Assembly: GCF_001688725.2 (NCBI RefSeq)
Contig: NZ_CP015401.2
Location: forward strand, 1,612,001-1,676,000
Length of the DNA stretch: 64,000 nucleotides
Direction: 5' to 3'
DNA from: Bacteroides caecimuris
GTDB lineage: Bacteria; Bacteroidota; Bacteroidia; Bacteroidales; Bacteroidaceae
A program made the translations under genes and the position numbers. Below the pieces are notes generated by a model that had not been told where the DNA came from, searched no databases, and saw only the letters and a program-made list of their open reading frames with translations. Positions 1 to 64,000 of the stretch are shown one piece after another (the stretch's first letter is position 1; every line of letters begins with the position of its first letter).

Positions 1-167
1 GGTACCATGATAGAAAGAATGGCGCATCCGTAATTGGTTACAGCTACTTCCATTCCCTTTGTGTTTTTGAGGATAAATAAATCGGTTTTCTTATCATTTA
101 TATCCTTTTGGAAATCTTTCCGGCTGAGCCCTGATAGATTCCCTTCTGTTGGGAATGTGTTATTCAT
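1..167 (-). CDS. galM: Aldose 1-epimerase (galactose mutarotase), N-terminal part, cut by window edge
   Basis: Reading the minus strand from ATG at 167 gives 55 codons open to the window edge. The peptide has a typical GalM beginning: a GLSRKDF segment, then a strand pattern with FILKNTKGMEV and VTNYGCAILSIMV. In known GalM proteins this region forms the first beta strands of the galactose-mutarotase sandwich. The family interconverts alpha and beta anomers of glucose and galactose. There is no signal peptide in the visible part, so a cytoplasmic enzyme is likely. It diverges from manA with about 260 bp between the starts. In Bacteroides this gene often heads a galactose operon with a sugar permease and galK, which would lie to the left of the window. 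The catalytic His and Glu are outside the window, so activity cannot be judged. Confidence 0.8.
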   Translation of the reverse strand, partial: MNNTFPTEGNLSGLSRKDFQKDINDKKTDLFILKNTKGMEVAVTNYGCAILSIMV

Positions 168-360
168 GTTTGGTATTATTAAAAATTTCCTGCAAATAAA
201 GGGAAATTCTTTCTTTCTCACAAATTATTCCGACTAAATATAACAGGTGCTTTAGGAAAGTTTAGCTTTATTACTTCATCTTCTTTCGGATACAAAAGCA
301 AAAGATGATTTCTTAAATGAATTTTCATCCTCCTTTTCTTTAAAACTAAACTATTTTTTG

Positions 361-368
361 TATGTTTG
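361..368 (+). promoter_or_regulatory. manA: Bacteroides -7 box for manA
   Basis: TATGTTTG matches the Bacteroides -7 consensus TAnnTTTG exactly, 60 bp before the manA start. No convincing -33 TTTG was seen about 20 bp upstream, so the call rests on the -7 box alone. The 168-427 region also serves as the galM upstream region, but no exact -7 box was found on the minus strand. Confidence 0.5.
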
Positions 369-427
369 CTCCCGGATTGTAACAATCCGAGCGAATTTAA
401 TCTAAGTTTATAACAAGAAAAACTAAA

Positions 428-1399
428 ATGTATCCATTAAAATTCGAACCTATTCTGAAGCAGACGCTTTGGGGGGGCGACAAAATTATTCCATTCAAGC
501 ATTTGAACGCAGACTTGAAAGGAGTAGGAGAAAGCTGGGAGATTTCCGGTGTTGAGGACAATGAATCCGTAGTGGCTAATGGCCCGGATAAAGGTTTAAC
601 CTTAGCCGATATGGTAAGAAAGTATCGTGAGGAACTGGTTGGTGAAGCGAATTATGCCCGTTTCGGCAACAAATTTCCGTTGCTCATTAAGTTCATCGAT
701 GCCAAACAGGATTTGTCAATCCAGGTACACCCAACAGATGAGTTGGCGAAGAAACGCCATAATTCGATGGGAAAAACCGAGATGTGGTATGTGGTAGATG
801 CCGACCAAGGAGCTAAATTGCGTTCAGGATTCTCTGAACAGATTACCCCGAAAGAATATAAAGAACGCGTGTTGAACAATACGATTACCGACGTATTGCA
901 AGAGTATGAAATCCATCCGGGTGATGTGTTTTTCCTTCCTGCCGGACGTGTGCATAGTATCGGAGCCGGGGCGTTCATTGCCGAGATTCAACAGACTTCT
1001 GACATAACGTACCGTATCTACGACTTCAACCGCAAGGACGCGAACGGCAAAACCCGTGAACTTCACACCGATTTAGCTCGTGAAGCCATCAATTACGAAG
1101 TATTGGATGACTACCGCACTAAATACGATGCAGTGAAGGATGAACCGGTAGAATTGGTGGCATGTCCTTATTTCACGACTTCTCTGTATGACATGACTGA
1201 AGAAATCAGTTGTGATTACTCGGAACTTGACTCGTTTGTGATTTTTATCTGCATGGAAGGTACATGCAAAATGAGAGACAATGAAGGCAATGAACTGACT
1301 GTTAGTGCCGGAGAATCTATTTTGTTGCCTGCAACTACGCAAGACATCACAATCACTCCTGAAGGAGGAAATGTGAAATTGTTGGAGACATACGTGTAA
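428..1399 (+). CDS. manA: Mannose-6-phosphate isomerase, type I, short form
   Basis: A 323-residue protein that interconverts mannose-6-phosphate and fructose-6-phosphate in the cytoplasm. It feeds mannose into glycolysis or supplies mannose-6-P for GDP-mannose and GDP-fucose synthesis. The cupin zinc ligands are visible: Q99 and H101 in the QVHP motif, E118 in KTEMW, and H176 in PAGRVHSIG. The length fits the short Bacillus-type ManA rather than the roughly 400-residue enterobacterial form. The ATG at 428 follows a -7 box at 361-368, giving a leader of about 50 nt. It is a single gene followed by its own hairpin terminator and diverges from galM, which suits a sugar-interconversion neighbourhood. 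Confidence 0.95.
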   Translation: MYPLKFEPILKQTLWGGDKIIPFKHLNADLKGVGESWEISGVEDNESVVANGPDKGLTLADMVRKYREELVGEANYARFGNKFPLLIKFIDAKQDLSIQVHPTDELAKKRHNSMGKTEMWYVVDADQGAKLRSGFSEQITPKEYKERVLNNTITDVLQEYEIHPGDVFFLPAGRVHSIGAGAFIAEIQQTSDITYRIYDFNRKDANGKTRELHTDLAREAINYEVLDDYRTKYDAVKDEPVELVACPYFTTSLYDMTEEISCDYSELDSFVIFICMEGTCKMRDNEGNELTVSAGESILLPATTQDITITPEGGNVKLLETYV

Positions 1400-1419
1400 A
1401 ATTTAATATGCATATAGTT

Positions 1420-1472
1420 AAGGTCATTCGACTTTGTTCCGTTATGGCGGGCAAAGCCGGATGACCTTTTTC
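1420..1472 (+). terminator. Terminator hairpin after manA
   Basis: AAGGTCAT...ATGACCTT arms, extended inward by imperfect TCGACTTTG/CAAAGCCGG pairing, followed by TTTTTCT. It starts 20 bp after the manA stop. Confidence 0.75.
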
Positions 1473-1474
1473 TG

Positions 1475-1533
1475 TAAAGCTATGCTTTAGCAATCGTAAA
1501 GCATAGCTTTATGGTCTCTAAAGCGGTGCTTTA
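1475..1533. repeat. Cluster of TAAAGC...GCTTTA palindromes
   Basis: Two perfect 15-bp inverted arms (1475-1489 and 1497-1511) are separated by 7 bp. A third palindrome of the same type, TAAAGCggtGCTTTA, lies at 1519-1533. Each arm is itself nearly palindromic. The cluster sits directly after the manA terminator in the gap between convergent genes. Confidence 0.7.
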
Positions 1534-1566
1534 GGTTGTATAAAACATAGCTATTATTAATGGGGA

Positions 1567-1810
1567 GGGTACAGAAGGTACAGAAATTCACCCCTCCCTA
1601 TCACACACGCACACGTATACGTATACGCGCGCGTTTATTTATGTATGCGAGAAATGCATATAATATATTAAGGATATGTGGAAATAGAATTATGGATAAG
1701 AGGCATTGGGAGGATATCCGTTTCTGTCCATATTCTATTTCTCACCTATATTATACGCGTGCGTGTGCGTGTGTGATAGGGAGGGGTGAATTTCTGTACC
1801 TTCTGTACCC
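1567..1810. repeat. Long inverted repeat, 49-bp perfect arms
   Basis: The arm at 1567-1615 is the exact reverse complement of the arm at 1762-1810 (49 of 49 by eye). Each arm carries GGTACAGAA, a C-rich CACCCCTCCC block and an alternating ACACACGCACACG tract. The 146-bp centre holds a second imperfect stem, GTGgAAATAGAAT against ATTCTATTTCtCAC, so the whole element can fold into a long cruciform or hairpin. It fills most of the 1400-1882 gap between manA and the convergent minus-strand cluster. It encodes no convincing protein. It resembles a dispersed intergenic repeat or MITE-like element; mobility is inferred, not shown. Confidence 0.85.
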
Positions 1811-1882
1811 GTCTTGCGATGAAAAGAAGTAATTGTAAGCTACCTTGGTTGTTTGATAAATCGGTTGGCGTTGAAAAATTAA

Positions 1883-2143
1883 TTATCTCAATTTCCTAAA
1901 ATACGTCCGCATCTTCCGCATAATCTTGATTCCTATCATTACTCCGTCAAAGATAGCCATCCCGGTATTGAACGAACGCATGATAGCATCCGCCTTATTG
2001 GTTGCCGGAGCAATCGGGGCAAATATCTCGCGTGTTGTAGCGGTCATGGCTCTTTTTTGGGCATGAATCTCATCCAAGAGTTTCTTTTTACGTTCGGCAA
2101 TCTCTTCTAACGTGAATTTCTTTGGTGGTGTCTGCGCATTCAT
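1883..2143 (-). CDS. Small conserved hypothetical protein, end of envelope cluster
   Basis: An 86-residue protein with a basic, Lys/Glu-rich N-terminal half likely to form a helix, then a more hydrophobic C-terminal stretch (FNTGMAIFDGVMIGIKIM) ending in a very basic tail. No known domain was recognised. It starts 3 bp after the stop of the holin-like gene upstream, so the two are almost certainly cotranscribed. The trio with a YtxH protein and a DUF1469-like membrane protein recalls the E. coli yqjD-yqjE-yqjK arrangement, where the third small protein is also poorly understood. A role in envelope stress is only inferred from that layout. Confidence 0.75.
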   Translation of the reverse strand: MNAQTPPKKFTLEEIAERKKKLLDEIHAQKRAMTATTREIFAPIAPATNKADAIMRSFNTGMAIFDGVMIGIKIMRKMRTYFRKLR

Positions 2144-2146
2144 AAT

Positions 2147-2515
2147 TTATTTATTTGAATCAGTTAAAAATAAATTAGCTAGGAAGTTCACCATCGGAGA
2201 AATGATGAGCTGCTTGCGGAAAATAATAACCAAGGCGATGAGAGCCATGTTGATACCCGCAATAATGGCGAAACTCGACATCAGTCCGCCCACGAAAGGC
2301 TCTAATATATAAGCAAGAGCAAAAAATAAATAAAACAGGGCAACCATGCCCAAGATAATAAGTATTAGTATCATTATTAACGTGGAAAAAAGTATGGTTA
2401 ACTTCTCCGTCAATTCTAATATGGTATATTCTTTTTGAAGCTTCAGATATTTCTTAAACTCAAAAAATAACTGCTGAAAATTTTCAATACTTTTATCGTC
2501 TCCCAACATAGTCAC
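2147..2515 (-). CDS. Holin-superfamily-like (DUF1469/YqjE type) membrane protein
   Basis: A 122-residue protein with a hydrophilic N-terminal helix and two strong transmembrane hairpins' worth of hydrophobic sequence (about residues 45-75 and 80-100). This is the layout of the putative Actinobacterial holin-X/YqjE family. Despite the family name, chromosomal members are not phage lysis proteins. They usually sit beside YtxH or DUF883 genes and are thought to act at the inner membrane. A second ATG lies two codons downstream (2509). It is the middle gene of a three-gene minus-strand operon, with 26 bp to the YtxH gene upstream and 3 bp to the next gene. Confidence 0.8.
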   Translation of the reverse strand: MTMLGDDKSIENFQQLFFEFKKYLKLQKEYTILELTEKLTILFSTLIMILILIILGMVALFYLFFALAYILEPFVGGLMSSFAIIAGINMALIALVIIFRKQLIISPMVNFLANLFLTDSNK

Positions 2516-2541
2516 TCTGTTTTTAATCTTTGGTTACTTAC

Positions 2542-2751
2542 TTATTCTGCTATTTCTCCTTTCATCTCCGCAGCAATCTCGTCAACAAGAGTTTCCATTT
2601 CGCTACGGTTTAGTTTGATTCCTTTTTTACGAAGAATTTCTGCAATTTTGTGACGAGTGTCTTCTCCTTTTTCAGGAGCAAATAAAATACCAAGGGCTGC
2701 GCCTACGGCTGCACCACCCAGAAAAGCTGCTAAAACATTCAATCCTTTCAT
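2542..2751 (-). CDS. YtxH domain small membrane protein
   Basis: A 69-residue protein starting with a glycine- and alanine-rich hydrophobic segment (residues 4-25, with GGAAVGAALGILFAP), then the PEKGEDTR signature and a charged amphipathic helix. This is the YtxH family, small stress-associated inner-membrane proteins of unknown mechanism. It is the first gene of the minus-strand cluster, and its promoter box lies about 30 bp upstream. The family assignment is firm; the function is not known. Confidence 0.9.
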   Translation of the reverse strand: MKGLNVLAAFLGGAAVGAALGILFAPEKGEDTRHKIAEILRKKGIKLNRSEMETLVDEIAAEMKGEIAE

Positions 2752-2783
2752 AATGTATAATGTTTAAAATGATTATAATACAA

Positions 2784-2791
2784 CAAATATA
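2784..2791 (-). promoter_or_regulatory. -7 box for the YtxH operon
   Basis: The minus strand reads TATATTTG, an exact TAnnTTTG match 33 bp upstream of the YtxH start. No -33 element was found at the usual spacing. Confidence 0.55.
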
Positions 2792-2916
2792 ACATTTTTA
2801 TGGAAAGGTTGTTCATGCAAACAGGAAAAAAGTGCTTTGTTTTATAATTCTTTTTTTCTTTAGGGGTTTAATCTTATTTAACGGAGCTTTGTAGCTTACC
2901 ATTGAAGGTTAAGACG

Positions 2917-2924
2917 TACTTTTG
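2917..2924 (+). promoter_or_regulatory. -7 box ahead of an SDR gene remnant
   Basis: TACTTTTG matches TAnnTTTG and lies 27 bp before the ATG at 2952. The promoter may outlive the gene it once served. Confidence 0.4.
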
Positions 2925-2951
2925 TTTTCAAATATTGTAAATCAAAACATA

Positions 2952-3014
2952 ATGGAAGCTAAGATTGTTTTAATAACAGGTGCCGATAGCGGAATGGGTG
3001 AAGACAAACTTTGA
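2952..3014 (+). pseudogene. Short-chain dehydrogenase remnant (N-terminal 20 codons)
   Basis: From ATG at 2952 the peptide reads MEAKIVLITGADSGMGEDKL and then stops. The ITGADSGMG segment is the first strand and TGxxxGxG cofactor loop of a short-chain dehydrogenase/reductase, a family normally about 250 residues long. After the stop, another frame reads NFDAYKSGKGYYFV and stops at about 3050, which could be the tail of the same or another lost gene. The simplest reading is a large internal deletion. The rest of the 2752-3183 gap holds only AT-rich sequence. Confidence 0.6.
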
Positions 3015-3183
3015 TGCCTACAAATCAGGTAAAGGGTACTATTTCGTATAAGAAAAAGCCGGAATAGACGTTTTTTTGATGGTTTTCTTTGCCGGATGAT
3101 AAAATTTCTATTATTTTGTTGCCCGAAATTAAAATAGAATAGACGAAAATATTGAATTATTAATTAAAACAGAGTATAGGATT

Positions 3184-3678
3184 ATGAAAAAATTAGTCGT
3201 ATTAGGAATGGGGGTATGCTTGGTGCTGGCATTTGCATCTTGTAAATCCAGCGAAAGTGCCTATAAGAAAGCTTACGAAAAAGCTAAACAACAAGAATTG
3301 GCAGAACCGCAGGTGGAAGCTCCGGTAGAAGTAACTCCGGTAGTTGCAGCTCCTGTGACAACTACTAAAGTGGCAGATACATCCGGCGTTCGTCAGGAAA
3401 AGGTTACAGTGGTTTCTGGCAACGAAGGGTTGAAAGATTATAGCATCGTAGCAGGTAGCTTTGGTGTGAAAGCGAATGCTGAAGGCCTGAAAGATTGGTT
3501 GGATGGACAAGGATATCAGTCTACGATTGCATTTAATGCTGACAAGGCAATGTATCGCGTTATCGTAAATTCATTTGCTGATAAGGCCGCTGCTGCTGAA
3601 GCTCGCGACGCATTCAAGGCTAAATATCCGAACCGTTCGGATTTCCAAGGTGCTTGGTTGCTGTATCGTGTATATTGA
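3184..3678 (+). CDS. SPOR-domain lipoprotein
   Basis: A 164-residue protein with a lipoprotein signal peptide ending in the lipobox LAFASC. A Pro/Val/Glu/Ala-rich linker follows (residues 35-70), then a C-terminal SPOR domain of about 75 residues (YSIVAGSFGVKANAEGLKDW...). SPOR domains bind denuded septal peptidoglycan, so the protein probably sits in the periplasm anchored to the outer membrane and localises to division sites. It appears to be a single gene with its own terminator at 3732-3762. In E. coli, DamX, DedD, FtsN and RlpA carry the same domain; this is not an orthologue of any one of them by architecture. Confidence 0.85.
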   Translation: MKKLVVLGMGVCLVLAFASCKSSESAYKKAYEKAKQQELAEPQVEAPVEVTPVVAAPVTTTKVADTSGVRQEKVTVVSGNEGLKDYSIVAGSFGVKANAEGLKDWLDGQGYQSTIAFNADKAMYRVIVNSFADKAAAAEARDAFKAKYPNRSDFQGAWLLYRVY

Positions 3679-3731
3679 TTTCTTTTTGGTAATATATATT
3701 GGAAAGAACGAACGTTTTTTCCGAATAAGAA

Positions 3732-3762
3732 GGCGGTAACTGGGAAGTTACTGCTTTTTTAT
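3732..3762 (+). terminator. Terminator after the SPOR lipoprotein gene
   Basis: GGCGGTAACT gggaAGTTACTGC followed by TTTTTT, 50 bp after the stop. Confidence 0.8.
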
Positions 3763-3858
3763 TGGAAATGAGTGATATCTCCGTTTAGATATTTTTATCT
3801 TTCTACTAAAAGAAGTTATAAATGATGGGAAGGAAACTTTTATAGCAAAGAAAGTTTT

Positions 3859-3866
3859 TACTTTTG
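3859..3866 (+). promoter_or_regulatory. -7 box for the cysQ sulfonation operon
   Basis: TACTTTTG matches TAnnTTTG 62 bp upstream of cysQ. Predicted start of transcription is near 3873. A clear -33 TTTG was not seen. All genes to 11,586 lie on the same strand with short gaps and could be read from here. Confidence 0.5.
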
Positions 3867-3928
3867 TCAATTCTTAATTTAGAGAATGTATTGCCTGAAT
3901 GTGAATAGGGCATTAATTTAGAGATTGA

Positions 3929-4753
3929 ATGGAACAAAAATATGTAATGGCTGCTATCGAGGCGGCTTTAAAAGCAGGTGAAAAGATTCTTTCTGTTTAT
4001 AATGATCCGGCATCGGATTTTGAAATAGAAAGGAAAGCTGATAACTCTCCGCTAACTATAGCAGACAGAAAAGCGCATGAAGCGATTGTGGCTATTCTGA
4101 ATGATACTCCTTTTCCAGTTCTTAGTGAAGAAGGGAAGCATTTAGGGTATGAGACTCGACGTGAGTGGGATAATTTATGGATTGTAGATCCTCTGGATGG
4201 AACGAAGGAGTTTATCAAGCGTAATGGAGAATTTACGGTAAATATCGCTTTGGTGCAGGACTCTGTGCCTGTGTTCGGTGTTATTTATGTGCCTGTGAAA
4301 AATGAACTTTATTTTGGGGTTGAAGGCGTAGGGGCTTATAAATGTTCCGGTATTGCCAGTTGGGAAGGTGACGGCGTGGCATTGGAAGGACTGGTTGCGA
4401 AATCGGAACGGTTACCTTTGAAGGAAGTACACGATCATCTGATTGTGGTTGCTTCACGTTCGCACCTGTCGCCTGAAACAGAATCATATATTGCAGATTT
4501 AAGAAAGAAACACGGCAGTGTGGAGTTGATTTCGAGTGGAAGTTCTATTAAAATCTGTCTGGTTTCTGAAGGAAAGGCTGATGTATATCCGCGTTTCGCT
4601 CCGACAATGGAGTGGGATACGGCTGCAGGGCATGCGATAGCCCGTGCCGCAGGGATGGAAGTATATCAGGCTGGAAAGGAAGAACCTCTACGATATAACA
4701 AGGAGGATTTATTGAATCCTTGGTTTGTTGTTGAGCCAAAAAGAGAACATTAA
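3929..4753 (+). CDS. cysQ: 3'(2'),5'-bisphosphate nucleotidase
   Basis: A 274-residue inositol-monophosphatase-fold enzyme that hydrolyses PAP (3'-phosphoadenosine 5'-phosphate) to AMP. The metal-binding motifs are visible: EE at 67-68, DPLDGT at 87-92, and WDTAAGHA around 229-236. PAP is the by-product of every PAPS-dependent sulfotransfer and inhibits sulfotransferases, so the gene fits an operon ending in a sulfotransferase. It is the first gene of the run cysQ, SLC13 permease, cysC, cysD, cysN, sulfotransferase, with 11 bp to the next gene. Cytoplasmic. The start at 3929 follows a promoter box at 3859. Confidence 0.95.
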   Translation: MEQKYVMAAIEAALKAGEKILSVYNDPASDFEIERKADNSPLTIADRKAHEAIVAILNDTPFPVLSEEGKHLGYETRREWDNLWIVDPLDGTKEFIKRNGEFTVNIALVQDSVPVFGVIYVPVKNELYFGVEGVGAYKCSGIASWEGDGVALEGLVAKSERLPLKEVHDHLIVVASRSHLSPETESYIADLRKKHGSVELISSGSSIKICLVSEGKADVYPRFAPTMEWDTAAGHAIARAAGMEVYQAGKEEPLRYNKEDLLNPWFVVEPKREH

Positions 4754-4764
4754 ATAATGTTTAT

Positions 4765-6318
4765 ATGACATTTGAAATTGTATTTGTACTATTATCCCTA
4801 TTGGGAATGGTAGCGGCTTTGGTAGCAGACAAGATGCGTCCGGGCATGATACTTTTTTCGGTAGTGGTTTTGTTTCTGTGTGCCGGCATTCTGACTCCTA
4901 AGGAGATGTTGGAAGGGTTTAGTAATAAAGGGATGATTACCGTTGCTCTACTGTTTTTGGTGAGTGAGGGGATCCGCCAGTCGGGTACATTGGGGCAAGT
5001 GATTAAGAAGTTGCTCCCGCAAGGAAAGACGACGGTATTCAAAGCACAGCTGCGTATCTTGCCTTCAGTGGCTTTTATTTCTGCCTTTCTGAATAATACG
5101 CCTGTCGTGGTTATTTTTGCTCCGATTATCAAGCATTGGGCTAAATCGGTGAATCTTCCGGCTACGAAGTTCTTGATTCCTCTTTCTTATGTGACTATTT
5201 TGGGAGGTATCTGTACACTGATCGGTACTTCTACCAATCTGGTGGTGCACGGAATGATATTGGAGGCCGGATTTGAGGGCTTTTCTATGTTCGAACTCGG
5301 AAAGGTGGGTATTTTTATCGCTATTGCCGGAATCATTTATATATTTCTTTTCTCCAAACGTCTTTTGCCAGATGCACGTCCGGATACGGCTGTGCCGGAT
5401 GAAGAAGTAGAGGAAGGAGAGAAGTTGCATCGGGTAGAGGCGGTTTTAGGTGCCCGTTTTCCTGGTATCAATAAAAAACTGAAGGATTTTAATTTCCAAC
5501 GTCATTACGGTGCGGAGGTAAAAGAGATTAAAACACGTAACGGACAACGTTTTGTGTCGAATCTGGAGGATGTGGTACTTCACGAAGGAGATACGCTGGT
5601 GGTGATGGCTGATGATACATTTATCCCGACATGGGGTGAATCTTCTGTGTTTGTCTTGTTGACGAACGGAAATGAACCGGATACTACCGGAAAGAAAAAG
5701 CGCTGGTTTGCTTTGTTATTGTTGATTCTGATGATTGTCGGCGCAACGGTAGGTGAACTTCCGGTAACAAAGGAGATGTTTCCCGATATCAAGCTGGATA
5801 TGTTTTTCTTTGTGTCTATCACTACTATTATTATGGCATGGACAAATCTGTTCCCTGCCCGTAAATACACTAAATATATTTCGTGGGACATATTGATAAC
5901 GATTGCCTGTGCGTTTGCTATCAGTAAGGCAATGGTGAACTCCGGTGTGGCGGATAGCGTTGCGAAGTTTATTATTGGATTGAGTGATGATTATGGTCCG
6001 CACGTGCTGCTCGCAATGTTGTTTATCATTACGAATCTGTTTACGGAACTGATAACGAATAATGCTGCGGCTGCCTTGGCTTTCCCGTTGGCATTGTCGC
6101 TTGCTTCGCAATTGGGAGTAAGTCCGACGCCATTCTTTGTAGTGATTTGTATGGCTGCATCTGCCAGTTTCTCAACGCCTATCGGTTATCAGACGAATCT
6201 GATTGTACAAGGTATCGGTAACTATAAGTTTACGGATTTTGTACGTATCGGTTTGCCGCTTAATATTATAACTTTTTTAATATCTATTATCCTGATCCCG
6301 TTGATCTGGAACTTTTAA
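4765..6318 (+). CDS. SLC13/DASS family permease with an RCK_C (TrkA-C) insert, probable sulfate importer
   Basis: A 517-residue membrane protein. Two blocks of transmembrane helices (about residues 1-200 and 315-517) flank a soluble segment of about 100 residues. That segment resembles an RCK_C/TrkA-C regulatory domain (HYGAEVKEIKTRNG and LHEGDTLVVMAD). The SLC13-type motif with STNLVVHG near 155 and the NNAAAALAFP block near 430 are visible. The family moves sulfate or dicarboxylates with sodium. Its place between cysQ and cysC makes sulfate the best guess, which is inference from context. Eleven base pairs separate it from cysQ and 15 from cysC. Confidence 0.9.
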   Translation: MTFEIVFVLLSLLGMVAALVADKMRPGMILFSVVVLFLCAGILTPKEMLEGFSNKGMITVALLFLVSEGIRQSGTLGQVIKKLLPQGKTTVFKAQLRILPSVAFISAFLNNTPVVVIFAPIIKHWAKSVNLPATKFLIPLSYVTILGGICTLIGTSTNLVVHGMILEAGFEGFSMFELGKVGIFIAIAGIIYIFLFSKRLLPDARPDTAVPDEEVEEGEKLHRVEAVLGARFPGINKKLKDFNFQRHYGAEVKEIKTRNGQRFVSNLEDVVLHEGDTLVVMADDTFIPTWGESSVFVLLTNGNEPDTTGKKKRWFALLLLILMIVGATVGELPVTKEMFPDIKLDMFFFVSITTIIMAWTNLFPARKYTKYISWDILITIACAFAISKAMVNSGVADSVAKFIIGLSDDYGPHVLLAMLFIITNLFTELITNNAAAALAFPLALSLASQLGVSPTPFFVVICMAASASFSTPIGYQTNLIVQGIGNYKFTDFVRIGLPLNIITFLISIILIPLIWNF

Positions 6319-6333
6319 TAAATAAATCTGTAA

Positions 6334-6942
6334 ATGGAAGAAAAGAACCATATATATCCGATATTTGACCGCATGATGACGCGGCAGGATAAAGAAGAGC
6401 TTTTAAGACAACACAGTGTGATGATCTGGTTTACCGGATTGAGCGGTTCCGGAAAGAGCACGATTGCTATTGCGTTGGAACGTGAACTCCACGGGCGCGG
6501 ATTGCTTTGCCGTATCTTGGATGGGGATAATATCCGTAGTGGAATTAATAATAACCTGGGATTCTCTGAAACGGACCGGGTGGAAAATATTCGTCGTATA
6601 GCTGAAGTGTCTAAGCTGTTCCTAGATAGCGGTATCATTACGATTGCCGCATTTATCAGCCCTAATAATGATATTCGCGAAATGGCTGCAAATATCATTG
6701 GTAAGGATGACTTTCTGGAAATTTTCGTGAACACTCCATTAGAAGAGTGTGAGAAACGTGATGTGAAAGGGTTATATGCGAAGGCACGGAAGGGAGAGAT
6801 TCCGAATTTTACAGGAATTTCCGCACCATTTGAGGTGCCGGAACATCCGGCTTTGTCACTGGATACTTCTCAATTGACTTTGGAAGAATCGGTGAACCGT
6901 TTGTTGGAACTTGTTTTGCCAAAAGTGAAGAATATAAAATGA
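6334..6942 (+). CDS. cysC: Adenylylsulfate kinase (APS kinase)
   Basis: A 202-residue P-loop kinase that phosphorylates APS to PAPS, the universal sulfonate donor. The Walker A loop GLSGSGKST is at 35-43. The DGDNIR segment near 69 and the FISP segment near 110 are typical of APS kinases. It stands alone rather than being fused to CysN, so the pathway uses three separate proteins. It lies between the permease and cysD. The window shows no PAPS reductase, so the PAPS made here may be meant for sulfotransfer rather than cysteine synthesis; reductase genes could lie elsewhere in the genome. Confidence 0.95.
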   Translation: MEEKNHIYPIFDRMMTRQDKEELLRQHSVMIWFTGLSGSGKSTIAIALERELHGRGLLCRILDGDNIRSGINNNLGFSETDRVENIRRIAEVSKLFLDSGIITIAAFISPNNDIREMAANIIGKDDFLEIFVNTPLEECEKRDVKGLYAKARKGEIPNFTGISAPFEVPEHPALSLDTSQLTLEESVNRLLELVLPKVKNIK

Positions 6943-7021
6943 AGAATGAGGAATTAGGGATGAAGAATTAGTGTGCGGTTATCAGCAAATTCATAATTCG
7001 TAATTCATAATTTTAAAAATA
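6943..7021 (+). other. Spacer with imperfect AT-rich stem inside the cys operon
   Basis: The 79-bp gap between cysC and cysD carries direct AATTC/ATGAA-type repeats: GGAATTAGGGATGAAGAATT on one side, TTCATAATTCGTAATTCATA on the other. They can pair imperfectly over about 20 bp. This kind of spacer recurs between Bacteroides genes. No promoter box was seen. Confidence 0.45.
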
Positions 7022-7930
7022 ATGGAAGAATATAAATTAAGCCACTTGAAGGAACTTGAAGCAGAGTCTATTCATATCATCCGCGAGGTGGCGGCGGAAT
7101 TTGAGAATCCGGTGATGCTTTACAGTATCGGTAAGGATTCTTCGGTGATGGTACGTTTGGCTGAAAAAGCGTTTGCTCCGGGTAAGGTGCCATTCCCGTT
7201 GATGCACATCGATTCGAAATGGAAATTCAAGGAGATGATTCAGTTCCGTGATGAATATGCGAAGAAGTACGGATGGAATCTGATTGTGGAAAGTAATATG
7301 GAGGCTTTTCAGGCAGGGGTAGGACCTTTCACGCATGGAAGTAAGGTGCATACGGACCTGATGAAGACGCAGGCGTTGCTTCAAGCGCTGGATAAATATA
7401 AGTTTGACGCTGCATTCGGTGGAGCCCGCCGTGATGAGGAAAAGTCACGCGCGAAGGAACGTATTTTCTCTTTCCGAGATAAATTCCATCAATGGGATCC
7501 GAAAAATCAACGTCCTGAATTGTGGGATATTTATAATGCCCGTGTGCACAAGGGGGAGAGTATCCGTGTATTTCCGATTAGTAACTGGACAGAGTTGGAC
7601 ATCTGGCAGTATATTCGTTTAGAGAATATTCCGATTGTTCCGCTTTATTATGCTAAGGAACGTCCGGTGATTAATTTGGATGGTAATATCATTATGGCGG
7701 ATGATGAGCGTCTGCCCGAAAAGTACCGGGATCAGATTGAAATGAAGATGGTTCGTTTCCGTACGTTGGGCTGCTGGCCGCTGACCGGTGCGGTGGAAAG
7801 TGGGGCGGCTACCATCGAAGAGATTGTGGAAGAAATGATGACTACCACCAAGAGTGAACGTACTACTCGTGTGATAGACTTTGACCAGGAAGGTAGTATG
7901 GAACAAAAGAAACGTGAAGGATACTTTTAA
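7022..7930 (+). CDS. cysD: Sulfate adenylyltransferase small subunit (ATP sulfurylase)
   Basis: A 302-residue PP-loop protein with the nucleotide motif SIGKDSSVM at 35-43 and the conserved [15 protein letters not shown] block near 134-148. With CysN it makes APS and pyrophosphate from ATP and sulfate, driven by GTP hydrolysis. Length and C-terminal tail (EGYF) are those of normal CysD. It lies 12 bp upstream of cysN, so the two subunits are cotranscribed. Confidence 0.96.
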
Positions 7931-7942
7931 TTGTAACTAGTA

Positions 7943-9403
7943 ATGGCAGATAATAAATTAGATATAAAAGCTTTTCTGGATAAGGATGAACAGAAAGATT
8001 TATTGAGACTGTTGACGGCAGGTTCGGTAGATGACGGAAAATCAACATTGATCGGACGCTTGTTATTTGACAGCAAGAAATTGTATGAGGACCAGTTGGA
8101 TGCACTGGAACGCGATAGTAAGCGTGTAGGAAATGCAGGTGAGCATATCGACTATGCGTTATTGCTGGATGGTTTGAAAGCAGAACGTGAACAAGGAATT
8201 ACGATTGATGTGGCTTATCGCTATTTTTCTACGAATGGACGTAAGTTTATCATTGCGGATACTCCGGGACACGAACAGTACACCCGTAACATGATTACCG
8301 GCGGATCTACGGCGAACCTAGCTATCATTTTGGTGGATGCCCGCACGGGAGTGATTACCCAGACTCGTCGTCACACTTTCCTGGTGTCTTTGCTGGGGAT
8401 TAAACATGTGGTGTTGGCTGTCAATAAAATGGACTTAGTGGATTTCTCGGAAGAGCGTTTTAATGAAATTGTAGCTGACTATAAGAAGTTTGTTACTCCA
8501 TTGGGGATTCCGGACGTAAACTGCATTCCGCTTTCTGCATTGGATGGGGATAACGTGGTGGATAAGTCAGAACGTACTCCGTGGTATAAGGGAATCTCTT
8601 TACTTGATTTCCTTGAAACGGTTCATATTGACAATGACCATAACTTTGCAGATTTCCGTTTCCCGGTTCAGTATGTGCTTCGTCCGAATCTGGATTTCAG
8701 AGGATTTTGCGGTAAAGTGGCATCGGGGATTGTTCGCAAAGGCGATACAGTGATGGCACTTCCTTCCGGAAAAACATCTAAGGTGAAGAGCATTGTGACT
8801 TACGACGGGGAGTTGGATTATGCCTTCCCACCGCAGTCTGTGACTTTGACGCTGGAAGATGAAATCGATGTGTCACGTGGTGAAATGTTGGTGCATCCTG
8901 ACAATCTGCCGACTGTGGATCGTAACTTCGAAGCTATGATGGTTTGGATGGATGAAGAACCGATGGATATTAATAAATCGTTCTTTATTAAGCAGACTAC
9001 CAATTTGAGCCGTACGCGCATCGATACGATAAAGTATAAGGTGGATGTGAATACAATGGAACATCTGTCTTTGGAGAATGGTCAGTTGACCAAAGAGACT
9101 TTGCCTTTGCAATTGAATCAGATTGCCCGCGTGGTATTGACTACGGCTAAAGAGCTGTTCTTTGATCCTTATAAGAAAAATAAATCGTGCGGTTCTTTTA
9201 TCTTGATTGATCCGATCACCAATAATACTTCAGCGGTAGGTATGATTATCGACCGGGTGGAAATGAAAGATATGAGTGATACGGAAGATGTTCCGGTATT
9301 GGATATGACGAAGCTGGGAATTGCTCCGGAGCATTATGAAGCGGTAGAAAAAGCTGTGAAGGAGTTGGAACGTCAGGGCTTTGCCGTACGACTAATAAAA
9401 TAG
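7943..9403 (+). CDS. cysN: Sulfate adenylyltransferase large subunit (GTPase)
   Basis: A 486-residue elongation-factor-like GTPase. The G motifs are visible: GSVDDGKST at 27-35, DTPGH at 106-110 and NKMD at 161-164. EF-Tu-like beta-barrel domains follow. The length fits CysN alone; there is no C-terminal APS kinase as in NodQ-type fusions, which agrees with the separate cysC upstream. It partners CysD in the cytoplasm. The gene after it begins 82 bp later, beyond a small hairpin, so the sulfotransferase may be expressed at a different level from the PAPS-making genes. Confidence 0.96.
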
Positions 9404-9485
9404 ATTGTTAAACAATAATTTGGAAGTTGGAAATGATGGTTTTACTGTCATTTCTAATTTTCAGTTTTAAATTTTAATTCATAAA
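9404..9485 (+). other. Intercistronic hairpin between cysN and the sulfotransferase gene
   Basis: GGAAATGA...TCATTTC arms (7-8 bp) lie inside a TTGGAAGTTGG/TTTTCAG AT-rich spacer. It is not followed by a clean U-run, so processing or attenuation is more likely than full termination. Confidence 0.4.
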
Positions 9486-10592
9486 GTGGGATTACTCGAA
9501 TTTAATAAACTTCCGATTAATACATTGGTAGGTGCCGACTGGAAGACATTTAAGGCTATTACTGCCGGTCGTGAAATTGATGCAGCTTACAAGGGGAAAT
9601 ATCGATTGACCAAGGCTGTGTGCCGCTTGCTTTCTCCATTGGCGTCATTACAAGACAAACGTTACGAGAAACTGCTCGCTAATCAGCCGTTGGAGCATGA
9701 TCCGGTATTCATTCTGGGACACTGGCGAAGCGGAACTACGTTTGTACATAATGTGTTCTCTTGTGACAAGCATTTTGGGTATAACACTACTTATCAGACT
9801 GTATTTCCTCATCTGATGATGTGGGGACAACCATTCTTCAAAAAGAATATGAGTTGGCTGATGCCGGATAAGCGTCCGACGGATAATATGGAACTGGCAG
9901 TGGATCTTCCTCAGGAAGAGGAGTTTGCTTTGTCGAACATGATGCCTTATACCTATTACAATTTCTGGTTTCTGCCGAAGTATCAGCAGGAGTACGCTGA
10001 TAAATATCTTTTGTTTGATGATATAACGGATGCCGAATTGAAGGTGTTTGAAGAGGTGTTCACTAAATTGATTAAGATTTCTTTGTGGAATACTCACGGT
10101 ACTCAATTTCTTAGTAAGAATCCTCCGCATACCGGAAGGGTGAAGGAATTGGTGAAAATGTTCCCGAATGCTAAGTTTATCTACCTGGTGCGTAACCCGT
10201 ATACCGTATTCGAATCTACACGCAGTTTCTTTACAAATACGATTCAACCGTTGAAGTTGCAGGATGTCAGCAATGAACAATTGGAGGAAAATATCCTTTC
10301 TATCTATGCAAAGCTTTATCATAAGTATGAATCGGATAAGAAATTTATTCCGGAAGGTAACCTGATAGAAGTGAAATTTGAAGATTTCGAAGCGGATGCG
10401 ATGGGCATGACGGAAGCTATTTATAAGTCTCTTTCTATCCCGGGATTTGCCGAAGCACGTAGTGATATAGAAAAATATGTGGGCGGAAAGAAAGGATATA
10501 AGAAGAATAAATATAAGTATGATGACCGTACGATTCAATTGGTAGAAAAGAACTGGGATTTTGCTTTGAAACAATGGGATTATAAATTATAA
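9486..10592 (+). CDS. PAPS-dependent sulfotransferase, candidate sterol sulfotransferase
   Basis: A 368-residue cytoplasmic protein of the Sulfotransfer_3 type. The 5'-phosphosulfate loop GHWRSGTT is at 78-85. The 3'-phosphate motif is at about 233-245, with R236 and S244 in YLVRNPYTVFES. It moves a sulfonate group from PAPS to an acceptor. A gene in the same order in B. thetaiotaomicron (BT_0416, recalled, not searched) has been reported to sulfonate cholesterol and related steroids, so the acceptor here may be a sterol. The upstream genes supply PAPS and remove PAP. The start is GTG at 9486; no ATG gives a better N-terminus. Acceptor specificity cannot be read from the sequence. Confidence 0.88.
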   Translation: MGLLEFNKLPINTLVGADWKTFKAITAGREIDAAYKGKYRLTKAVCRLLSPLASLQDKRYEKLLANQPLEHDPVFILGHWRSGTTFVHNVFSCDKHFGYNTTYQTVFPHLMMWGQPFFKKNMSWLMPDKRPTDNMELAVDLPQEEEFALSNMMPYTYYNFWFLPKYQQEYADKYLLFDDITDAELKVFEEVFTKLIKISLWNTHGTQFLSKNPPHTGRVKELVKMFPNAKFIYLVRNPYTVFESTRSFFTNTIQPLKLQDVSNEQLEENILSIYAKLYHKYESDKKFIPEGNLIEVKFEDFEADAMGMTEAIYKSLSIPGFAEARSDIEKYVGGKKGYKKNKYKYDDRTIQLVEKNWDFALKQWDYKL

Positions 10593-10617
10593 GAAGAAAA
10601 AGAAAGGAAAAGTATTG

Positions 10618-11586
10618 ATGATTCAGAAAAGTATTCATCGCCTGTTGATGACAGGTTTCGTTGCATTTATTTCTTCCTTGTCTATGATGGCGCAACATAA
10701 AGTTGAAATGGTTCCTTTTGGGGACATGGATCAATGGATAGACCGTCAGATAAAGGAGTCGAGCATTATTGGCGGAAATACTAAGAATGTATATGAGATA
10801 GGACCGACATCGGTGATTAAGGGAGATCAGGTTTATAAGAATATGGGCGGATCGCCTTGGGCTACTTCAAATGTGATGGCGAAAGTGGCCGGTATCACGA
10901 AAACCAATACTTCGGTTTTTCCGGAAAAGCGGGGAGATGGCTACTGTGCACGTTTGGATACGCGCATGGAAAGTGTGAAAGTGCTGGGATTGGTTAATAT
11001 TACAGTGCTGGCGGCAGGCTCTATCTTTACCGGTTCGGTACATGAACCGATTAAAGGTACTAAAAATCCGCAGAAAATGTTGCAGACGGGTATTCCGTTT
11101 ACAAAAAAACCGGTTGCTCTTCAGTTTGATTACAAGGTGAAGATGTCTGACCGGAAGAATCGTATTCGTGCTACCGGTTTCAGTAAGATTACGGATGTAC
11201 CCGGAAAAGATTATCCGGCAGCTATCTTGTTTCTGCAAAAACGTTGGGAAGACGCTAATGGAAATGTGTACGCGAAACGGATAGGGACAATGGTGACTTA
11301 TTATTATCACTCTACGGACTGGAAAAATAATGCGACCTACGAGATTATGTATGGTGACATAACGAGTCGTCCGGAATATAAGTCGCACATGATGCGTCTG
11401 CAAGTGACGGAAAGTTATACGGTGAACAGCAAGGGTGAAAGTGTACCTATTCATGAAGTGGCTTGGGGAGATGAAAATGATGTTCCTACTCATATTTGTC
11501 TTCAGTTCACATCCAGTCATGGGGGAGCTTACATCGGCTCGCCGGGAAACACATTGTGGATTGACAACGTAAAATTAGTGTATTAA
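10618..11586 (+). CDS. Secreted PCMD-type (putative carbohydrate metabolism domain) protein
   Basis: A 322-residue protein with a signal peptide (hydrophobic stretch to about residue 24, cleaved after MMAQ). Its beta-rich body resembles the PCMD family: a PVALQFDYKV strand near 160 and a terminal NTLWIDNVKLVY strand. The family is common in Bacteroides and has a jelly-roll lectin-like fold; its function is unproven. It begins 25 bp after the sulfotransferase stop, so it is probably the last gene of the sulfonation operon. That raises the possibility of a periplasmic or surface role with the sulfonated product. I chose ATG 10618 over TTG 10615. Confidence 0.75.
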   Translation: MIQKSIHRLLMTGFVAFISSLSMMAQHKVEMVPFGDMDQWIDRQIKESSIIGGNTKNVYEIGPTSVIKGDQVYKNMGGSPWATSNVMAKVAGITKTNTSVFPEKRGDGYCARLDTRMESVKVLGLVNITVLAAGSIFTGSVHEPIKGTKNPQKMLQTGIPFTKKPVALQFDYKVKMSDRKNRIRATGFSKITDVPGKDYPAAILFLQKRWEDANGNVYAKRIGTMVTYYYHSTDWKNNATYEIMYGDITSRPEYKSHMMRLQVTESYTVNSKGESVPIHEVAWGDENDVPTHICLQFTSSHGGAYIGSPGNTLWIDNVKLVY

Positions 11587-11608
11587 TGAATGAAAATTTA
11601 CGTGTTTT

Positions 11609-11640
11609 TTTGTTTGTATTATATTAAATATCTATATTTG
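11609..11640 (+). promoter_or_regulatory. Strong Bacteroides promoter for the OmpA-family porin
   Basis: A -33 TTTG at 11609-11612 and a -7 TATATTTG at 11633-11640 are separated by 20 bp, both exact matches. The leader to the ATG at 11754 is about 107 nt, long for this genome. Confidence 0.75.
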
Positions 11641-11753
11641 CACTGATTTTTGAAAAAGGAGAATCAATGTTGTCCCCTTAAGCAGGTGAGAGACAGGTAG
11701 TTTCTTGAGTTTACGAAGACAATTGAAATTATTATTTACTAAAATAAATTGAG

Positions 11754-12878
11754 ATGAAAAAAGGTTTATTAGTTGTTCTGTTGGCAGCAACTTCAGTTGG
11801 TCTGTCTGCACAAGAAAATGCAGCAAAGAATTTTAAGGTAGAAACTAATCGCTTTGGTGCTAATTGGTTTATTAGTGGTGGCGTTGGCGCACAAGTGTAT
11901 GTTGGTGACCATGATGGGAAAGCTGACTTTGGAAAGCGTATTGCTCCGGCACTCGACATCGCTGTAGGTAAATGGTTTACTCCGGGTATCGGATTGCGCG
12001 TTGCTTACAATGGTCTTCAAGCTAAAGGTGCTACTCCTTTTGCTAATGGTCCGCTTGTAGACGGTGGTCAATTCTCTAACGGTTACTACAAAGAAAAATG
12101 GAATGTAATGAACTTCCACGGAGATGTAATGTTGAATCTTACTGACATGATCTGTGGTTATAAAGAAGATCGTTTGTATTCTTTCATCCCTTATGCCGGT
12201 GCTGGAGTTGTACGCGGTGCTGATTTTAACGAGCTGGGCTTGAATGCAGGTTTGATTAACCGTTTCCGTCTGTCTTCAGCTTTGGATTTGAACGTTGAAT
12301 TGCGCGGACTGCTGATGAAGGGCGCATTTGGCAACTCAGGTCCTGAAGGAATGGCCGGTGTGACTGTAGGTGTTACTTACAAGTTCAAGAAACGTGGCTG
12401 GAATGCAGTTCCTACTGTACCGATGGTTCCGGAAAGCCAATTGAACGAAATGAGAGACAGAGTAAACGCTCTGAAGGGTGAAAACGAAGCTTTGAAACGT
12501 GATTTGGTTGAAGCACGTAACAAAAAACCGGAAGTGATCGTTAAGAAAGAAGCTGGTTTCATTCCACGTTATGTTGTTGTATTTAATATCGGAAAGAGCA
12601 ACATCAGCAAGAGAGAGTACATGAATATCGAATCTATGGCTAAGGCTATCAAAGCAACTGATAAAACATTTACTGTAACAGGTTATGCTGATAAAGGTAC
12701 TGGTTCTGCTGAATATAACATGAAATTGAGTAAGAAGAGAGCTGAAGCAGTTCGCGACCTGATGGTTAATGAATTCGGTGTTCCTGCTTCTCAGTTGAAA
12801 GTTGATTACAAGGGTGGCGTAGGCAACATGTTCTATGATGATGCTAAGTTAAGCCGTGTAGCTATTGTTGAAGAATAA
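11754..12878 (+). CDS. OmpA-family outer membrane protein
   Basis: A 374-residue protein with a signal peptide (cleavage near LSAQ, residue 20). An N-terminal beta-barrel of about 190 residues is followed by a short coiled linker (MRDRVNALKGENEALKRDL) and a C-terminal OmpA peptidoglycan-binding domain (about 265-370, with VTGYADKGTGS and KLSKKRAEAVRDLM). It should tether the outer membrane to the cell wall and may be abundant, given its strong promoter and codon use rich in GGT and GAA. It stands alone between a promoter at 11609-11640 and a terminator at 12905-12937. The domain's TGYAD replaces the GHTD of E. coli OmpA, a common Bacteroides variant. Confidence 0.92.
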   Translation: MKKGLLVVLLAATSVGLSAQENAAKNFKVETNRFGANWFISGGVGAQVYVGDHDGKADFGKRIAPALDIAVGKWFTPGIGLRVAYNGLQAKGATPFANGPLVDGGQFSNGYYKEKWNVMNFHGDVMLNLTDMICGYKEDRLYSFIPYAGAGVVRGADFNELGLNAGLINRFRLSSALDLNVELRGLLMKGAFGNSGPEGMAGVTVGVTYKFKKRGWNAVPTVPMVPESQLNEMRDRVNALKGENEALKRDLVEARNKKPEVIVKKEAGFIPRYVVVFNIGKSNISKREYMNIESMAKAIKATDKTFTVTGYADKGTGSAEYNMKLSKKRAEAVRDLMVNEFGVPASQLKVDYKGGVGNMFYDDAKLSRVAIVEE

Positions 12879-12904
12879 TATACATTTTAAATAATAGAAT
12901 AAAA

Positions 12905-12937
12905 GAGACGTTTCCTTTCACGGGAAGCGTCTTTTTT
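12905..12937 (+). terminator. Terminator after the OmpA-family gene
   Basis: AGACGTTTCC tttcac GGGAAGCGTCT followed by TTTTTT. The U-run leads straight into the -7 box of ruvX. Confidence 0.85.
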
Positions 12938-12938
12938 G

Positions 12939-12946
12939 TATTTTTG
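12939..12946 (+). promoter_or_regulatory. ruvX: -7 box giving a near-leaderless ruvX transcript
   Basis: TATTTTTG matches TAnnTTTG and ends only 6 bp before the ruvX ATG at 12953. With initiation normally 5-8 bp past the box, the mRNA would start at or next to the start codon. Confidence 0.5.
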
Positions 12947-12952
12947 TGCCCC

Positions 12953-13369
12953 ATGAGCAGAATAGTAGCAATAGATTATGGAAGAAAGCGTACGGGGATA
13001 GCTGTGAGCGATACTATGCAGTTGATCGCAAACGGACTGACAACGGTGCCTACGCATGAACTTCTGAACTTTATCGGTGAATATATGACTAAAGAACCGG
13101 TTGAGAGGATTATTATTGGATTGCCAAAGCAAATGAATAATGAGGTTTCGGAGAATATGAAAAATATAGAACCTTTTGTTCGTTCGCTGAAGAAGCGTTA
13201 TCCGGATCTTCCGGTCGAGTATGTGGACGAACGGTTCACTTCCGTTCTTGCGCATCGTACTATGTTGGAGGCCGGTCTGAAGAAAAAGGACCGCCAAAAC
13301 AAAGCATTGGTGGATGAGATAAGTGCTACTATTATTTTGCAAACATATTTAGAGAGTAAACGTTTTTAA
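12953..13369 (+). CDS. ruvX: RuvX/YqgF family Holliday-junction resolvase-like protein
   Basis: A 138-residue RNase H-fold protein starting MSRIVAIDYGRKRTGIAVSD, with the catalytic-type Asp in AIDYG, the GLPKQMN motif near 63 and YVDERFTS near 90. In bacteria, YqgF is implicated in pre-16S rRNA 5'-end maturation and possibly recombination. Length is normal. I chose ATG 12953 rather than an in-frame TTG three codons earlier, because the ATG gives the canonical family start and the TTG overlaps the promoter box. def follows 43 bp later. Confidence 0.92.
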   Translation: MSRIVAIDYGRKRTGIAVSDTMQLIANGLTTVPTHELLNFIGEYMTKEPVERIIIGLPKQMNNEVSENMKNIEPFVRSLKKRYPDLPVEYVDERFTSVLAHRTMLEAGLKKKDRQNKALVDEISATIILQTYLESKRF

Positions 13370-13412
13370 TAGAAGATATTGAATCACTTAATTTTTAGTA
13401 GAGTATAAAAAT

Positions 13413-13967
13413 ATGATTTTACCTATTTATGTATATGGTCAGCCTGTATTGAGAAAGGTTGCAGAGGACATAACACCGGATTATCCGAACCTGAAAGAGT
13501 TGATTGAAAACATGTTTGAAACAATGGTACATGCCGATGGCGTAGGACTGGCTGCTCCGCAGATTGGTTTGCCTATTCGTGTGGTTACTATTACGTTGGA
13601 TCCGCTTTCGGAGGAGTATCCTGAATTTAAAGATTTCAATAAGGCTTATATCAATCCCCACATTCTGGAAGTCGGAGGCGAAGAAGTGAATATGGAAGAG
13701 GGCTGTCTCAGTCTTCCCGGTATTCATGAAACAGTGAAAAGAGGTAATAAAATTCGCGTGAAATATGTGGACGAGAATTTCGTGGAGCATGAAGAAGAGG
13801 TAGAGGGTTATCTGGCTCGGGTGATGCAGCATGAGTTCGATCATTTGGATGGTAAGATGTTTATTGACCATCTCTCGCCGCTTCGTAAGCAGATGATTAA
13901 AGGAAAACTGAATACGATGTTGAAGGGAAAAGCACGCAGTTCTTATAAAATGAAACAGGTGAAATAA
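13413..13967 (+). CDS. def: Peptide deformylase
   Basis: A 184-residue metalloenzyme that removes the formyl group from nascent peptides. All three family motifs are present: [10 protein letters not shown] (about 45-54), EEGCLSLPG (about 94-102, with the metal-binding Cys) and [10 protein letters not shown] (about 140-149, with the HExxH-like zinc site). Length is usual for a type I enzyme. It probably shares a transcript with ruvX. No methionyl-tRNA formyltransferase gene is nearby. Confidence 0.97.
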
Positions 13968-14010
13968 AGATAAAAAACGTTTATATCCCTGTTAAGTAAG
14001 CGAAAAACAT

Positions 14011-14018
14011 TATTTTTG
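14011..14018 (+). promoter_or_regulatory. -7 box for the TPR protein gene
   Basis: TATTTTTG matches TAnnTTTG, 26 bp before the ATG at 14044. No -33 element was recognised. Confidence 0.5.
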
Positions 14019-14043
14019 CTTCGTTTACAAGCATAAAATATCA

Positions 14044-16074
14044 ATGGTAAAAAGAATCTTAACAGTTTTATTACTGTTTCCAACGCTGGTGTGTGCTCAG
14101 ATAAATACAGATCGAGTGATGACTATTGCCCGAAACGCTCTTTATTTTGAGGACTATGTGCTTTCTATTCAGTACTTTAACCAGGTTATTAATGCTAAGC
14201 CTTATTTGTATGAGCCCTATTTCTTCAGGGCATTGGCAAAACTAAATCTGGAGGATTTTCAGGGTGCTGAAACAGACTGTGATGCAGCTATCCAACGCAA
14301 TCCGTTTGTGGTGGGTGCTTATCAGATTCGTGGTTTGGCAAGGATCCGTCAGAGTAAATTTGATGGAGCGATTGAGGATTACAAGAAAGCATTGCATTAT
14401 GATCCGGAGAATATTACCTTATGGCATAACTTGACATTATCCCATATCCAGAAGAAAGATTATGATGCTGCGAAAGAGGATTTGGAAAGTTTGCTGAAAG
14501 TATCTCCGCGTTATACCCGCGCTTATTTGATGAGGGGGGAAGTATCCTTGCAACAGAAAGATACGATTGCTGCTTTGAATGATTTCAATAAGGCTCTTGA
14601 GCTGGATAAATATGATCCGGACGCATGGTCAGCAAGAGCGATCGTTAAATTGCAACAGGCTAAGTATGCGGAAGCTGAAGCGGATTTCAACCGTGCTATT
14701 CCTTTGAGCGCTAAGAATGCCGGAAATTATATAAACCGTGCATTGGCGCGCTTTCACCAAAATAATTTGAGAGGCGCTATGAGCGATTATGATTTGGCGT
14801 TGGATATTGATCCGAATAATTTTATCGGTCATTATAACCGTGGTTTGTTGCGTGCTCGGGTAGGGGATGATAACCGGGCTATTGAAGATTTTGACTTTGT
14901 CATCAAGATGGAACCGGATAATATGATGGCTGTCTTTAACCGTGGATTGCTACGTGCTCAAACGGGGGATTATCGTGGGGCAATACAAGATTACACGACC
15001 GTTATCAATCAGTATCCGAACTTCCTTGCCGGATATTACCAGCGCTCGGAAGCTCGCAGAAAGATTGGCGACAAGAAAGGAGCGGAGCAGGACGAGTTTA
15101 AAGTCATGAAAGCTCAAATAGATAAGCAGAACGGCGTGACGAATAAAGATGTAGCACAGAATAAGGATGAGGAAGACGAAGGTGAAGGCGGAAAGAAGAC
15201 CCGTAAGAAATCAGATAAGAATATGAATAACTATCGTAAGATAGTGATTGCAGATGATTCTGAGGCTGAACAGCGTTATACAAGTGATTATCGTGGTCGC
15301 GTGCAGGATAAGAACGTAAATATAAAACTGGAACCGATGTTCGCTTTGACTTATTATGAGAAGATGAGTGACGTGAAGCGTTCGGTGAACTTCCACAAAT
15401 ATATTGAGGATTTAAACCGTGCGGATGTACTTCCGAAACGTCTTCGCATCACGAATATGGAAGCCCCGTTGACGGAAGAACAGGTGAAAGTGCATTTTGC
15501 TTTGATCGATACACATACGTCGGCTATTGTGGAAGATGAGAAAAATGCCTCGAAACGTTTTGCCCGTGCAATTGATTTTTATTTGGTGCAGGACTTCTCG
15601 AGTGCGGTTTCTGATTTGACTCAGACTATCTTGTTGGATGGTGATTTCTTCCCGGCATATTTTATGCGTGCATTGATTCGTTGTAAACAGTTGGAATATC
15701 AGAAGGCTGAGCAAGCTGTCGAAACAGATGTCGTTTCTGGTGATAATAAGCGTAAAGAGATTACTGCGGTAGATTATGAGGTGGTGAGAAAAGATTTGGA
15801 TAAGGTGATTGATTTAGCTCCGGATTTTGTATATGCATATTATAATCGTGCCAATGTTTCTGCCATGTTGAAAGATTATCGGGCTGCAATTGTCGACTAT
15901 GATAAGGCAATTGAATTAAATCCTGATTTTGCAGACGCTTACTTCAACCGTGGATTGACTCATATTTTCTTAGGAAATAATAAACTGGGTATTTCAGATT
16001 TGAGTAAAGCCGGTGAGTTGGGGATTGTTTCTGCTTATAATGTTATCAAACGTTTTACGGATCAATCGGAATAA
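14044..16074 (+). CDS. Periplasmic tetratricopeptide-repeat protein
   Basis: A 676-residue protein with a signal peptide (cleavage near VCAQ, residue 19). TPR units of about 34 residues fill residues 20-360 in tandem, with repeated A-Y--RG-A-----D---AI-DY-KAL---P patterns. A charged Lys/Glu/Asp-rich linker follows (about 365-425), then a mixed region and a second set of TPRs (about 505-670). TPRs are protein-binding scaffolds; the partner is unknown. It carries its own promoter box and lies upstream of thrS, which has a separate one. No enzyme domain was seen. Confidence 0.88.
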   Translation: MVKRILTVLLLFPTLVCAQINTDRVMTIARNALYFEDYVLSIQYFNQVINAKPYLYEPYFFRALAKLNLEDFQGAETDCDAAIQRNPFVVGAYQIRGLARIRQSKFDGAIEDYKKALHYDPENITLWHNLTLSHIQKKDYDAAKEDLESLLKVSPRYTRAYLMRGEVSLQQKDTIAALNDFNKALELDKYDPDAWSARAIVKLQQAKYAEAEADFNRAIPLSAKNAGNYINRALARFHQNNLRGAMSDYDLALDIDPNNFIGHYNRGLLRARVGDDNRAIEDFDFVIKMEPDNMMAVFNRGLLRAQTGDYRGAIQDYTTVINQYPNFLAGYYQRSEARRKIGDKKGAEQDEFKVMKAQIDKQNGVTNKDVAQNKDEEDEGEGGKKTRKKSDKNMNNYRKIVIADDSEAEQRYTSDYRGRVQDKNVNIKLEPMFALTYYEKMSDVKRSVNFHKYIEDLNRADVLPKRLRITNMEAPLTEEQVKVHFALIDTHTSAIVEDEKNASKRFARAIDFYLVQDFSSAVSDLTQTILLDGDFFPAYFMRALIRCKQLEYQKAEQAVETDVVSGDNKRKEITAVDYEVVRKDLDKVIDLAPDFVYAYYNRANVSAMLKDYRAAIVDYDKAIELNPDFADAYFNRGLTHIFLGNNKLGISDLSKAGELGIVSAYNVIKRFTDQSE

Positions 16075-16114
16075 CATTTTTTTGATAAAAAATAGAAAAC
16101 TCAAAAGATTTAGT

Positions 16115-16122
16115 TACTTTTG
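16115..16122 (+). promoter_or_regulatory. thrS: -7 box for thrS
   Basis: TACTTTTG matches TAnnTTTG, 34 bp before the ATG at 16157. No T-box or threonine-attenuator leader fits in this short space. Confidence 0.55.
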
Positions 16123-16156
16123 CGTTCAAATTATGAAAATATAACATCATCATATT

Positions 16157-18097
16157 ATGATAAAGATAACATTTCCCGATGGCTCCGTTCGTGAGTATAA
16201 CGAAGGAGTGAACGGTTTACAGATTGCTGAAAGTATCAGTTCGCGTCTGGCACAGGAAGTGCTGGCATGTGGAGTGAACGGCGAGACTTATGATTTAGGA
16301 CGTCCTATTAGTGAAGATGCTAATTTTGTTCTTTATAAATGGGATGATGAAGAAGGTAAACATGCGTTTTGGCATACAAGTGCACACTTGCTGGCGGAAG
16401 CTTTGCAGGAACTTTATCCGGGTATCCAGTTTGGTATCGGGCCGGCTATCGAGAACGGATTCTACTATGATGTGGATCCGGGTGACGCTGTGATTAAAGA
16501 AAGCGACCTTCCTGCCATTGAAGCTAAAATGTTGGAACTGGCTGCAAAGAAAGAAAACGTAGTCAGAAAAAGCATTGCAAAGACAGATGCTTTGAAGATG
16601 TTTGGCGATCGTGGCGAAACATATAAATGTGAGTTGATCTCTGAGTTGGAAGACGGACATATTACGACTTATACCCAGGGTGCATTTACAGACCTTTGTC
16701 GTGGACCTCACTTGATGACGACTGCTCCGATCAAGGCTATAAAGTTGACTTCAGTGGCTGGTGCTTACTGGCGTGGTCATGAAGATCGTAAGATGCTGAC
16801 CCGTATTTATGGTATCACGTTCCCGAAGAAGAAAATGCTGGATGAATATCTGGTGTTGCTGGAAGAAGCGAAGAAGCGTGACCACCGTAAGATCGGTAAG
16901 GAGATGCAGTTGTTTATGTTCTCTGAAACTGTAGGCAAAGGACTGCCTATGTGGTTGCCGAAAGGTACTGCATTGCGTCTGCGTCTGCAAGAGTTCTTGC
17001 GTCGTATTCAGACACGTTACGATTATCAGGAAGTAATCACTCCGCCAATCGGTAATAAATTTCTGTATGTCACTTCAGGTCACTATGCAAAATACGGTAA
17101 GGATGCATTCCAGCCTATTCATACTCCGGAAGAGGGTGAAGAGTATTTCTTGAAACCGATGAACTGTCCTCACCACTGTGAGATTTACAAGAACTTCCCA
17201 CGCTCGTATAAGGATCTTCCATTGCGTATTGCAGAATTTGGTACGGTTTGTCGTTATGAACAAAGTGGTGAGTTACACGGCTTAACTCGTGTTCGTAGCT
17301 TTACACAGGATGATGCGCATATCTTCTGCCGTCCGGAACAAGTGAAAGATGAATTCCTTCGTGTGATGGATATCATATCTATCGTGTTCAGTTCTATGGA
17401 TTTCCAGAATTTTGAGGCACAGATATCCTTGCGTGATAAAGTGAACCGTGAAAAGTATATCGGTAGCGATGATAATTGGGAAAAGGCTGAACAGGCTATT
17501 ATCGAGGCATGTGCGGAAAAAGGTTTGCCTGCTAAGATTGAGTATGGAGAAGCTGCTTTCTATGGTCCTAAACTTGACTTTATGGTGAAAGACGCTATCG
17601 GTCGTCGTTGGCAGCTGGGTACAATTCAGGTTGACTACAACTTGCCGGAACGTTTTGAACTTGAATATATGGGTTCTGATAATCAGAAGCATCGTCCGGT
17701 AATGATTCACCGTGCTCCGTTTGGATCAATGGAACGTTTTGTTGCCGTACTGATTGAACACACTGCCGGTAAGTTCCCGTTGTGGCTGACACCGGAACAG
17801 GTAGTTATTCTGCCAATCAGTGAGAAGTTCAATGAATATGCAGAGCAGGTGAAGACGTATCTGAAGATACACGAAATCCGTGCGATTGTAGATGATCGTA
17901 ACGAGAAGATTGGCCGTAAGATTCGTGATAATGAGATGAAACGTATTCCTTATATGCTGATTGTCGGTGAAAAAGAAGCTGAAAATGGAGAAGTTTCTGT
18001 TCGTAGACAAGGCGAAGGGGATAAAGGAACCATGAAATTTGAAGAATTTGCTAAAATTTTGAACGAAGAAGTTCAGAATATGATAAATAAATGGTAA
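16157..18097 (+). CDS. thrS: Threonyl-tRNA synthetase
   Basis: A 646-residue class II synthetase with the full bacterial layout: TGS domain (1-60); editing SAD domain with HTSAH near 75 and a distal C-x3-H-type site around CRGPH (about 180); the catalytic core with [10 protein letters not shown] (about 335) and R-rich motif 2; and the C-terminal anticodon-binding domain. It charges tRNA-Thr; a tRNA-Thr(CGT) gene lies at 30196. The next gene is infC, whose promoter box overlaps the thrS stop codon. Confidence 0.98.
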
Positions 18098-18102
18098 CTT
18101 TG
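18095..18102 (+). promoter_or_regulatory. infC: -7 box for the infC-rpmI-rplT operon
   Basis: TAACTTTG matches TAnnTTTG and includes the thrS stop codon TAA. The ATG of infC is 67 bp further on, leaving a leader of about 60 nt. Confidence 0.5.
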
Positions 18103-18169
18103 CAGCCGTTTCAGAATAAAATATTTAGTATAACAATAAAAAGATCAAACTAGGAAGTAAACGTTTTTA

Positions 18170-18781
18170 ATGAAGAATGACACTCTAAAAGGGCAATACA
18201 GAATCAATGAACAGATTCGTGCCAAGGAAGTTCGCATAGTGAGCGATGATATTGAACCGAAAGTATATCCAATCTTTCAGGCTCTGAAAATGGCTGAAGA
18301 GAGAGATTTGGATTTAGTGGAAATTTCTCCTAATGCTCAACCCCCTGTTTGTCGTATTATTGATTATTCTAAATTTCTTTATCAATTAAAGAAACGCCAG
18401 AAGGAACAGAAAGCGAAGCAGGTGAAGGTTAATGTGAAGGAAATCCGTTTCGGACCCCAGACAGACGACCATGATTACAACTTTAAGTTGAAGCATGCTA
18501 AGGGATTTTTGGAAGACGGCGATAAAGTGAAGGCTTATGTATTCTTTAAAGGTCGCTCCATCCTTTTCAAGGAGCAAGGTGAGGTGCTTTTGCTTCGTTT
18601 TGCAAATGATCTGGAAGACTACGCTAAAGTAGATCAAATGCCGATACTGGAAGGAAAGCGCATGACTATTCAGCTTTCTCCGAAAAAGAAAGATGCTCCT
18701 AAAAAGTCGGCAACAGCTGGAGCACCGAAACCTGCTGCCCCTGCACCAAAAGCAGAGAAGCCGGAAAAGGGCGAAGAATAA
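18170..18781 (+). CDS. infC: Translation initiation factor IF-3
   Basis: A 203-residue IF-3. The N-terminal domain ([18 protein letters not shown]), linker, and C-terminal ribosome-binding domain ([25 protein letters not shown]) are intact. A basic Lys/Ala/Pro-rich tail of about 30 residues extends beyond E. coli IF-3 (180). IF-3 keeps 30S subunits free and checks start codons. Here the start is ATG, whereas E. coli infC uses AUU for autoregulation; an in-frame TAA just upstream excludes a longer form. It is followed by rpmI and rplT, the usual operon. Confidence 0.97.
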
Positions 18782-18787
18782 GAAAAG

Positions 18788-18819
18788 ATGCGTAACGCGC
18801 AGGTATAGTGCGTTGCCAT
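18788..18819 (+). promoter_or_regulatory. Hairpin in the infC-rpmI spacer
   Basis: ATG[c]GTAACGC - 11-nt loop - GCGTTGCCAT gives a 10-bp stem with one G-U pair and one bulge. It lies 7 nt after the infC stop and 30 nt before rpmI. It may take part in ribosomal-protein autoregulation; this is inferred from position. Confidence 0.45.
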
Positions 18820-18849
18820 TATATATTTAATAATTTAAAAACAAGTAAG

Positions 18850-19047
18850 ATGCCAAAGATGAAGACTAACTCCGGTTCTAAAAAAAGGTTTACCCTTACC
18901 GGAACAGGTAAAATCAAAAGAAAGCACGCTTTTCACAGTCACATTTTGACTAAGAAAACTAAGAAGAGAAAAAGAAATCTGTGTTACTCTACAACTGTTG
19001 ATACAACAAATGTAAGCCAGGTTAAGGAACTCTTAGCAATGAAGTAA
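18850..19047 (+). CDS. rpmI: 50S ribosomal protein L35
   Basis: A 65-residue basic protein beginning [20 protein letters not shown], with the L35 signature and the [14 protein letters not shown] block. The length is the family norm. The start is ATG 18850; the longer frame from GTG 18808 would run through the upstream hairpin and is rejected. It sits between infC and rplT. Confidence 0.97.
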
Positions 19048-19081
19048 TCAAAAGCGTAAAAGTATTATTAAAGTATTAACC

Positions 19082-19130
19082 GAATGCATTAGCCTGAAGT
19101 TCGCTGCGTGAAGTAGCGGCGCTAACATTC
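19082..19130 (+). promoter_or_regulatory. Structured rplT leader, candidate L20 autoregulatory element
   Basis: Nested perfect pairings: GAATG/CATTC outside, TTAGC/GCTAA next, then CGCTGC/GTAGCG-type pairs around a GTGAA loop. The stem-loop occupies half of the 98-bp rpmI-rplT spacer and ends 15 bp before the rplT ATG. L20 is known to repress its own operon in other bacteria by binding an mRNA mimic of its rRNA site, so a like role is plausible here but unproven. Confidence 0.55.
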
Positions 19131-19145
19131 AAAAAAAGTAAAACT

Positions 19146-19496
19146 ATGCCAAGATCAGTAAATCATGTTGCTTCAAAAGCAAGAAGAAAGAAAATTTTGA
19201 AATTAACCAGAGGTTACTTTGGTGCAAGAAAGAATGTATGGACCGTAGCTAAAAACACTTGGGAAAAGGGTTTGACTTACGCGTTCCGTGACCGTAGAAA
19301 TAAGAAAAGAAACTTCCGCGCTCTTTGGATACAACGTATCAACGCTGCTGCACGTCTTGAAGGAATGTCTTATTCTAAATTGATGGGCGGTCTGCACAAA
19401 GCCGGTATTGAAATAAACCGTAAGGTTCTGGCTGATTTAGCTATGAATCACCCGGAAGCTTTCAAAGCTGTAGTTGCAAAAGCAAAAGCTGCTTAA
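19146..19496 (+). CDS. rplT: 50S ribosomal protein L20
   Basis: A 116-residue basic protein starting [19 protein letters not shown], with the L20 core [14 protein letters not shown] and the [15 protein letters not shown] segment. Length and order after infC-rpmI are canonical. L20 is an early assembly protein that binds 23S rRNA and in many bacteria represses its own operon. A strong terminator follows at 19522-19556. Confidence 0.98.
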
Positions 19497-19521
19497 GCAT
19501 CAATAGTTTACGAGTTACAAA

Positions 19522-19556
19522 GTGTCAGTTACTAAGCTAGTAACTGGCATTTTTCT
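19522..19556 (+). terminator. Terminator of the infC-rpmI-rplT operon
   Basis: GTGTCAGTTACT aagct AGTAACTGGCAT followed by TTTTC, an 11-bp stem with a G-U pair. Confidence 0.85.
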
Positions 19557-19617
19557 TTTGTTAGGCAGATGAAAGGGAATAAAAAAATGTTAGTTGGCAA
19601 ACAAATTCCTTTTTTTC

Positions 19618-19648
19618 TTGTTAGTTTCATGTATTCTTATTACATTTG
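19618..19648 (+). promoter_or_regulatory. Promoter of the 6S-like RNA
   Basis: A -33 TTG at 19618-19620 and a -7 TACATTTG at 19641-19648 with a 20-bp spacer. Predicted transcription start is near 19655. Confidence 0.7.
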
Positions 19649-19654
19649 TGGTAC

Positions 19655-19841
19655 AAAAATATTAGCCGTATCGACTAGATCGGGAAACTCTTCAAATTAA
19701 TCTGATGCACCGAGAAAGCTTCGTTCTTCAATGGCGGGCCACATCCTTCGGGACAGCTTTAAGCCGGTGGATTACAACGAGGGCGAGCGCTCAAATCTTG
19801 TTCTATCAGAGTTTCATCACATCGTCGATGCGGCTTTTTTT
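19655..19841 (+). ncRNA. ssrS: 6S RNA (Bacteroidales-1 type)
   Basis: A noncoding transcript of about 187 nt is predicted between a good promoter and a U-run. Its ends pair: AGCCGTATCGAC at 19664-19675 with GTCGATGCGGCT at 19824-19835, 12 bp with one G-U pair, followed by TTTTTT. Inside, CTGAT/ATCAG, GAG/CTC, TCGTT/AACGA and an apical TCC-TTCG-GGA hairpin make a rod interrupted by internal loops, the general shape of 6S RNA. The Bacteroidales-1 motif, later proposed as the 6S RNA of this order, is known to lie next to L20 genes, which is exactly this position. 6S RNA mimics an open promoter and binds the housekeeping RNA polymerase. Identity rests on length, fold and place, not on a covariance-model hit. 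Confidence 0.7.
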
Positions 19842-19853
19842 ATATACTTTTCT

Positions 19854-20615
19854 ATGATATTCTATTTCTCCGGTACAGGTAATTCTAAATGGATTGCAAA
19901 TCAGCTTTCCAAAGAGCAAAAAGAAGAATTGGTTTTTATTCCCGATGCGTTAAAGGACAGAGCGTTCGAGTTTTGTTTGCGGGAAGATGAAAAGATCGGT
20001 TTTGTATTTCCAGTCTATTCATGGGCTCCTCCTGCAATTGTACTTCATTTTATTCGGCAACTCTCTTTAAAGGGGTATAAAAGACAATATTTGTTTTTTG
20101 TTAGTTCCTGTGGGGATGATACCGGGCTTACGCAGCAGGTGTTGGAGAAGGCTTTGAGTCATAAAGGCTGGAAGTGTCATGCCGGCTTTTCTGTGGCTAT
20201 GCCCAATAATTATGTGCTGCTTCCCGGTTTTGACGTAGATAAGAAAGAGCTGGAGGAGAAAAAGCTGGCAGATGCTATTCCGGCTGTCAATCGAATAAAT
20301 GCTTCGATAAGTAGGAGAGAGGAGTTGTTTCTTTGTCATGAAGGGAGTATTCCTTTTATTAAGACGAGGATTATCAATCCTTTATTTAATCGCTTTCAGA
20401 TGTCTCCCGGGAATTTTTATACTACGGATGCTTGTATTGGATGTAAGCGTTGTGAGAAGAGTTGTCCGGTAGGGAATATTATGATGATGGACAGAAAGCC
20501 TGTTTGGGGGATGGATTGCACCTCATGCCTGGCATGTTATCATGTTTGTCCGCAGCATGCGGTGCAATATGGGAAAAGAACGAAAGATAAAGGGCAGTAT
20601 TTCAATCCTAATTAA
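19854..20615 (+). CDS. EFR1-type flavodoxin/ferredoxin protein
   Basis: A 253-residue protein. The N-terminal flavodoxin-like domain opens MIFYFSGTGNSKW, the FMN phosphate loop. Two 4Fe-4S motifs are C-terminal: CIGCKRCEKSCP and CTSCLACYHVCP. This is the EFR1 family of electron carriers from anaerobes; the electron donor and acceptor are unknown. I placed the start at ATG 19854; a longer frame from 19731 would run through the 6S-like RNA and has no family homology. The gene begins just 12 bp after the RNA's U-run and shows no promoter box of its own, so it may depend on read-through. Confidence 0.85.
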   Translation: MIFYFSGTGNSKWIANQLSKEQKEELVFIPDALKDRAFEFCLREDEKIGFVFPVYSWAPPAIVLHFIRQLSLKGYKRQYLFFVSSCGDDTGLTQQVLEKALSHKGWKCHAGFSVAMPNNYVLLPGFDVDKKELEEKKLADAIPAVNRINASISRREELFLCHEGSIPFIKTRIINPLFNRFQMSPGNFYTTDACIGCKRCEKSCPVGNIMMMDRKPVWGMDCTSCLACYHVCPQHAVQYGKRTKDKGQYFNPN

Positions 20616-20632
20616 TCTACTCGCCAATTAAT

Positions 20633-21205
20633 CTACTCGTCTTTGATTTTAATACAGCAATTGGATAAATCTTCAATGATAGCCAGACTTTCTACTCTGA
20701 CGCCTTGTGCCTCAAGTTTTTTGCGTCCATTTTGGAAGGCTTTTTCAATAATGAATCCCATTCCCACCAAGTTTGCTCCGGATTGTTTGATGAGGTCGAT
20801 AATTCCTAATGCGGCATTGCCATACGCGAGGAAGTCATCCACGAAAAGGATGTTGTCGTTTGGAGTGAGGAAATCGGTACTGATAACTACTTCATAATCA
20901 CGATCTTTGGTAAATGAATGCACAGTGGTGCTTAGTGCATTCTGAATGGTTTTAGGAGACTTCTTCTTTGCAAATACAACTGGTAAATCCATCAGGTAGC
21001 CTGTCATGATAGCCGGGGCGATGCCACAGGCTTCGATTGTCATGATCTTATTTACGTTTGTGGCTGCAAAACGACGGACAAACTCGACTCCGATTGATTT
21101 CATCAGGACAGGATCCATTTGATGATTAATAAAACTGTCTACTTTCAGGATACCTCCTTCGTAGCATTTTCCGTCTTGCAGAATTCTTTTTTTAAGTAAT
21201 TGCAT
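20633..21205 (-). CDS. xpt: Xanthine phosphoribosyltransferase
   Basis: A 190-residue purine salvage enzyme starting [10 protein letters not shown] that makes XMP from xanthine and PRPP. The PRPP-binding motif [13 protein letters not shown] is at about 127-139, and the EACGIAPA segment lies near 59-66. The length is the family norm. I chose ATG 21205; a longer frame to 21280 runs through a stem-loop and lacks homology. It is the last gene of the minus-strand run iorA-iorB-paaK-xpt. Its only upstream structure is the 21227-21282 stem-loop. No purine riboswitch signature was seen. Confidence 0.94.
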
Positions 21206-21226
21206 GCTGTATGATATTAATAAATA

Positions 21227-21282
21227 ATGTGCTAATATTCCATTTCCGCATGGTGAAAACAGCGGTTGGTATATTAGCACAT
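21227..21282 (-). promoter_or_regulatory. Stem-loop between paaK and xpt
   Basis: ATGTGCTAATAT at 21227-21238 pairs with ATATTAGCACAT at 21271-21282 (12 of 12), extending through one mismatch to CCA/TGG. The loop is about 26 nt. On the minus strand it follows paaK by 14 bp and precedes xpt by 22 bp. The bases after it are only moderately U-rich, so partial termination or mRNA processing is possible. Confidence 0.55.
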
Positions 21283-21295
21283 GGATATTTGAATC

Positions 21296-22603
21296 TTACT
21301 TGTTGTCTCTTAAGTCTTCCACCCGTACGGCTTTTCCTTCGCTTTGCGGGAGAGAGCCTTTCTTTACCAGTTTAACTTTAGGAGTTACTAATATTTCATC
21401 CTTCAATTGGCGGGTAATATCCTTTCGGATCTTCTCCAGTTCGATATAATTGTCGGTAGAAAGGTCGCTTAATTCTACTTCGACGATCATTTCGTCTTGG
21501 TTGTTGACAGCTTCTAGTGTAATCAGGTAGTTGCTGCCTAATTCGGAGAATTGTACCAGAATCTTTTCTACCTGCATCGGGAAGATGTTTACTCCCTTGA
21601 TAATGAACATATCATCACTGCGGCCTTTGATACGGTCGATGCGGATATGAGTGCGGCCACATGGGCATTTCCCGGGAAGAATACGGGTTAAATCGCGGGT
21701 ACGATAGCGAATTAACGGCATCATTTCACGATCAAGAGTCGTAAGTACTAGTTCTCCGATTTCTCCTTCCGGAACAGGTTCGCCTGTTTCCGGATCGATA
21801 ATTTCTACCAGGTAACAGTCTTCCCAGAAGTGCATTCCATTCTGTTCCTTGCATTCGAAGGCAACACCGGGACCGTTCATTTCTGTCATGCCGAAGCTGT
21901 TGTAGGCTTTTACACCCAGCATCTTTTCTATTTTCCGGCGTTGTTCGTCGGTGTGGGGTTCGGCACCGATAACCAAGGTTTTCAGTGTGGTTCCTTTGGG
22001 ATCGAGACCTTCTTCCTGAAAGACTTCTGCAAGGCGGATGGCATAGCTGGGGATAGCATGTAAAGCGGTGGTCTTAAAGTCGTTGATGAATTTAATCTGT
22101 CGTTTACTGTTTCCTGCAGCGGCAGGGACTGTGAGGCAGCCCAAGCGTTCTGCACCGTATTGGAAGCCTAAACCTCCTGTAAACATACCGTATCCGGAGC
22201 TGTTTTGGAAAACGTCAGTCTTGCGTATTCCTACTGCGTACAGACAGCGGGCTACCAAGTTGGCCCAAGAGTCGAGGTCGTGCTGTGAATGAACAATAAC
22301 AGTAGGGTTTCCGGTAGTACCACTGGAAGAGTGAATACGTACACCATCATTGTTCATATCACCAGCCACCAGTCCGAACGGGTAGTGGGCGCGCATGTCA
22401 GATTTGGTAGTGAAAGGTATTTTGCGGATATCATCCAATGACTGTATGCTATCTGCTGTGATGCCATGTTTGCTGAAAACTTCTTTGTAATATGGAGCGT
22501 TCGCAGCTATATTGATTGTTTTTTTAAGCCGTTGAAGTTGCAATTCCTGCAACTTCTCCCGGCTCATGGTTTCTAATTCTTCTTCCCAGTATTGTGTACT
22601 CAT
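21296..22603 (-). CDS. paaK: Phenylacetate-CoA ligase
   Basis: A 435-residue adenylate-forming enzyme that activates phenylacetate or another aryl acid with ATP and CoA. The AMP-binding P-loop SSSGTTGNPTV is at about 93-103. Other family blocks are YNSFGMTEMNGPG (about 238) and the DMFIIKGVNIFP hinge (about 331). Bacteroides PaaK is usually linked to indolepyruvate oxidoreductase, as here with iorB 11 bp upstream. The ligase and oxidoreductase together suggest interconversion of aromatic 2-oxoacids, aryl-acetyl-CoA and aryl acetates, in aromatic amino acid fermentation or in reductive amino acid synthesis. Confidence 0.94.
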   Translation of the reverse strand: MSTQYWEEELETMSREKLQELQLQRLKKTINIAANAPYYKEVFSKHGITADSIQSLDDIRKIPFTTKSDMRAHYPFGLVAGDMNNDGVRIHSSSGTTGNPTVIVHSQHDLDSWANLVARCLYAVGIRKTDVFQNSSGYGMFTGGLGFQYGAERLGCLTVPAAAGNSKRQIKFINDFKTTALHAIPSYAIRLAEVFQEEGLDPKGTTLKTLVIGAEPHTDEQRRKIEKMLGVKAYNSFGMTEMNGPGVAFECKEQNGMHFWEDCYLVEIIDPETGEPVPEGEIGELVLTTLDREMMPLIRYRTRDLTRILPGKCPCGRTHIRIDRIKGRSDDMFIIKGVNIFPMQVEKILVQFSELGSNYLITLEAVNNQDEMIVEVELSDLSTDNYIELEKIRKDITRQLKDEILVTPKVKLVKKGSLPQSEGKAVRVEDLRDNK

Positions 22604-22614
22604 GGTAATGCCTT

Positions 22615-23199
22615 TTATTGCATTAGCTTTTCCGCAATCTCTTTGCCGGCTGCCAATGCTTTAAGATTCATTTCTACAATTGCTTCTCCCTTACGCAGGA
22701 AGATTTCGCGGATGCTGTCTTGCACTTTCTCGTAATCAATGCCCAGGAATGGGATTGTTGCTCCCAGTAAGACAATGTTGGCAACGCGGGCGGAGCCTAC
22801 TTCTTTTGCCACTTTGTCTACGTTCAATACTATCTTATGAGGCAGTTTGTTGATTTCTGCCATCACTTTGTCTGTTTCCGGATAATTGGGGATGTTGACA
22901 AACGGAGTTTCGTTAGTTACTAACCAGCCGTTAGGGCTAAGGTAGGGGAGGTAACGCAATCCTTCCATCGGTTCCAGTGAGATGATGAGATCACATTTGC
23001 CTGACGGGATCAGGTCTGAAGCAATCGGCTGGTCGCTGATACGGAGATTGGATTGAACATCTCCTCCGCGTTGGCTCATTCCGTGCACTTCCGCTTGTTT
23101 CATGTATAATCCTTCTTTCAAGGCAGCTTTGCCGATTACTGTGGCAATGGACAGAATTCCCTGTCCGCCGACTCCTGATAATATAATGTCTTTTTTCAT
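22615..23199 (-). CDS. iorB: Indolepyruvate:ferredoxin oxidoreductase, beta subunit
   Basis: A 194-residue gamma-type domain of 2-oxoacid:ferredoxin oxidoreductases. It has the N-terminal GVGGQGILSIATVIGKAAL nucleotide/CoA loop and the MSQRGGDVQSNLR segment typical of IorB. With IorA it decarboxylates aryl pyruvates to aryl-acetyl-CoA and reduces ferredoxin, or runs in reverse. It begins 3 bp after the iorA stop. Confidence 0.94.
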   Translation of the reverse strand: MKKDIILSGVGGQGILSIATVIGKAALKEGLYMKQAEVHGMSQRGGDVQSNLRISDQPIASDLIPSGKCDLIISLEPMEGLRYLPYLSPNGWLVTNETPFVNIPNYPETDKVMAEINKLPHKIVLNVDKVAKEVGSARVANIVLLGATIPFLGIDYEKVQDSIREIFLRKGEAIVEMNLKALAAGKEIAEKLMQ

Positions 23200-23202
23200 G
23201 GC

Positions 23203-24795
23203 TTACTTACTTCTTTTTTTGCGTGCTAATGTCTGGATACACTCTCTGCGTGGGATGATGACAGATACACCACGATATTCGATTTCTTCGCGAATGATTT
23301 GCTTCATCTCCTCATAGTTCTTCTTCAATGGAGTAACTATACGGATATGTGCCGGATCTACTCCGATGCCTGCACAGATCGCTTCGATGCGTCCGGTTCC
23401 GGCGGAATCCTGTCCACCTGTCATGGCGGTAGTTTCATTGTCGGAGATGACGATGGTTACATTGGCGTTCTCGTTCACGCAATCTAACAGTCCGGTCATT
23501 CCGGAATGGGTGAATGTTGAGTCGCCGATGACAGCTACGGCCGGGAAAAGACCTCCGTCAGCAGCACCTTTTGCCATCGTAATGGAAGCACCCATGTCCA
23601 CACATGAGTTAATTGCATTGAAAGGAGCATTTGCACCTAATGTGTAACAGCCGATGTCGCTGAATACTTTATGAGATGGATATTCTTCTTTCAGAACTTC
23701 GGTCAGCGTGATATACATATCGCGGTGTCCGCATCCTTCGCAAAGTGCAGGCGGGCGCATTTCTACAACAGAAGGAATGCCGAATTCCGATTTATTCTCT
23801 TTACCTACGGCACGGGCTACAGAGTCCGGATTTAACTCTCCGTCCTGTGACAGAGTACTGTCAAGGCGTCCTTTTACTTTAACGCCAATACCTAGATAGC
23901 CTTTCAATTGTTTTTCTACAAAGGGTTGTCCGTCTTCCAGAACTAAGATCTCATCACAAGACTCGATCAATTGATGCAATTGTTTTTTAGGCAATGGATA
24001 TTGACCAATCTTAAGTACCGGATATTCGCAACCTTCCGGATAGTTTTCCATCAGATAATTGTAACCGATACCACAAGCTACGATTCCCAGCTTTTTGTTA
24101 GGACCGTCTGTGTATTTATTATAAGGTGATTCTTCTGAAGCTTTGATAAATTCGTCTTGGCGGGCAAGCAATACTTTGTAGCGTTTGCGGGCGTTTCCCG
24201 GCAACAAGATGAACTGACGCGGATCTTCGCTGAAAGAGATGTTGTTCTGCGGCTTCTGCTCTTTGCGTTCTACTCCTGAACGGGAGTGTGCCAGGCGGGT
24301 TACCATACGCATCAGGATCGGTTCGCCTACTTTTTCAGAGAATTCGAAGCCGCTGTATACCATATCATACGCTTCTTGCTGATTGCTTGGTTCGTACATT
24401 GGTATCAGTGAGAAGTCTCCGTAGAAACGGCTATCTTGTTCGTTCTGCGAGGAGTGCATACTGGGATCGTCTGCGGCTATCACAATCAATCCGCCTTTCA
24501 CGCCTGTGACGGCAGAGTTGACGAAACAGTCAGCAGCTACGTTCATACCTACATGCTTCATACAAACTAATGCCCGTTTACCTACGAAAGACATACCCAA
24601 CGCAGCTTCCATCGCTGTTTTTTCATTGGCACACCAACGGTTGTGTATATTCTGTTCGGTCGTTATAGGAGCCATTTGAATATATTCTGTAATTTCAGTA
24701 GAAGGAGTACCCGGATAGGCATAAACACCCGAAAGTCCGGCATCCAGTGCAGCTTGTGCAATGGCTTCATCGCCAAGTAAGAGTTGCTTGCTCAT
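23203..24795 (-). CDS. iorA: Indolepyruvate:ferredoxin oxidoreductase, alpha subunit, lacking the ferredoxin domain
   Basis: A 530-residue protein holding the alpha (pyrimidine-binding) domain at the N-terminus, with LLLGDEAIAQAALDAG and YPGTPSTEI. The C-terminal half has the thiamine-diphosphate domain, with CEGCGHRDMY near 350 and GDSTFTHSGMTGLLD near 420. Archaeal IorA normally ends with a two-cluster 4Fe-4S ferredoxin domain; here the chain stops at RRECIQTLARKKRSK with no CxxCxxC motif. The electron route must therefore use other centres or a separate ferredoxin. It is the first gene of the minus-strand operon and is preceded by a good promoter. Confidence 0.93.
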   Translation of the reverse strand: MSKQLLLGDEAIAQAALDAGLSGVYAYPGTPSTEITEYIQMAPITTEQNIHNRWCANEKTAMEAALGMSFVGKRALVCMKHVGMNVAADCFVNSAVTGVKGGLIVIAADDPSMHSSQNEQDSRFYGDFSLIPMYEPSNQQEAYDMVYSGFEFSEKVGEPILMRMVTRLAHSRSGVERKEQKPQNNISFSEDPRQFILLPGNARKRYKVLLARQDEFIKASEESPYNKYTDGPNKKLGIVACGIGYNYLMENYPEGCEYPVLKIGQYPLPKKQLHQLIESCDEILVLEDGQPFVEKQLKGYLGIGVKVKGRLDSTLSQDGELNPDSVARAVGKENKSEFGIPSVVEMRPPALCEGCGHRDMYITLTEVLKEEYPSHKVFSDIGCYTLGANAPFNAINSCVDMGASITMAKGAADGGLFPAVAVIGDSTFTHSGMTGLLDCVNENANVTIVISDNETTAMTGGQDSAGTGRIEAICAGIGVDPAHIRIVTPLKKNYEEMKQIIREEIEYRGVSVIIPRRECIQTLARKKRSK

Positions 24796-24843
24796 ATCTA
24801 TTTCTTTTATTTAGTGTTGATCACAGTTTGTTAATCTATCGGG

Positions 24844-24877
24844 CAAAGATAGGCTTTTCCGTTCGTTTTATCACAAA
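24844..24877 (-). promoter_or_regulatory. Promoter of iorA-iorB-paaK
   Basis: On the minus strand, -33 TTTG (24877-24874) and -7 TATCTTTG (24851-24844) with a 22-bp spacer. The -33 element sits at the 5' edge of the gap, next to the mltG stop. Confidence 0.65.
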
Positions 24878-24878
24878 T

Positions 24879-25916
24879 TTACTTGAAAATCTTTCTTTCA
24901 TTCAGTGCTTTCCAGTATTTTCTTGCATTTGCCATGTGGTCGGCGTAATTGGAGGCAAAGTTGTGAGTACCGGAAAAATCTTCTTTGGCACACATGTAGA
25001 TGTAGTTATGTTTGGTATAGTTCAACACGCTGTCTATTCCCTTTTTAGAGGGGATACGGATAGGTCCCGGAGGCAATCCGGTATTTATATAGGTATTGTA
25101 GGGAGAGTTGACTTTTAAATGTTCGTTGGTAATTCGGCGCAGACCAAAGTCTTGCAGGGAAAATTTGATGGTGGGATCTGCTTGTAAGGGCATATCTTGA
25201 TGTAACCGGTTGATATACAATCCGGCTACCATTGGCTTTTCTTCGTTGTTGTTGGTTTCTTCTTCAACGATGGAAGCAAGAGTACTGACTTCTTCCGGTG
25301 TCATGCCGATGGCGGTAGCTTGTGCCAGGCGATCTTTATTCCAGAATCGTTCGTGTTCGTCCTTCATTCGTTTGAAGAATTCGTCTACGCTCATGTCCCA
25401 ATATACCTGATAGGTTTCCGGTATGAAAAGGCTGGGGAGTGTTATGTTGGTATATCCCATTTGAGCAAGGAAAGTAGAGTCGAACAGTTGGCTCGCGATT
25501 TCGGCAGAGTCTATCATGAGCTGCTTGCCGATGCTTCGCGCCAATCGGTCTAATGTCCGGACGCTTCCGATGGTAAGGTTCATAGGTTCCTGATAACCTC
25601 TGGAAAAACGGCTATATACATGATAGACGTTGTCGTTGGGGCGAATGGCATATCGACCGGTATGGATATTCTGATTGAAATCCTTGTATTTTGCCATCCA
25701 CTGGAATCCGGCGAACTTATTGACATGCCCGAATTCTTTTATTTTATGGTAAATAGAATCGGCAGTATCATCCCGGTCTACATAAATATATACGGTTTTG
25801 GATGGGTGAAATTGGGGGGCAAACAGATAATAATAAAAGGTGCCCCCGGCAACTGCACAAAGGAGGAATGCTCCGATTAGAATGGATAGTAGAATATTTC
25901 TCTTTTTTTTCTTCAT
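24879..25916 (-). CDS. mltG: Endolytic murein transglycosylase MltG
   Basis: A 345-residue inner-membrane protein with a basic N-terminus (MKKKKRNILL) and one transmembrane helix (about 8-30), then the periplasmic YceG domain. The catalytic region is visible as LASIVEEETNNNEEKPMVAGLYINRL, with the conserved Glu near 220, followed by LQADPTIKF. It cleaves nascent glycan strands and so sets their length. The ATG 25916 start is preferred over a longer frame to 25994 because it gives the normal short cytoplasmic tail. A -7 box lies at 25944-25951. Confidence 0.94.
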   Translation of the reverse strand: MKKKKRNILLSILIGAFLLCAVAGGTFYYYLFAPQFHPSKTVYIYVDRDDTADSIYHKIKEFGHVNKFAGFQWMAKYKDFNQNIHTGRYAIRPNDNVYHVYSRFSRGYQEPMNLTIGSVRTLDRLARSIGKQLMIDSAEIASQLFDSTFLAQMGYTNITLPSLFIPETYQVYWDMSVDEFFKRMKDEHERFWNKDRLAQATAIGMTPEEVSTLASIVEEETNNNEEKPMVAGLYINRLHQDMPLQADPTIKFSLQDFGLRRITNEHLKVNSPYNTYINTGLPPGPIRIPSKKGIDSVLNYTKHNYIYMCAKEDFSGTHNFASNYADHMANARKYWKALNERKIFK

Positions 25917-25943
25917 CTTTTGAGGTGTATTTAAAAAGTTCGT

Positions 25944-25951
25944 CAAAGATA
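25944..25951 (-). promoter_or_regulatory. mltG: -7 box for mltG
   Basis: The minus strand reads TATCTTTG, an exact consensus match 28 bp upstream of the chosen mltG start. It supports the shorter start. No -33 element was clear. Confidence 0.5.
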
Positions 25952-26146
25952 AAAAGAATTTGGATAGGAGTGCTCTCTTTTTAGGATGAATCATAAGAAG
26001 ACTATGTCAAAAGTATGTTTTCTTTCGATGCGGTGTATGAATCCATTCTTTCACGTTACGTCTGCCTTGCTTGATTTATTCAGTTGCTTATTGTACTGCT
26101 TGGCATTCATTGCAATTATCTTTTTGTTTCCAGCGTAGTTCCATTA

Positions 26147-26233
26147 TTCCCATATATTGTGGGACTATTTTCCCGCAATATGTGGGAATATTTTCTCATA
26201 AAATAAGGGAATACTTTCCCACAATATGTGGGA
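26147..26233. repeat. Array of four 18-bp palindromes with exact 23-bp period (copy 1)
   Basis: Units of the form TTCCCACAATATGTGGGA start at 26147, 26170, 26193 and 26216, each 18 bp with 5-bp spacers. Units 1, 2 and 4 are near-perfect palindromes and unit 3 is more degenerate. A second array of the same units lies at 45181-45289. The array occupies the 25,995-26,455 gap upstream of mltG. The rest of that gap holds a 16-bp palindrome at 26341-26356 (GAAATGAATTCATTTC) and a stem-loop at 26383-26457, and no gene. Confidence 0.85.
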
Positions 26234-26382
26234 CTAAGACAATCTCTTGACGTCATAATGTGAAACCTTGAGAGTTATGCAACAACTCCCTTTTTATTGA
26301 AGTGAGAGTCTGCTTGTAACTAGAATGCCATTGGCACAGGGAAATGAATTCATTTCAGCGAAACGAGTTTTGCTATTTAATA

Positions 26383-26457
26383 AACGTCAGTCCGATATGA
26401 CTTCGTCTGCATGGTTTCCTGAAGGAGGAGAGTGCAAGCTTATATCGAATTGACGTT
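26383..26457 (-). terminator. Stem-loop at the end of the nuclease gene
   Basis: AACGTCAgtCCGATAT at 26383-26398 pairs with ATATCGaatTGACGTT at 26442-26457 with few mismatches. On the minus strand it includes the end of the nuclease gene and is followed by TTTATTAAAT, so it may act as its terminator. Confidence 0.4.
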
Positions 26458-27334
26458 AATTAGGCCACAGGGAGTAATTAATATCTGCTTCTATTTTGTT
26501 TTCTATCTCATCGGGCAGAGGTGCGAAGAAATCCATGTTAGTCAGGCTCTCGATGCTATCTATTGTTACCGCATAGGATGATAGAGGTTCTACTGCCTGC
26601 TCATTATTAAATAAGAAACCGATAGCTCGCATCGGCTTGACAAAAGGAGAAAGGACTACTTTAAAAAACTTTTGAGGTACTACGACTTTATTCTTTCCGA
26701 TTGTTTGGGGATATTTTTCAATAATAGGTCCACATATAATAATGATGGCACTGTCTGCTATAGCCCAATCCCGGATCTTTTCTTCCAGATTTTTCCATCC
26801 TCTTCTGTTTAGTTGTGGATGTTGCGGACACATATTGCTGAAATAGAATGATTCTTTCATGGCTTCAGGACTCCATTTCATATCTGCGGCGGGAGCCATG
26901 TGACCTTTGTCATATCCTGAACGGGTATAGTCGGCATTCGTTGCAATCGGTCCTGTCACTAGTGGATCGGCAATAAAGCGATTACCTCTTTTTTCTTTTC
27001 CTTTGGTTTCTTCCCTGGTTAATTCGTAAGAAACCCAGTTGGGAATTTTTAAATCTTTGTTATATGACACTGTATATCCGCTATGGTGGATGATTTGTTC
27101 TTGCCGGGGAACTAGTGATATGGGTGTCTCCAAATCTTTGCCAAGTGGGATTTGAAAGGAAGCATCAGTTTGCGGTTCGTTATTTTTCTGGATATTAATC
27201 TGCTGGCAATACAAATAAACACCAAAAAGAATAGGAATGAGCACGATAATGGCGATGATACATCCTAATTTGTTATCAGAATGTGATTTCTTTTTGAATA
27301 GTTTTCTGTTTTTACCTTTTTTATTTCGATTCAT
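26456..27334 (-). CDS. Membrane-anchored DNA/RNA non-specific endonuclease
   Basis: A 292-residue protein with a very basic N-terminus, one transmembrane helix (about residues 24-43) and a NUC-type nuclease domain facing the periplasm. The catalytic motif DKGHMAPAAD is at about 143-152, the DRGH motif with a conservative R-to-K change, followed by NMCPQ and N-R-W-like segments. Enzymes of this family degrade DNA and RNA using a His-Mg mechanism. It lies 27 bp after queH on the same strand, probably a shared transcript with no obvious functional link. Periplasmic nucleotide scavenging is a reasonable guess. Confidence 0.88.
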   Translation of the reverse strand: MNRNKKGKNRKLFKKKSHSDNKLGCIIAIIVLIPILFGVYLYCQQINIQKNNEPQTDASFQIPLGKDLETPISLVPRQEQIIHHSGYTVSYNKDLKIPNWVSYELTREETKGKEKRGNRFIADPLVTGPIATNADYTRSGYDKGHMAPAADMKWSPEAMKESFYFSNMCPQHPQLNRRGWKNLEEKIRDWAIADSAIIIICGPIIEKYPQTIGKNKVVVPQKFFKVVLSPFVKPMRAIGFLFNNEQAVEPLSSYAVTIDSIESLTNMDFFAPLPDEIENKIEADINYSLWPN

Positions 27335-27361
27335 AGATTGGCTGGTGATGACAGTTTTGTT

Positions 27362-27943
27362 TTATTCTTCTTTTCTCATGCTGAATTCGCAACCGCAATA
27401 TTGTTGGTTGTAAAAGTTGTATTCTTTAATGATGGCAATACGTCGTTCGCTCAGTCCCCCTTTCCGCCAATTCTGTTCCCAGTACGTAACATCCGGGTAA
27501 GAGGCGGTAGCATATTGTCCGGCTTCATTGATCTGCTCCAGGCTTTTCCAGCGACTGGAGGCAAGTGTCGTGGTAATTACAGAGAAACCATGTTCGTGTG
27601 CGTAACGGGCTGTCTCCAATAAACGCAGTTTAAAACAACGCAGGCAACGTCCTCCTCTTTCAGGTTCCTGCTCCATTCCTGCTATGTGACATCGCCAGTT
27701 TTCATGATCGTAATCCGCATCTATGATTTCCAATCCCAATGATTGGGCATAGCGCGTACATTCTTCTTTTCTTATCATATACTCTTCCTGCGGATAAATA
27801 TTAGGATTGCAATAATAAATGACGGGGGTGATATGATGTTGCATCATGCATTCAATAATGGCTGATGAACAAGGAGCACAACAAGTATGAAGCAAGACTT
27901 TATCGACTCCTCCCGGAACTTCGAGTTGGAATTTCTTTTTCAT
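27362..27943 (-). CDS. queH: Epoxyqueuosine reductase QueH
   Basis: A 193-residue protein of the DUF208/QueH type, with the paired Cys motifs HTCCAPCS (about 15-22), RCLRCFKLR (about 98-106) and the C-terminal QQYCGCEFS. QueH performs the last step of queuosine synthesis in tRNA and is a non-orthologous replacement of QueG; its cysteines hold an iron-sulfur cluster and a second metal. Length is usual. The upstream gap separates it from the divergent DUF3352-like gene. Confidence 0.93.
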   Translation of the reverse strand: MKKKFQLEVPGGVDKVLLHTCCAPCSSAIIECMMQHHITPVIYYCNPNIYPQEEYMIRKEECTRYAQSLGLEIIDADYDHENWRCHIAGMEQEPERGGRCLRCFKLRLLETARYAHEHGFSVITTTLASSRWKSLEQINEAGQYATASYPDVTYWEQNWRKGGLSERRIAIIKEYNFYNQQYCGCEFSMRKEE

Positions 27944-28012
27944 GCTGTAAAGTTAGTACATATTTACGATACGAGTCAATGGTTTATGTTTTATTCAGAA
28001 TAGTTTTTTTGT

Positions 28013-28020
28013 TATCTTTG
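28013..28020 (+). promoter_or_regulatory. -7 box for the DUF3352-like gene
   Basis: TATCTTTG matches TAnnTTTG 28 bp before ATG 28048. It supports that start over the longer frame from 27865, which overlaps queH. Confidence 0.55.
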
Positions 28021-28047
28021 TCCATTCAAGTTTATAACAGATCAATA

Positions 28048-30087
28048 ATGAATGAATTAAATTGCGGGCAGGAAGAGCAATATGCAAGCCCGGAGAAGAA
28101 AAAGAGTACCTCGAAAATTGTAAAGAGAACTTTAGTTGTGGCTGCATTAGCTTTGGCGGTATATGTTGTATATTCCGTAGTTTATTTATTTGTTTCGCCC
28201 GATCGTAATATTCAGCAAATCTATCTGGTTCCCGAAGATGCTGCGTTTATCATTCAATCATCGGCCCCGATTGAAGATTGGGAAAAGTTTAGTGGAAGTG
28301 AAACATGGCAATGTCTGAAGAAAGCGAAATCTTTCGAGGAAGTAACGGAGAGTGTAGAGAAGCTCGATTCGGTAGTAAAAAGCAATAAAGTGTTGTTGTC
28401 GCTTGTTGGTGAACGGGATATGCTTATTTCGCTTCACAAGACTCGTGCCACAAAGTGGGATTTTCTGCTGATCCTGGATATGCAGAAAACATCGAAAATG
28501 GATTTATTAAAAGATCAGGTGGAAACCGTATTGGTCATGAGTGGCTTTACTGTCACCAACCGGATGCATAACGGCATTAATATCCTTGAAATGCGTGATC
28601 CCGAAACAAGGGATATTTTCTATCTTGCTTTTGTGGATAATCATTTGGTGGGGTCTTATACGTCCGGGCTTGTCGAGTCGGCTATTGATTCGCGTAATAA
28701 ACCCAAAATCGGACTCAACCAGTCTTTTATTGAAACGGAGAAGTTGGTTTCTGGCAAGGGGCTTGTCAGAGTCTTTATTAATTATGCGCGCGTACCTCAA
28801 TTCATGTCTATTTATTTGGGTGCAAGAAACGAATACATTGATTTGTTTAGCAATTCTATGAATTTTGCCGGACTTTACCTAAATACGGATAAGGAGCGGA
28901 TGGAAGTGAAAGGGTATACGTTGAGAAAAGATTCTGCCGATCCTTATGTCACTGCTTTATTGAGTTCGGGAAAACATAAAATGAAAGCGCATGAGATTCT
29001 GTCCGGGCGGACGGCTCTTTATACGAATATAGGCTTCAATAACCCGGTAACTTTTGTAAAAGAGCTGGAGAATGCGATGTCGGTTCATAATAAACAATTG
29101 TATGATTCTTATCAAAGTTCCCGGAAAAAGATTGAAGGGCTATTCGGGATATCTTTGGAAGAAAACTTTTTGAGTTGGATGTCGGGAGAATTTGCTATTA
29201 CGCAATCCGAACCGGGGTTGTTAGGGCATGATCCTGAACTTATTTTGGCTATCAGAGCTAAAAGTATAAAAGATGCCCGTAAGAACATGGAATTAATAGA
29301 AAAGAAGATTAAGCGACGCAGCCCGGTTAAGATTAAAACAGTCAATTATAAAGATTTTGAGATTAATTACATCGAAATGAAAGGCTTTTTCCGCCTGTTC
29401 TTTGGAAAACTATTTGATAAATTTGAAAAGCCATATTATACTTATGTCGATGATTATGTAGTTTTTAGTAATAAGGCTGCATCTTTACTCTCTTTTGTGG
29501 AAGATTACGAGCAGAAGAATTTATTGAAGAATAATCCGGGATTTGAAAATGCGCTTTCCTATTTAAAGTCGAGTTCTACCATTTTCTTATATACGGATGT
29601 GCGCAAGTTTTATTCCCAGCTGAAACCTATGATGAATCCTGCCACATGGAATGAAATACAATCCAATAAAGATATTCTGTATTCGTTTCCTTACTGGACT
29701 ATGCAGGTTATAGGAGATGGCCGGTCAGCTTCTTTGCAATATGTGATGGATTACAGTCCATATCAACCGGAGGAGGATGTTGCCATTGCTACCGATGAAG
29801 ATGATGAGGAAATGAACGAAGATGCTGAAACTGAAAAAGAACAGATGAGCGAATTGAAGCGTTTCTATGTCGAGAAGTTTGAAGGAAACGTTTTGAGGGA
29901 GTTTTATCCGGAGGGAGCGTTGAAGAGTGAAGCAGAAGTAAAGGAAGGAAAACGTCACGGTCGTTACCGTGAATATTATGAAGATGGGACATTGAAGCTT
30001 CGTGGAAAGTATGCAAATAATAAACCGAAGGGGACATGGAAGTACTATACCGAGGACGGAAAATTTGAGCGCAAAGAAAAGTTCTAG
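28048..30087 (+). CDS. DUF3352-like membrane protein with C-terminal MORN/YwqK-type repeats
   Basis: A 679-residue protein. A short polar N-terminus and one transmembrane helix (about 31-53) are followed by a large beta-rich extracytoplasmic domain similar to the DUF3352 family. An acidic linker (about 575-605, Glu/Asp-rich) leads to about 60 residues of MORN-variant repeats with the patterns EFYPEGALKSEAEVKEGKRHG and YYEDGTLKLRGKYANNKPKG. Such repeats occur in YwqK-type proteins, sometimes labelled antitoxins, but no toxin gene is adjacent. Function is unknown. I chose ATG 28048 on promoter position and because the longer frame overlaps queH. Confidence 0.75.
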   Translation: MNELNCGQEEQYASPEKKKSTSKIVKRTLVVAALALAVYVVYSVVYLFVSPDRNIQQIYLVPEDAAFIIQSSAPIEDWEKFSGSETWQCLKKAKSFEEVTESVEKLDSVVKSNKVLLSLVGERDMLISLHKTRATKWDFLLILDMQKTSKMDLLKDQVETVLVMSGFTVTNRMHNGINILEMRDPETRDIFYLAFVDNHLVGSYTSGLVESAIDSRNKPKIGLNQSFIETEKLVSGKGLVRVFINYARVPQFMSIYLGARNEYIDLFSNSMNFAGLYLNTDKERMEVKGYTLRKDSADPYVTALLSSGKHKMKAHEILSGRTALYTNIGFNNPVTFVKELENAMSVHNKQLYDSYQSSRKKIEGLFGISLEENFLSWMSGEFAITQSEPGLLGHDPELILAIRAKSIKDARKNMELIEKKIKRRSPVKIKTVNYKDFEINYIEMKGFFRLFFGKLFDKFEKPYYTYVDDYVVFSNKAASLLSFVEDYEQKNLLKNNPGFENALSYLKSSSTIFLYTDVRKFYSQLKPMMNPATWNEIQSNKDILYSFPYWTMQVIGDGRSASLQYVMDYSPYQPEEDVAIATDEDDEEMNEDAETEKEQMSELKRFYVEKFEGNVLREFYPEGALKSEAEVKEGKRHGRYREYYEDGTLKLRGKYANNKPKGTWKYYTEDGKFERKEKF

Positions 30088-30142
30088 ATTGCGTCAACAA
30101 AAGTTGATTTAAAAATTATGCTCAAAAAATAATCGGATTCTT

Positions 30143-30172
30143 TTTGTTTTCTCAAATAAAGCTGTAATTTTG
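30143..30172 (+). promoter_or_regulatory. tRNA-Thr promoter
   Basis: A -33 TTTG at 30143-30146 and a -7 TAATTTTG at 30165-30172 with an 18-bp spacer, 23 bp before the tRNA. Confidence 0.6.
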
Positions 30173-30195
30173 CACGCCGTAAACGAGAGACAAAC

Positions 30196-30268
<73 letters not shown>

Positions 30269-30276
30269 CTCAAATT

Positions 30277-30318
30277 AGAACGCTGATTATTAATTAATAA
30301 TCAGCGTTCTAGTTTTTA
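30277..30318 (+). terminator. tRNA-Thr terminator, 34-bp perfect palindrome
   Basis: Arms at 30277-30293 and 30294-30310 are perfect 17-bp reverse complements with no spacer, followed by AGTTTTT. Confidence 0.85.
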
Positions 30319-30355
30319 CAGGATTCCCTATTCTTATTTTAAAATGGGAATCCTG
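30319..30355. terminator. Second hairpin after the tRNA
   Basis: CAGGATTCCC and GGGAATCCTG arms (10 bp) around an AT-rich loop. It has no strong U-run on either side. Confidence 0.4.
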
Positions 30356-30391
30356 CGTATGTAATAGATGTGAAATATAAAAATGTAATCT

Positions 30392-30487
30392 ATGTTGAGT
30401 CGTATTATTGTTTTAGTGGTCGCCGGGGTAGCCGTAGTCTATATCGTTCGCTTTATAGATAACTTTTTCTATCGGCATAGAAGATAA
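30392..30487 (+). CDS. Candidate 31-residue membrane peptide
   Basis: ATG at 30392 opens a 31-codon frame: a short start (MLSR), a hydrophobic helix of about 16 residues (IIVLVVAGVAVVYIV) and a strongly basic tail (YRHRR). This is the layout of single-pass small membrane proteins with the positive end in the cytoplasm. It ends 3 bp before the convergent ROK gene. No TAnnTTTG box lies directly upstream; read-through from the tRNA is possible. It could be a chance frame, and only conservation would decide. Confidence 0.35.
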   Translation: MLSRIIVLVVAGVAVVYIVRFIDNFFYRHRR

Positions 30488-30489
30488 AA

Positions 30490-31698
30490 CTAGCTTTCAA
30501 ACATTCTGCTGCGTGCCAGCATACAGGCGCCAACGATGCCGGCTTTGTCTTTCAGTTTAGATGTGATGATGGCTGAATCTTTATTAACTAGATTTAGAGA
30601 GTACTTGCGTACGGCTGTTTTTATGGGCTGGGTGATATAATCACCGGTTAAAGATAAAGTTCCACCTATAATGACCAGTTCCGGGTTGAAGATATTGATT
30701 AGCCCGGCGATCTGTTTGCCCAGTTTCTGCCCGATTTCTTCTACAATTTCAATGCAAAGCAGGTCTTCTTTATTCACAGCGGCAATGATCTCATCAAGAG
30801 TGATCGGGTTTTCCTCTGTGGCGATTCGTGTAGATAGAATGGAACTTTCCCCATTTTGAATACGCTCTAATAAGATACGATGAAGTGCCGATCCGGAAGC
30901 TTCCGTCTCCAAGCAACCTTTTTTCCCGCAATGGCAGATTATCTCATTATCATAAGCACTTATGTGTCCAAATTCACCGGAGAATCCGGATTTCCCGGTA
31001 TAAATCTTACCATCAATAATAATTCCGATACCTACTCCCCAGCTTACATTCACAAAAATGATATCTTTTTCTCCTTTCACGCAGCCTTGCATGTATTCGC
31101 CATAAGTCATGGCGCGTGTGTCATTATCAATGGTTACTTTATATCCCAATTTTTCGGATAATACATCCGCCAACGGCTTTTCCTCAAAATTGAATTGACT
31201 GAAGCTATACCCTGATTCAGGATTTACACGTCCCGACACATTTACATTAATATTTAAGATCTTCTCTTTATTAATAGTGAGCTTCTTTATAAAATGGAGA
31301 ATATGCTTGCATAACTCATTCATCCCTTCGATTGAGTTCTCAAACTTATAAGGTATATTCATCTTCAATTCTACTATATCGCCTTTGAAATTTATCAGTC
31401 CGATGTTGACGGCGAATCTTTTGATGTCTACACCCAAAAAGTAACCGGATTCCGGATTGAGCCCATAGAGGTTGGGGTGGCGTCCGCCACTAGTCTCCAA
31501 TTTGCCATAATCATTAATATATCCGTCTTCACACATTTCACCAATAAATTTAGTGACAGTCGGTACACTTAAATCCAGCTCTTTTGAAAGATCGGGAATT
31601 GTAGAACTTCCATTATATATATAATGTGTAATAATCCTCTTTTTGACGAGAGCGCTTTTAGAGCCCTTTTCTATTTCTTTCAAGAATTGTTGGTTCAT
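30490..31698 (-). CDS. ROK-family transcriptional regulator (NagC/XylR type), likely PUL repressor
   Basis: A 402-residue protein with an N-terminal winged helix-turn-helix (about 15-75, with SSTIPDLSKELDLSVPTVTKFI) and a sugar-kinase-like ROK domain. The ATP/sugar region VSWGVGIGIIIDG and the zinc motif CHCGKKGCLE (near 255-264) are intact. ROK repressors respond to a sugar or sugar-phosphate ligand. It diverges from the glycan-utilisation genes that start at 32,033. TTTATTAATAAA palindromes lie on its own promoter and on the divergent one, so it probably represses both. No SusR-like, hybrid two-component or sigma/anti-sigma regulator was seen in this PUL. Confidence 0.9.
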   Translation of the reverse strand: MNQQFLKEIEKGSKSALVKKRIITHYIYNGSSTIPDLSKELDLSVPTVTKFIGEMCEDGYINDYGKLETSGGRHPNLYGLNPESGYFLGVDIKRFAVNIGLINFKGDIVELKMNIPYKFENSIEGMNELCKHILHFIKKLTINKEKILNINVNVSGRVNPESGYSFSQFNFEEKPLADVLSEKLGYKVTIDNDTRAMTYGEYMQGCVKGEKDIIFVNVSWGVGIGIIIDGKIYTGKSGFSGEFGHISAYDNEIICHCGKKGCLETEASGSALHRILLERIQNGESSILSTRIATEENPITLDEIIAAVNKEDLLCIEIVEEIGQKLGKQIAGLINIFNPELVIIGGTLSLTGDYITQPIKTAVRKYSLNLVNKDSAIITSKLKDKAGIVGACMLARSRMFES

Positions 31699-31723
31699 AA
31701 CTATGCATATTTGTTAATCCACA

Positions 31724-31731
31724 CAAAGATA
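31724..31731 (-). promoter_or_regulatory. -7 box for the ROK gene
   Basis: The minus strand reads TATCTTTG, an exact match 25 bp upstream of the ROK start. The palindrome at 31741-31752 covers the adjacent spacer, a position suited to autorepression. Confidence 0.55.
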
Positions 31732-31740
31732 ATTAATTTT

Positions 31741-32006
31741 TTTATTAATAAATGGTTTTGGGACTTTGAAAATTAGAATATCTTGAATGTTATATTCCCT
31801 ATATACTATATAATGGATTTATATATAGGATAATGTAGCTATGGATGATCGTAGATATAATAAATGAAATAAGATGAATGGTGAGATAATTCCTCCTTTT
31901 ATTAATTAATAATGCGGTAAATAATGATTTTATTAATAAAATATTTTATTATCTATTGTTTATTTAATAAATATAACTATATTTGTGCCATGATATTATT
32001 AATAAA
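31741..32006. promoter_or_regulatory. Candidate ROK operators (TTTATTAATAAA palindromes)
   Basis: The perfect 12-bp palindrome TTTATTAATAAA occurs at 31741-31752 and at 31929-31940, where it extends to 16 bp. The shorter core TTATTAATAA is at 31996-32005, and a related TTATTAATTAATAA lies just before 31,915. They bracket both divergent promoters, the last one lying at the predicted start of transcription of the PUL. The rest of the 31,699-32,011 gap is AT-rich with no gene. AT-richness raises the chance of accidental matches. Confidence 0.5.
31955..31985 (+). promoter_or_regulatory. Promoter of the left PUL
   Basis: A -33 TTG at 31956-31958 and a -7 TATATTTG at 31978-31985 with a 19-bp spacer. 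Transcription should start near 31,991, inside the downstream palindrome. Confidence 0.7.
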
Positions 32007-32032
32007 AATCTATGTCCTTAAATGATTTTAGT

Positions 32033-33907
32033 ATGAGAAACTATTTTTTAGGTCTGTGTTTATTATTTGCTTTGTGTTTTACAGCATGCTCTCATTCGGA
32101 TGATTCTGTTGATGTGCTAATTATTGGTGGAGGTGCCAGTGGAGTGACTGCTGGTATTCAGTCTGCTCGAATGGGGGCTGCGACATTGATAGTAGAAGAA
32201 ACAGAATGGCTGGGTGGAATGCTCACTTCTGCAGGCGTTAGTGCTGTTGATGGGAACTATGATTTACCGGCAGGCTTGTTTGGTGAATTTCGCGAACATT
32301 TGGCAGATTATTATGGCGGACTTGATTCTCTAAAAACCGGTTGGGTGAGTTCAGTGTTATTTGAGCCTTCAGTTGGAAATAAAATTTTCCATGAAATGGT
32401 TGATGTAGAGAAAAATCTAAAAGTATGGCATAATGCTACCTTGGTAAAGTTGGAAAGAGAGAATAATGCTTGGATTGCTCAAATTCAGATGAAAGATAAT
32501 ACAATCAAAAAAATACATGCTAAAATATTGATTGATGGTACTGAATTGGGTGATATAGCTAAGATGTGTGGTGTGAAATATGATGTCGGCATGGAAAGCC
32601 GTCATGATACTAAAGAAGATATCGCTCCGGAAGAGAAAAATAATATAGTTCAGGATATTACATACGTAGCAATCTTGAAAGATTATGGTAAAGATGTGAC
32701 TATTTCTTGTCCTGAAGGATATAATAAGGATGAATTTGCTTGTGCTTGTGCCAGTCACGTTTGTATCACGCCTAAAGAACCGGATCGAGTATGGTCTAAA
32801 GACATGATGATAACTTATGGAAAGCTTCCTAATAATAAATACATGATTAATTGGCCGATAGAAGGCAATGATTATTATGTAAACTTGATTGAAATGACCC
32901 GTGAGGAACGTGAAGAAGCCTTGAAATATGCAAAACATTATACGCTGTGTTTCGTTTATTTTCTGCAACATGAATTAGGCTTTAATACATTGGGCTTAGC
33001 TGATGATGAATATCCTACAGCCGACAAATTGCCATTTATTCCTTACCATAGAGAGTCTAGGAGAATTCATGGGCTAGTACGTTTTGATTTAAATCATGCT
33101 TGTGAACCGTTCAGGCAGTCTCAACCTCTTTATCGTACTTGTATTGCTGTGGGGAATTATCCTGTGGACCATCATCATACACGTTATCATGGATATGAAG
33201 AGTTGCCTAATCTTTATTTTCATCCGATACCGTCATACGGTTTACCTGTAGGAACTTTGATTCCGAAAGATGTTGAAGGATTGATTGTTGCTGAAAAATC
33301 AATATCTGTTTCTAATATAATTAATGGTACCACTCGTTTGCAGCCGATGGTTATGCAGATCGGGCAGGCAGCGGGAGCATTAGCAGCTCTTGCGGTGAAA
33401 GAAAATAAAAATATAAGAGAAGTATCTGTTCGGGAAGTACAAAATGCAATTTTGGATGGAAAAGGATATTTGTTGCCTTATTTAGATGTTGAGTTAGATC
33501 ACCCAATGTTTAAGTCACTACAACGTATCGGCTCTACAGGTATATTAAAAGGTATAGGTAAAAGTGTTGACTGGTCAAATCAGATGTGGTTCAGAGCGGA
33601 TACATTATTATTGGCAAATGAGTTGAAAGGATTGGGTGATGTTTATCCTTTTGTCAATAAACAAATATTTGAAGGTAATAATACCATATCAATTCAGAAA
33701 GCTACAGAGTTAATAAGAGAGATTGCAGAAAAAGAAGGGTTTGAGATGAAAGAGGGTAGGGTAGAAGAGATATGGAATGAATTTGAATTGAAAGACTTTG
33801 ATATGAATCGAAATATTTTGAGAAGTGAAATGGCAATTTTGATTGATCAGATATTAGATCCTTTCAATAATAAAAAAGTAGATATTACAGGACAATATAT
33901 TCAATAG
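32033..33907 (+). CDS. FAD-dependent oxidoreductase lipoprotein of the left PUL
   Basis: A 624-residue protein of the FAD_oxidored type, with a lipoprotein signal (FALCFTAC) and a Rossmann loop VLIIGGGASGVTAGI just after it. The N-terminal half binds FAD; the IDGTELGD segment and the C-terminal GQAAGALAALA loop are typical. The family is frequent in Bacteroides glycan loci, but its substrate is unknown; oxidation or dehydration of a sugar is suspected. The lipobox puts it in the periplasm or outer membrane. A start at ATG 32012, seven codons earlier, is also possible; 32033 gives the better signal peptide. Confidence 0.85.
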   Translation: MRNYFLGLCLLFALCFTACSHSDDSVDVLIIGGGASGVTAGIQSARMGAATLIVEETEWLGGMLTSAGVSAVDGNYDLPAGLFGEFREHLADYYGGLDSLKTGWVSSVLFEPSVGNKIFHEMVDVEKNLKVWHNATLVKLERENNAWIAQIQMKDNTIKKIHAKILIDGTELGDIAKMCGVKYDVGMESRHDTKEDIAPEEKNNIVQDITYVAILKDYGKDVTISCPEGYNKDEFACACASHVCITPKEPDRVWSKDMMITYGKLPNNKYMINWPIEGNDYYVNLIEMTREEREEALKYAKHYTLCFVYFLQHELGFNTLGLADDEYPTADKLPFIPYHRESRRIHGLVRFDLNHACEPFRQSQPLYRTCIAVGNYPVDHHHTRYHGYEELPNLYFHPIPSYGLPVGTLIPKDVEGLIVAEKSISVSNIINGTTRLQPMVMQIGQAAGALAALAVKENKNIREVSVREVQNAILDGKGYLLPYLDVELDHPMFKSLQRIGSTGILKGIGKSVDWSNQMWFRADTLLLANELKGLGDVYPFVNKQIFEGNNTISIQKATELIREIAEKEGFEMKEGRVEEIWNEFELKDFDMNRNILRSEMAILIDQILDPFNNKKVDITGQYIQ

Positions 33908-33951
33908 GTAATAATAATATAAGTGTTAACTGCTGTTTTAATTAAACTAAT

Positions 33952-35049
33952 ATGAAAACATTAGATCGAAGAGATTTTCTAAAAAAAGCCACATTGGCTA
34001 GCGCATCGGCTTTGACTGTACCAACTTTGTTTGAATCTTGTACTTCAAAAGTTAGTGCTAGTACGGTAATGGCAACTGATGATTTAGAAAGTAAACTTAT
34101 TGTTCCTAAAAACAATGGTTTGAAAATTACCGGAACTTTTTTGGATGAAATATCACATGATATTCCACATCAGAACTGGGGTGAGAAAGAATGGGACTTG
34201 GATTTTCAGCACATGAAAAATATAGGAATTGATACGGTAATAATGATCCGTTCTGGTTATCGTAAGTTTGTCACTTTTCCTTCTCCTTATTTATTGAAGA
34301 AAGGTTGTTATATGCCTTCCGTTGACTTGGTGGATATGTTTTTACGTTTAGCTGAAAAGTATGGAATGAAATTCTATTTTGGACTATACGATTCGGGTAA
34401 ATACTGGGACACAGGGGATATGACCTGGGAAGTGGAAGATAACAAATATGTAATTGATGAAGTTTGGGAAAATTATGGTTCCAAGTATAAAAGTTTTGGA
34501 GGATGGTATATCAGTGGTGAAATAAGCCGGGCAACGAAAGGGGCGATTGGTGCTTTCCATGCATTAGGAAAACAATGTAAGGATATATCTAATGGATTGC
34601 CTACTTTCATATCTCCTTGGATTGATGGAAAAAAAGCAATCATGGGAACGACAAAAATGACTAAAGAAGATGCCGTTTCTGTACAACAACACGAAAAAGA
34701 ATGGGATGAAATTTTTGATGGAATTCATGATGTGGTAGATGCATGTGCATTTCAAGATGGGCATATTGATTATGACGAATTGGATGCGTTCTTTTCTGTC
34801 AATAAAAAATTAGCAGATAAGTATGGTATGCAATGTTGGACAAATGCCGAATCTTTTGACCGTGATATGCCTATTCGTTTTCTACCCATTAAGTTTGATA
34901 AACTTCGGATGAAGTTGGAAGCAGCTAAACGTGCCGGATATGATAAGGCTATTACTTTTGAATTTTCTCATTTTATGAGTCCGCAATCAGCCTATCTGCA
35001 AGCAGGTCATTTATATGACAGATATAAAGAATATTTTGAAATAAAATAA
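33952..35049 (+). CDS. DUF4434-family TIM-barrel protein, left PUL
   Basis: A 365-residue protein with an RRDFLKK twin-arginine-like start and a lipobox-like Cys (LFESC), so exported. The body matches the DUF4434 family, expected to be a TIM-barrel glycosidase-like fold. Features include LDEISHDIPHQNWG, DTVIMIRSGYRK, YFGLYDSGKYW, and C-terminal FEFSHFMSP. It is a diverged paralogue of the protein at 62343-63416 (roughly 55-60 percent identity by eye). Enzymatic activity is not established. It lies 44 bp after the oxidoreductase. Confidence 0.82.
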   Translation: MKTLDRRDFLKKATLASASALTVPTLFESCTSKVSASTVMATDDLESKLIVPKNNGLKITGTFLDEISHDIPHQNWGEKEWDLDFQHMKNIGIDTVIMIRSGYRKFVTFPSPYLLKKGCYMPSVDLVDMFLRLAEKYGMKFYFGLYDSGKYWDTGDMTWEVEDNKYVIDEVWENYGSKYKSFGGWYISGEISRATKGAIGAFHALGKQCKDISNGLPTFISPWIDGKKAIMGTTKMTKEDAVSVQQHEKEWDEIFDGIHDVVDACAFQDGHIDYDELDAFFSVNKKLADKYGMQCWTNAESFDRDMPIRFLPIKFDKLRMKLEAAKRAGYDKAITFEFSHFMSPQSAYLQAGHLYDRYKEYFEIK

Positions 35050-35054
35050 ATGTG

Positions 35055-36461
35055 ATGAAGTCTACAATCAATATTGGTTATCTTATATTCCTTTCTGTTG
35101 TGGCAGCATTGGGAGGCTTTTTGTTCGGATATGATACCGCAGTTATATCGGGAACAATTGCCCAAGTGACTCAACTTTTTCAATTAGATGCACTACAACA
35201 GGGATGGTATGTAGGATGTGCTTTAGTGGGTTCTATTGTAGGTGTTCTTTTTGCTGGAATCTTAAGTGATAAGTTAGGAAGAAAACTTACGATGGTTATA
35301 TCAGCTGTGTTGTTCTCCACATCAGCTCTAGGATGTGCTCTATCAGCCGATTTTGCCCAATTGGTAGTTTATCGGATTATAGGTGGAGTAGGAATAGGGG
35401 TTGTGTCCATTGTTTCTCCTCTTTATATATCAGAACTAGCTGTAGCGCAGTATAGAGGACGTTTGGTGTCATTGTATCAGTTGGCTGTAACAGTTGGTTT
35501 TTTGGGAGCTTATTTAGTTAACTATCAATTATTGGCATGGGCGGAGAGTGGTACGCAATTAAGTGTGGATTGGTTGAATAAAATATTTATAACTGAAGTA
35601 TGGAGAGGCATGTTGGGTATGGAAACATTGCCGGCAATCTTATTCTTCATTATCATATTTTTTATTCCGGAAAGTCCCCGCTGGTTAATCGTGCGTGGAA
35701 AGGAATTGAAAGCTGTAAATATATTAGAGAAAATATATAATTCGATTACAGAAGCGAAAAGTCAATTAAATGAAACGAAATCTGTGCTGACCTCTGAAAC
35801 AAAATCGGAATGGTCTTTATTGATGAAGCCTGGAATCTTCAAAGCTGTTATTATCGGTGTGTGTATTGCGATTTTAGGACAGTTTATGGGTGTGAACGCA
35901 GTACTTTATTATGGCCCTTCTATCTTTGAAAACGCAGGACTTTCAGGAGGAGATTCTCTTTTTTACCAAGTTCTGGTAGGACTAGTCAATACTTTGACCA
36001 CCGTTCTGGCTCTTGTCATCATCGATAAAGTAGGCCGCAAGAAGCTGGTATATTACGGAGTTTCGGGCATGGTTGTTTCTCTGATTCTCATCGGCCTGTA
36101 CTTCCTCTTCGGAGATTCCCTGGGAGTATCCAGCCTCTTCCTGCTCGTTTTCTTCCTGTTCTATGTATTCTGCTGTGCTGTTTCTATCTGTGCCGTGGTG
36201 TTCGTACTCCTCTCGGAGATGTATCCCACCAAGGTTCGCGGACTGGCCATGTCGATAGCAGGATTCTCCCTGTGGATCGGAACGTACCTGATCGGACAGT
36301 TAACCCCCTGGATGCTCCAGAACCTTACCCCCGCCGGAACATTCTTCCTGTTCGCCGTTATGTGCGTGCCGTATATGCTGATTGTCTGGAAACTCGTGCC
36401 GGAAACCACCGGAAAGTCGCTGGAGGAGATTGAAAGATACTGGACCCGTTCGGAACAGTAA
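35055..36461 (+). CDS. MFS sugar porter (12 TM), mosaic composition
   Basis: A 468-residue sugar porter. Family motifs are visible: GGFLFGYDTAVISG in TM1, DKLGRK after TM2, PESPRWL after TM6, GRKKL after TM8, and PETTGKSLEEIE at the end. It should carry the released mono- or disaccharide across the inner membrane. The DNA changes character at about 35,960-36,000: upstream stretches run about 25-42 percent GC, downstream 48-57 percent with more C-ending codons. The reading frame is intact, so a recombined but functional gene is likely. ATG 35055 is preferred to GTG 35052. It starts 5 bp after the DUF4434 stop. Confidence 0.92.
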   Translation: MKSTINIGYLIFLSVVAALGGFLFGYDTAVISGTIAQVTQLFQLDALQQGWYVGCALVGSIVGVLFAGILSDKLGRKLTMVISAVLFSTSALGCALSADFAQLVVYRIIGGVGIGVVSIVSPLYISELAVAQYRGRLVSLYQLAVTVGFLGAYLVNYQLLAWAESGTQLSVDWLNKIFITEVWRGMLGMETLPAILFFIIIFFIPESPRWLIVRGKELKAVNILEKIYNSITEAKSQLNETKSVLTSETKSEWSLLMKPGIFKAVIIGVCIAILGQFMGVNAVLYYGPSIFENAGLSGGDSLFYQVLVGLVNTLTTVLALVIIDKVGRKKLVYYGVSGMVVSLILIGLYFLFGDSLGVSSLFLLVFFLFYVFCCAVSICAVVFVLLSEMYPTKVRGLAMSIAGFSLWIGTYLIGQLTPWMLQNLTPAGTFFLFAVMCVPYMLIVWKLVPETTGKSLEEIERYWTRSEQ

Positions 36462-36590
36462 AACAAACAGACCTTAATAACAATAAACTAACAACAGGAC
36501 AGTAGAAATAGTTAGAGATGTTTTTTTGTATGGCCATTCAATAAACGTTATCATCTATATACCTATCCATGCTGTCTTATAATAGATAAT

Positions 36591-37769
36591 ATGATGGATT
36601 TTAAGAAATTAGCAAATCAATACAAGGATGAACTTTTGGACAATGTCCTTCCTTTCTGGCTTGAACATTCGCAGGACCATGAGCTTGGTGGTTACTTCAC
36701 CTGCCTGGACCGTGAAGGAAAAGTTTTCGATACGGATAAATTCGTTTGGTTGCAAGGTAGAGAAGTATGGATGTTCTCCATGCTTTACAACAAAGTGGAG
36801 AAACGTAAGGAATGGCTGGATTGTGCCGTTCAGGGTGGCGAATTCCTAAAAAAATATGGACATGACGGCAATTATAACTGGTATTTTTCCCTTGACCGTT
36901 CGGGTAGACCATTGGTAGAACCCTACAATATCTTTTCGTATACATTCGCCACCATGGCTTTCGGTCAGTTAGGTCTTGCCACCGGCAATCAGGAATATGC
37001 AGACATTGCCAGGAAAACCTTCGATATCATCCTGTCTAAAGCGGATAATCCGAAAGGAAAGTGGAACAAGCTTCATCCCGATACACGCAATCTGAAGAAT
37101 TTTGCCCTTCCGATGATCCTCTGCAACCTGGCTATGGAAATAGAGCATATTTTAGGGAAAGACTATCTGGAAAAAGCGATGAATACTTGTATCCATGAAG
37201 TAATGGACGTTTTTTACCGTCCCGAACTTGGTGGGATCATAGTTGAGAACGTAGACATCGACGGTAATCTGGTGGATTGTTTTGAAGGTCGTCAGGTCAC
37301 TCCGGGACATGCCATTGAAGCCATGTGGTTTATCATGGACCTAGGCAAACGCCTGAACCGTCCGGAATTGATAGAGAAAGCCAAAGACACCACCCTTACC
37401 ATGCTCAATTATGGTTGGGATAAAGAGTACGGCGGCATTTATTACTTTATGGATCGCAATGGTTGCCCACCTCAACAATTGGAGTGGGATCAGAAACTTT
37501 GGTGGGTGCATATTGAAACACTCATCTCTCTCCTGAAGAGCTATCAACTAACCGGAGACAAACAATGCCTGGAGTGGTTTGAGAAAGTACATGACTATAC
37601 GTGGGAGCATTTCAAGGATAAAGAACACCCCGAATGGTATGGATACTTGAATCGAAGAGGTGAAGTATTGCTGCCACTCAAAGGAGGGAAATGGAAAGGG
37701 TGCTTCCATGTGCCAAGAGGACTGTTTCAGTGCTGGAAAACATTAGAAGACTTGATGAATTATAAATAA
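36591..37769 (+). CDS. AGE-family epimerase (N-acylglucosamine 2-epimerase type), left copy
   Basis: A 392-residue (alpha/alpha)6-barrel enzyme of the AGE/cellobiose 2-epimerase family, which inverts C2 of aldoses (GlcNAc/ManNAc or glucose/mannose units). Catalytic-type His residues lie in PGHAIEAMW (about 237) and WWVHIETL (about 302), with QGREVWMFS near 36. No signal peptide, so cytoplasmic. The first ~260 bp comparable with the second copy (63439-64000, minus strand) are nearly identical, then identity falls toward the 3' end. An alternative ATG lies one codon downstream (36594). The gap before it (36,462-36,590) has no promoter box. Confidence 0.92.
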   Translation: MMDFKKLANQYKDELLDNVLPFWLEHSQDHELGGYFTCLDREGKVFDTDKFVWLQGREVWMFSMLYNKVEKRKEWLDCAVQGGEFLKKYGHDGNYNWYFSLDRSGRPLVEPYNIFSYTFATMAFGQLGLATGNQEYADIARKTFDIILSKADNPKGKWNKLHPDTRNLKNFALPMILCNLAMEIEHILGKDYLEKAMNTCIHEVMDVFYRPELGGIIVENVDIDGNLVDCFEGRQVTPGHAIEAMWFIMDLGKRLNRPELIEKAKDTTLTMLNYGWDKEYGGIYYFMDRNGCPPQQLEWDQKLWWVHIETLISLLKSYQLTGDKQCLEWFEKVHDYTWEHFKDKEHPEWYGYLNRRGEVLLPLKGGKWKGCFHVPRGLFQCWKTLEDLMNYK

Positions 37770-37799
37770 CCCCTCGTTTTATTAACATTAATATTTAAT

Positions 37800-40700
37800 A
37801 TGGAGAAACAAATCACATGGAGTATAAGGTTTATAGCCTTATTCATCTGTTCGCTTTCTTTCTTAAACGCTCATGCTCAAAAAAACACGAACGTGAAAGG
37901 GACAGTGTATGACTCAAACAATGAACCGCTTGTCGGTGCTACTGTTAGTGTAAAAGGGAATTTGTCCAATGGTACTATTACCAATATTGACGGACAGTTT
38001 AACTTAAATGTACAAGACTTAAAATCAACTTTAGTCATTTCATTTGTTGGATATCAGACTCAAGAAGTTGCTTTGCAAGGACGTTCAGAGATTACTATCA
38101 GATTACAAGAAGATGCAAAAGCATTGGATGAAGTTGTGGTAGTTGGATATGGAACCCAAAAAAAGAAGTTCTTAATAGGTTCCGTTTCTCAAGTAGGCTC
38201 TAAAGAGTTGACGATGGCTCCTCAAGCCAACCTATCCAATATGATGACAGGTAAATTACCAGGAGTAACAAGTGTTCAACGTTCCGGTCTTCCCGGAAAC
38301 GACCAAACATCTATCAACATTCGCGGTTTAGGCACTTTTTTAGATTCAAGTCCCCTCATATTAGTGGATGGTGTCGAACGTATGTTGAATACAGTAAATC
38401 CGAATGATGTAGAAAACATATCTATTCTAAAAGATGCCGCCACAGCATCTGTTTATGGTTTGGCAGCAGCAAATGGAGTTATCTTGGTAACAACCAAGAA
38501 GGGTACTGAAGGTAAAGTTACGCTTTCATATGACGGTTCTGTAACTTTCCAAAAAAACACAGCCATGCCTGAAATGTTAAATGGTCCTGACTATATCTAT
38601 TGGTATAATAAAGCTAGTGAACTTGATGGTAATGGTCCGTATTACGGAGCTGATATTCAGACAAAAGTTGCTAATAACTATGATCCGGAAGGTAAATATG
38701 GAAATACAAACTGGACGAAAGAAGTTTTCAAGAATCATGGTTTTACACATCAACATAATATTTCGGCTTCCGGTGGTAACAAAAACATCCGCTTCTTTAC
38801 TAGTATAGGTATGTTAGATCAATCTGGTATCATCGAAAATGTGAATTATGATCGTTATAATGTCCGTTCTAATGTAGAAGGTAATATAACCAAGGATTTA
38901 ACGTTCGAACTTAATATCTCCGGTTTCTATGAAGAAAAAAACTGGCCTGGAATTAGTACAAGCGCACAAGCCGAACAAAATCCAATTCAGCAGGCTGTTT
39001 ATGCGGCTCCTATTATTCCCATTTATTATCAAGGAGAATACACAGCTTGGATTGGTCCTGGTAGTTCCACCACACAAAGCCCACTTGCAACATTGAGAAA
39101 CAGCGGATTCCAGAAAAATCAAAGACATGAGTTTGATGGTACAATGAAAGTTAGTTATGCTTTTCCTTGGGTAAAAGGATTGAAAGCCTCCCTCGGTTTA
39201 GTTTATGATACTAGCTATTCGGAAGATAATGGTTTTCTGGTAGGATATAATGTTAATGCTTATAGCGCAGACTCAAAATCATACAATTTAATGCGTGCTT
39301 CTTCTACAAGTGAGAAAGGTAATTATACAAAGTCGGCCTCTTCTTTCAGAAGATTTATGGTCCGCCCGACTGTTGAATATGCAAATACCTTTGGCAAGCA
39401 TGCAGTTTCTGCTTTATTCTTATATGAACAGACACAACTGAAAGGTTCTACAATGACAGGGAAGATGAGTGGTTATAACTTCCATGATCCGGTTGACCTT
39501 TCATTAGGTACTGAATTTGTATCCAATCCTACAGGCAGTCACAGTGATAAAGCTACCATTGGTTATGTAGGACGTTTCAATTATATTTTCGATAAAAGAT
39601 ACCTTGCAGAATTTGCTTTCCGTGTAGATGGATCCTATAAATTCGCTAAAGATAAAAGATGGGGCTTCTTCCCTTCTGTATCTCTTGGATGGGTAATCTC
39701 TGAAGAAAACTTTATGAAAAATAACATCTCTTCTATCAATTTACTAAAGCTTCGCGCTTCTGTTGGTGAATTAGGTAGTGATAATACAGATGCTTTTTTA
39801 CATAGAAGTATTTTTAAGGTAGAGAAGAATGCGTATATATTCGGAGGAATTCCTTATGCGGGATTAGGTGCATCCAACTCTATTACTTCCAGCTTAACCT
39901 GGTCTACCACTCGCAGTTACAACATTGGTGCTGACCTGACAATGTGGAATGGATTACTAGGAGTAGAATTCGATTTATTTTATAAGTTAACAAAAGACAT
40001 ACAAGAAAGCCGGAGCGGCGGTTTTCCTCCTTCACTAGGTGGAAATTATGCCCAAAAAGGAAATACTGGCAAGATCGATAATCGCGGTTTTGAGTTGGTA
40101 TTGAAGCATCAGAACCATGTTAATGACTTCTATTATAACATAACTGGTAGTGTGGCATGGGCTAGAAATAAAGTTTTATCGCGAATAGAGAGTGAAAGTA
40201 CTCCTTGGTACCGGACAAATATAGGTGAACCTTTAGGACAAATTTATGGCTATAAAGCTATAGGATTATATCAAACACAAGAACAATTGGACAACCGTCC
40301 TTTCGTTGGCAATGGAGTTCAACGTTTTGGTGATATCATGTATGAAGATATTAATGGAGACGGTAAAATCACACAGGATGGAGACAAAGTTAAAATAGGC
40401 CACAGTACCTTACCAGAGTTAAACTACTCTCTATCTATGGATTTCAACTGGAAAGGATTCAATTTTAGTGCATTATGGCAAGGAGCCGCTATTGTAAGTT
40501 ATACCCTGAATGGTACTTATAACCATGGTTCAATGGATAATACGGTCTATACACGACCATTCTACTCTGGAGGTAATGCTCCTTACTATCTGGTAGAAGA
40601 TTCATGGACACCAGAGAATATTAATGCCCGTTATCCCAGATTAAGTGCCATTCATAATGGTAATAATGCGTATACCTCTTCCTGGTGGTTGGTAAATGGT

Positions 40701-40922
40701 AATTTCCTACGTTTGAAGAATTTGCAGTTGGGGTACACAATTCCTAAAAAAATACTTGCTAAAGCCAATATCGGACTATCCAATGTTCGTGTATACGTAG
40801 CAGGTACCAATCTGTTAACTTTTACAGATTTCAAATACTGCGATCCTGAAATGGCTATTATAAATAATGGTTATTATCCCCAACAAAAGAATTATAGTGT
40901 TGGACTAAATATCACATTCTAA
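37800..40922 (+). CDS. SusC-family TonB-dependent outer membrane transporter, left PUL
   Basis: A 1040-residue TonB-dependent receptor. A signal peptide (cleavage near AHAQ) is followed by a carboxypeptidase-regulatory-like domain (about 30-115, GTVYDSNNEPLVGATVSVKG), the TonB-box region VVVVGYGTQKK, the plug (about 125-240) and a 22-stranded barrel ending in GLNITF. It imports oligosaccharides across the outer membrane with the SusD partner 14 bp downstream. Thirty base pairs separate it from the epimerase gene. Confidence 0.96.
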   Translation: MEKQITWSIRFIALFICSLSFLNAHAQKNTNVKGTVYDSNNEPLVGATVSVKGNLSNGTITNIDGQFNLNVQDLKSTLVISFVGYQTQEVALQGRSEITIRLQEDAKALDEVVVVGYGTQKKKFLIGSVSQVGSKELTMAPQANLSNMMTGKLPGVTSVQRSGLPGNDQTSINIRGLGTFLDSSPLILVDGVERMLNTVNPNDVENISILKDAATASVYGLAAANGVILVTTKKGTEGKVTLSYDGSVTFQKNTAMPEMLNGPDYIYWYNKASELDGNGPYYGADIQTKVANNYDPEGKYGNTNWTKEVFKNHGFTHQHNISASGGNKNIRFFTSIGMLDQSGIIENVNYDRYNVRSNVEGNITKDLTFELNISGFYEEKNWPGISTSAQAEQNPIQQAVYAAPIIPIYYQGEYTAWIGPGSSTTQSPLATLRNSGFQKNQRHEFDGTMKVSYAFPWVKGLKASLGLVYDTSYSEDNGFLVGYNVNAYSADSKSYNLMRASSTSEKGNYTKSASSFRRFMVRPTVEYANTFGKHAVSALFLYEQTQLKGSTMTGKMSGYNFHDPVDLSLGTEFVSNPTGSHSDKATIGYVGRFNYIFDKRYLAEFAFRVDGSYKFAKDKRWGFFPSVSLGWVISEENFMKNNISSINLLKLRASVGELGSDNTDAFLHRSIFKVEKNAYIFGGIPYAGLGASNSITSSLTWSTTRSYNIGADLTMWNGLLGVEFDLFYKLTKDIQESRSGGFPPSLGGNYAQKGNTGKIDNRGFELVLKHQNHVNDFYYNITGSVAWARNKVLSRIESESTPWYRTNIGEPLGQIYGYKAIGLYQTQEQLDNRPFVGNGVQRFGDIMYEDINGDGKITQDGDKVKIGHSTLPELNYSLSMDFNWKGFNFSALWQGAAIVSYTLNGTYNHGSMDNTVYTRPFYSGGNAPYYLVEDSWTPENINARYPRLSAIHNGNNAYTSSWWLVNGNFLRLKNLQLGYTIPKKILAKANIGLSNVRVYVAGTNLLTFTDFKYCDPEMAIINNGYYPQQKNYSVGLNITF

Positions 40923-40936
40923 TTAAATCAATAATT

Positions 40937-42577
40937 ATGAAAATAAAAAGATTATATCTATTAGGGATAGGGCTGATGTTTACGTCACAGTTTCTAACCT
41001 CATGCCATGATTTGTTGGAGAAAGATCCCACAGACTCATACTCAGAAACAGTAGCCTGGAGTTCGGAATCTTCTTTGGATATGTATGTGACTTACTTATA
41101 TAAGCCTCTTAATGGCTTATCCAACTTTTCTTCTTTATCCTTAACCGATGGATATACCGATTTAGTAAAATATGGAAATGGAGTTCCACAGACATGGAGT
41201 GCTCATAATAAGATTCTGTTACAGCAAAATACAATAACATCAGATAATAACCCGATGTCATCATGGGGACTTTATACTGACATATTTAGAGAAAATGTAT
41301 TCCTACGTAATGCCGGTATTTATGGCAGTAAGTTTAGTGAAGATTTTCTCAATATCCGTATTGCTGAGATTCGTTTTATTCGGGCTGTGAATTATGCACG
41401 AATGATTAGAATTTTCGGAGGTGTTATACTTCGTGATGAAACCAATGGAGTCGATTCAGAAGGGCAAAAAGATAAAGCGAGGGCAACTGAAGCTGAATCA
41501 TGGGATTTTGTTCTGAAAGATTTGGAATTTGCTGCAAGACATCTTCCGAAAGAATGGGATAGTAAATGGGATGGGCGCCTAACTAAAGGAGCTGCGTATG
41601 CTTATATGTGTCGTACAGCACTTTTTGCAAAACGTTGGGATGTTGCTATTACCGCTGCTGATGAGATTAAAAAACTCAATAAGTATGACTTAATGGAGAA
41701 TTATGAAGATGTATTCAAAGTGGCAGGTAATAAAGAAATTATTTTCGCTATAGCATACAAAATCCCAGATATGCCTCATTATTTTGATCGTTACTTTGCT
41801 CCTGACGGTAAACAGGGAATAAGAAGAGCTGTCCCAACAAGTGAACTAGTTGATTCTTACGATATGGCCGACGGAACTCCTTTCTCATGGAGTGGATCTA
41901 TGGCTAATGATCCTTATGTTGGTCGCGAACCTCGTTTCTATGCATCCATTATATACAATGGAGCGACTTGGAAAGAAAAGAAAATCTATACTTATGTAGA
42001 TGCTGAAAATGGTTTCGCTGCTTATAGAGATAACATGAATCCGGGCGAAAAACAAACAGTTACCGGATACTTTATCAGAAAATATCTACAAGAAAACAAT
42101 GCTGATTTTGATGACAAAGGAAGCGATCAATTTTGGATTGAAATGCGCTATGCGGAGGTTTTGTTAAATTTGGCCGAAGCCTTGGCGGAACAGGATTATA
42201 GCAAAAATCAGGATGATGCTTTAAAAGCACTCAACGAAGTCAGAGAACGTGTTAATTTACCCAAACGCACTACAGAGGAAGCTCCGGATAAAGATTCATT
42301 TATGAAACTATTACGTAAAGAACGTATCTGCGAATTAGCGTTTGAAGGATTCCGTTATTGGGATTTACGCAGATGGCGTTTGGCAGGAGAAGTCATTGAT
42401 GGTAAGCAGGCACATGGAACAAAAATCACCAAAAAAGACGACAATACTTATACCTACGAACAAGTGTCATGTGATGACAATATAAACCGCTTCTTCCCAG
42501 AACGCTATTATTTACTGCCAATTCCTGTAGATGAAATACAGAATAATCCGTTATGTGAGAATAATGCTCCTTGGTAA
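40937..42577 (+). CDS. SusD-family glycan-binding lipoprotein, left PUL
   Basis: A 546-residue RagB/SusD protein with a lipobox (LTSC near residue 22), a helical TPR-like core and the family's C-terminal blocks: ELAFEGFRYWDLRRW and YLLPIPVDEI. It caps the SusC barrel and delivers the glycan. No unusual insertions were seen. The next gene starts 21 bp later. Confidence 0.95.
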   Translation: MKIKRLYLLGIGLMFTSQFLTSCHDLLEKDPTDSYSETVAWSSESSLDMYVTYLYKPLNGLSNFSSLSLTDGYTDLVKYGNGVPQTWSAHNKILLQQNTITSDNNPMSSWGLYTDIFRENVFLRNAGIYGSKFSEDFLNIRIAEIRFIRAVNYARMIRIFGGVILRDETNGVDSEGQKDKARATEAESWDFVLKDLEFAARHLPKEWDSKWDGRLTKGAAYAYMCRTALFAKRWDVAITAADEIKKLNKYDLMENYEDVFKVAGNKEIIFAIAYKIPDMPHYFDRYFAPDGKQGIRRAVPTSELVDSYDMADGTPFSWSGSMANDPYVGREPRFYASIIYNGATWKEKKIYTYVDAENGFAAYRDNMNPGEKQTVTGYFIRKYLQENNADFDDKGSDQFWIEMRYAEVLLNLAEALAEQDYSKNQDDALKALNEVRERVNLPKRTTEEAPDKDSFMKLLRKERICELAFEGFRYWDLRRWRLAGEVIDGKQAHGTKITKKDDNTYTYEQVSCDDNINRFFPERYYLLPIPVDEIQNNPLCENNAPW

Positions 42578-42598
42578 TATTAAAAGATTATTATAGTT

Positions 42599-42976
42599 AT
42601 GAAAAATTTCAAAGTAATTACATACATCCTATTAATGATAACATTTAGCTTTTCCTTTCCTTCTTGTGAAAAGCACGATGATATCCATTATCACTCTGAT
42701 TGTAATATTATATCTATTATGGTTCGTGCTAATTCCCCGGAAGATGGTACTACTTACGATGGAGTCATATCAGAGAATGGAAATATAACTTTCGAACTCC
42801 CGGCAAAAGTAAAATTGAGTGAATTGTATGTAACGGCAAATTTGCCTGTAGCAGCGTTTGCTTATCCTTCATTGACGGGTGCTAAAGATTTATCTACTCC
42901 ATTTAAACTAACTATTGTAGCAGGTGATGGAACGCAAAAAGAATATACTCTGGTTGCCAAACACCCGAATAACTAA
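42599..42976 (+). CDS. Small DUF5018-like lipoprotein, left PUL
   Basis: A 125-residue protein with a lipobox near FPSC (residue 23) and one Ig-like/DUF5018-type module. Its segments, such as IISIMVRANSPEDG and LTIVAGDGTQKEYTLVA, resemble the N-terminal modules of the 555-residue DUF5018-like protein of the right PUL. It could be a surface glycan-binding protein or a fragment of a larger one. The next, interrupted lipoprotein starts 13 bp later. Confidence 0.65.
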   Translation: MKNFKVITYILLMITFSFSFPSCEKHDDIHYHSDCNIISIMVRANSPEDGTTYDGVISENGNITFELPAKVKLSELYVTANLPVAAFAYPSLTGAKDLSTPFKLTIVAGDGTQKEYTLVAKHPNN

Positions 42977-42989
42977 AAAAGTAGATGTC

Positions 42990-43119
42990 ATGAAAATAAA
43001 ATATCATAATTGGTTTCAAGTTGCTATAATGGCAACAATGGTTGCATTTTCCTCATGCTCGGACGACCCTACATTATACTCTGATACTGATATAACCGGA
43101 TTCAAAGTAAGATTGGGGG
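42990..43119 (+). pseudogene. Lipoprotein gene cut by the IS1182-type element
   Basis: From ATG 42990 the frame gives a lipoprotein signal (VAFSSCSDD) and DITGFKV before running into the left end of the IS at 43120. Only about 43 codons remain. The sequence after the right IS end (from 45152) does not continue it as a recognisable domain: it yields a short extra frame and then the palindrome array. Either the gene was already truncated or the IS removed the rest. Its place next to the small lipoprotein suggests another surface glycan-binding protein of the left PUL. Confidence 0.6.
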
Positions 43120-45151
43120 AGACTGTCCGAGAACTCCTCTTTAAACAGAGGTTTGTCGTTGTCCCTCCGCAATAGCCCCTGTTTGTAGCATGGTTTAACA
43201 TTAGATATTCATGCTTCTCATTCATTTTTCTTATCTTTACCTAAGCTAAGAAACAGAGTTATGGCATATAAGAAAGGTGAAGAACGACAACAGAAAGTAC
43301 TTTTCCCCGATTGCATAGACGACTATGTTGAGGAGGATGCTCCGGTTCGTTTGTTTGATGCATTCGTTGATAGTTTGGATATGGGCAAGTTAGAGTTTAT
43401 ACGGAACATTCCCAAAGCCACGGGAAGTCCCGGGTACGACCCTCGTGACCTGTTAAAACTGTATATTTATGGTTACTTTTACCAAGTGCGTTCATCGCGC
43501 AAGTTGGCCCGTGAGTGCAAATGCAACGTGGAGGTGATGTGGCTACTGGGCAAATTATATCCTGATTTTCGCACCATTTCCGATTTTCGCAAGGATAATA
43601 AGGATAGCATAACTAAAGTATTCAAGGAGTTCAATAAGTTCTGCATGGGGTTGAAGCTCTTCTCCAAGTCATACATATCTATTGACGGAAGCAAGTTCAA
43701 GGCTGTAAATGCCAAGGATAACAATTTTACGCTCAACAAACTTGACGACCGTATCAAACGTTTGGATGAACATATCACTTTATACATGGAAGAGCTTGAC
43801 TCATGCGATCGGGAAGAAGGTCGCAAACTTTCCAGAGAAGAACTTGAGCACAAACTGAATGTCTGTAAAGAACGCAAAGCCCGTTACGAAGCATACCGCA
43901 CTACATTAGAGGAGTCTAATGAAAAACAGATATCGCTTACTGACCCGGATGCAAGACTGATGAAAGCGAATGAAGGTTTCTGCGTAGGCTATAACATGCA
44001 GACGGCTGTTGACGCGGACAGCCACATGATTGCCGGCTTCCGGGTCACTAACAGTCCTACTGACCATGGCCAAATAACAAACGTAGCTACAGATGTGAAA
44101 AAAGACTATGGGATTGACATCCTTGAGACTACAGCAGACAAGGGCTATGAATGCCCCGAAGACCATACCGACGCACTTGCATCGGGCATTGTACCCAATG
44201 TCATCCGGCGTGACGGTGGCTGCACCGAGCAGGTTGAGTTTGAGTACATTGGAAACACCATAACCGATGAACAGAAAGTTAGTACCAACCCCGAGGACTT
44301 GAAGGCATGTCTTCAAGCCGGAGTAATTCCCGATGTCTACAACGGAATCTTAACTGATATGGAAATTGTTGAGGTAAAAAAGCGTACATTGCCGACATCC
44401 GATTCAGCAGTGCTGGACATGACTTCCGAACAAATGCGTGCCAAAGCTCTTGAAGGCTTCTTCGTTAGGGATGCCGAACGTAACCTTGTCTATTGTCCGC
44501 AAGGTGAGATTCTTAGACAGAAATCCATTAAACGAAACGGCAATATACGTTACTGCAACAAGTTGGCCTGCAAGAAATGCAAATGCAAGTGTACCATATC
44601 CAAGTTCAAGGAAGCGGACTTTAGTAAGGATGATCTAATAAAGGTTGCTGATACCCGAAGGAAACAAGATGCAGCAAATGACGGCAATGCGAATCTGAAA
44701 CCAACAAGAATAACCGTTATGAAAAAGGTGGTACGCTATGTGCTACATCTTGACCAAAAGAAAATGGATAATCGCAAATGTTTGTCGGAACATCCGTTCG
44801 GGACAATTAAAAGAACGCTCGGATACTACTATTTTTTACTAAAAGGTTTTGCAAAAGTAGGTGCAGAGATGGGATTGCTCTGTCTATCCTATAACCTACG
44901 TCGTGCTATAAGTCTCAAAGGTGTACCCGCACTGCTTGCCGCACTCCGATAAAAGACTTGCCGAGGTGCACATCCTTACGAATATAGGTAATAACCACAT
45001 TTTAAAGTGCATTTTAAGCTTCTAAAACCGATTATCATGAGAGAATTTATTCTTTCAATTGAAAAACAAATTCCACCAGATAGTCTCTACGACCTCAAAT
45101 CCGCTGCAAGAATGCCATCCTACAGCGAAAATCAGAGTTCTCGGACGGTCT
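43120..45151 (+). mobile_element. IS1182-family insertion sequence
   Basis: An element of 2,032 bp bounded by 17-bp terminal inverted repeats: left AGACTGTCCGAGAACTC at 43120-43136, right its reverse complement at 45135-45151 with one mismatch. It carries one transposase gene. A CCTCT/AGAGG hairpin follows the left repeat. The flanks are G-runs, 5 Gs on the left and 9 Gs on the right, so target duplication of plain Gs cannot be separated from the pre-existing run. The 44,953-45,371 gap after the transposase holds the IS right end, then the second palindrome array at 45181-45289, and no convincing gene. Confidence 0.85.
43261..44952 (+). CDS. IS1182-family transposase
   Basis: A 563-residue DDE transposase. 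The N-terminal DUF772-type region includes KLYIYGYFYQVRSSRKLARE. The first Asp is likely in SIDGSKFKAVNAKDNNF and the second in TTADKGYECPED. The C-terminal region has a likely Glu in SEHPFGTIKR and the YNLRRAI tail. A Cys-rich segment (CNKLACKKCKCKC) sits between them, typical of this group. The frame is intact, so the element may be active. Confidence 0.92.
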   Translation: MAYKKGEERQQKVLFPDCIDDYVEEDAPVRLFDAFVDSLDMGKLEFIRNIPKATGSPGYDPRDLLKLYIYGYFYQVRSSRKLARECKCNVEVMWLLGKLYPDFRTISDFRKDNKDSITKVFKEFNKFCMGLKLFSKSYISIDGSKFKAVNAKDNNFTLNKLDDRIKRLDEHITLYMEELDSCDREEGRKLSREELEHKLNVCKERKARYEAYRTTLEESNEKQISLTDPDARLMKANEGFCVGYNMQTAVDADSHMIAGFRVTNSPTDHGQITNVATDVKKDYGIDILETTADKGYECPEDHTDALASGIVPNVIRRDGGCTEQVEFEYIGNTITDEQKVSTNPEDLKACLQAGVIPDVYNGILTDMEIVEVKKRTLPTSDSAVLDMTSEQMRAKALEGFFVRDAERNLVYCPQGEILRQKSIKRNGNIRYCNKLACKKCKCKCTISKFKEADFSKDDLIKVADTRRKQDAANDGNANLKPTRITVMKKVVRYVLHLDQKKMDNRKCLSEHPFGTIKRTLGYYYFLLKGFAKVGAEMGLLCLSYNLRRAISLKGVPALLAALR

Positions 45152-45180
45152 GGGGGGGGGAAGATAAACTAGTTCCGATT

Positions 45181-45289
45181 GTCCCATATATTGTGGGAAA
45201 GTATTCCCTTATATTATGGGAATTTGTTCCCACAATATGAGGGAATCTTTTCCCAGTTAGTAGGGAATGCTTTCCCACAATATATGGGA
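45181..45289. repeat. Array of five palindromes with 22-23-bp period (copy 2)
   Basis: Units similar to TTCCCACAATATATGGGA start at 45181, 45204, 45227, 45250 and 45272 (the fourth 17 bp, others 18 bp). This is the same family and spacing as the array at 26147-26233. It lies between the IS right end and the convergent SGNH gene. Proposed roles (operator array, RNA fold, termination) are untested. Confidence 0.85.
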
Positions 45290-45371
45290 CAAAAAGAATC
45301 TGTACTTCCTTGGTAATGGTTGACTAGTTGTTTCTTTATTCTTGTTATAGGTTGACTGGAAAGACACTATT

Positions 45372-46448
45372 TCATTTGATTGCTTTCTTAATGATTGGAC
45401 AAACTAAATCAGCATATCTCATCATACCTAAATCTGTGAAATGAATACCGTCTATAGTAGCTTCCCCATCTTCTCCCAGCATCTTTTTGGAAGAGATAAA
45501 AAAGATATTCTTTTCATTTTCCTTCTTTAGCCGGTTTAATATCTCCTTTAATGTATCATTCTTTCTTTGCACTTCTTTAGCTATTCTTTCATCATAAAAC
45601 GTATGAGTGAAAATAGGATCTTCTATAAAAACGACTGGCGTATCCGGATGTTTACTACGAATGATACGATAAAAAGTTTCCATCCGCTCTTTCATCTGTT
45701 CTACAGAAGCATTAGGCACAAAGTCTAAAACGAAAACACTAGCATCCACTTCCGCCATGACTCTTGCAACTTCAAGGTCAAGTTGTCCGTTACCGCTAAA
45801 ACCAAGATTAATGCATTCTCGGTTCAACCTTCTTGATATAATATTGGTATGTGCCATTCCGGGACGTGAAGCACAGCCTCCTTGCAGGATGCTGGTTCCA
45901 TAGAATACTATTGGTTTCTCACAAACCGGATAATTAATCTGAGGCTGATCAATGGAAGATAAAGAATCGACTCCTATAGACAGTGACACAAGTCCGTCAT
46001 AAAGAGGAAGATATAGCATATATTCCCTTTCTTTGGGCTGCATATTGGCGATAACGGTAACTTGATTTGTTTTTCCTGTTGGTCGGGCACTGTTGACAAA
46101 TCTCCATTGACCGTTCCCTTCCCAACAATATAAGTCAAGGCCTTTTATTCCCACATCAGTCATGTGATTCATGTGGTTATTAAAAAGATTCTCCCATTTC
46201 AATGCTATTCGGGTAGAGTTACTGCGAAATCGTATCGCCATTCCGGCAGAATTACGACTCAAGTTCCATAGAGGAGGGCGAGAAATGTTTTTGAGAGAAT
46301 CCGGTAGCCTCTCATATCTTGCCCCTGTGTCTTGTGTTGCTTTTCCTAAAAGAGGAAAGCATGACGCATCATAGTACGTCAGTTGTTGTGCCTGCAACTG
46401 AATGCCGAACAGGCACAACATTGTGAAAAAAAAGAATTGTTTCATCAT
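45372..46448 (-). CDS. Secreted SGNH/GDSL-family esterase, right PUL
   Basis: A 358-residue protein with a signal peptide (cleavage near LQAQ). An N-terminal beta domain of about 150 residues is followed by the SGNH hydrolase fold: block I GTSILQGG (catalytic Ser near 185), block II GFSGNGQLD, block III LDFVPN, and block V DGIHFTDLG with the Asp-His pair. Such enzymes remove acetyl or other acyl esters from sugars. It is the last gene of the right PUL and starts immediately after the stop of the phosphodiester glycosidase gene, so the two are translationally coupled. Confidence 0.9.
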   Translation of the reverse strand: MMKQFFFFTMLCLFGIQLQAQQLTYYDASCFPLLGKATQDTGARYERLPDSLKNISRPPLWNLSRNSAGMAIRFRSNSTRIALKWENLFNNHMNHMTDVGIKGLDLYCWEGNGQWRFVNSARPTGKTNQVTVIANMQPKEREYMLYLPLYDGLVSLSIGVDSLSSIDQPQINYPVCEKPIVFYGTSILQGGCASRPGMAHTNIISRRLNRECINLGFSGNGQLDLEVARVMAEVDASVFVLDFVPNASVEQMKERMETFYRIIRSKHPDTPVVFIEDPIFTHTFYDERIAKEVQRKNDTLKEILNRLKKENEKNIFFISSKKMLGEDGEATIDGIHFTDLGMMRYADLVCPIIKKAIK

Positions 46449-47480
46449 CTATTTAATTCCGACAGCGGTCAGCACTTTTCTTTGTTTGCCGTCACTGCCC
46501 TTAATGGTTTCTTTGCCATTGACCAGCATGCATGATGAACCGCCTCCATCCAGATTCAGCGCCTCTGTACATCCCAGGTCTTTCATTACTTTAGCTACGT
46601 TGGCAGTGGTCAGCCCCGCTACTCCTTCTGTCATGTTTCTGCCTTCGCACACAAAGATAATCATTTTTTTGTCAGTTGTTATACCAATTGCGGTGCGAGG
46701 TTGATTGGAAGCAGCAGAAATATCCAACATTTCTTCTACATACGTGTTTTTAATTTCTCCGGCACGCAGTAAAACTGTGACACCTCCGATACCGGTGGTA
46801 GCTTCCAGTGCTTTTGCACCGTTGGGAAAAGTAGATGACGGAGCTTGCAACGGATCCTTATTTATATCGTTATCAGCAGGGGCGGGATAGCAATAATTGA
46901 TTCCATCGGATGCCTGATAAGTCCATGTCGTTTGAAATGTTCCGTCCTTCATCTGGCAGAAGGCTCCTAAAGTCGGATACCACATAGTTACCCAGTCTTT
47001 CGAATAATAGTTCTGATTAGGTGCCAGTATCTGCCCTTCACGGATCACTAGATTTTGCGAATAATAGAATCCGGCACTATAAAAAAACAATCCTCCGTTG
47101 ATGACTACCGGTGCTTTGGAAGATTCATAAAACTCCGAAGGGGTGTATATTGATTTGCTTCCATATCCATTGGCTTCCTGTGAGAAAGCGATGTTGCCCA
47201 GAACTTCAAATTTAGCTTTGCTCATATCTGCAACAGCTATGTAGGCAATCGCCTTCTTTCCCGCCAGATTTTCCGGTGATTTATAGATATGAATATAGTC
47301 CGGAAGATTGCCGAAATTATCGGCTACCGTCCATCCTTGTGATACTATATCAGGATTCGATTCTTCCTCTTCAGTTTCCTGATCCCATTCCCACGGATGA
47401 TCGGGATAGCTTTCTCCACATGAACATATAGAGAAGGCAAGCAGTGCTGTTGCTATAAAATACAGACGTTTGATTAACAT
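46449..47480 (-). CDS. Phosphodiester glycosidase (NAGPA-like) lipoprotein
   Basis: A 343-residue lipoprotein (lipobox FSICSC) with the phosphodiester glycosidase domain known from the human uncovering enzyme NAGPA. Family blocks seen are VINGGLFFY (about 128), PRTAIGIT and MKDLGCTEALNLDGGGSSCM (about 300-320). Relatives cleave the bond between a sugar, often GlcNAc, and a phosphate joined to another sugar. Its presence suggests a glycan with phosphodiester-linked sugars, which is unusual for PULs acting on plant or host glycans. It follows DUF5009 by 3 bp. Confidence 0.87.
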   Translation of the reverse strand: MLIKRLYFIATALLAFSICSCGESYPDHPWEWDQETEEEESNPDIVSQGWTVADNFGNLPDYIHIYKSPENLAGKKAIAYIAVADMSKAKFEVLGNIAFSQEANGYGSKSIYTPSEFYESSKAPVVINGGLFFYSAGFYYSQNLVIREGQILAPNQNYYSKDWVTMWYPTLGAFCQMKDGTFQTTWTYQASDGINYCYPAPADNDINKDPLQAPSSTFPNGAKALEATTGIGGVTVLLRAGEIKNTYVEEMLDISAASNQPRTAIGITTDKKMIIFVCEGRNMTEGVAGLTTANVAKVMKDLGCTEALNLDGGGSSCMLVNGKETIKGSDGKQRKVLTAVGIK

Positions 47481-47483
47481 GAT

Positions 47484-48902
47484 TCAAGTCCTCCAAAAAC
47501 ATTTTAATTTAGTAAATAATATGGTTATTAATAAAGCCAGAGAAGTTACGATGACTCCCCGTAAAAAGCCCAGCCAGGCATTTTGATCCAGATAGGAAAG
47601 ATAGGTTCCCAATCCTGCCAGATTCAATACAGGTAATACTACCAGCTGGGTGGATACGTATGCAATCATCGGATTCTGCCCTGCATATTCCAATGGACGG
47701 GTCAATCGGGACCAAGAATAAATGTCGCACATAATAGAAAATGCAATCATCGCCATAAAGGCAAGTCCCGATGCAAGGAAGTAATAACTGTACGTAGAAG
47801 GATCTTTCCGGATTCCCCCTTCGTATGCTTCAAAAGCCAGCCCTAATAATATCAGATAAGTTCCTGCTCTGAAGAGTTTATACCAATAACCGGTGTTTTT
47901 TCCTTCCACCTGCAAGAGAATGTAGAGAATGCATAGTATAGCGATTGTACCCACTAAATTGAGAACAAGAAAACGCATATAAAGTCCATATAAATTAAAT
48001 ACGATCAGTCCGATAGTCAATAAGAGTATCCATGGCATTCTTTTGCGTTCGTCTTTATTGTCGTTAACGGGTATCGTGCTTTTGCAGTGTAACCACTCGT
48101 GCAGATATTCTCCGGCAATGCTACCGGGAATTACGATAAACAGATACTTCAGATAGGAGAACTTATACATCCACGGCAAGGGCGAGAACGCCATCAGGCT
48201 ATGATTCCATGATTCTGTGTTTTCATTTCCCAGGAACACTGCCATGATAAAAGGCAATATCGCTATACGAATCCATGGCTTATTGATTGTTAGTGTATAA
48301 ATCAGTGAACCGAAAATGGCCATATTAGCCAATACCAAAATGATAATATTACTATAGCTCAGACTGAATGTCCGTCCATCGGCATAGTTGATATTCAGCA
48401 GCATGAACACTCCCGTTGCATAAGCTAGTATCTGAATCAGCATCCTTACGTATTCCGGCATTTTGAACGGAATCCTCATGAACATGGGAAACATCAAGGC
48501 AAAACCTCCCAATGCAATGAGCCATGAGCGGACATCCTGAGGAGAAGATACTACCCACGGATATATATGCTGAATAAAAATAGCGAAGAAAGTCAGCCGG
48601 AAACCTCTTAAAATGCTGTCGTATATCATTCTCCGGCGGGAGCTGCCCTTTCTGTATTTGTTACCTATTGAAAAAGGGAAGGCAGCTCCCATTGCAAACA
48701 GGAAGAAAGGAAACACCAGGTCAACCCAAGTGATCCCATATATAGAACCATCAAAAACAAAGTTGGAACGGGGACCTACCTGGGCATGATACATCCATCC
48801 GGGAAGCACTCCCCAGGCAATGCTGCCGGAGAGAACCATTGTCAGAATGGCATACCCACGCAGGGCATCCAGAGAAGAAGCTCGTGTACTGTTGTTATTC
48901 AT
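47484..48902 (-). CDS. DUF5009 (HGSNAT/NagX-like) membrane acyltransferase
   Basis: A 472-residue integral membrane protein with about 11-12 predicted helices, starting with the SLDALRGYAILTMVLSG segment of the DUF5009/heparan-alpha-glucosaminide N-acetyltransferase-like group. Human HGSNAT moves acetyl across a membrane onto glucosamine; bacterial members are suspected sugar transporters or acyltransferases. Here it probably acts at the inner membrane on a breakdown product of the target glycan. It sits between the sialate O-acetylesterase (14 bp) and phosphodiester glycosidase genes. Confidence 0.87.
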   Translation of the reverse strand: MNNNSTRASSLDALRGYAILTMVLSGSIAWGVLPGWMYHAQVGPRSNFVFDGSIYGITWVDLVFPFFLFAMGAAFPFSIGNKYRKGSSRRRMIYDSILRGFRLTFFAIFIQHIYPWVVSSPQDVRSWLIALGGFALMFPMFMRIPFKMPEYVRMLIQILAYATGVFMLLNINYADGRTFSLSYSNIIILVLANMAIFGSLIYTLTINKPWIRIAILPFIMAVFLGNENTESWNHSLMAFSPLPWMYKFSYLKYLFIVIPGSIAGEYLHEWLHCKSTIPVNDNKDERKRMPWILLLTIGLIVFNLYGLYMRFLVLNLVGTIAILCILYILLQVEGKNTGYWYKLFRAGTYLILLGLAFEAYEGGIRKDPSTYSYYFLASGLAFMAMIAFSIMCDIYSWSRLTRPLEYAGQNPMIAYVSTQLVVLPVLNLAGLGTYLSYLDQNAWLGFLRGVIVTSLALLITILFTKLKCFWRT

Positions 48903-48916
48903 AATTTTCGTTTTAA

Positions 48917-50338
48917 TTAATGTATTACGACCCGAAATGGAGAAGCAGGTATTTCTGCATTATTGAAAAGATCACCTTCCATATAATTGCGGAAACAATA
49001 ACGCACTTCTACAGGATGAGGCACCGAATCATTCCATACTTTCACACGGGCAGAACCATTGATTATTTCCGCTTCTGCCGGTACGATATTTCCCTTTTCG
49101 TCTACAAGTTCAAATCCCCTCAACTTTTGATTTTCAGGGATCAGTCCATCACTGCCATGTTCAAAAGTGATTTCTACTACATTCTCTTTCAATTGATGGC
49201 TTTTATACAAAGGACCTGCATACAGAAAACCTTCTTTGCCATAAGTCTTGGCAAGAGCCCAGTAAGCAAGGCGCTGACCGACTTTGATTTTGTAGGGAGG
49301 ATGAATGAATTTTTCACTTCCTGCATCCGTTGTTGTGACCATACCAACATTAGGAACTTCCTGCATTAATTCCAGTTGGCATTGACGGAACCATGCACGA
49401 TCAAGCCTATCTTTACCTTCTGCCTGCCATGGAGTGATCTGGACATAGTATACAGGCATTGCAGGGCTATGAAAGAATTCTCTCCACTGGGCGACCATTG
49501 CGGGAAAGAGTTTTTTATAAAGAGCGGGATCGGCAGAATTGGATTCGCCCTGATACCAGATGACTCCTTTAACCGGAAATCCTTTCCACGGATTTACCAT
49601 TGCATTCCATAATAAAGTAGGTGTGCCCGCAGGCCAGTCGAACTTGGTTTGTCCAATATCCGGTAATTGAACTTCCGAAAATTGGGACAGTGTCTCTTTA
49701 TCCATCCAAGTCTCTATCTTGGAAGCACTCCACGAGCAATGAATCAGTCCGACAGGAATATCCAATGAACGTTGCAGCAAGTCTCCAAAGAAATAAGCGG
49801 CAGCACTAAAGTCGCCGACTTCTTTCGGAGAAAGTTCCGACCAATGTCCCGTAATACCTTCTTCCTTAGGAGTCGTGCTCCAATCTCTTTTGACTGTAAA
49901 CAAGCGTAATTCCCGTTTGGAGTCGGCAGTTACGATATAGGGTTGTGAACCATAAACCGGCTGTCCCCGAAAACCTCTGACTGGCATTTCCATATTCGAT
50001 TGTCCGGAACAGAACCACACTTCTCCCAGTAAGATGTTCTTTAATGTAAGTGCTTCTCCGTCAGAGAATGTAATAGTATAGGGACCTCCTGCTTCCGGAG
50101 TAGGAAGTTGAATATTCCAATTTCCATGCTGGTCACTTCGGGTCGTTAGCTTCCGGTGATTCCATGACGCTTCAATCGTAATTTTACTATTGGCGGAAGC
50201 TTTACCGTGGAAGGTCACTTCCGATTGTTGTTGCAACACCATGTTATCACCCCAGATGGAAGTTAACCTGACTTTTGCCTGCATTCCCAATGGGAATAGC
50301 AGGCTGATAATCCATAGGCGGTATATGATATACTTCAT
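48917..50338 (-). CDS. Sialate O-acetylesterase family protein
   Basis: A 473-residue secreted SASA-family protein with a signal peptide (GMQAKV region). It carries the nucleophile block CSGQSNMEMPV near 114 and the GVIWYQGESNS segment near 260, where the family has its second conserved region. The family removes O-acetyl groups from sialic acids or other sugars such as xylose and pectic units. No sialidase or sialate lyase is in the window, so a sialic acid substrate should not be assumed. It lies between the fused GHL10-phosphoesterase and DUF5009. Confidence 0.9.
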   Translation of the reverse strand: MKYIIYRLWIISLLFPLGMQAKVRLTSIWGDNMVLQQQSEVTFHGKASANSKITIEASWNHRKLTTRSDQHGNWNIQLPTPEAGGPYTITFSDGEALTLKNILLGEVWFCSGQSNMEMPVRGFRGQPVYGSQPYIVTADSKRELRLFTVKRDWSTTPKEEGITGHWSELSPKEVGDFSAAAYFFGDLLQRSLDIPVGLIHCSWSASKIETWMDKETLSQFSEVQLPDIGQTKFDWPAGTPTLLWNAMVNPWKGFPVKGVIWYQGESNSADPALYKKLFPAMVAQWREFFHSPAMPVYYVQITPWQAEGKDRLDRAWFRQCQLELMQEVPNVGMVTTTDAGSEKFIHPPYKIKVGQRLAYWALAKTYGKEGFLYAGPLYKSHQLKENVVEITFEHGSDGLIPENQKLRGFELVDEKGNIVPAEAEIINGSARVKVWNDSVPHPVEVRYCFRNYMEGDLFNNAEIPASPFRVVIH

Positions 50339-50344
50339 GAATCT

Positions 50345-53020
50345 TTATTTAGAAACGTTTTGCTGATACACTTTACCGAAACGGTCTGTTACTCTGATCT
50401 CTATTTTAGCTTTCGGATTACGGGGAGTGGCGCGGAACATGTGTTCTGTACTTGCTGCTGATATCCAGCTCTGCATGGTGCTTTTCTTGTCTGTACATAC
50501 TTGATGCGCATACGGGTCGACTCCGGTATATTGAGTCATGGTACCCATCACTTTTCCGTTTTCCAGCCATTCTACTTTCCACAGTTTATCCCAGTTCCAG
50601 ACATTGGCAATAATATCTTTGGGGAATTCCTTAGATGTTCCTGCTGCATAGCTTCGAAACTGGTAGTCTTTCGGATGACCGGCACTTTTATAGTACCATT
50701 TCACCTGGTTGCCGTCTACTTCGTAGACTCCGTATCCCTGCGGGGTGCCATCAATGCAGACGTCCGCATGCCACCAGATACCACATACAGCAGCCGTATT
50801 GTGCTCCATTTGGTGATCGTTAAATACAATGTTCGAGTTAGAATGAAGATGGCCCGTCAGGAAGTGTGTTTCATAGCCATCCAATAATTGATGAACCGCC
50901 TCTGCATTGATCGTTTCTCCTGCCAACATGATATAGTCGTAATTAAAAGGTCTTTTCTGTTCCGTTATTCTCGTAGGGATATGCATTATGAAAAAGACTA
51001 ATGTACCTTTAGGGACATAAGACAGATCTTCTTCCAACCATTTGAAAGTAGTTTCATCTACATAGCCGATATAGAAGTATTCACGTCCTACATAAAAGTT
51101 GTTGTTGATAACAATATAGTGGGCATTGCCTTTATTGAATGAGTAGTGGGTAGGGCCGAAATATCCTTCGAAAGTCCGGTACGACGTTTCATGAGTAGCT
51201 CCATTATAATTCATATCATGATTACCGATTGCACGATATATGGGGATATCCAATTTCTTTGCCTTATCGATATAAGGTGGAAAAAAAGTAGCTGGTGTGT
51301 CCCAAAAGAGGTCTCCACAATTCAGACCGAATACATCACGATCCGAATATTGATTGATCAACTGTTTGTAGTCATCAATGATGGGAGCGTACAGATCCCA
51401 ATGCTCTTTCAGACCGGCTTGCACATCCGCCTCCAGCACAAACAAGTGTTTATTGTCGTTTTTAGGATTCTTCTTCAGACGGAAATTATACTCATTCGTC
51501 TTGTTCAGATCAATTTCCTGATAGAATCGGGGAATCGTTTGTTCACAATCCGTCAAGTATCCGGCAGGAGTCGTGATATATACAAAGCGTGTGTTTCCGA
51601 GATTGGGCAGATGGTAAATACCGTTCTTGTCTGTAGTGACACAACGCTGTCCGTCTGTCACTACCACATTGGCTATACCTTTGCCATCGCAAGTAACGGT
51701 TCCTTTGATCATTCGCGCTTCATCCAGCTTAGTTTCGTCCAGTGCTTCTTTTAGTTCGTCCCACCATCCGTTGCGGATAATGTGTACAATGTCGAAAATC
51801 ATCACACCGTCCGATTCTTTCAAGTTCATACGGACTGCTTTCTGGAATTGGTTTACATCCCGTTTGTAGTCTTCCACATACAGACCGCCGCATACAGGCA
51901 CCGCATCTTTCAGCAAGTATTTGGAATATTTGCAACCGCCTTCTACACATAAATATTCTCCGGTAGAAAACTCGCTGTCTGTTTCATTCTTAAATTTACC
52001 GGAAGATTTATAATAATCATCCAGCGTTACATTCCAGTAGTAATTGCCATTTGTATAGAAATCCAGTAACTCTGCAAAGCCATAATTCTTATAGTCAGGA
52101 GTAGCCCAATTGAAGTCCTTGCTGACATCATAATTGCGGCTTGCCCAGTTGACACCTACCTCAAAGTAAGTGGGATACCATGCACCTGTATAAGCAGCCA
52201 ACATACATTCCGGCTTTATCTTTTTGATGGAAGTACGTACGTCTTTTATAAAGTTATATATAACAGAAGCTCTCCACGTCAACCATTGATGATAGTATGG
52301 ACCACCCACGCGGTCTATGCCTCCTTCAGCATTAGGGCGCCACTCAAAAATATCCTCCGGAAACTTCTCTACTTTCTTTCCGATGAATTTCTCAAACATC
52401 TTCTTTGACTCAGGAGAAAAGTCCGAATCAATACAATCATATCGTGCACGATCAAGCATAATGCCGTCAAATGCATAATTCCGGACAACTTCTTTGATCA
52501 CATCAATCTCATACTTCTGCACCTCTTTCAGTGCCGGATTCAGGAACATGGTAGGCTTTCCTTCTATTTCCGTTACAGGAAGCAGTCCTTTGCGCGGTAC
52601 ATAATTGATAGCCTGCCACTTTTTGTGTTTATCGAAGATGTCGCCACGTTTCACGATATTCTGTCCGTCAGCAAATATATTCATTCCGGCAAAGATGACC
52701 ATATTGCGGGCATGGGCAGCTTCGATAAAGGTACCGATAAAGTCAAAATCCGGACGGTCGAAGTTTTTCCAGTTCTTTTTCTGTGCGGCATATTTGCTGG
52801 GATATAATACTTCACCCGTATTGTCTTTTATATCCAATACCAGATGCGTGATACCTGCTTCATGGCATTTGTCTACATAGTAGCGAATTGAATCGGGGTA
52901 GCTGAAGCGTTGGAAATTGGCCGAACAGTCTAACCACATTACTTTTGGCTTTCCTGAGGCAAATGCTAGAATGCCTATCCATAATAAAAGGGAGATAATT
53001 GAGAATCTTTTCATATTCAT
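50345..53020 (-). CDS. GHL10 glycosidase-like domain fused to a calcineurin-like phosphoesterase
   Basis: An 891-residue secreted protein with two parts. Residues 25-425 form a GHL10 (family-10 glycosyl-hydrolase-like) TIM barrel: MWLDCSANFQRF, HLVLDIKDNTGEVLYPS, GIMLDRARYD, and FDIVHI at its end. Residues 440-510 resemble the beta-sandwich that precedes calcineurin-like phosphoesterases in Bacteroides (KGTVTCDGKGIANVVVTDG). Residues 525-780 are the phosphoesterase, with the metal-binding blocks LNCGDLFWD, AIGNHDMNY and FLTGHLHSNSN, and a C-terminal domain follows. One chain joining a sugar-cleaving fold with a phosphate-cleaving one supports a phosphorylated glycan target. An inner start, ATG 53014, is possible. 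Confidence 0.88.
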   Translation of the reverse strand: MNMKRFSIISLLLWIGILAFASGKPKVMWLDCSANFQRFSYPDSIRYYVDKCHEAGITHLVLDIKDNTGEVLYPSKYAAQKKNWKNFDRPDFDFIGTFIEAAHARNMVIFAGMNIFADGQNIVKRGDIFDKHKKWQAINYVPRKGLLPVTEIEGKPTMFLNPALKEVQKYEIDVIKEVVRNYAFDGIMLDRARYDCIDSDFSPESKKMFEKFIGKKVEKFPEDIFEWRPNAEGGIDRVGGPYYHQWLTWRASVIYNFIKDVRTSIKKIKPECMLAAYTGAWYPTYFEVGVNWASRNYDVSKDFNWATPDYKNYGFAELLDFYTNGNYYWNVTLDDYYKSSGKFKNETDSEFSTGEYLCVEGGCKYSKYLLKDAVPVCGGLYVEDYKRDVNQFQKAVRMNLKESDGVMIFDIVHIIRNGWWDELKEALDETKLDEARMIKGTVTCDGKGIANVVVTDGQRCVTTDKNGIYHLPNLGNTRFVYITTPAGYLTDCEQTIPRFYQEIDLNKTNEYNFRLKKNPKNDNKHLFVLEADVQAGLKEHWDLYAPIIDDYKQLINQYSDRDVFGLNCGDLFWDTPATFFPPYIDKAKKLDIPIYRAIGNHDMNYNGATHETSYRTFEGYFGPTHYSFNKGNAHYIVINNNFYVGREYFYIGYVDETTFKWLEEDLSYVPKGTLVFFIMHIPTRITEQKRPFNYDYIMLAGETINAEAVHQLLDGYETHFLTGHLHSNSNIVFNDHQMEHNTAAVCGIWWHADVCIDGTPQGYGVYEVDGNQVKWYYKSAGHPKDYQFRSYAAGTSKEFPKDIIANVWNWDKLWKVEWLENGKVMGTMTQYTGVDPYAHQVCTDKKSTMQSWISAASTEHMFRATPRNPKAKIEIRVTDRFGKVYQQNVSK

Positions 53021-53037
53021 AGTGTATTCTTTCGATT

Positions 53038-54360
53038 TTACTTCAGAGCTCCTCCGGCTCTCATTCCGTTTTCAACTTCTTTCCATAATCCTTTGTTGAT
53101 GATATGTACAATGTCGAATACCATCAGTCCGTCGGAATCTTTCAGGTTCATTTCTATGGTTGCGGATAATTTGGCGGGATTGTCATAGAATTGATCCACC
53201 AGAATACCACCTATAAATTTATTATCTTTCATGATATTGCGTAGTTTCTGACAAGAACCTTCAACGGAATACCACGTACCGCTTTGTGCCTGTGAATCTG
53301 TTTCGTTCCATACGCTCTTTTTGTTTTTCAGGGATTCTTCGATGGTGATATCGGTATAATAATTGCCGGTAGTATATAAGTCCATCAGTTCGGCATAACC
53401 GTAATTCTTATATTCGGAAGTAGCCCAGTCAAAATCTTCGCTCGGATCGTACTTCTTGCTCGCAAAGTTTACGCCTACTTCATAATAAGAAGGATACCAT
53501 GCTCCGGTGTATGTACCGAAAGAAATATCCGGATTCACTTTCTTTACTTCATTTCGGGCACGCGCCATGAAGTCGTAGATGTTCTTGGTGCGCCATTCAA
53601 TCCATTTTAAGAAATGTTTTCCGCGTTCGGGATAGTATTTATCATCCTCGTCCTTTTTCCATTCGAAGATGTCTTCCGGAAACTTTTCTACTTTCTGTCC
53701 GATATACGCTTCGAACTTCTGACGGGAGAGGTCTGAAAAGTCTGCCGTTATACCATCATAGCGTACACGGTCCAGCACCAATCCGTCCAAATCGGGATAA
53801 CGTTTCACTAAATCCTTGAGAACATTCAATATATGTGTCTGAAACTCCTCATTGACAGGATTAACCATTGCCGAATATTTCTTCTTTTCGTTGGTGATGG
53901 AGGTGATTCCTTCCGGAGTGTATACTGTCGATGCCCATTCAGGATGCGTGGAATAGACTAATCCACGGTCGAAATAATTGTGTCCTGCGACAAAGACGTT
54001 GAGGGAAGCATGTACCTCTATTCCCAGTTCATGGGCTTTTTGGATGAAATGCCCTAAGTAATTGAAGTCTTTGCGTTCATATCCATGCCATTCACGCATT
54101 TTAGGAGCAAACTCCGTATCGAACAGCACTTCTCCGGTGATGGGACGTACATCGACGATAGCATGGGTGAAACCTAATGATTTTATTTTTGTCAGATAGT
54201 AATCAATGGAGTCAGGATTGCTAAAACGTTCAAAGTTTGCTTCCGCATCAAACCACATCAAAGCGGGCTTGCTATTTTCCACTTGGGTAGCCGAATTTTT
54301 GCATGCTCCAAATGTAATGATTAACAGACTTGATAAAAGTGCTATTGTTATTTTTCTCAT
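53038..54360 (-). CDS. GHL10 glycosidase-like lipoprotein, second of three
   Basis: A 440-residue lipoprotein (lipobox ITFGAC) made of the GHL10 barrel alone. The same landmarks as the other two copies are present: MWFDAEANFERF, HAIVDVRPITGEVL, GLVLDRVRYD, SFGTYTGAWYPSYYEVG and FDIVHI. Acid residues in VLDRVRYDG are candidates for catalysis. Its landmarks resemble the GHL10 part of the fused protein at 50345 more than the copy at 54394. I used ATG 54360, since the frame upstream to 54387 lacks a signal sequence. Confidence 0.88.
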   Translation of the reverse strand: MRKITIALLSSLLIITFGACKNSATQVENSKPALMWFDAEANFERFSNPDSIDYYLTKIKSLGFTHAIVDVRPITGEVLFDTEFAPKMREWHGYERKDFNYLGHFIQKAHELGIEVHASLNVFVAGHNYFDRGLVYSTHPEWASTVYTPEGITSITNEKKKYSAMVNPVNEEFQTHILNVLKDLVKRYPDLDGLVLDRVRYDGITADFSDLSRQKFEAYIGQKVEKFPEDIFEWKKDEDDKYYPERGKHFLKWIEWRTKNIYDFMARARNEVKKVNPDISFGTYTGAWYPSYYEVGVNFASKKYDPSEDFDWATSEYKNYGYAELMDLYTTGNYYTDITIEESLKNKKSVWNETDSQAQSGTWYSVEGSCQKLRNIMKDNKFIGGILVDQFYDNPAKLSATIEMNLKDSDGLMVFDIVHIINKGLWKEVENGMRAGGALK

Positions 54361-54393
54361 ACGATCATATTCTAATGTGTTGGTCATTCTTTT

Positions 54394-55770
54394 TTATTCA
54401 ATTGCGAGTTTGATGCCTTCTTTGGCATATTGCCATTGATCGGCTTTTTTCAGATGAATCATGTCGAACAGAAAATATCCGTCGCAAACATTCATACAGG
54501 CCTTTACGGATTGTATGATTGCCTGATTTTCTTGTTCCTGAGTAGCCTGATTATTAGTATCCCAGTTTCCTACATCCGGACCTCCGGCTACAATGGGGCA
54601 TTCTCCTTTTATTTTATCTTTAGCCAACGAACAGAACCCTTCCATAGTCCATTCCGTCGTGCCGTGCACCTTTAGCGGTGAAGCATAGGCACCGATCAGT
54701 ATTTGATCCATACAGGCAGCGTAGCCGTAATTTTTATATTTGCTTGTCGCCCAGTTGTAATAACGTGAGGTATCATAAGTGGAAGCTGCCCAGTTGACAC
54801 CTACATCATAATAGGTAGAATACCAACCACCTACATAAACTCCGAATTTGATGCCGGGTTTCACTCCTTTTACAGCAGTACGTGCTTTCTGCATAAAGTC
54901 ATAAATCACTTTTGCACGGAATTCCAACCACTTAGTCAGATATTTAGGATAGGTGGCAGGAAGACTGGAAGCACCTGGTGCCAGAATGTCGTCCGGGTAG
55001 TTGGGGATTTTTATACCTCCCATGTAATTCTCGAATTGCTTACGGGATTCGTCAGAAAAATCGGCTTGCAAATTGAGGAAACGCCCACGGTCTAAGAATA
55101 TACCGTCCAGATCATAACTTGCAAGATCCTTCAGCAAGTCACAAAGGAATGTTTGTACTTCCGGATGGGCAGGATTGAAAAACTTGGTACTTTCACTGGT
55201 ATTCATTACGCTTGTAATCCCTACCTGCATGTTCATCTGTGTTGCCCACTCTGCCTTAGACTGGTCTCTATACAACAGTCCTGTGCCTCCGTCGATTTGA
55301 TTTCCACCGACAAAAGTATTGATGGCAGCATGAATACGAAGATCCTGTTTGCGGGCTTCGTCAACGAAGGCCTGCAAATAGTCCCATGTTGCCGTTCTTT
55401 CTACTTTGGTATAATTGCTTCCGATCCAAGCATACATGAATTTGACTTGATCTACCAGATTCGTTTTAAATAGAACGTCTCCGGTAGTGGGACGTACGTC
55501 TACTACAATATCTGTGAAACCCGCATCTTTGGCTAAAGCCAGATCACGAGCTATATTTTCTTTGCTGTTAGCAAAATCGGGAAAGTTGGCAGCCGCGTCA
55601 ATCCAGATATAACGGGGTTTGGAAGCGTTAGGATTCTCTGTCGGTTCTTCGTCTTCTCCTCCGCTGGTGTCTCCCCAATAATCTTTTGAGTCGTTGCCGC
55701 CACATGCCATGCACAAGCAGGCAGCTATTCCCCCCATAAATGCTTTTATTATATTTCTCTTAATATTCAT
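54394..55770 (-). CDS. GHL10 glycosidase-like lipoprotein, first of three
   Basis: A 458-residue lipoprotein (lipobox CLCMAC) with a Gly/Glu/Pro-rich linker and a GHL10 barrel: YIWIDAAANFPDF, DIVVDVRPTTGDVLF, GIFLDRGRFL, KFGVYVGGWYSTYYDVG and FDMIHLKK. The acidic residue in the LDRGRF loop is kept. It is the first gene after the SusCD-lipoprotein part of the operon and is separated from it by a strong hairpin at 55795-55829. I used ATG 55770; the longer frame to 55875 covers the hairpin and has no signal peptide. Confidence 0.88.
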   Translation of the reverse strand: MNIKRNIIKAFMGGIAACLCMACGGNDSKDYWGDTSGGEDEEPTENPNASKPRYIWIDAAANFPDFANSKENIARDLALAKDAGFTDIVVDVRPTTGDVLFKTNLVDQVKFMYAWIGSNYTKVERTATWDYLQAFVDEARKQDLRIHAAINTFVGGNQIDGGTGLLYRDQSKAEWATQMNMQVGITSVMNTSESTKFFNPAHPEVQTFLCDLLKDLASYDLDGIFLDRGRFLNLQADFSDESRKQFENYMGGIKIPNYPDDILAPGASSLPATYPKYLTKWLEFRAKVIYDFMQKARTAVKGVKPGIKFGVYVGGWYSTYYDVGVNWAASTYDTSRYYNWATSKYKNYGYAACMDQILIGAYASPLKVHGTTEWTMEGFCSLAKDKIKGECPIVAGGPDVGNWDTNNQATQEQENQAIIQSVKACMNVCDGYFLFDMIHLKKADQWQYAKEGIKLAIE

Positions 55771-55794
55771 TTTATACGACTTAATAGTTGAAGT

Positions 55795-55829
55795 AAGAAG
55801 CCTGTACCTGAAAGAGGTACAGGCTTCTT
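55795..55829 (-). promoter_or_regulatory. Intra-operon hairpin between the SusCD block and the enzyme genes
   Basis: AAGAAGCCTGTACC and GGTACAGGCTTCTT are perfect 14-bp arms around a 7-nt loop. On the minus strand it lies 16 bp after the DUF5018-like stop and 25 bp before the first GHL10 start. It lacks a U-run, so it may protect the 3' end of a processed SusCD mRNA rather than stop transcription. Confidence 0.7.
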
Positions 55830-55844
55830 GCATAAAGATGGTAT

Positions 55845-57512
55845 TTACATGTCGATACAGTCGCACTGTACACAACCTACATATCCATTGCAGAACATGA
55901 AGTAGATGTACATATAATAACCGTCATCTGAAACTTTCAATACTACATCACCACAATAATTACCGTTTGTGTTTCCAAGAATCTTAGACCCATAGTTTCC
56001 ATTGATTCCCAGACCGGTACTTCCGAAGTCAATAGCCTGAGTTCCTAATGAACCTGATGAAAGATCGAACACGTATATGTTGTCAGCAGTTCCCCAACTC
56101 CATGGATTTACCAGATTTGAAGCTACATATTCCACCTTATTAAATACAGCATGATCAACTGCATTTGGTACGTAGTTTCCATCAAGTGCCACTCCCTTGT
56201 TCTTGATTGAATTGGTTTTTCCATCCATCCAGCATAGGTTGCGTGGTTCGGCATAGAATGTAGTAAAATAATCACTGGTCGGATCTGTCGGATCAGAGTA
56301 AATGACATCGGCATTTGTTCCCCAGCCACCTATTCCTTGTGCTGTAATAATATCCGGCGTCTGTGATTTAAGTACACCATTTTCTACCTGCCAACGGGCA
56401 AACTGTCCTGAAGTAGCATAGATAGGAGCGGTTATAATAGCATTATTGTTCAGACTGCCAGATACTGACAGTTTTCTACCCATAGCCAGTGAAGTAGTAA
56501 ATTCTATGTATTTTTCCGGTGCTTGGTCTACTCCCGAGGCTTTCCATACGGTAAAGGCTGGTCCAGCATTTGGAGTCAGATTCGTGAACAGGATATTACC
56601 GTCCTTGTCTGATGTTGTATAGAAGTTTGTCAGACTACCTGCAAAACTAATATTCATTGTCCCTGCTTTTTCTCCATTCTTGGCGTTCAGGTATATAGGA
56701 TTTTTGGCGCGTTCATTAATAACTACATAATCATTTGTTACAGCAATACCAGTTGTCATATCAGAACTTGAAATACCTATGTCTGTAAGTTTCTTAGCCC
56801 AAAGCAGTTTAGCACTGTTGGCACGGATCCCTGCTGCAATCTTTTCCGGGATTTCTTTCTTGACTGTATACGTAGACTTAGTTGTGCCGTTTTGTGCGGT
56901 CACGGTAATTTTCTGGTCTTGGTCGTAATTCAATGCGACTGTTCTTGGATCAGGCGAGATCGTTGCTCCGTGAGAGATCGATACATCTGCTAATACTTCA
57001 CCTATACTTTCCAGGCTAATCAGAGAAATCGTTTTGGCATTTTCGTTGATTATACCTGATAATCCCAAACTTGTAAGATTGAACTTCGTGATTGTACACT
57101 CATTACTTTTACGGATTTCTGCCACAACTTTATATTCGGTACTTGTGCCGGTCTGGTCTTTCACTGTTATAAAGTTATCCTTCGTCATATCCATAAATAA
57201 TAATGTAGGATATACATATACATTATTGTCCAGATCAGCAATCACACGCATTTTTTTCAGATCAGACAGTTGCAGGACATTGTCCGAAAGTTGGGGATAG
57301 TTATATGGAAATACAACGGTAATCACATGATTGGTATAATCTATCTCACTGGTGAAACTATTGTCATCACTGTCATCATCGGGGAAGGATGCAGTTAAAT
57401 TATTGATGATGTTCCTTTCAACAGTCGGATTGAATTCTTCAGGGCTATGGCATGCGCTTATACCCATCAGAAACGCAATGACTGAAATAATTGATAATAT
57501 TTTATTTTTCAT
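55845..57512 (-). CDS. DUF5018-like surface glycan-binding lipoprotein
   Basis: A 555-residue lipoprotein (lipobox GISAC). About 230 residues of Ig-like modules of the DUF5018 type (TASFPDDDSDDNSFTSEIDY..., ITVTAQNGTTKSTYTVKK) are followed by about 320 residues of beta-rich sequence that may be a propeller-like sensor or binding domain. It ends CVQCDCIDM, an unusual Cys-rich tail. It follows SusD by 16 bp, where surface glycan-binding proteins are usually encoded. The substrate is unknown. Confidence 0.8.
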   Translation of the reverse strand: MKNKILSIISVIAFLMGISACHSPEEFNPTVERNIINNLTASFPDDDSDDNSFTSEIDYTNHVITVVFPYNYPQLSDNVLQLSDLKKMRVIADLDNNVYVYPTLLFMDMTKDNFITVKDQTGTSTEYKVVAEIRKSNECTITKFNLTSLGLSGIINENAKTISLISLESIGEVLADVSISHGATISPDPRTVALNYDQDQKITVTAQNGTTKSTYTVKKEIPEKIAAGIRANSAKLLWAKKLTDIGISSSDMTTGIAVTNDYVVINERAKNPIYLNAKNGEKAGTMNISFAGSLTNFYTTSDKDGNILFTNLTPNAGPAFTVWKASGVDQAPEKYIEFTTSLAMGRKLSVSGSLNNNAIITAPIYATSGQFARWQVENGVLKSQTPDIITAQGIGGWGTNADVIYSDPTDPTSDYFTTFYAEPRNLCWMDGKTNSIKNKGVALDGNYVPNAVDHAVFNKVEYVASNLVNPWSWGTADNIYVFDLSSGSLGTQAIDFGSTGLGINGNYGSKILGNTNGNYCGDVVLKVSDDGYYMYIYFMFCNGYVGCVQCDCIDM

Positions 57513-57528
57513 TGTATTAAGCTTTTAG

Positions 57529-59160
57529 TTATTTCCATTCATCATATTGCTCAATTAACGCATTATTCTTTATTTCAGAAGTCGGCACCGGTAAAACGTA
57601 TAACTTCTGTGGGAACTTACGATCTTGTCCGTCGCAATCAATGTATTCGTACGTACCGTTCGTAATCTTAAGACCATGGCAGCGATAGTTGTTATATTCA
57701 ATGTGTGCCAGTCTCCAACGGCGCATATCCCAGAACAGATGTCCTTCGTATGCAAGCTCAATCTTACGTTCGTTGCGATAATCATTGAACCATGCTTCAC
57801 CACTGGAAGATTTGCCCGGCAGATTTACTCCCTGACGTCCGCGGACGCGATTCATTAAGGACTGTGCTTCAGTGGTTTTGTTAAGTCTGTATGCTGCCTC
57901 AGCCTTATTCAACAGAACTTCGGCAAATCGGATTTCTACCCATGCCTGAGAACTTTTGGTTCCTTTGACGTCAATCAGTTTCTCATCCAACAGTTTACGC
58001 AGGAAGTAACCGGTTGTTGTTTTACCATAGGAGTATGACTGTTCACGATAAGCCATGAAAGCACCGTTTGTTCCACCTACGCTACAATCCATCACTCTGC
58101 CTTTCCACGTACAGCCACGATAAATAATAGTAGCCGCAAAACGAGGTTCCAACTGATCATAAGGAGGTTCTTTGGTGGTAGTGCCGTGCCATTCGGACCA
58201 GTCTACTTTATTTCCGTTTTTATCTTCATAAGATTCTACCATTTCCTGTGTCGGAGTACCTAGTGCACCAAAGTCGTAGCCGTCACATTGAGGGACGTAA
58301 TACTGGTCGAAGGTATGATTCGGACCACTGTCTTTATTGTAGTCAAATTCCAGAATTGCTTCTTTATTGTTGCCTTTCCAAGCATCTGCATAGTTGTCCA
58401 TCAAATCATACAACTGTAACTTTTCTACTTCATCAGCTGCATCATAAGCATCCTGCCAACGCTCAGCATATAGCATAGCACGTGATTTCAATGCGTAAGC
58501 CGCACCTTTTGTCACCCGTCCTTTGTTTGCTGCATCCCATTCTTTAGGAAGATTGGTTGCCGCAAAATCCAGGTCATCTGCAATGAATTGCCATGTTTCC
58601 GCTGCCGTGCTGCGTGCTTTGTCGTTAGAGGTAGGGAGATCGTCATACAAAATGACTCCGCCATGCCGTTTGGCTAACTGAAAATAAACATAAGCACGGA
58701 AGAAGCGTACCTGAGCTTCCCATTTCAGATTCTTGTCATCTGAGAATGTAGAGTATTTCTTCTGCATAACCAGAAACTGATTCATCTGGCGGATATTGCC
58801 ATAAGCCAAATCCTTATCCCAAATGTTGTAACGGCATCCGTCCGGACTGATAACATCCGGATTAGTTACGTAGTTGTTCGGATGTCCGGCTCTGTCTCCT
58901 AAAGCTACTGAACCGTATTTGAATGTCTCGGTCAAACTTTCCGTTAAACTTCCCGAGAACTGGGCTTCACCAAATTGTCCGTATTTGTTTAGATATGTGT
59001 AGAATGCATTGACGTATTTATCCACGTATGCTTCATCTTGCCAAACAATTTCATCACTAACGGTCGAAGTTTGCTTCACACCGTCCAGCCAGTCATTGCA
59101 CGAACTTATACTAAAGCCTAGTGCCAGTGCTAATGATACATTTAATAATATTTTTTTCAT
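57529..59160 (-). CDS. SusD-family glycan-binding lipoprotein, right PUL
   Basis: A 543-residue SusD protein with a lipobox (SISSC near residue 21), an N-terminal VSDEIVWQDEAYVDKYV helix typical of the family, and C-terminal ELAYEGHLFWDMRRW and YVLPVPTSEI blocks. It pairs with the SusC 13 bp upstream. It is clearly related to the left PUL's SusD at 40937 but well diverged. Confidence 0.95.
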   Translation of the reverse strand: MKKILLNVSLALALGFSISSCNDWLDGVKQTSTVSDEIVWQDEAYVDKYVNAFYTYLNKYGQFGEAQFSGSLTESLTETFKYGSVALGDRAGHPNNYVTNPDVISPDGCRYNIWDKDLAYGNIRQMNQFLVMQKKYSTFSDDKNLKWEAQVRFFRAYVYFQLAKRHGGVILYDDLPTSNDKARSTAAETWQFIADDLDFAATNLPKEWDAANKGRVTKGAAYALKSRAMLYAERWQDAYDAADEVEKLQLYDLMDNYADAWKGNNKEAILEFDYNKDSGPNHTFDQYYVPQCDGYDFGALGTPTQEMVESYEDKNGNKVDWSEWHGTTTKEPPYDQLEPRFAATIIYRGCTWKGRVMDCSVGGTNGAFMAYREQSYSYGKTTTGYFLRKLLDEKLIDVKGTKSSQAWVEIRFAEVLLNKAEAAYRLNKTTEAQSLMNRVRGRQGVNLPGKSSSGEAWFNDYRNERKIELAYEGHLFWDMRRWRLAHIEYNNYRCHGLKITNGTYEYIDCDGQDRKFPQKLYVLPVPTSEIKNNALIEQYDEWK

Positions 59161-59173
59161 GTGCTTCCGTTTT

Positions 59174-62100
59174 TTAGAATGTTAGTTTTACACCTAGCGT
59201 ATATGTTCTCTGTTGCGGATAATAACCATTGTTCACTGCCGGTGATTCCGGGTCGATGTTGTATTTGGTAAGTCCGCTGAAGGTCAACAGGTTATATCCT
59301 TCCACATAAAGTCTTAGTCCTTCTATGCCTGCCGGATTCAACCACTTTTTCGGGAAGTTGTAACCTATCTGTGCAGTCTTCAAGCGCATATAGTTACCAT
59401 TCCTGTACCAGAAAGTTGAAGAGTATCCATTGTTGTTGCTCGGACCTGTGATTTCCAGACGTGGAAATTCCGCGTTAGTATGTTCAGGTGTCCATGAGTT
59501 CTCTACCAGGAAAGTCGGTGAGTTTCCACCATGATAGAAAGGCTTCGTAAATGAAGTATTATCTTGTGTACCTTCAGAACCGACAGATGTATACTGGCCT
59601 GTCAGTGCAACTACATTGCCCAATCCCCAAGAGAATAATAAGTCAAAGTCAAATCCTTTCCAATTACCGAATAAATTCAAAGAACCGGTATGTTTCGGAG
59701 TAGCACTTTTGCCTACATAACCTTGGTCTTGTGCCGCTGTAATAATACCATCACCATTTCTGTCTACATACTTAATGTATCCCGGCAATGCCTTATAACC
59801 TTTAACTGTTGCTGAATTTGCAATCTCTTCTTCGCTCTGGAACAGACCATTTGCGATAAAACCATATTTAGAACCGATTTGCTTTCCTGTCAAACGCTGA
59901 TATTCAGGAGCATTGTCGGAGTCGCCTACATACTTCAGCCAACGGCCGTATGCATACGACCAGATCAACTTGGCACCATAATTAAACTTGTTGATATGGT
60001 TATAATGAGTCAAAGTAACGTCGAAACCTTTATAATCAGTCTTGTTCACATTGCCGGAACTGAAATAATATCCACCTCTTGAAGGCGCGTATGCTCCGGT
60101 CACAGTGGCAAGTTTATCATATTCATATTTATAGAATACGTCAAATTCGACTCCTAACAAACCATTCCACATCGTTGCATCGACACCGACATTATAGTTC
60201 AGGCACTGTGCCCACGACAAGTTGGGATTACCTAATACGGAAGCATACATCATGGTCTGACTGCTGCCGCCAATGACAACTGCATTTTTGATAATTCCCA
60301 TTGTATTTCTCCATTGGAAGGCACTTACGCCGCTGGTAGCTGTTTTACCAATACCGGCTCTCAGTTTCAGATTATTGACCCAGGGAGCATTGAACCAACT
60401 TTCATTGTTGAGTCTCCAACCTGCAGAAACACCGGGCAATGTTACCCAACGTTTATTCATACCTCCAAACAGATAACTACCATCGTGACGAAGAGAAGCC
60501 TCCAAATAATACTTATCATCATAATTATAGTTCACACGACCTACGAAACCTGCCACTCTGGTATGTCCGCTATATCCTCCGATAGAGGGGAATTTTTCGG
60601 CTCCGTTTCCTGTCTTATTCGTGATCTGATTGAGTTCATCCAATTGGATAAAGTCCAGCCCATAACCGGTAGCACTTAACGCATTACTCTTGTTTTCACG
60701 GGTTTCTGCCAGGAACATAGCTCCTACAGCATGTTTCCCGAACTTATTGTCATACGTCACACTTGACTGTGTGGTGAATGTATATCCGCGCGAAGCAGAT
60801 TCACTCAGGCTGATTGAATTGCCCGATGCATCAGTGCCTTTATAATAAGTTAATGAAGTGCTTTCAATAGTTGGAAGATTCATGATCATTACTTCATAAG
60901 GATTGCTGAAAATCTTGCTGAAGTTATATGTCAGGTCATAAGCCCCTTGAAATTTGAAACTTAATCCTTTCAGCCAAGGTGCGTCATATTTCAGACTGAA
61001 ATTGGACTGGATATAGGAATAGTTGGATTTGCTGTATCCGGATTCATTGATAGATGCCACCGGAGCTATCGGAGAGGAAGCCGTCGGAGTGGATACATTG
61101 TATGTTTTTCCTTCATACTCGTACGTATCAGGTACGTAAGGCAGGGCACGAATGATTTGTTGCGGAACATTATGCCAAGCATTCGGATCGGCAGAATAGC
61201 GCGGCGAATCTCTTTTCTCAATACGGCCGGATACTCCTAAAGTGAAGGTGAGGCTTTTGGTTAACTTTGCATCGATATTGGAACGAAGATTCAAGCGGTT
61301 GTAGCCATAGTTGTCTATGTTACCATTCTCATTCAGATAGCCGATGGATGCAAAGAAACGCACTCTGTCGCTACCTCCGGTTGCTGAAATGTTATGGTGT
61401 GTACGAGTACCGGTGCCATATAGCTTATCATACCAGTTTGTGTTTCCCCAACCGTCAACTCCGTCTTTCATCTTCTGCACCATCTCTGCTGTAAATACCT
61501 GAGAGTCTCCTTGCAGTTCGCGTGCTTTATTATACCAATAAGCATAACTGGGTCCATCCAGCCATTCCTGTTGTTCCGCATTCTGGCTGAAACCGACAGA
61601 ACCTGTATAAGTGATAGACATCTTTTCTGCCTTACCCTGTTTCGTAGTAACGATGAAAACACCATTGGCGTCCAAACCGTAAACGGCTACCGCCGAAGCG
61701 TCTTTCAGGATAGATACCGATTCTATTTCGTTAGGGTCCAGTCCGTTAAAGTCGGCTGATGTACGGCGGATTCCATCAATTACGTATACAATGCCCGTTT
61801 GTCCGCGCATGGTCAATGTTGCGTTGTCAGATCCCGGCTGACCACTGGATTGTACAGCTGCCACACCGGCAATACGTGAGCCAACTACGTTACTGATACT
61901 CATTGTCGGAGCTTTCAGCAATTCTTTGTCCGATACGGTAGAAACTGCTGCGGTGATGCTTCCACGTTTTTGAGTACCGTATCCCACAACAACTACTTCA
62001 TCCAGCGAAGCAACATCATCTTTCATAGTTACTGAAATGAAACGCTGGTTGTTTACTTTGATGTCCTGTGTATTCATGCCAACATAAGAGAATATCAATA

Positions 62101-62320
62101 CATCATTATTTCGGGCATTGATACTGAACTTTCCATCCAAGTCTGTGATAGTACCGCTGGTTGTACCTTTTACAGTTACAGATACTCCAGGTAATGGTTC
62201 GCCACTACCATCATTGACTGATCCTTTTATTACGTTTTGTGCCATACAATTGAGTGTGCACATGAACGCAATAAATAATGAGGTGATAAACCTCGGATTC
62301 CATTTGATTCTTTTTTTCAT
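59174..62320 (-). CDS. SusC-family TonB-dependent outer membrane transporter, right PUL
   Basis: A 1048-residue TonB-dependent receptor. A signal peptide (cleavage near CMAQ), a carboxypeptidase-regulatory-like domain (GSVNDGSGEPLPGVSVTVKG), the VVVVGYGTQKRGS region, plug and barrel are all present, ending in VKLTF. Same general architecture as the left SusC (37800) with many substitutions, so the two loci probably take up related but different oligosaccharides. It starts 22 bp after DUF4434. Confidence 0.96.
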   Translation of the reverse strand: MKKRIKWNPRFITSLFIAFMCTLNCMAQNVIKGSVNDGSGEPLPGVSVTVKGTTSGTITDLDGKFSINARNNDVLIFSYVGMNTQDIKVNNQRFISVTMKDDVASLDEVVVVGYGTQKRGSITAAVSTVSDKELLKAPTMSISNVVGSRIAGVAAVQSSGQPGSDNATLTMRGQTGIVYVIDGIRRTSADFNGLDPNEIESVSILKDASAVAVYGLDANGVFIVTTKQGKAEKMSITYTGSVGFSQNAEQQEWLDGPSYAYWYNKARELQGDSQVFTAEMVQKMKDGVDGWGNTNWYDKLYGTGTRTHHNISATGGSDRVRFFASIGYLNENGNIDNYGYNRLNLRSNIDAKLTKSLTFTLGVSGRIEKRDSPRYSADPNAWHNVPQQIIRALPYVPDTYEYEGKTYNVSTPTASSPIAPVASINESGYSKSNYSYIQSNFSLKYDAPWLKGLSFKFQGAYDLTYNFSKIFSNPYEVMIMNLPTIESTSLTYYKGTDASGNSISLSESASRGYTFTTQSSVTYDNKFGKHAVGAMFLAETRENKSNALSATGYGLDFIQLDELNQITNKTGNGAEKFPSIGGYSGHTRVAGFVGRVNYNYDDKYYLEASLRHDGSYLFGGMNKRWVTLPGVSAGWRLNNESWFNAPWVNNLKLRAGIGKTATSGVSAFQWRNTMGIIKNAVVIGGSSQTMMYASVLGNPNLSWAQCLNYNVGVDATMWNGLLGVEFDVFYKYEYDKLATVTGAYAPSRGGYYFSSGNVNKTDYKGFDVTLTHYNHINKFNYGAKLIWSYAYGRWLKYVGDSDNAPEYQRLTGKQIGSKYGFIANGLFQSEEEIANSATVKGYKALPGYIKYVDRNGDGIITAAQDQGYVGKSATPKHTGSLNLFGNWKGFDFDLLFSWGLGNVVALTGQYTSVGSEGTQDNTSFTKPFYHGGNSPTFLVENSWTPEHTNAEFPRLEITGPSNNNGYSSTFWYRNGNYMRLKTAQIGYNFPKKWLNPAGIEGLRLYVEGYNLLTFSGLTKYNIDPESPAVNNGYYPQQRTYTLGVKLTF

Positions 62321-62342
62321 TGCATTACAATATTAGATAGGT

Positions 62343-63416
62343 TTATAGAATAAAGTGTTCACAATATCGTTCGTATAAGTGACCGGCTTGCAGATAAGCC
62401 GAATTAGGGCTCATGAAATGAGAAAACTCAAACGTGATTGCATTTTCCATTCCCGCTCTTCGCGCAGCGTCCAGTTTCAACAATAGCTTTTCCCATTTAA
62501 TGGGCAGGAAACGAATGGGCATGTCCCGGTCAAAAGATTCGATATTGGTCCAGCATTTCATATTATATTTATCAGCCAGTTTTTTGTTAATAACCAGATA
62601 ATCATATAATTCATGATAGTCTACCTGACCATCCTGAAATGCCATGATATCGACTGCTCCCTTTACATTATCCAATATTTCGTCCCATTCTTCTTCGTGT
62701 TCTTTCACTGACAAAGCTTTGTCGCCCGCCATAACCTGGTCTGTCTTCACTCCATGTATGTATGGAGAAACTAAAGTTGTCAGATTGCCGGAGACACTCT
62801 TGGCGTGCTTTCCGACTTCCGCATAAATCTTAGACATGTTTTTCGTCCGGCGGCTGATTTCCTGAGATAAATACCATCCCTGGAAAGATTTATGATGACC
62901 ATATTTCTTCCATACTTCATCAATCAGAGCCATGTTCAAGTCTATTTCTTTCTGAAATAATCCTTCCTGCCAGTACTTCCCGGAATCGTACATACCAAAA
63001 TAGAAAGCCATGTCGTATTTATCGGCCAGTGTCAGAAACATTTCGACCAGGTCTACAGGAGGATAATACACATCTTCTTTTCCCAGCAGGCATTGAAAAG
63101 GAGAAGCAATCCATTTACCAAGACCGGCACGAATCAACACTACGGTATTGATTCCCATCTTTTTCATGGCTTTAAAATCCTTATCCCATTCTTTTGTACC
63201 CCAATTCTGATGCGGAATATCCCAACTGATTTCGTCTAGAAAAGTTGCTTTTATGGGCATCCCTTTCAAGGCATTGGGAGTGACAAATGTCTCAAATATT
63301 TCTTCTTTGCCGGATGCTGTCCTTTTGGTGGGAGTGCATGCCGTCAGAAGTTTGCTGCCTGCTAGCAATGAACATGTGGCAAATGCGGTTTTTAGAAAAT
63401 TACGTCGTCCTTCCAT
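62343..63416 (-). CDS. DUF4434-family TIM-barrel protein, right PUL
   Basis: A 357-residue exported protein with a GRRNFLKTAF start and a lipobox-like Cys (LLTAC). It shares LDEISWDIPHQNWG, YFGMYDSGKYW, SFDRDMPIRFLP and FEFSHFMSP with its left paralogue. Divergence between the paralogues is far greater than between the two epimerase genes, which is why the epimerase similarity needs a separate explanation. Its ATG lies 22 bp after the epimerase stop. Confidence 0.84.
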   Translation of the reverse strand: MEGRRNFLKTAFATCSLLAGSKLLTACTPTKRTASGKEEIFETFVTPNALKGMPIKATFLDEISWDIPHQNWGTKEWDKDFKAMKKMGINTVVLIRAGLGKWIASPFQCLLGKEDVYYPPVDLVEMFLTLADKYDMAFYFGMYDSGKYWQEGLFQKEIDLNMALIDEVWKKYGHHKSFQGWYLSQEISRRTKNMSKIYAEVGKHAKSVSGNLTTLVSPYIHGVKTDQVMAGDKALSVKEHEEEWDEILDNVKGAVDIMAFQDGQVDYHELYDYLVINKKLADKYNMKCWTNIESFDRDMPIRFLPIKWEKLLLKLDAARRAGMENAITFEFSHFMSPNSAYLQAGHLYERYCEHFIL

Positions 63417-63438
63417 ATCGTTTTATTTAAATAAGGAG

Positions 63439-64000
63439 TTACAAATTTTCCAAAACTTTCCAGCACTGATACAATCCTCTTGGCACATGGAAACATCCTT
63501 TCCATTTTCCTCCTTTAAGTGGCAGCAAGACTTCTCCTCTTCGATTCAGATATCCATACCATTCAGAGTATTCTTTATCCTTGAAATGTCCCCACGTGTA
63601 GTCATGTACTTTCTCAAACCACTCCAGGCATTGTTTGTCTCCCGTTAACTGATAACCTTTCAATAGAGAAATAAGCGTCTCAATATGCACCCACCAGAGT
63701 TTCTGATCCCACTCCAATTGTTGGGGCGGACAACCATTGCGGTCCATAAAGTAATAAATGCCGCCGTACTCTTTATCCCAACCATAATTGAGCATGGTAA
63801 GGGTGGTGTCTTTAGCTTTCTCTATCAATTCCGGACGGTTCAGGCGTTTGCCTAGGTCCATGATAAACCACATGGCTTCAATGGCATGCCCCGGAGTTAC
63901 CTGACGACCTTCAAAACAATCCACCAGATTACCGTCGATATCTACGTTCTCAACTATGATCCCACCAAGTTCGGGACGGTAAAAAACGTCCATTACTTCA
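63439..64000 (-). CDS. AGE-family epimerase, right copy, 5' part beyond the window
   Basis: The last 187 codons of a second AGE epimerase are visible; the frame is open to the window end. It keeps PGHAIEAMW and WWVHIETL. It ends LENL, four residues shorter than the left copy's LEDLMNYK. In DNA it differs from the left copy at about 4 of 260 positions in its first visible part, about 8 percent in the next 100 and more at the 3' end, a gradient typical of a recombination tract edge. Confidence 0.9.

Follow-up and report, generated by a model that had tools for sequence, protein, structure and literature searches.

The nearest described enzymes to the GHL10 proteins considered here are Cwp19 (C. 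difficile) and DigH (E. coli), both of which cleave peptidoglycan strands. The fold also matches, at 13% identity, the dPNAG-hydrolyzing C-terminal domain of PgaB (GH153). Cwp19 is described as a peptidoglycan lytic transglycosylase containing a GHL10 domain (PMC6016235). For phosphodiester glycosidases, the reference proteins are mammalian NAGPA (the uncovering enzyme) and the BACOVA-type DUF2233 protein 3ohg. The DUF4434 family has a solved member in PDB 4h41 (BT_0435), where the name "putative alpha-L-fucosidase" is the depositor's label; we know of no activity for this protein. The B. fragilis nanLET sialate pathway includes a ManNAc epimerase, as a reference title in PMC4747158 indicates. 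This epimerase is AGE-like.

Gene content of operon B and of its sister locus

The window, which is the whole 64,000-nucleotide stretch of Bacteroides caecimuris DNA analysed here, contains a compact 12-gene SusC/SusD operon on its minus strand (operon B, positions 45372-64000; Table 1). Its genes are separated by 0-22 nt, with one start-codon-dependent overlap of 31 nt, and these short gaps make a single operon likely. Adjacent SusC and SusD genes accompanied by glycan-active enzymes mark it as a polysaccharide utilization locus (PUL), and the SusC scores 859.5 bits against TIGR04056 (cut-off 368.25). In the listed TTG ORF of GHL10a, a lipoprotein-like signal begins by eye at codon 36, which is probably the true start. 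The DUF5018 protein, which follows SusD, has a lipoprotein-like start and a weak predicted model (mean pLDDT 61.7, 7 sequences), is a candidate surface glycan-binding protein. Promoter and terminator scanning at the operon end gave counts at chance level.

Table 1. Features of locus A and operon B, in window coordinates
Feature	Position	Strand	Evidence or remark
Locus A: ROK-family regulator with HTH	30490..31698	-	profile match
Locus A: FAD oxidoreductase (PF12831)	32012..33907	+	Pfam
Locus A: DUF4434	33952..35049	+	55% identical to DUF4434 of operon B
Locus A: sugar porter (MFS)	35052..36461	+	profile match
Repeated segment (MFS gene 3' part and AGE)	35958..37739		inverted copy at 63457-65238, 97.5% identity
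Locus A: AGE	36591..37769	+	97.7% identical to AGE of operon B
Locus A: SusC-like	37800..40922	+	profile match
Locus A: SusD-like	40937..42577	+	profile match
Locus A: 125-aa protein without Pfam match	42599..42976	+	
GxDLY and SGNH (Lipase_GDSL_3) esterase, last operon B gene	45372..46448	-	Pfam; YGTS, DFVPN, DGIH motifs
NAGPA-type phosphodiester glycosidase	46449..47480	-	Pfam and motifs; lipoprotein-like start and acidic stretch by eye
DUF5009 membrane protein, distant NagX relative	47484..48902	-	Pfam, NCBIfam
SASA-type carbohydrate O-acetylesterase	48917..50338	-	Pfam; GQSN and D..HP motifs
GHL10c: GHL10-DUF4985 fused to MetallophosN/calcineurin-type/MetallophosC phosphoesterase	50345..53020	-	Pfam, fold, motifs
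GHL10b: GHL10-DUF4985, lipoprotein-like start	53038..54387	-	Pfam
GHL10a: GHL10-DUF4985, lipoprotein-like start	54394..55875	-	probable start about 55770
DUF5018 lipoprotein-like protein	55845..57512	-	Pfam
SusD-like protein	57529..59160	-	profile match
SusC-like TonB-dependent receptor	59174..62320	-	profile match
DUF4434 protein	62343..63416	-	Pfam; lipoprotein-like start with RR by eye
N-acylglucosamine 2-epimerase (AGE), incomplete at window end	63439..64000	-	completed in adjoining stretch, L003:439-1605; gene runs to L003:1605

Every named domain passes its Pfam family cut-off. The sequence-only reading had listed three GHL10 proteins, a NAGPA-type protein, a phosphoesterase domain, SASA and SGNH esterases, DUF5009, DUF4434 and an epimerase, all of which are present; to these we add SusC, SusD, DUF5018 and the rest of the epimerase beyond the window. 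The GHL10 domains (PF02638; E 1.7e-20, 4.7e-19 and 2.7e-19) are each followed by DUF4985, and the predicted GHL10c model matches Cwp19, its nearest fold, and PgaB in the GHL10 part and GpdQ in the phosphoesterase part (MetallophosN E 6.1e-26, MetallophosC E 1.2e-47). A domain score over the cut-off goes together with the fold of a characterised member, and the conserved carboxylates are present in a conservation count from the GHL10b query, from which 10 of 48 candidates were dropped for too little match (one of them, L035:6749-8203, is a phosphoesterase without GHL10). In contrast to Cwp19 and DigH, the operon B proteins form a DUF4985-defined variant that occurs in a SusCD operon, in three copies, one of them phosphoesterase-fused. 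Matches to GH29, GH42, GH156, GH164 and beta-amylase folds were taken as general TIM-barrel similarity, and no activity was assigned from them. The earlier statement that no established glycoside hydrolase or polysaccharide lyase family is present holds for operon B as regards classical families, none of which was found by profile search, but GHL10 itself is partly characterised through Cwp19 (PMC6016235).

Signature motifs are kept in the esterases (SASA E 3.8e-20; GxDLY E 7.3e-51; Lipase_GDSL_3 E 5.6e-74), the phosphoesterase and the NAGPA-type protein (PF09992, E 3.6e-26; NGG.F, PRTA.G and DGGGS). The latter shares the PRTA.G and NLDGGGS region with mammalian NAGPA and 3ohg (E 2.6e-14 to 3ohg, 2.5e-06 to 6pki), although it is the C-terminal half alone that aligns by sequence, and its activity is predicted. 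Its counterparts in two MAGs of uncultured Bacteroides are 98% identical to it, and that of B. faecis is 88% identical. The DUF4434 protein (E 1.3e-74) aligns with 4h41 over residues 50-355 (E 1.7e-118). The epimerase domain is recognised from its in-window part alone (E 1.5e-51), and AGE scores 731.4 bits against the NCBIfam N-acylglucosamine 2-epimerase equivalog (cut-off 600) and far under the cellobiose epimerase and mannose isomerase cut-offs. The DUF5009 protein (E 1.2e-77) reaches 31.7 of the 480 bits set for the NagX equivalog, a glucosamine N-acetyltransferase. The open-licence PMC literature yielded no paper on BACOVA_00430, GHL10 in polysaccharide utilization, DUF4434, or a phosphodiester glycosidase in Bacteroides.

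A second, related PUL of the same repertoire lies in the same window (locus A, 30490-42976). Its FAD oxidoreductase is fused to GHL10-DUF4985 in other genomes. Four TTTATTAATAAA-like sites stand between its ROK and FAD genes, and the whole window holds six matches where 0.96 are expected. Of the other seven loci scanned, three (L043, L040 and L049) carry a single site, and the remaining four lack it. A ROK operator common to both loci is not supported, as no TTTATTAATAAA site within one mismatch was found in L003, upstream of operon B.

Distribution of the core set and its sialidase neighbours

The core set was found in Bacteroides, in another family of the same class and in Sphingobacterium, where the putative AGE is 55-56% identical, and protein fusions join parts of it. 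In a hand-counted table of 24 related loci, several of which stop at contig ends and which are not independent (B. pyogenes is represented by both G034 and G077, and two loci come from G058), NAGPA and the phosphoesterase occur together in 14, NAGPA being absent in 7 and the phosphoesterase in 8. The table merges neighbouring matches of the same family, so that its GHL10 numbers are too low. It omits G049 and G054, which were found but are not represented by a 20-kb stretch, and L005, L006, L007, L010 and L011, which either duplicate contigs already listed, come from one more near-identical MAG, or are too short. In B. faecis, which carries the operon, no AGE appears at E<=1e-60, B. reticulotermitis has two AGE pieces only, and two distant genomes have lone GHL10-DUF4985 genes without a PUL.

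Just past the window end, a divergent operon carries a sialidase-type gene split over two ORFs, a GH2 gene and two GH20 genes. The sequence-only reading had allowed that a canonical glycoside hydrolase in the unseen 5' part might explain the locus; such enzymes do adjoin operon B, but in a divergent operon rather than in operon B itself. Three of the 24 loci contain sialidase and five contain GH20, in a tally that for the home genome reached only 3 kb past the window, and these neighbouring hydrolases therefore do not explain the set. The genome has N-acetylneuraminate lyase (PF00701) matches at two sites, both outside the window, and by this measure operon B is not a sialate (Nan) utilization locus. 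Unlike in B. fragilis nanLET, NanL is thus missing from operon B, and the NanL-like gene of this genome sits in another PUL. A NanL-like lyase is absent in 13 of 21 genomes carrying the set (weakly informative for G058, which is 71% complete), and 8 of those 13 keep the epimerase beside it, which suggests that ManNAc there probably has a source other than sialic acid. Sialate use as the main role of operon B was set aside, since the distribution of the set is followed neither by sialidase nor by NanL-like genes.

Candidate substrates and their alternatives

We read operon B as a PUL whose target is an O-acylated glycan rich in N-acetylhexosamines, with ManNAc and GlcNAc and probably sugar-1-phosphodiesters, and a bacterial envelope polymer or exopolymer is a likelier source than host glycan; the chances that this is right seem to us evenly balanced. 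The conserved set, the fusions, the kept motifs and an epimerase over a curated cut-off support one part of the earlier proposal, a still uncharacterised PUL that targets an acylated amino-sugar glycan. Its phosphodiester content is plausible from two family assignments. On present evidence a capsule, a teichoic-type polymer and amino-sugar polymers of other kinds are all candidate targets.

In the mechanism that we infer, for which substrate, locations, order of steps and all enzymatic activities are predicted, SusD and the DUF5018 lipoprotein would bind the polymer, the surface NAGPA lipoprotein would cut GlcNAc-1-phosphodiester bonds, the GHL10 lipoproteins would cleave the chain and SusC would take in the oligosaccharides. 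Periplasmic SASA and GxDLY-GDSL esterases would strip O-acyl groups, and phosphate or glycerophosphate would be taken off by the phosphoesterase domain of GHL10c. Free glucosamine may regain its N-acetyl group through DUF5009, a sugar porter like the one in locus A would let monosaccharides in, and AGE would convert ManNAc to GlcNAc. Several observations count against this reading: no DUF4985 protein with known substrate or activity was found, the gaps among the 24 loci indicate that phosphodiester chemistry is not universal, AGE is lacking or in pieces in B. faecis and B. reticulotermitis, DUF5009 falls far under the NagX cut-off, the sialidase/GH2/GH20 operon next door suggests host glycan in this genome, and the TIM-barrel matches extend to enzymes that act on many further sugars, such as a GH156 sialidase.

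A specific form of the preferred reading, which we consider unlikely, takes the target to be Gram-positive wall glycan, i.e., peptidoglycan strands together with the wall-teichoic-acid linkage unit. This unit is ManNAc-GlcNAc-1-P-MurNAc, and each enzyme class of the operon finds a matching bond: NAGPA would cut the linkage phosphodiester and the GHL10 proteins the strands, the esterases would remove the O-acetyl groups of MurNAc, the GpdQ-like domain would act on glycerophosphate, DUF5009 would restore acetyl groups on deacetylated GlcN, and AGE would route linkage-unit ManNAc into metabolism. The nearest fold being that of a peptidoglycan lytic transglycosylase is consistent with this, and the lone GHL10-DUF4985 genes would fit a DigH-like role on the cell's own wall. 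Further support comes from calcineurin-NAGPA fusions reported on bacterial surfaces, with teichoic acid suggested as a target of such calcineurin-type phosphoesterases (PMC11488536). However, by eye the GHL10 motif is DG..LD..R and not the FDD of Cwp19, the second acidic residue being replaced; profile search found no amidase or peptidase in operon B; and MurQ, sought as support for wall feeding, has no match above its cut-off in this genome (32.2 vs 302 bits), a result that speaks against the wall reading.

The neighbouring operon raises the question of an accessory locus for host sialo- or N-glycans, in which SASA would remove sialate O-acetyl groups and AGE would convert ManNAc derived from sialic acid. 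Comparable groups adjoin GHL10 loci in the genome G030 (L044; sialidase/GH20/GH2/GH20) and in B. pyogenes (sialidase and GH20), and a NanL-like gene exists elsewhere in this genome. Given the split sialidase gene here, the low sialidase and NanL counts above and Sphingobacterium loci that carry the set without sialidase, we regard this as improbable.

It is similarly doubtful that the family names mislead, with the substrate an ordinary non-phosphorylated glycan, the NAGPA-type protein and phosphoesterase serving other roles, and the epimerase acting on another sugar. NAGPA-type proteins are very common (at least 4966 matches at E<=0.001 among 8000 candidates scored), sequence comparison gave no solved DUF4985-subfamily structure beyond weak Cwp19 matches, and GH97 or GH20 genes occur in some related loci. 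Against this stand the frequent pairing of NAGPA with the phosphoesterase, their kept motifs, and the epimerase scores.

Least probable of the four is a biofilm exopolysaccharide resembling PNAG, a poly-GlcNAc with O-acyl groups and some deacetylated residues, which the GHL10 proteins would cut in the manner of PgaB. The structure of PNAG accounts for neither NAGPA, phosphoesterase nor AGE; unlike for PgaB, no PNAG synthesis genes were seen in operon B. Phosphorylated mannan, suggested earlier, was rejected, as nothing in operon B points that way and only the neighbouring GH2 gene speaks for it.

If the preferred reading is true, it would give a role to the linked domains DUF4985, DUF5018 and DUF4434, a physiological setting to bacterial NAGPA-type enzymes, and Bacteroides a possible route to feed on amino-sugar polymers that other bacteria make. 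It would also caution against taking an AGE-type epimerase in a Bacteroides genome as a sign of sialic-acid use. Should the wall glycan be the target, operon B would be a locus by which a gut Bacteroides feeds specifically on Gram-positive cell-wall glycan, and Sphingobacterium would have related loci.

Gene order and surroundings of operon B

The sequence-only reading had listed the genes of operon B correctly. The window covers bases 1612001-1676000 of the single-contig, 4.84-Mb genome, which has its close named relatives in Bacteroides. From beyond the right end of the window, operon B runs on the minus strand as AGE (N-acylglucosamine 2-epimerase), DUF4434, SusC, SusD, DUF5018, GHL10a, GHL10b, GHL10c fused to a phosphoesterase, the esterase SASA, DUF5009, the phosphodiester glycosidase NAGPA and the esterase GxDLY-GDSL. 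Intergenic gaps are 0-22 nt, the sole exception being an overlap of 31 nt, which hinges on the start codon chosen. Polysaccharide utilisation loci (PULs) in general are already known and every domain of operon B is named; no paper on the operon B parts was found in the open-licence library, but such papers may nevertheless exist.

Outside the window, AGE is preceded by an MFS gene remnant, which aligns with 40% of the locus-A transporter at 93% identity. Beyond it is a divergent operon of a sialidase-type gene, GH2 and two GH20, followed on the opposite strand by dnaJ and grpE. The sialidase-type gene is broken into two ORFs that do not share a reading frame; its undivided relatives in three other genome stretches (L009, L010, L044) encode 543-547 aa. 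Canonical glycosidases in the unseen 5' part, which would refute the earlier reading if they explained the locus, are thus present next door, but in a separate divergent operon and not in operon B.

Coordinates of operon B, locus A and related features (L-numbers are genome stretches; G000 is the home genome)
Feature	Position	Content
Operon B	window 45372-64000 (-)	
Locus A	window 30490-42976	ROK regulator, FAD oxidoreductase, DUF4434, sugar porter, AGE, SusC, SusD
Four TTTATTAATAAA-like palindromes	window 31741-32006	in locus A, between its divergently oriented ROK and FAD genes
Transposase (DUF772/DDE)	window 43261-44952	separates operon B from locus A
MFS remnant	L003:1738-2301	
Sialidase-type gene	L003:2381-3902	just right of window
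Second NAGPA-type gene, home genome	L004 (G000:C1:10000-24000)	29-33% identical; neighbours SASA, GH27-like melibiase, DUF4855, DUF6259; adjacent GDSL esterase 69% identical to that of operon B
NanL-like gene, home genome	L055 (G000:C1:2684001-2700000)	another PUL: sialidase-like gene, transporter, SusC, SusD; no AGE
Free-standing phosphoesterase relative	L035:6749-8203	matches Metallophos as well
Solitary GHL10-DUF4985 gene	L058:8176-10956	immediately after phosphohexomutase-family gene
ADP-ribosylglycohydrolase-family gene	L039:6879-8465	inserted in the G059 form of the PUL
Gfo/Idh oxidoreductase and 3-keto-disaccharide hydrolase genes	L012:15281-19957	adjoin the Sphingobacterium form of the PUL and its ROK gene

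Kinship with locus A

Locus A and operon B encode DUF4434, SusC, SusD and AGE proteins with 55%, 39%, 40% and 97.7% identity, respectively. The two PULs have a 1782-bp segment in common, inverted and 97.5% identical at the DNA level, a sign of a recent copying or conversion event. At another site (L056) the home genome has a third set of DUF4434-MFS-AGE-SusC-SusD. The palindromes of locus A are possibly ROK operators.

Both kinds of PUL draw on a common repertoire, as mixed loci occur in two genomes. Locus L060 of G330 (another family of the same class) combines FAD oxidoreductase, SusC, SusD, DUF5018, GHL10, NAGPA, DUF5009 and DUF4434, with AGE immediately upstream, and G005 has SusC and SusD of the locus-A type alongside GHL10, NAGPA and phosphoesterase.

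Well-populated domain fusions join members of operon B and locus A. GHL10-DUF4985 is fused to SASA (P0055, 6781 member sequences), FAD oxidoreductase (P0045, 87), a second GHL10-DUF4985 (P0008, 55) or a YdjC/ChbG-type domain (P0056, 1), and the phosphoesterase to DUF4434 (P0028, 363), a CE2-type esterase (P0025, 2) or GxDLY-GDSL (P0037, 1); a second analysis confirmed these domains. A few other putative partners were listed, in single-member proteins such as P0039, P0062 and P0063.

Distribution of the gene set

With the home genome counted, a GHL10b relative (E ≤ 1e-60) was found in 19 of 80 genus genomes and DUF4985 in 6 of the 296 genomes sampled from the phylum with a completeness of at least 90%. 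Counted by hand over 24 loci with DUF4985-type GHL10, the companions were SusC or SusD (20), DUF5018 (18), NAGPA (17), phosphoesterase (16), DUF5009 (16), SASA (11), AGE (10), GDSL of the operon-B type (8), DUF4434 (8), GH20 (5) and sialidase (3); NAGPA and phosphoesterase were both present in 14. AGE lies just beyond the examined stretch in five further loci (G046, G059, G017, G021, G330), giving 15/24. At E ≤ 1e-60, AGE was detected in seven of ten genomes searched and was absent from B. faecis, G295 and G320; B. reticulotermitis has it as two pieces only. Two stretches (L058, L059) carry a solitary GHL10-DUF4985 gene without a PUL.

Predicted phosphate chemistry and target glycan

NAGPA of operon B retains its family motifs, and an acidic stretch seen by eye behind the lipobox would fit surface export. 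The phosphoesterase retains GD...D, GNHD, MHIP and GHLH, with ADVQ as first motif. O-acyl esterases, GlcNAc-polymer-type hydrolases, NAGPA and a diesterase-like phosphoesterase, together with a possible GlcN N-acetyltransferase and the ManNAc epimerase, suggest that the target is an acylated amino-sugar polymer carrying phosphodiesters.

The boldest specific candidate is peptidoglycan with a teichoic-acid linkage unit, which combines all chemical features implied by the enzymes; however, MurQ was not found above cut-off in the home genome, and operon B has no amidases or peptidases. A capsule with ManNAc or GlcNAc phosphodiesters is an equally possible target. In the home genome a role on host sialoglycans is also possible, because of the adjoining sialidase/GH2/GH20 operon and the N-acetylneuraminate lyase-like (NanL-like) gene elsewhere.

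AGE scores above its curated cut-off. The NanL-like search covered 24 handles, or 23 distinct genomes (G034 = G377), two of which (G295, G320) have the solitary GHL10 gene only. At E ≤ 1e-40, a NanL-like protein was absent from 15 of the 23 and from 13 of the 21 carrying the set; the weaker matches listed, at 24-29% identity, are as expected of DapA-type proteins. Among these 13, G058 has an AGE piece at a contig edge and B. faecis no AGE, and in eight (S. composti, G330, G059, G017, G046, G005, G039, G030) a complete AGE lies within the locus or next to it. In these eight genomes, AGE would most simply serve ManNAc that comes from the target glycan itself.
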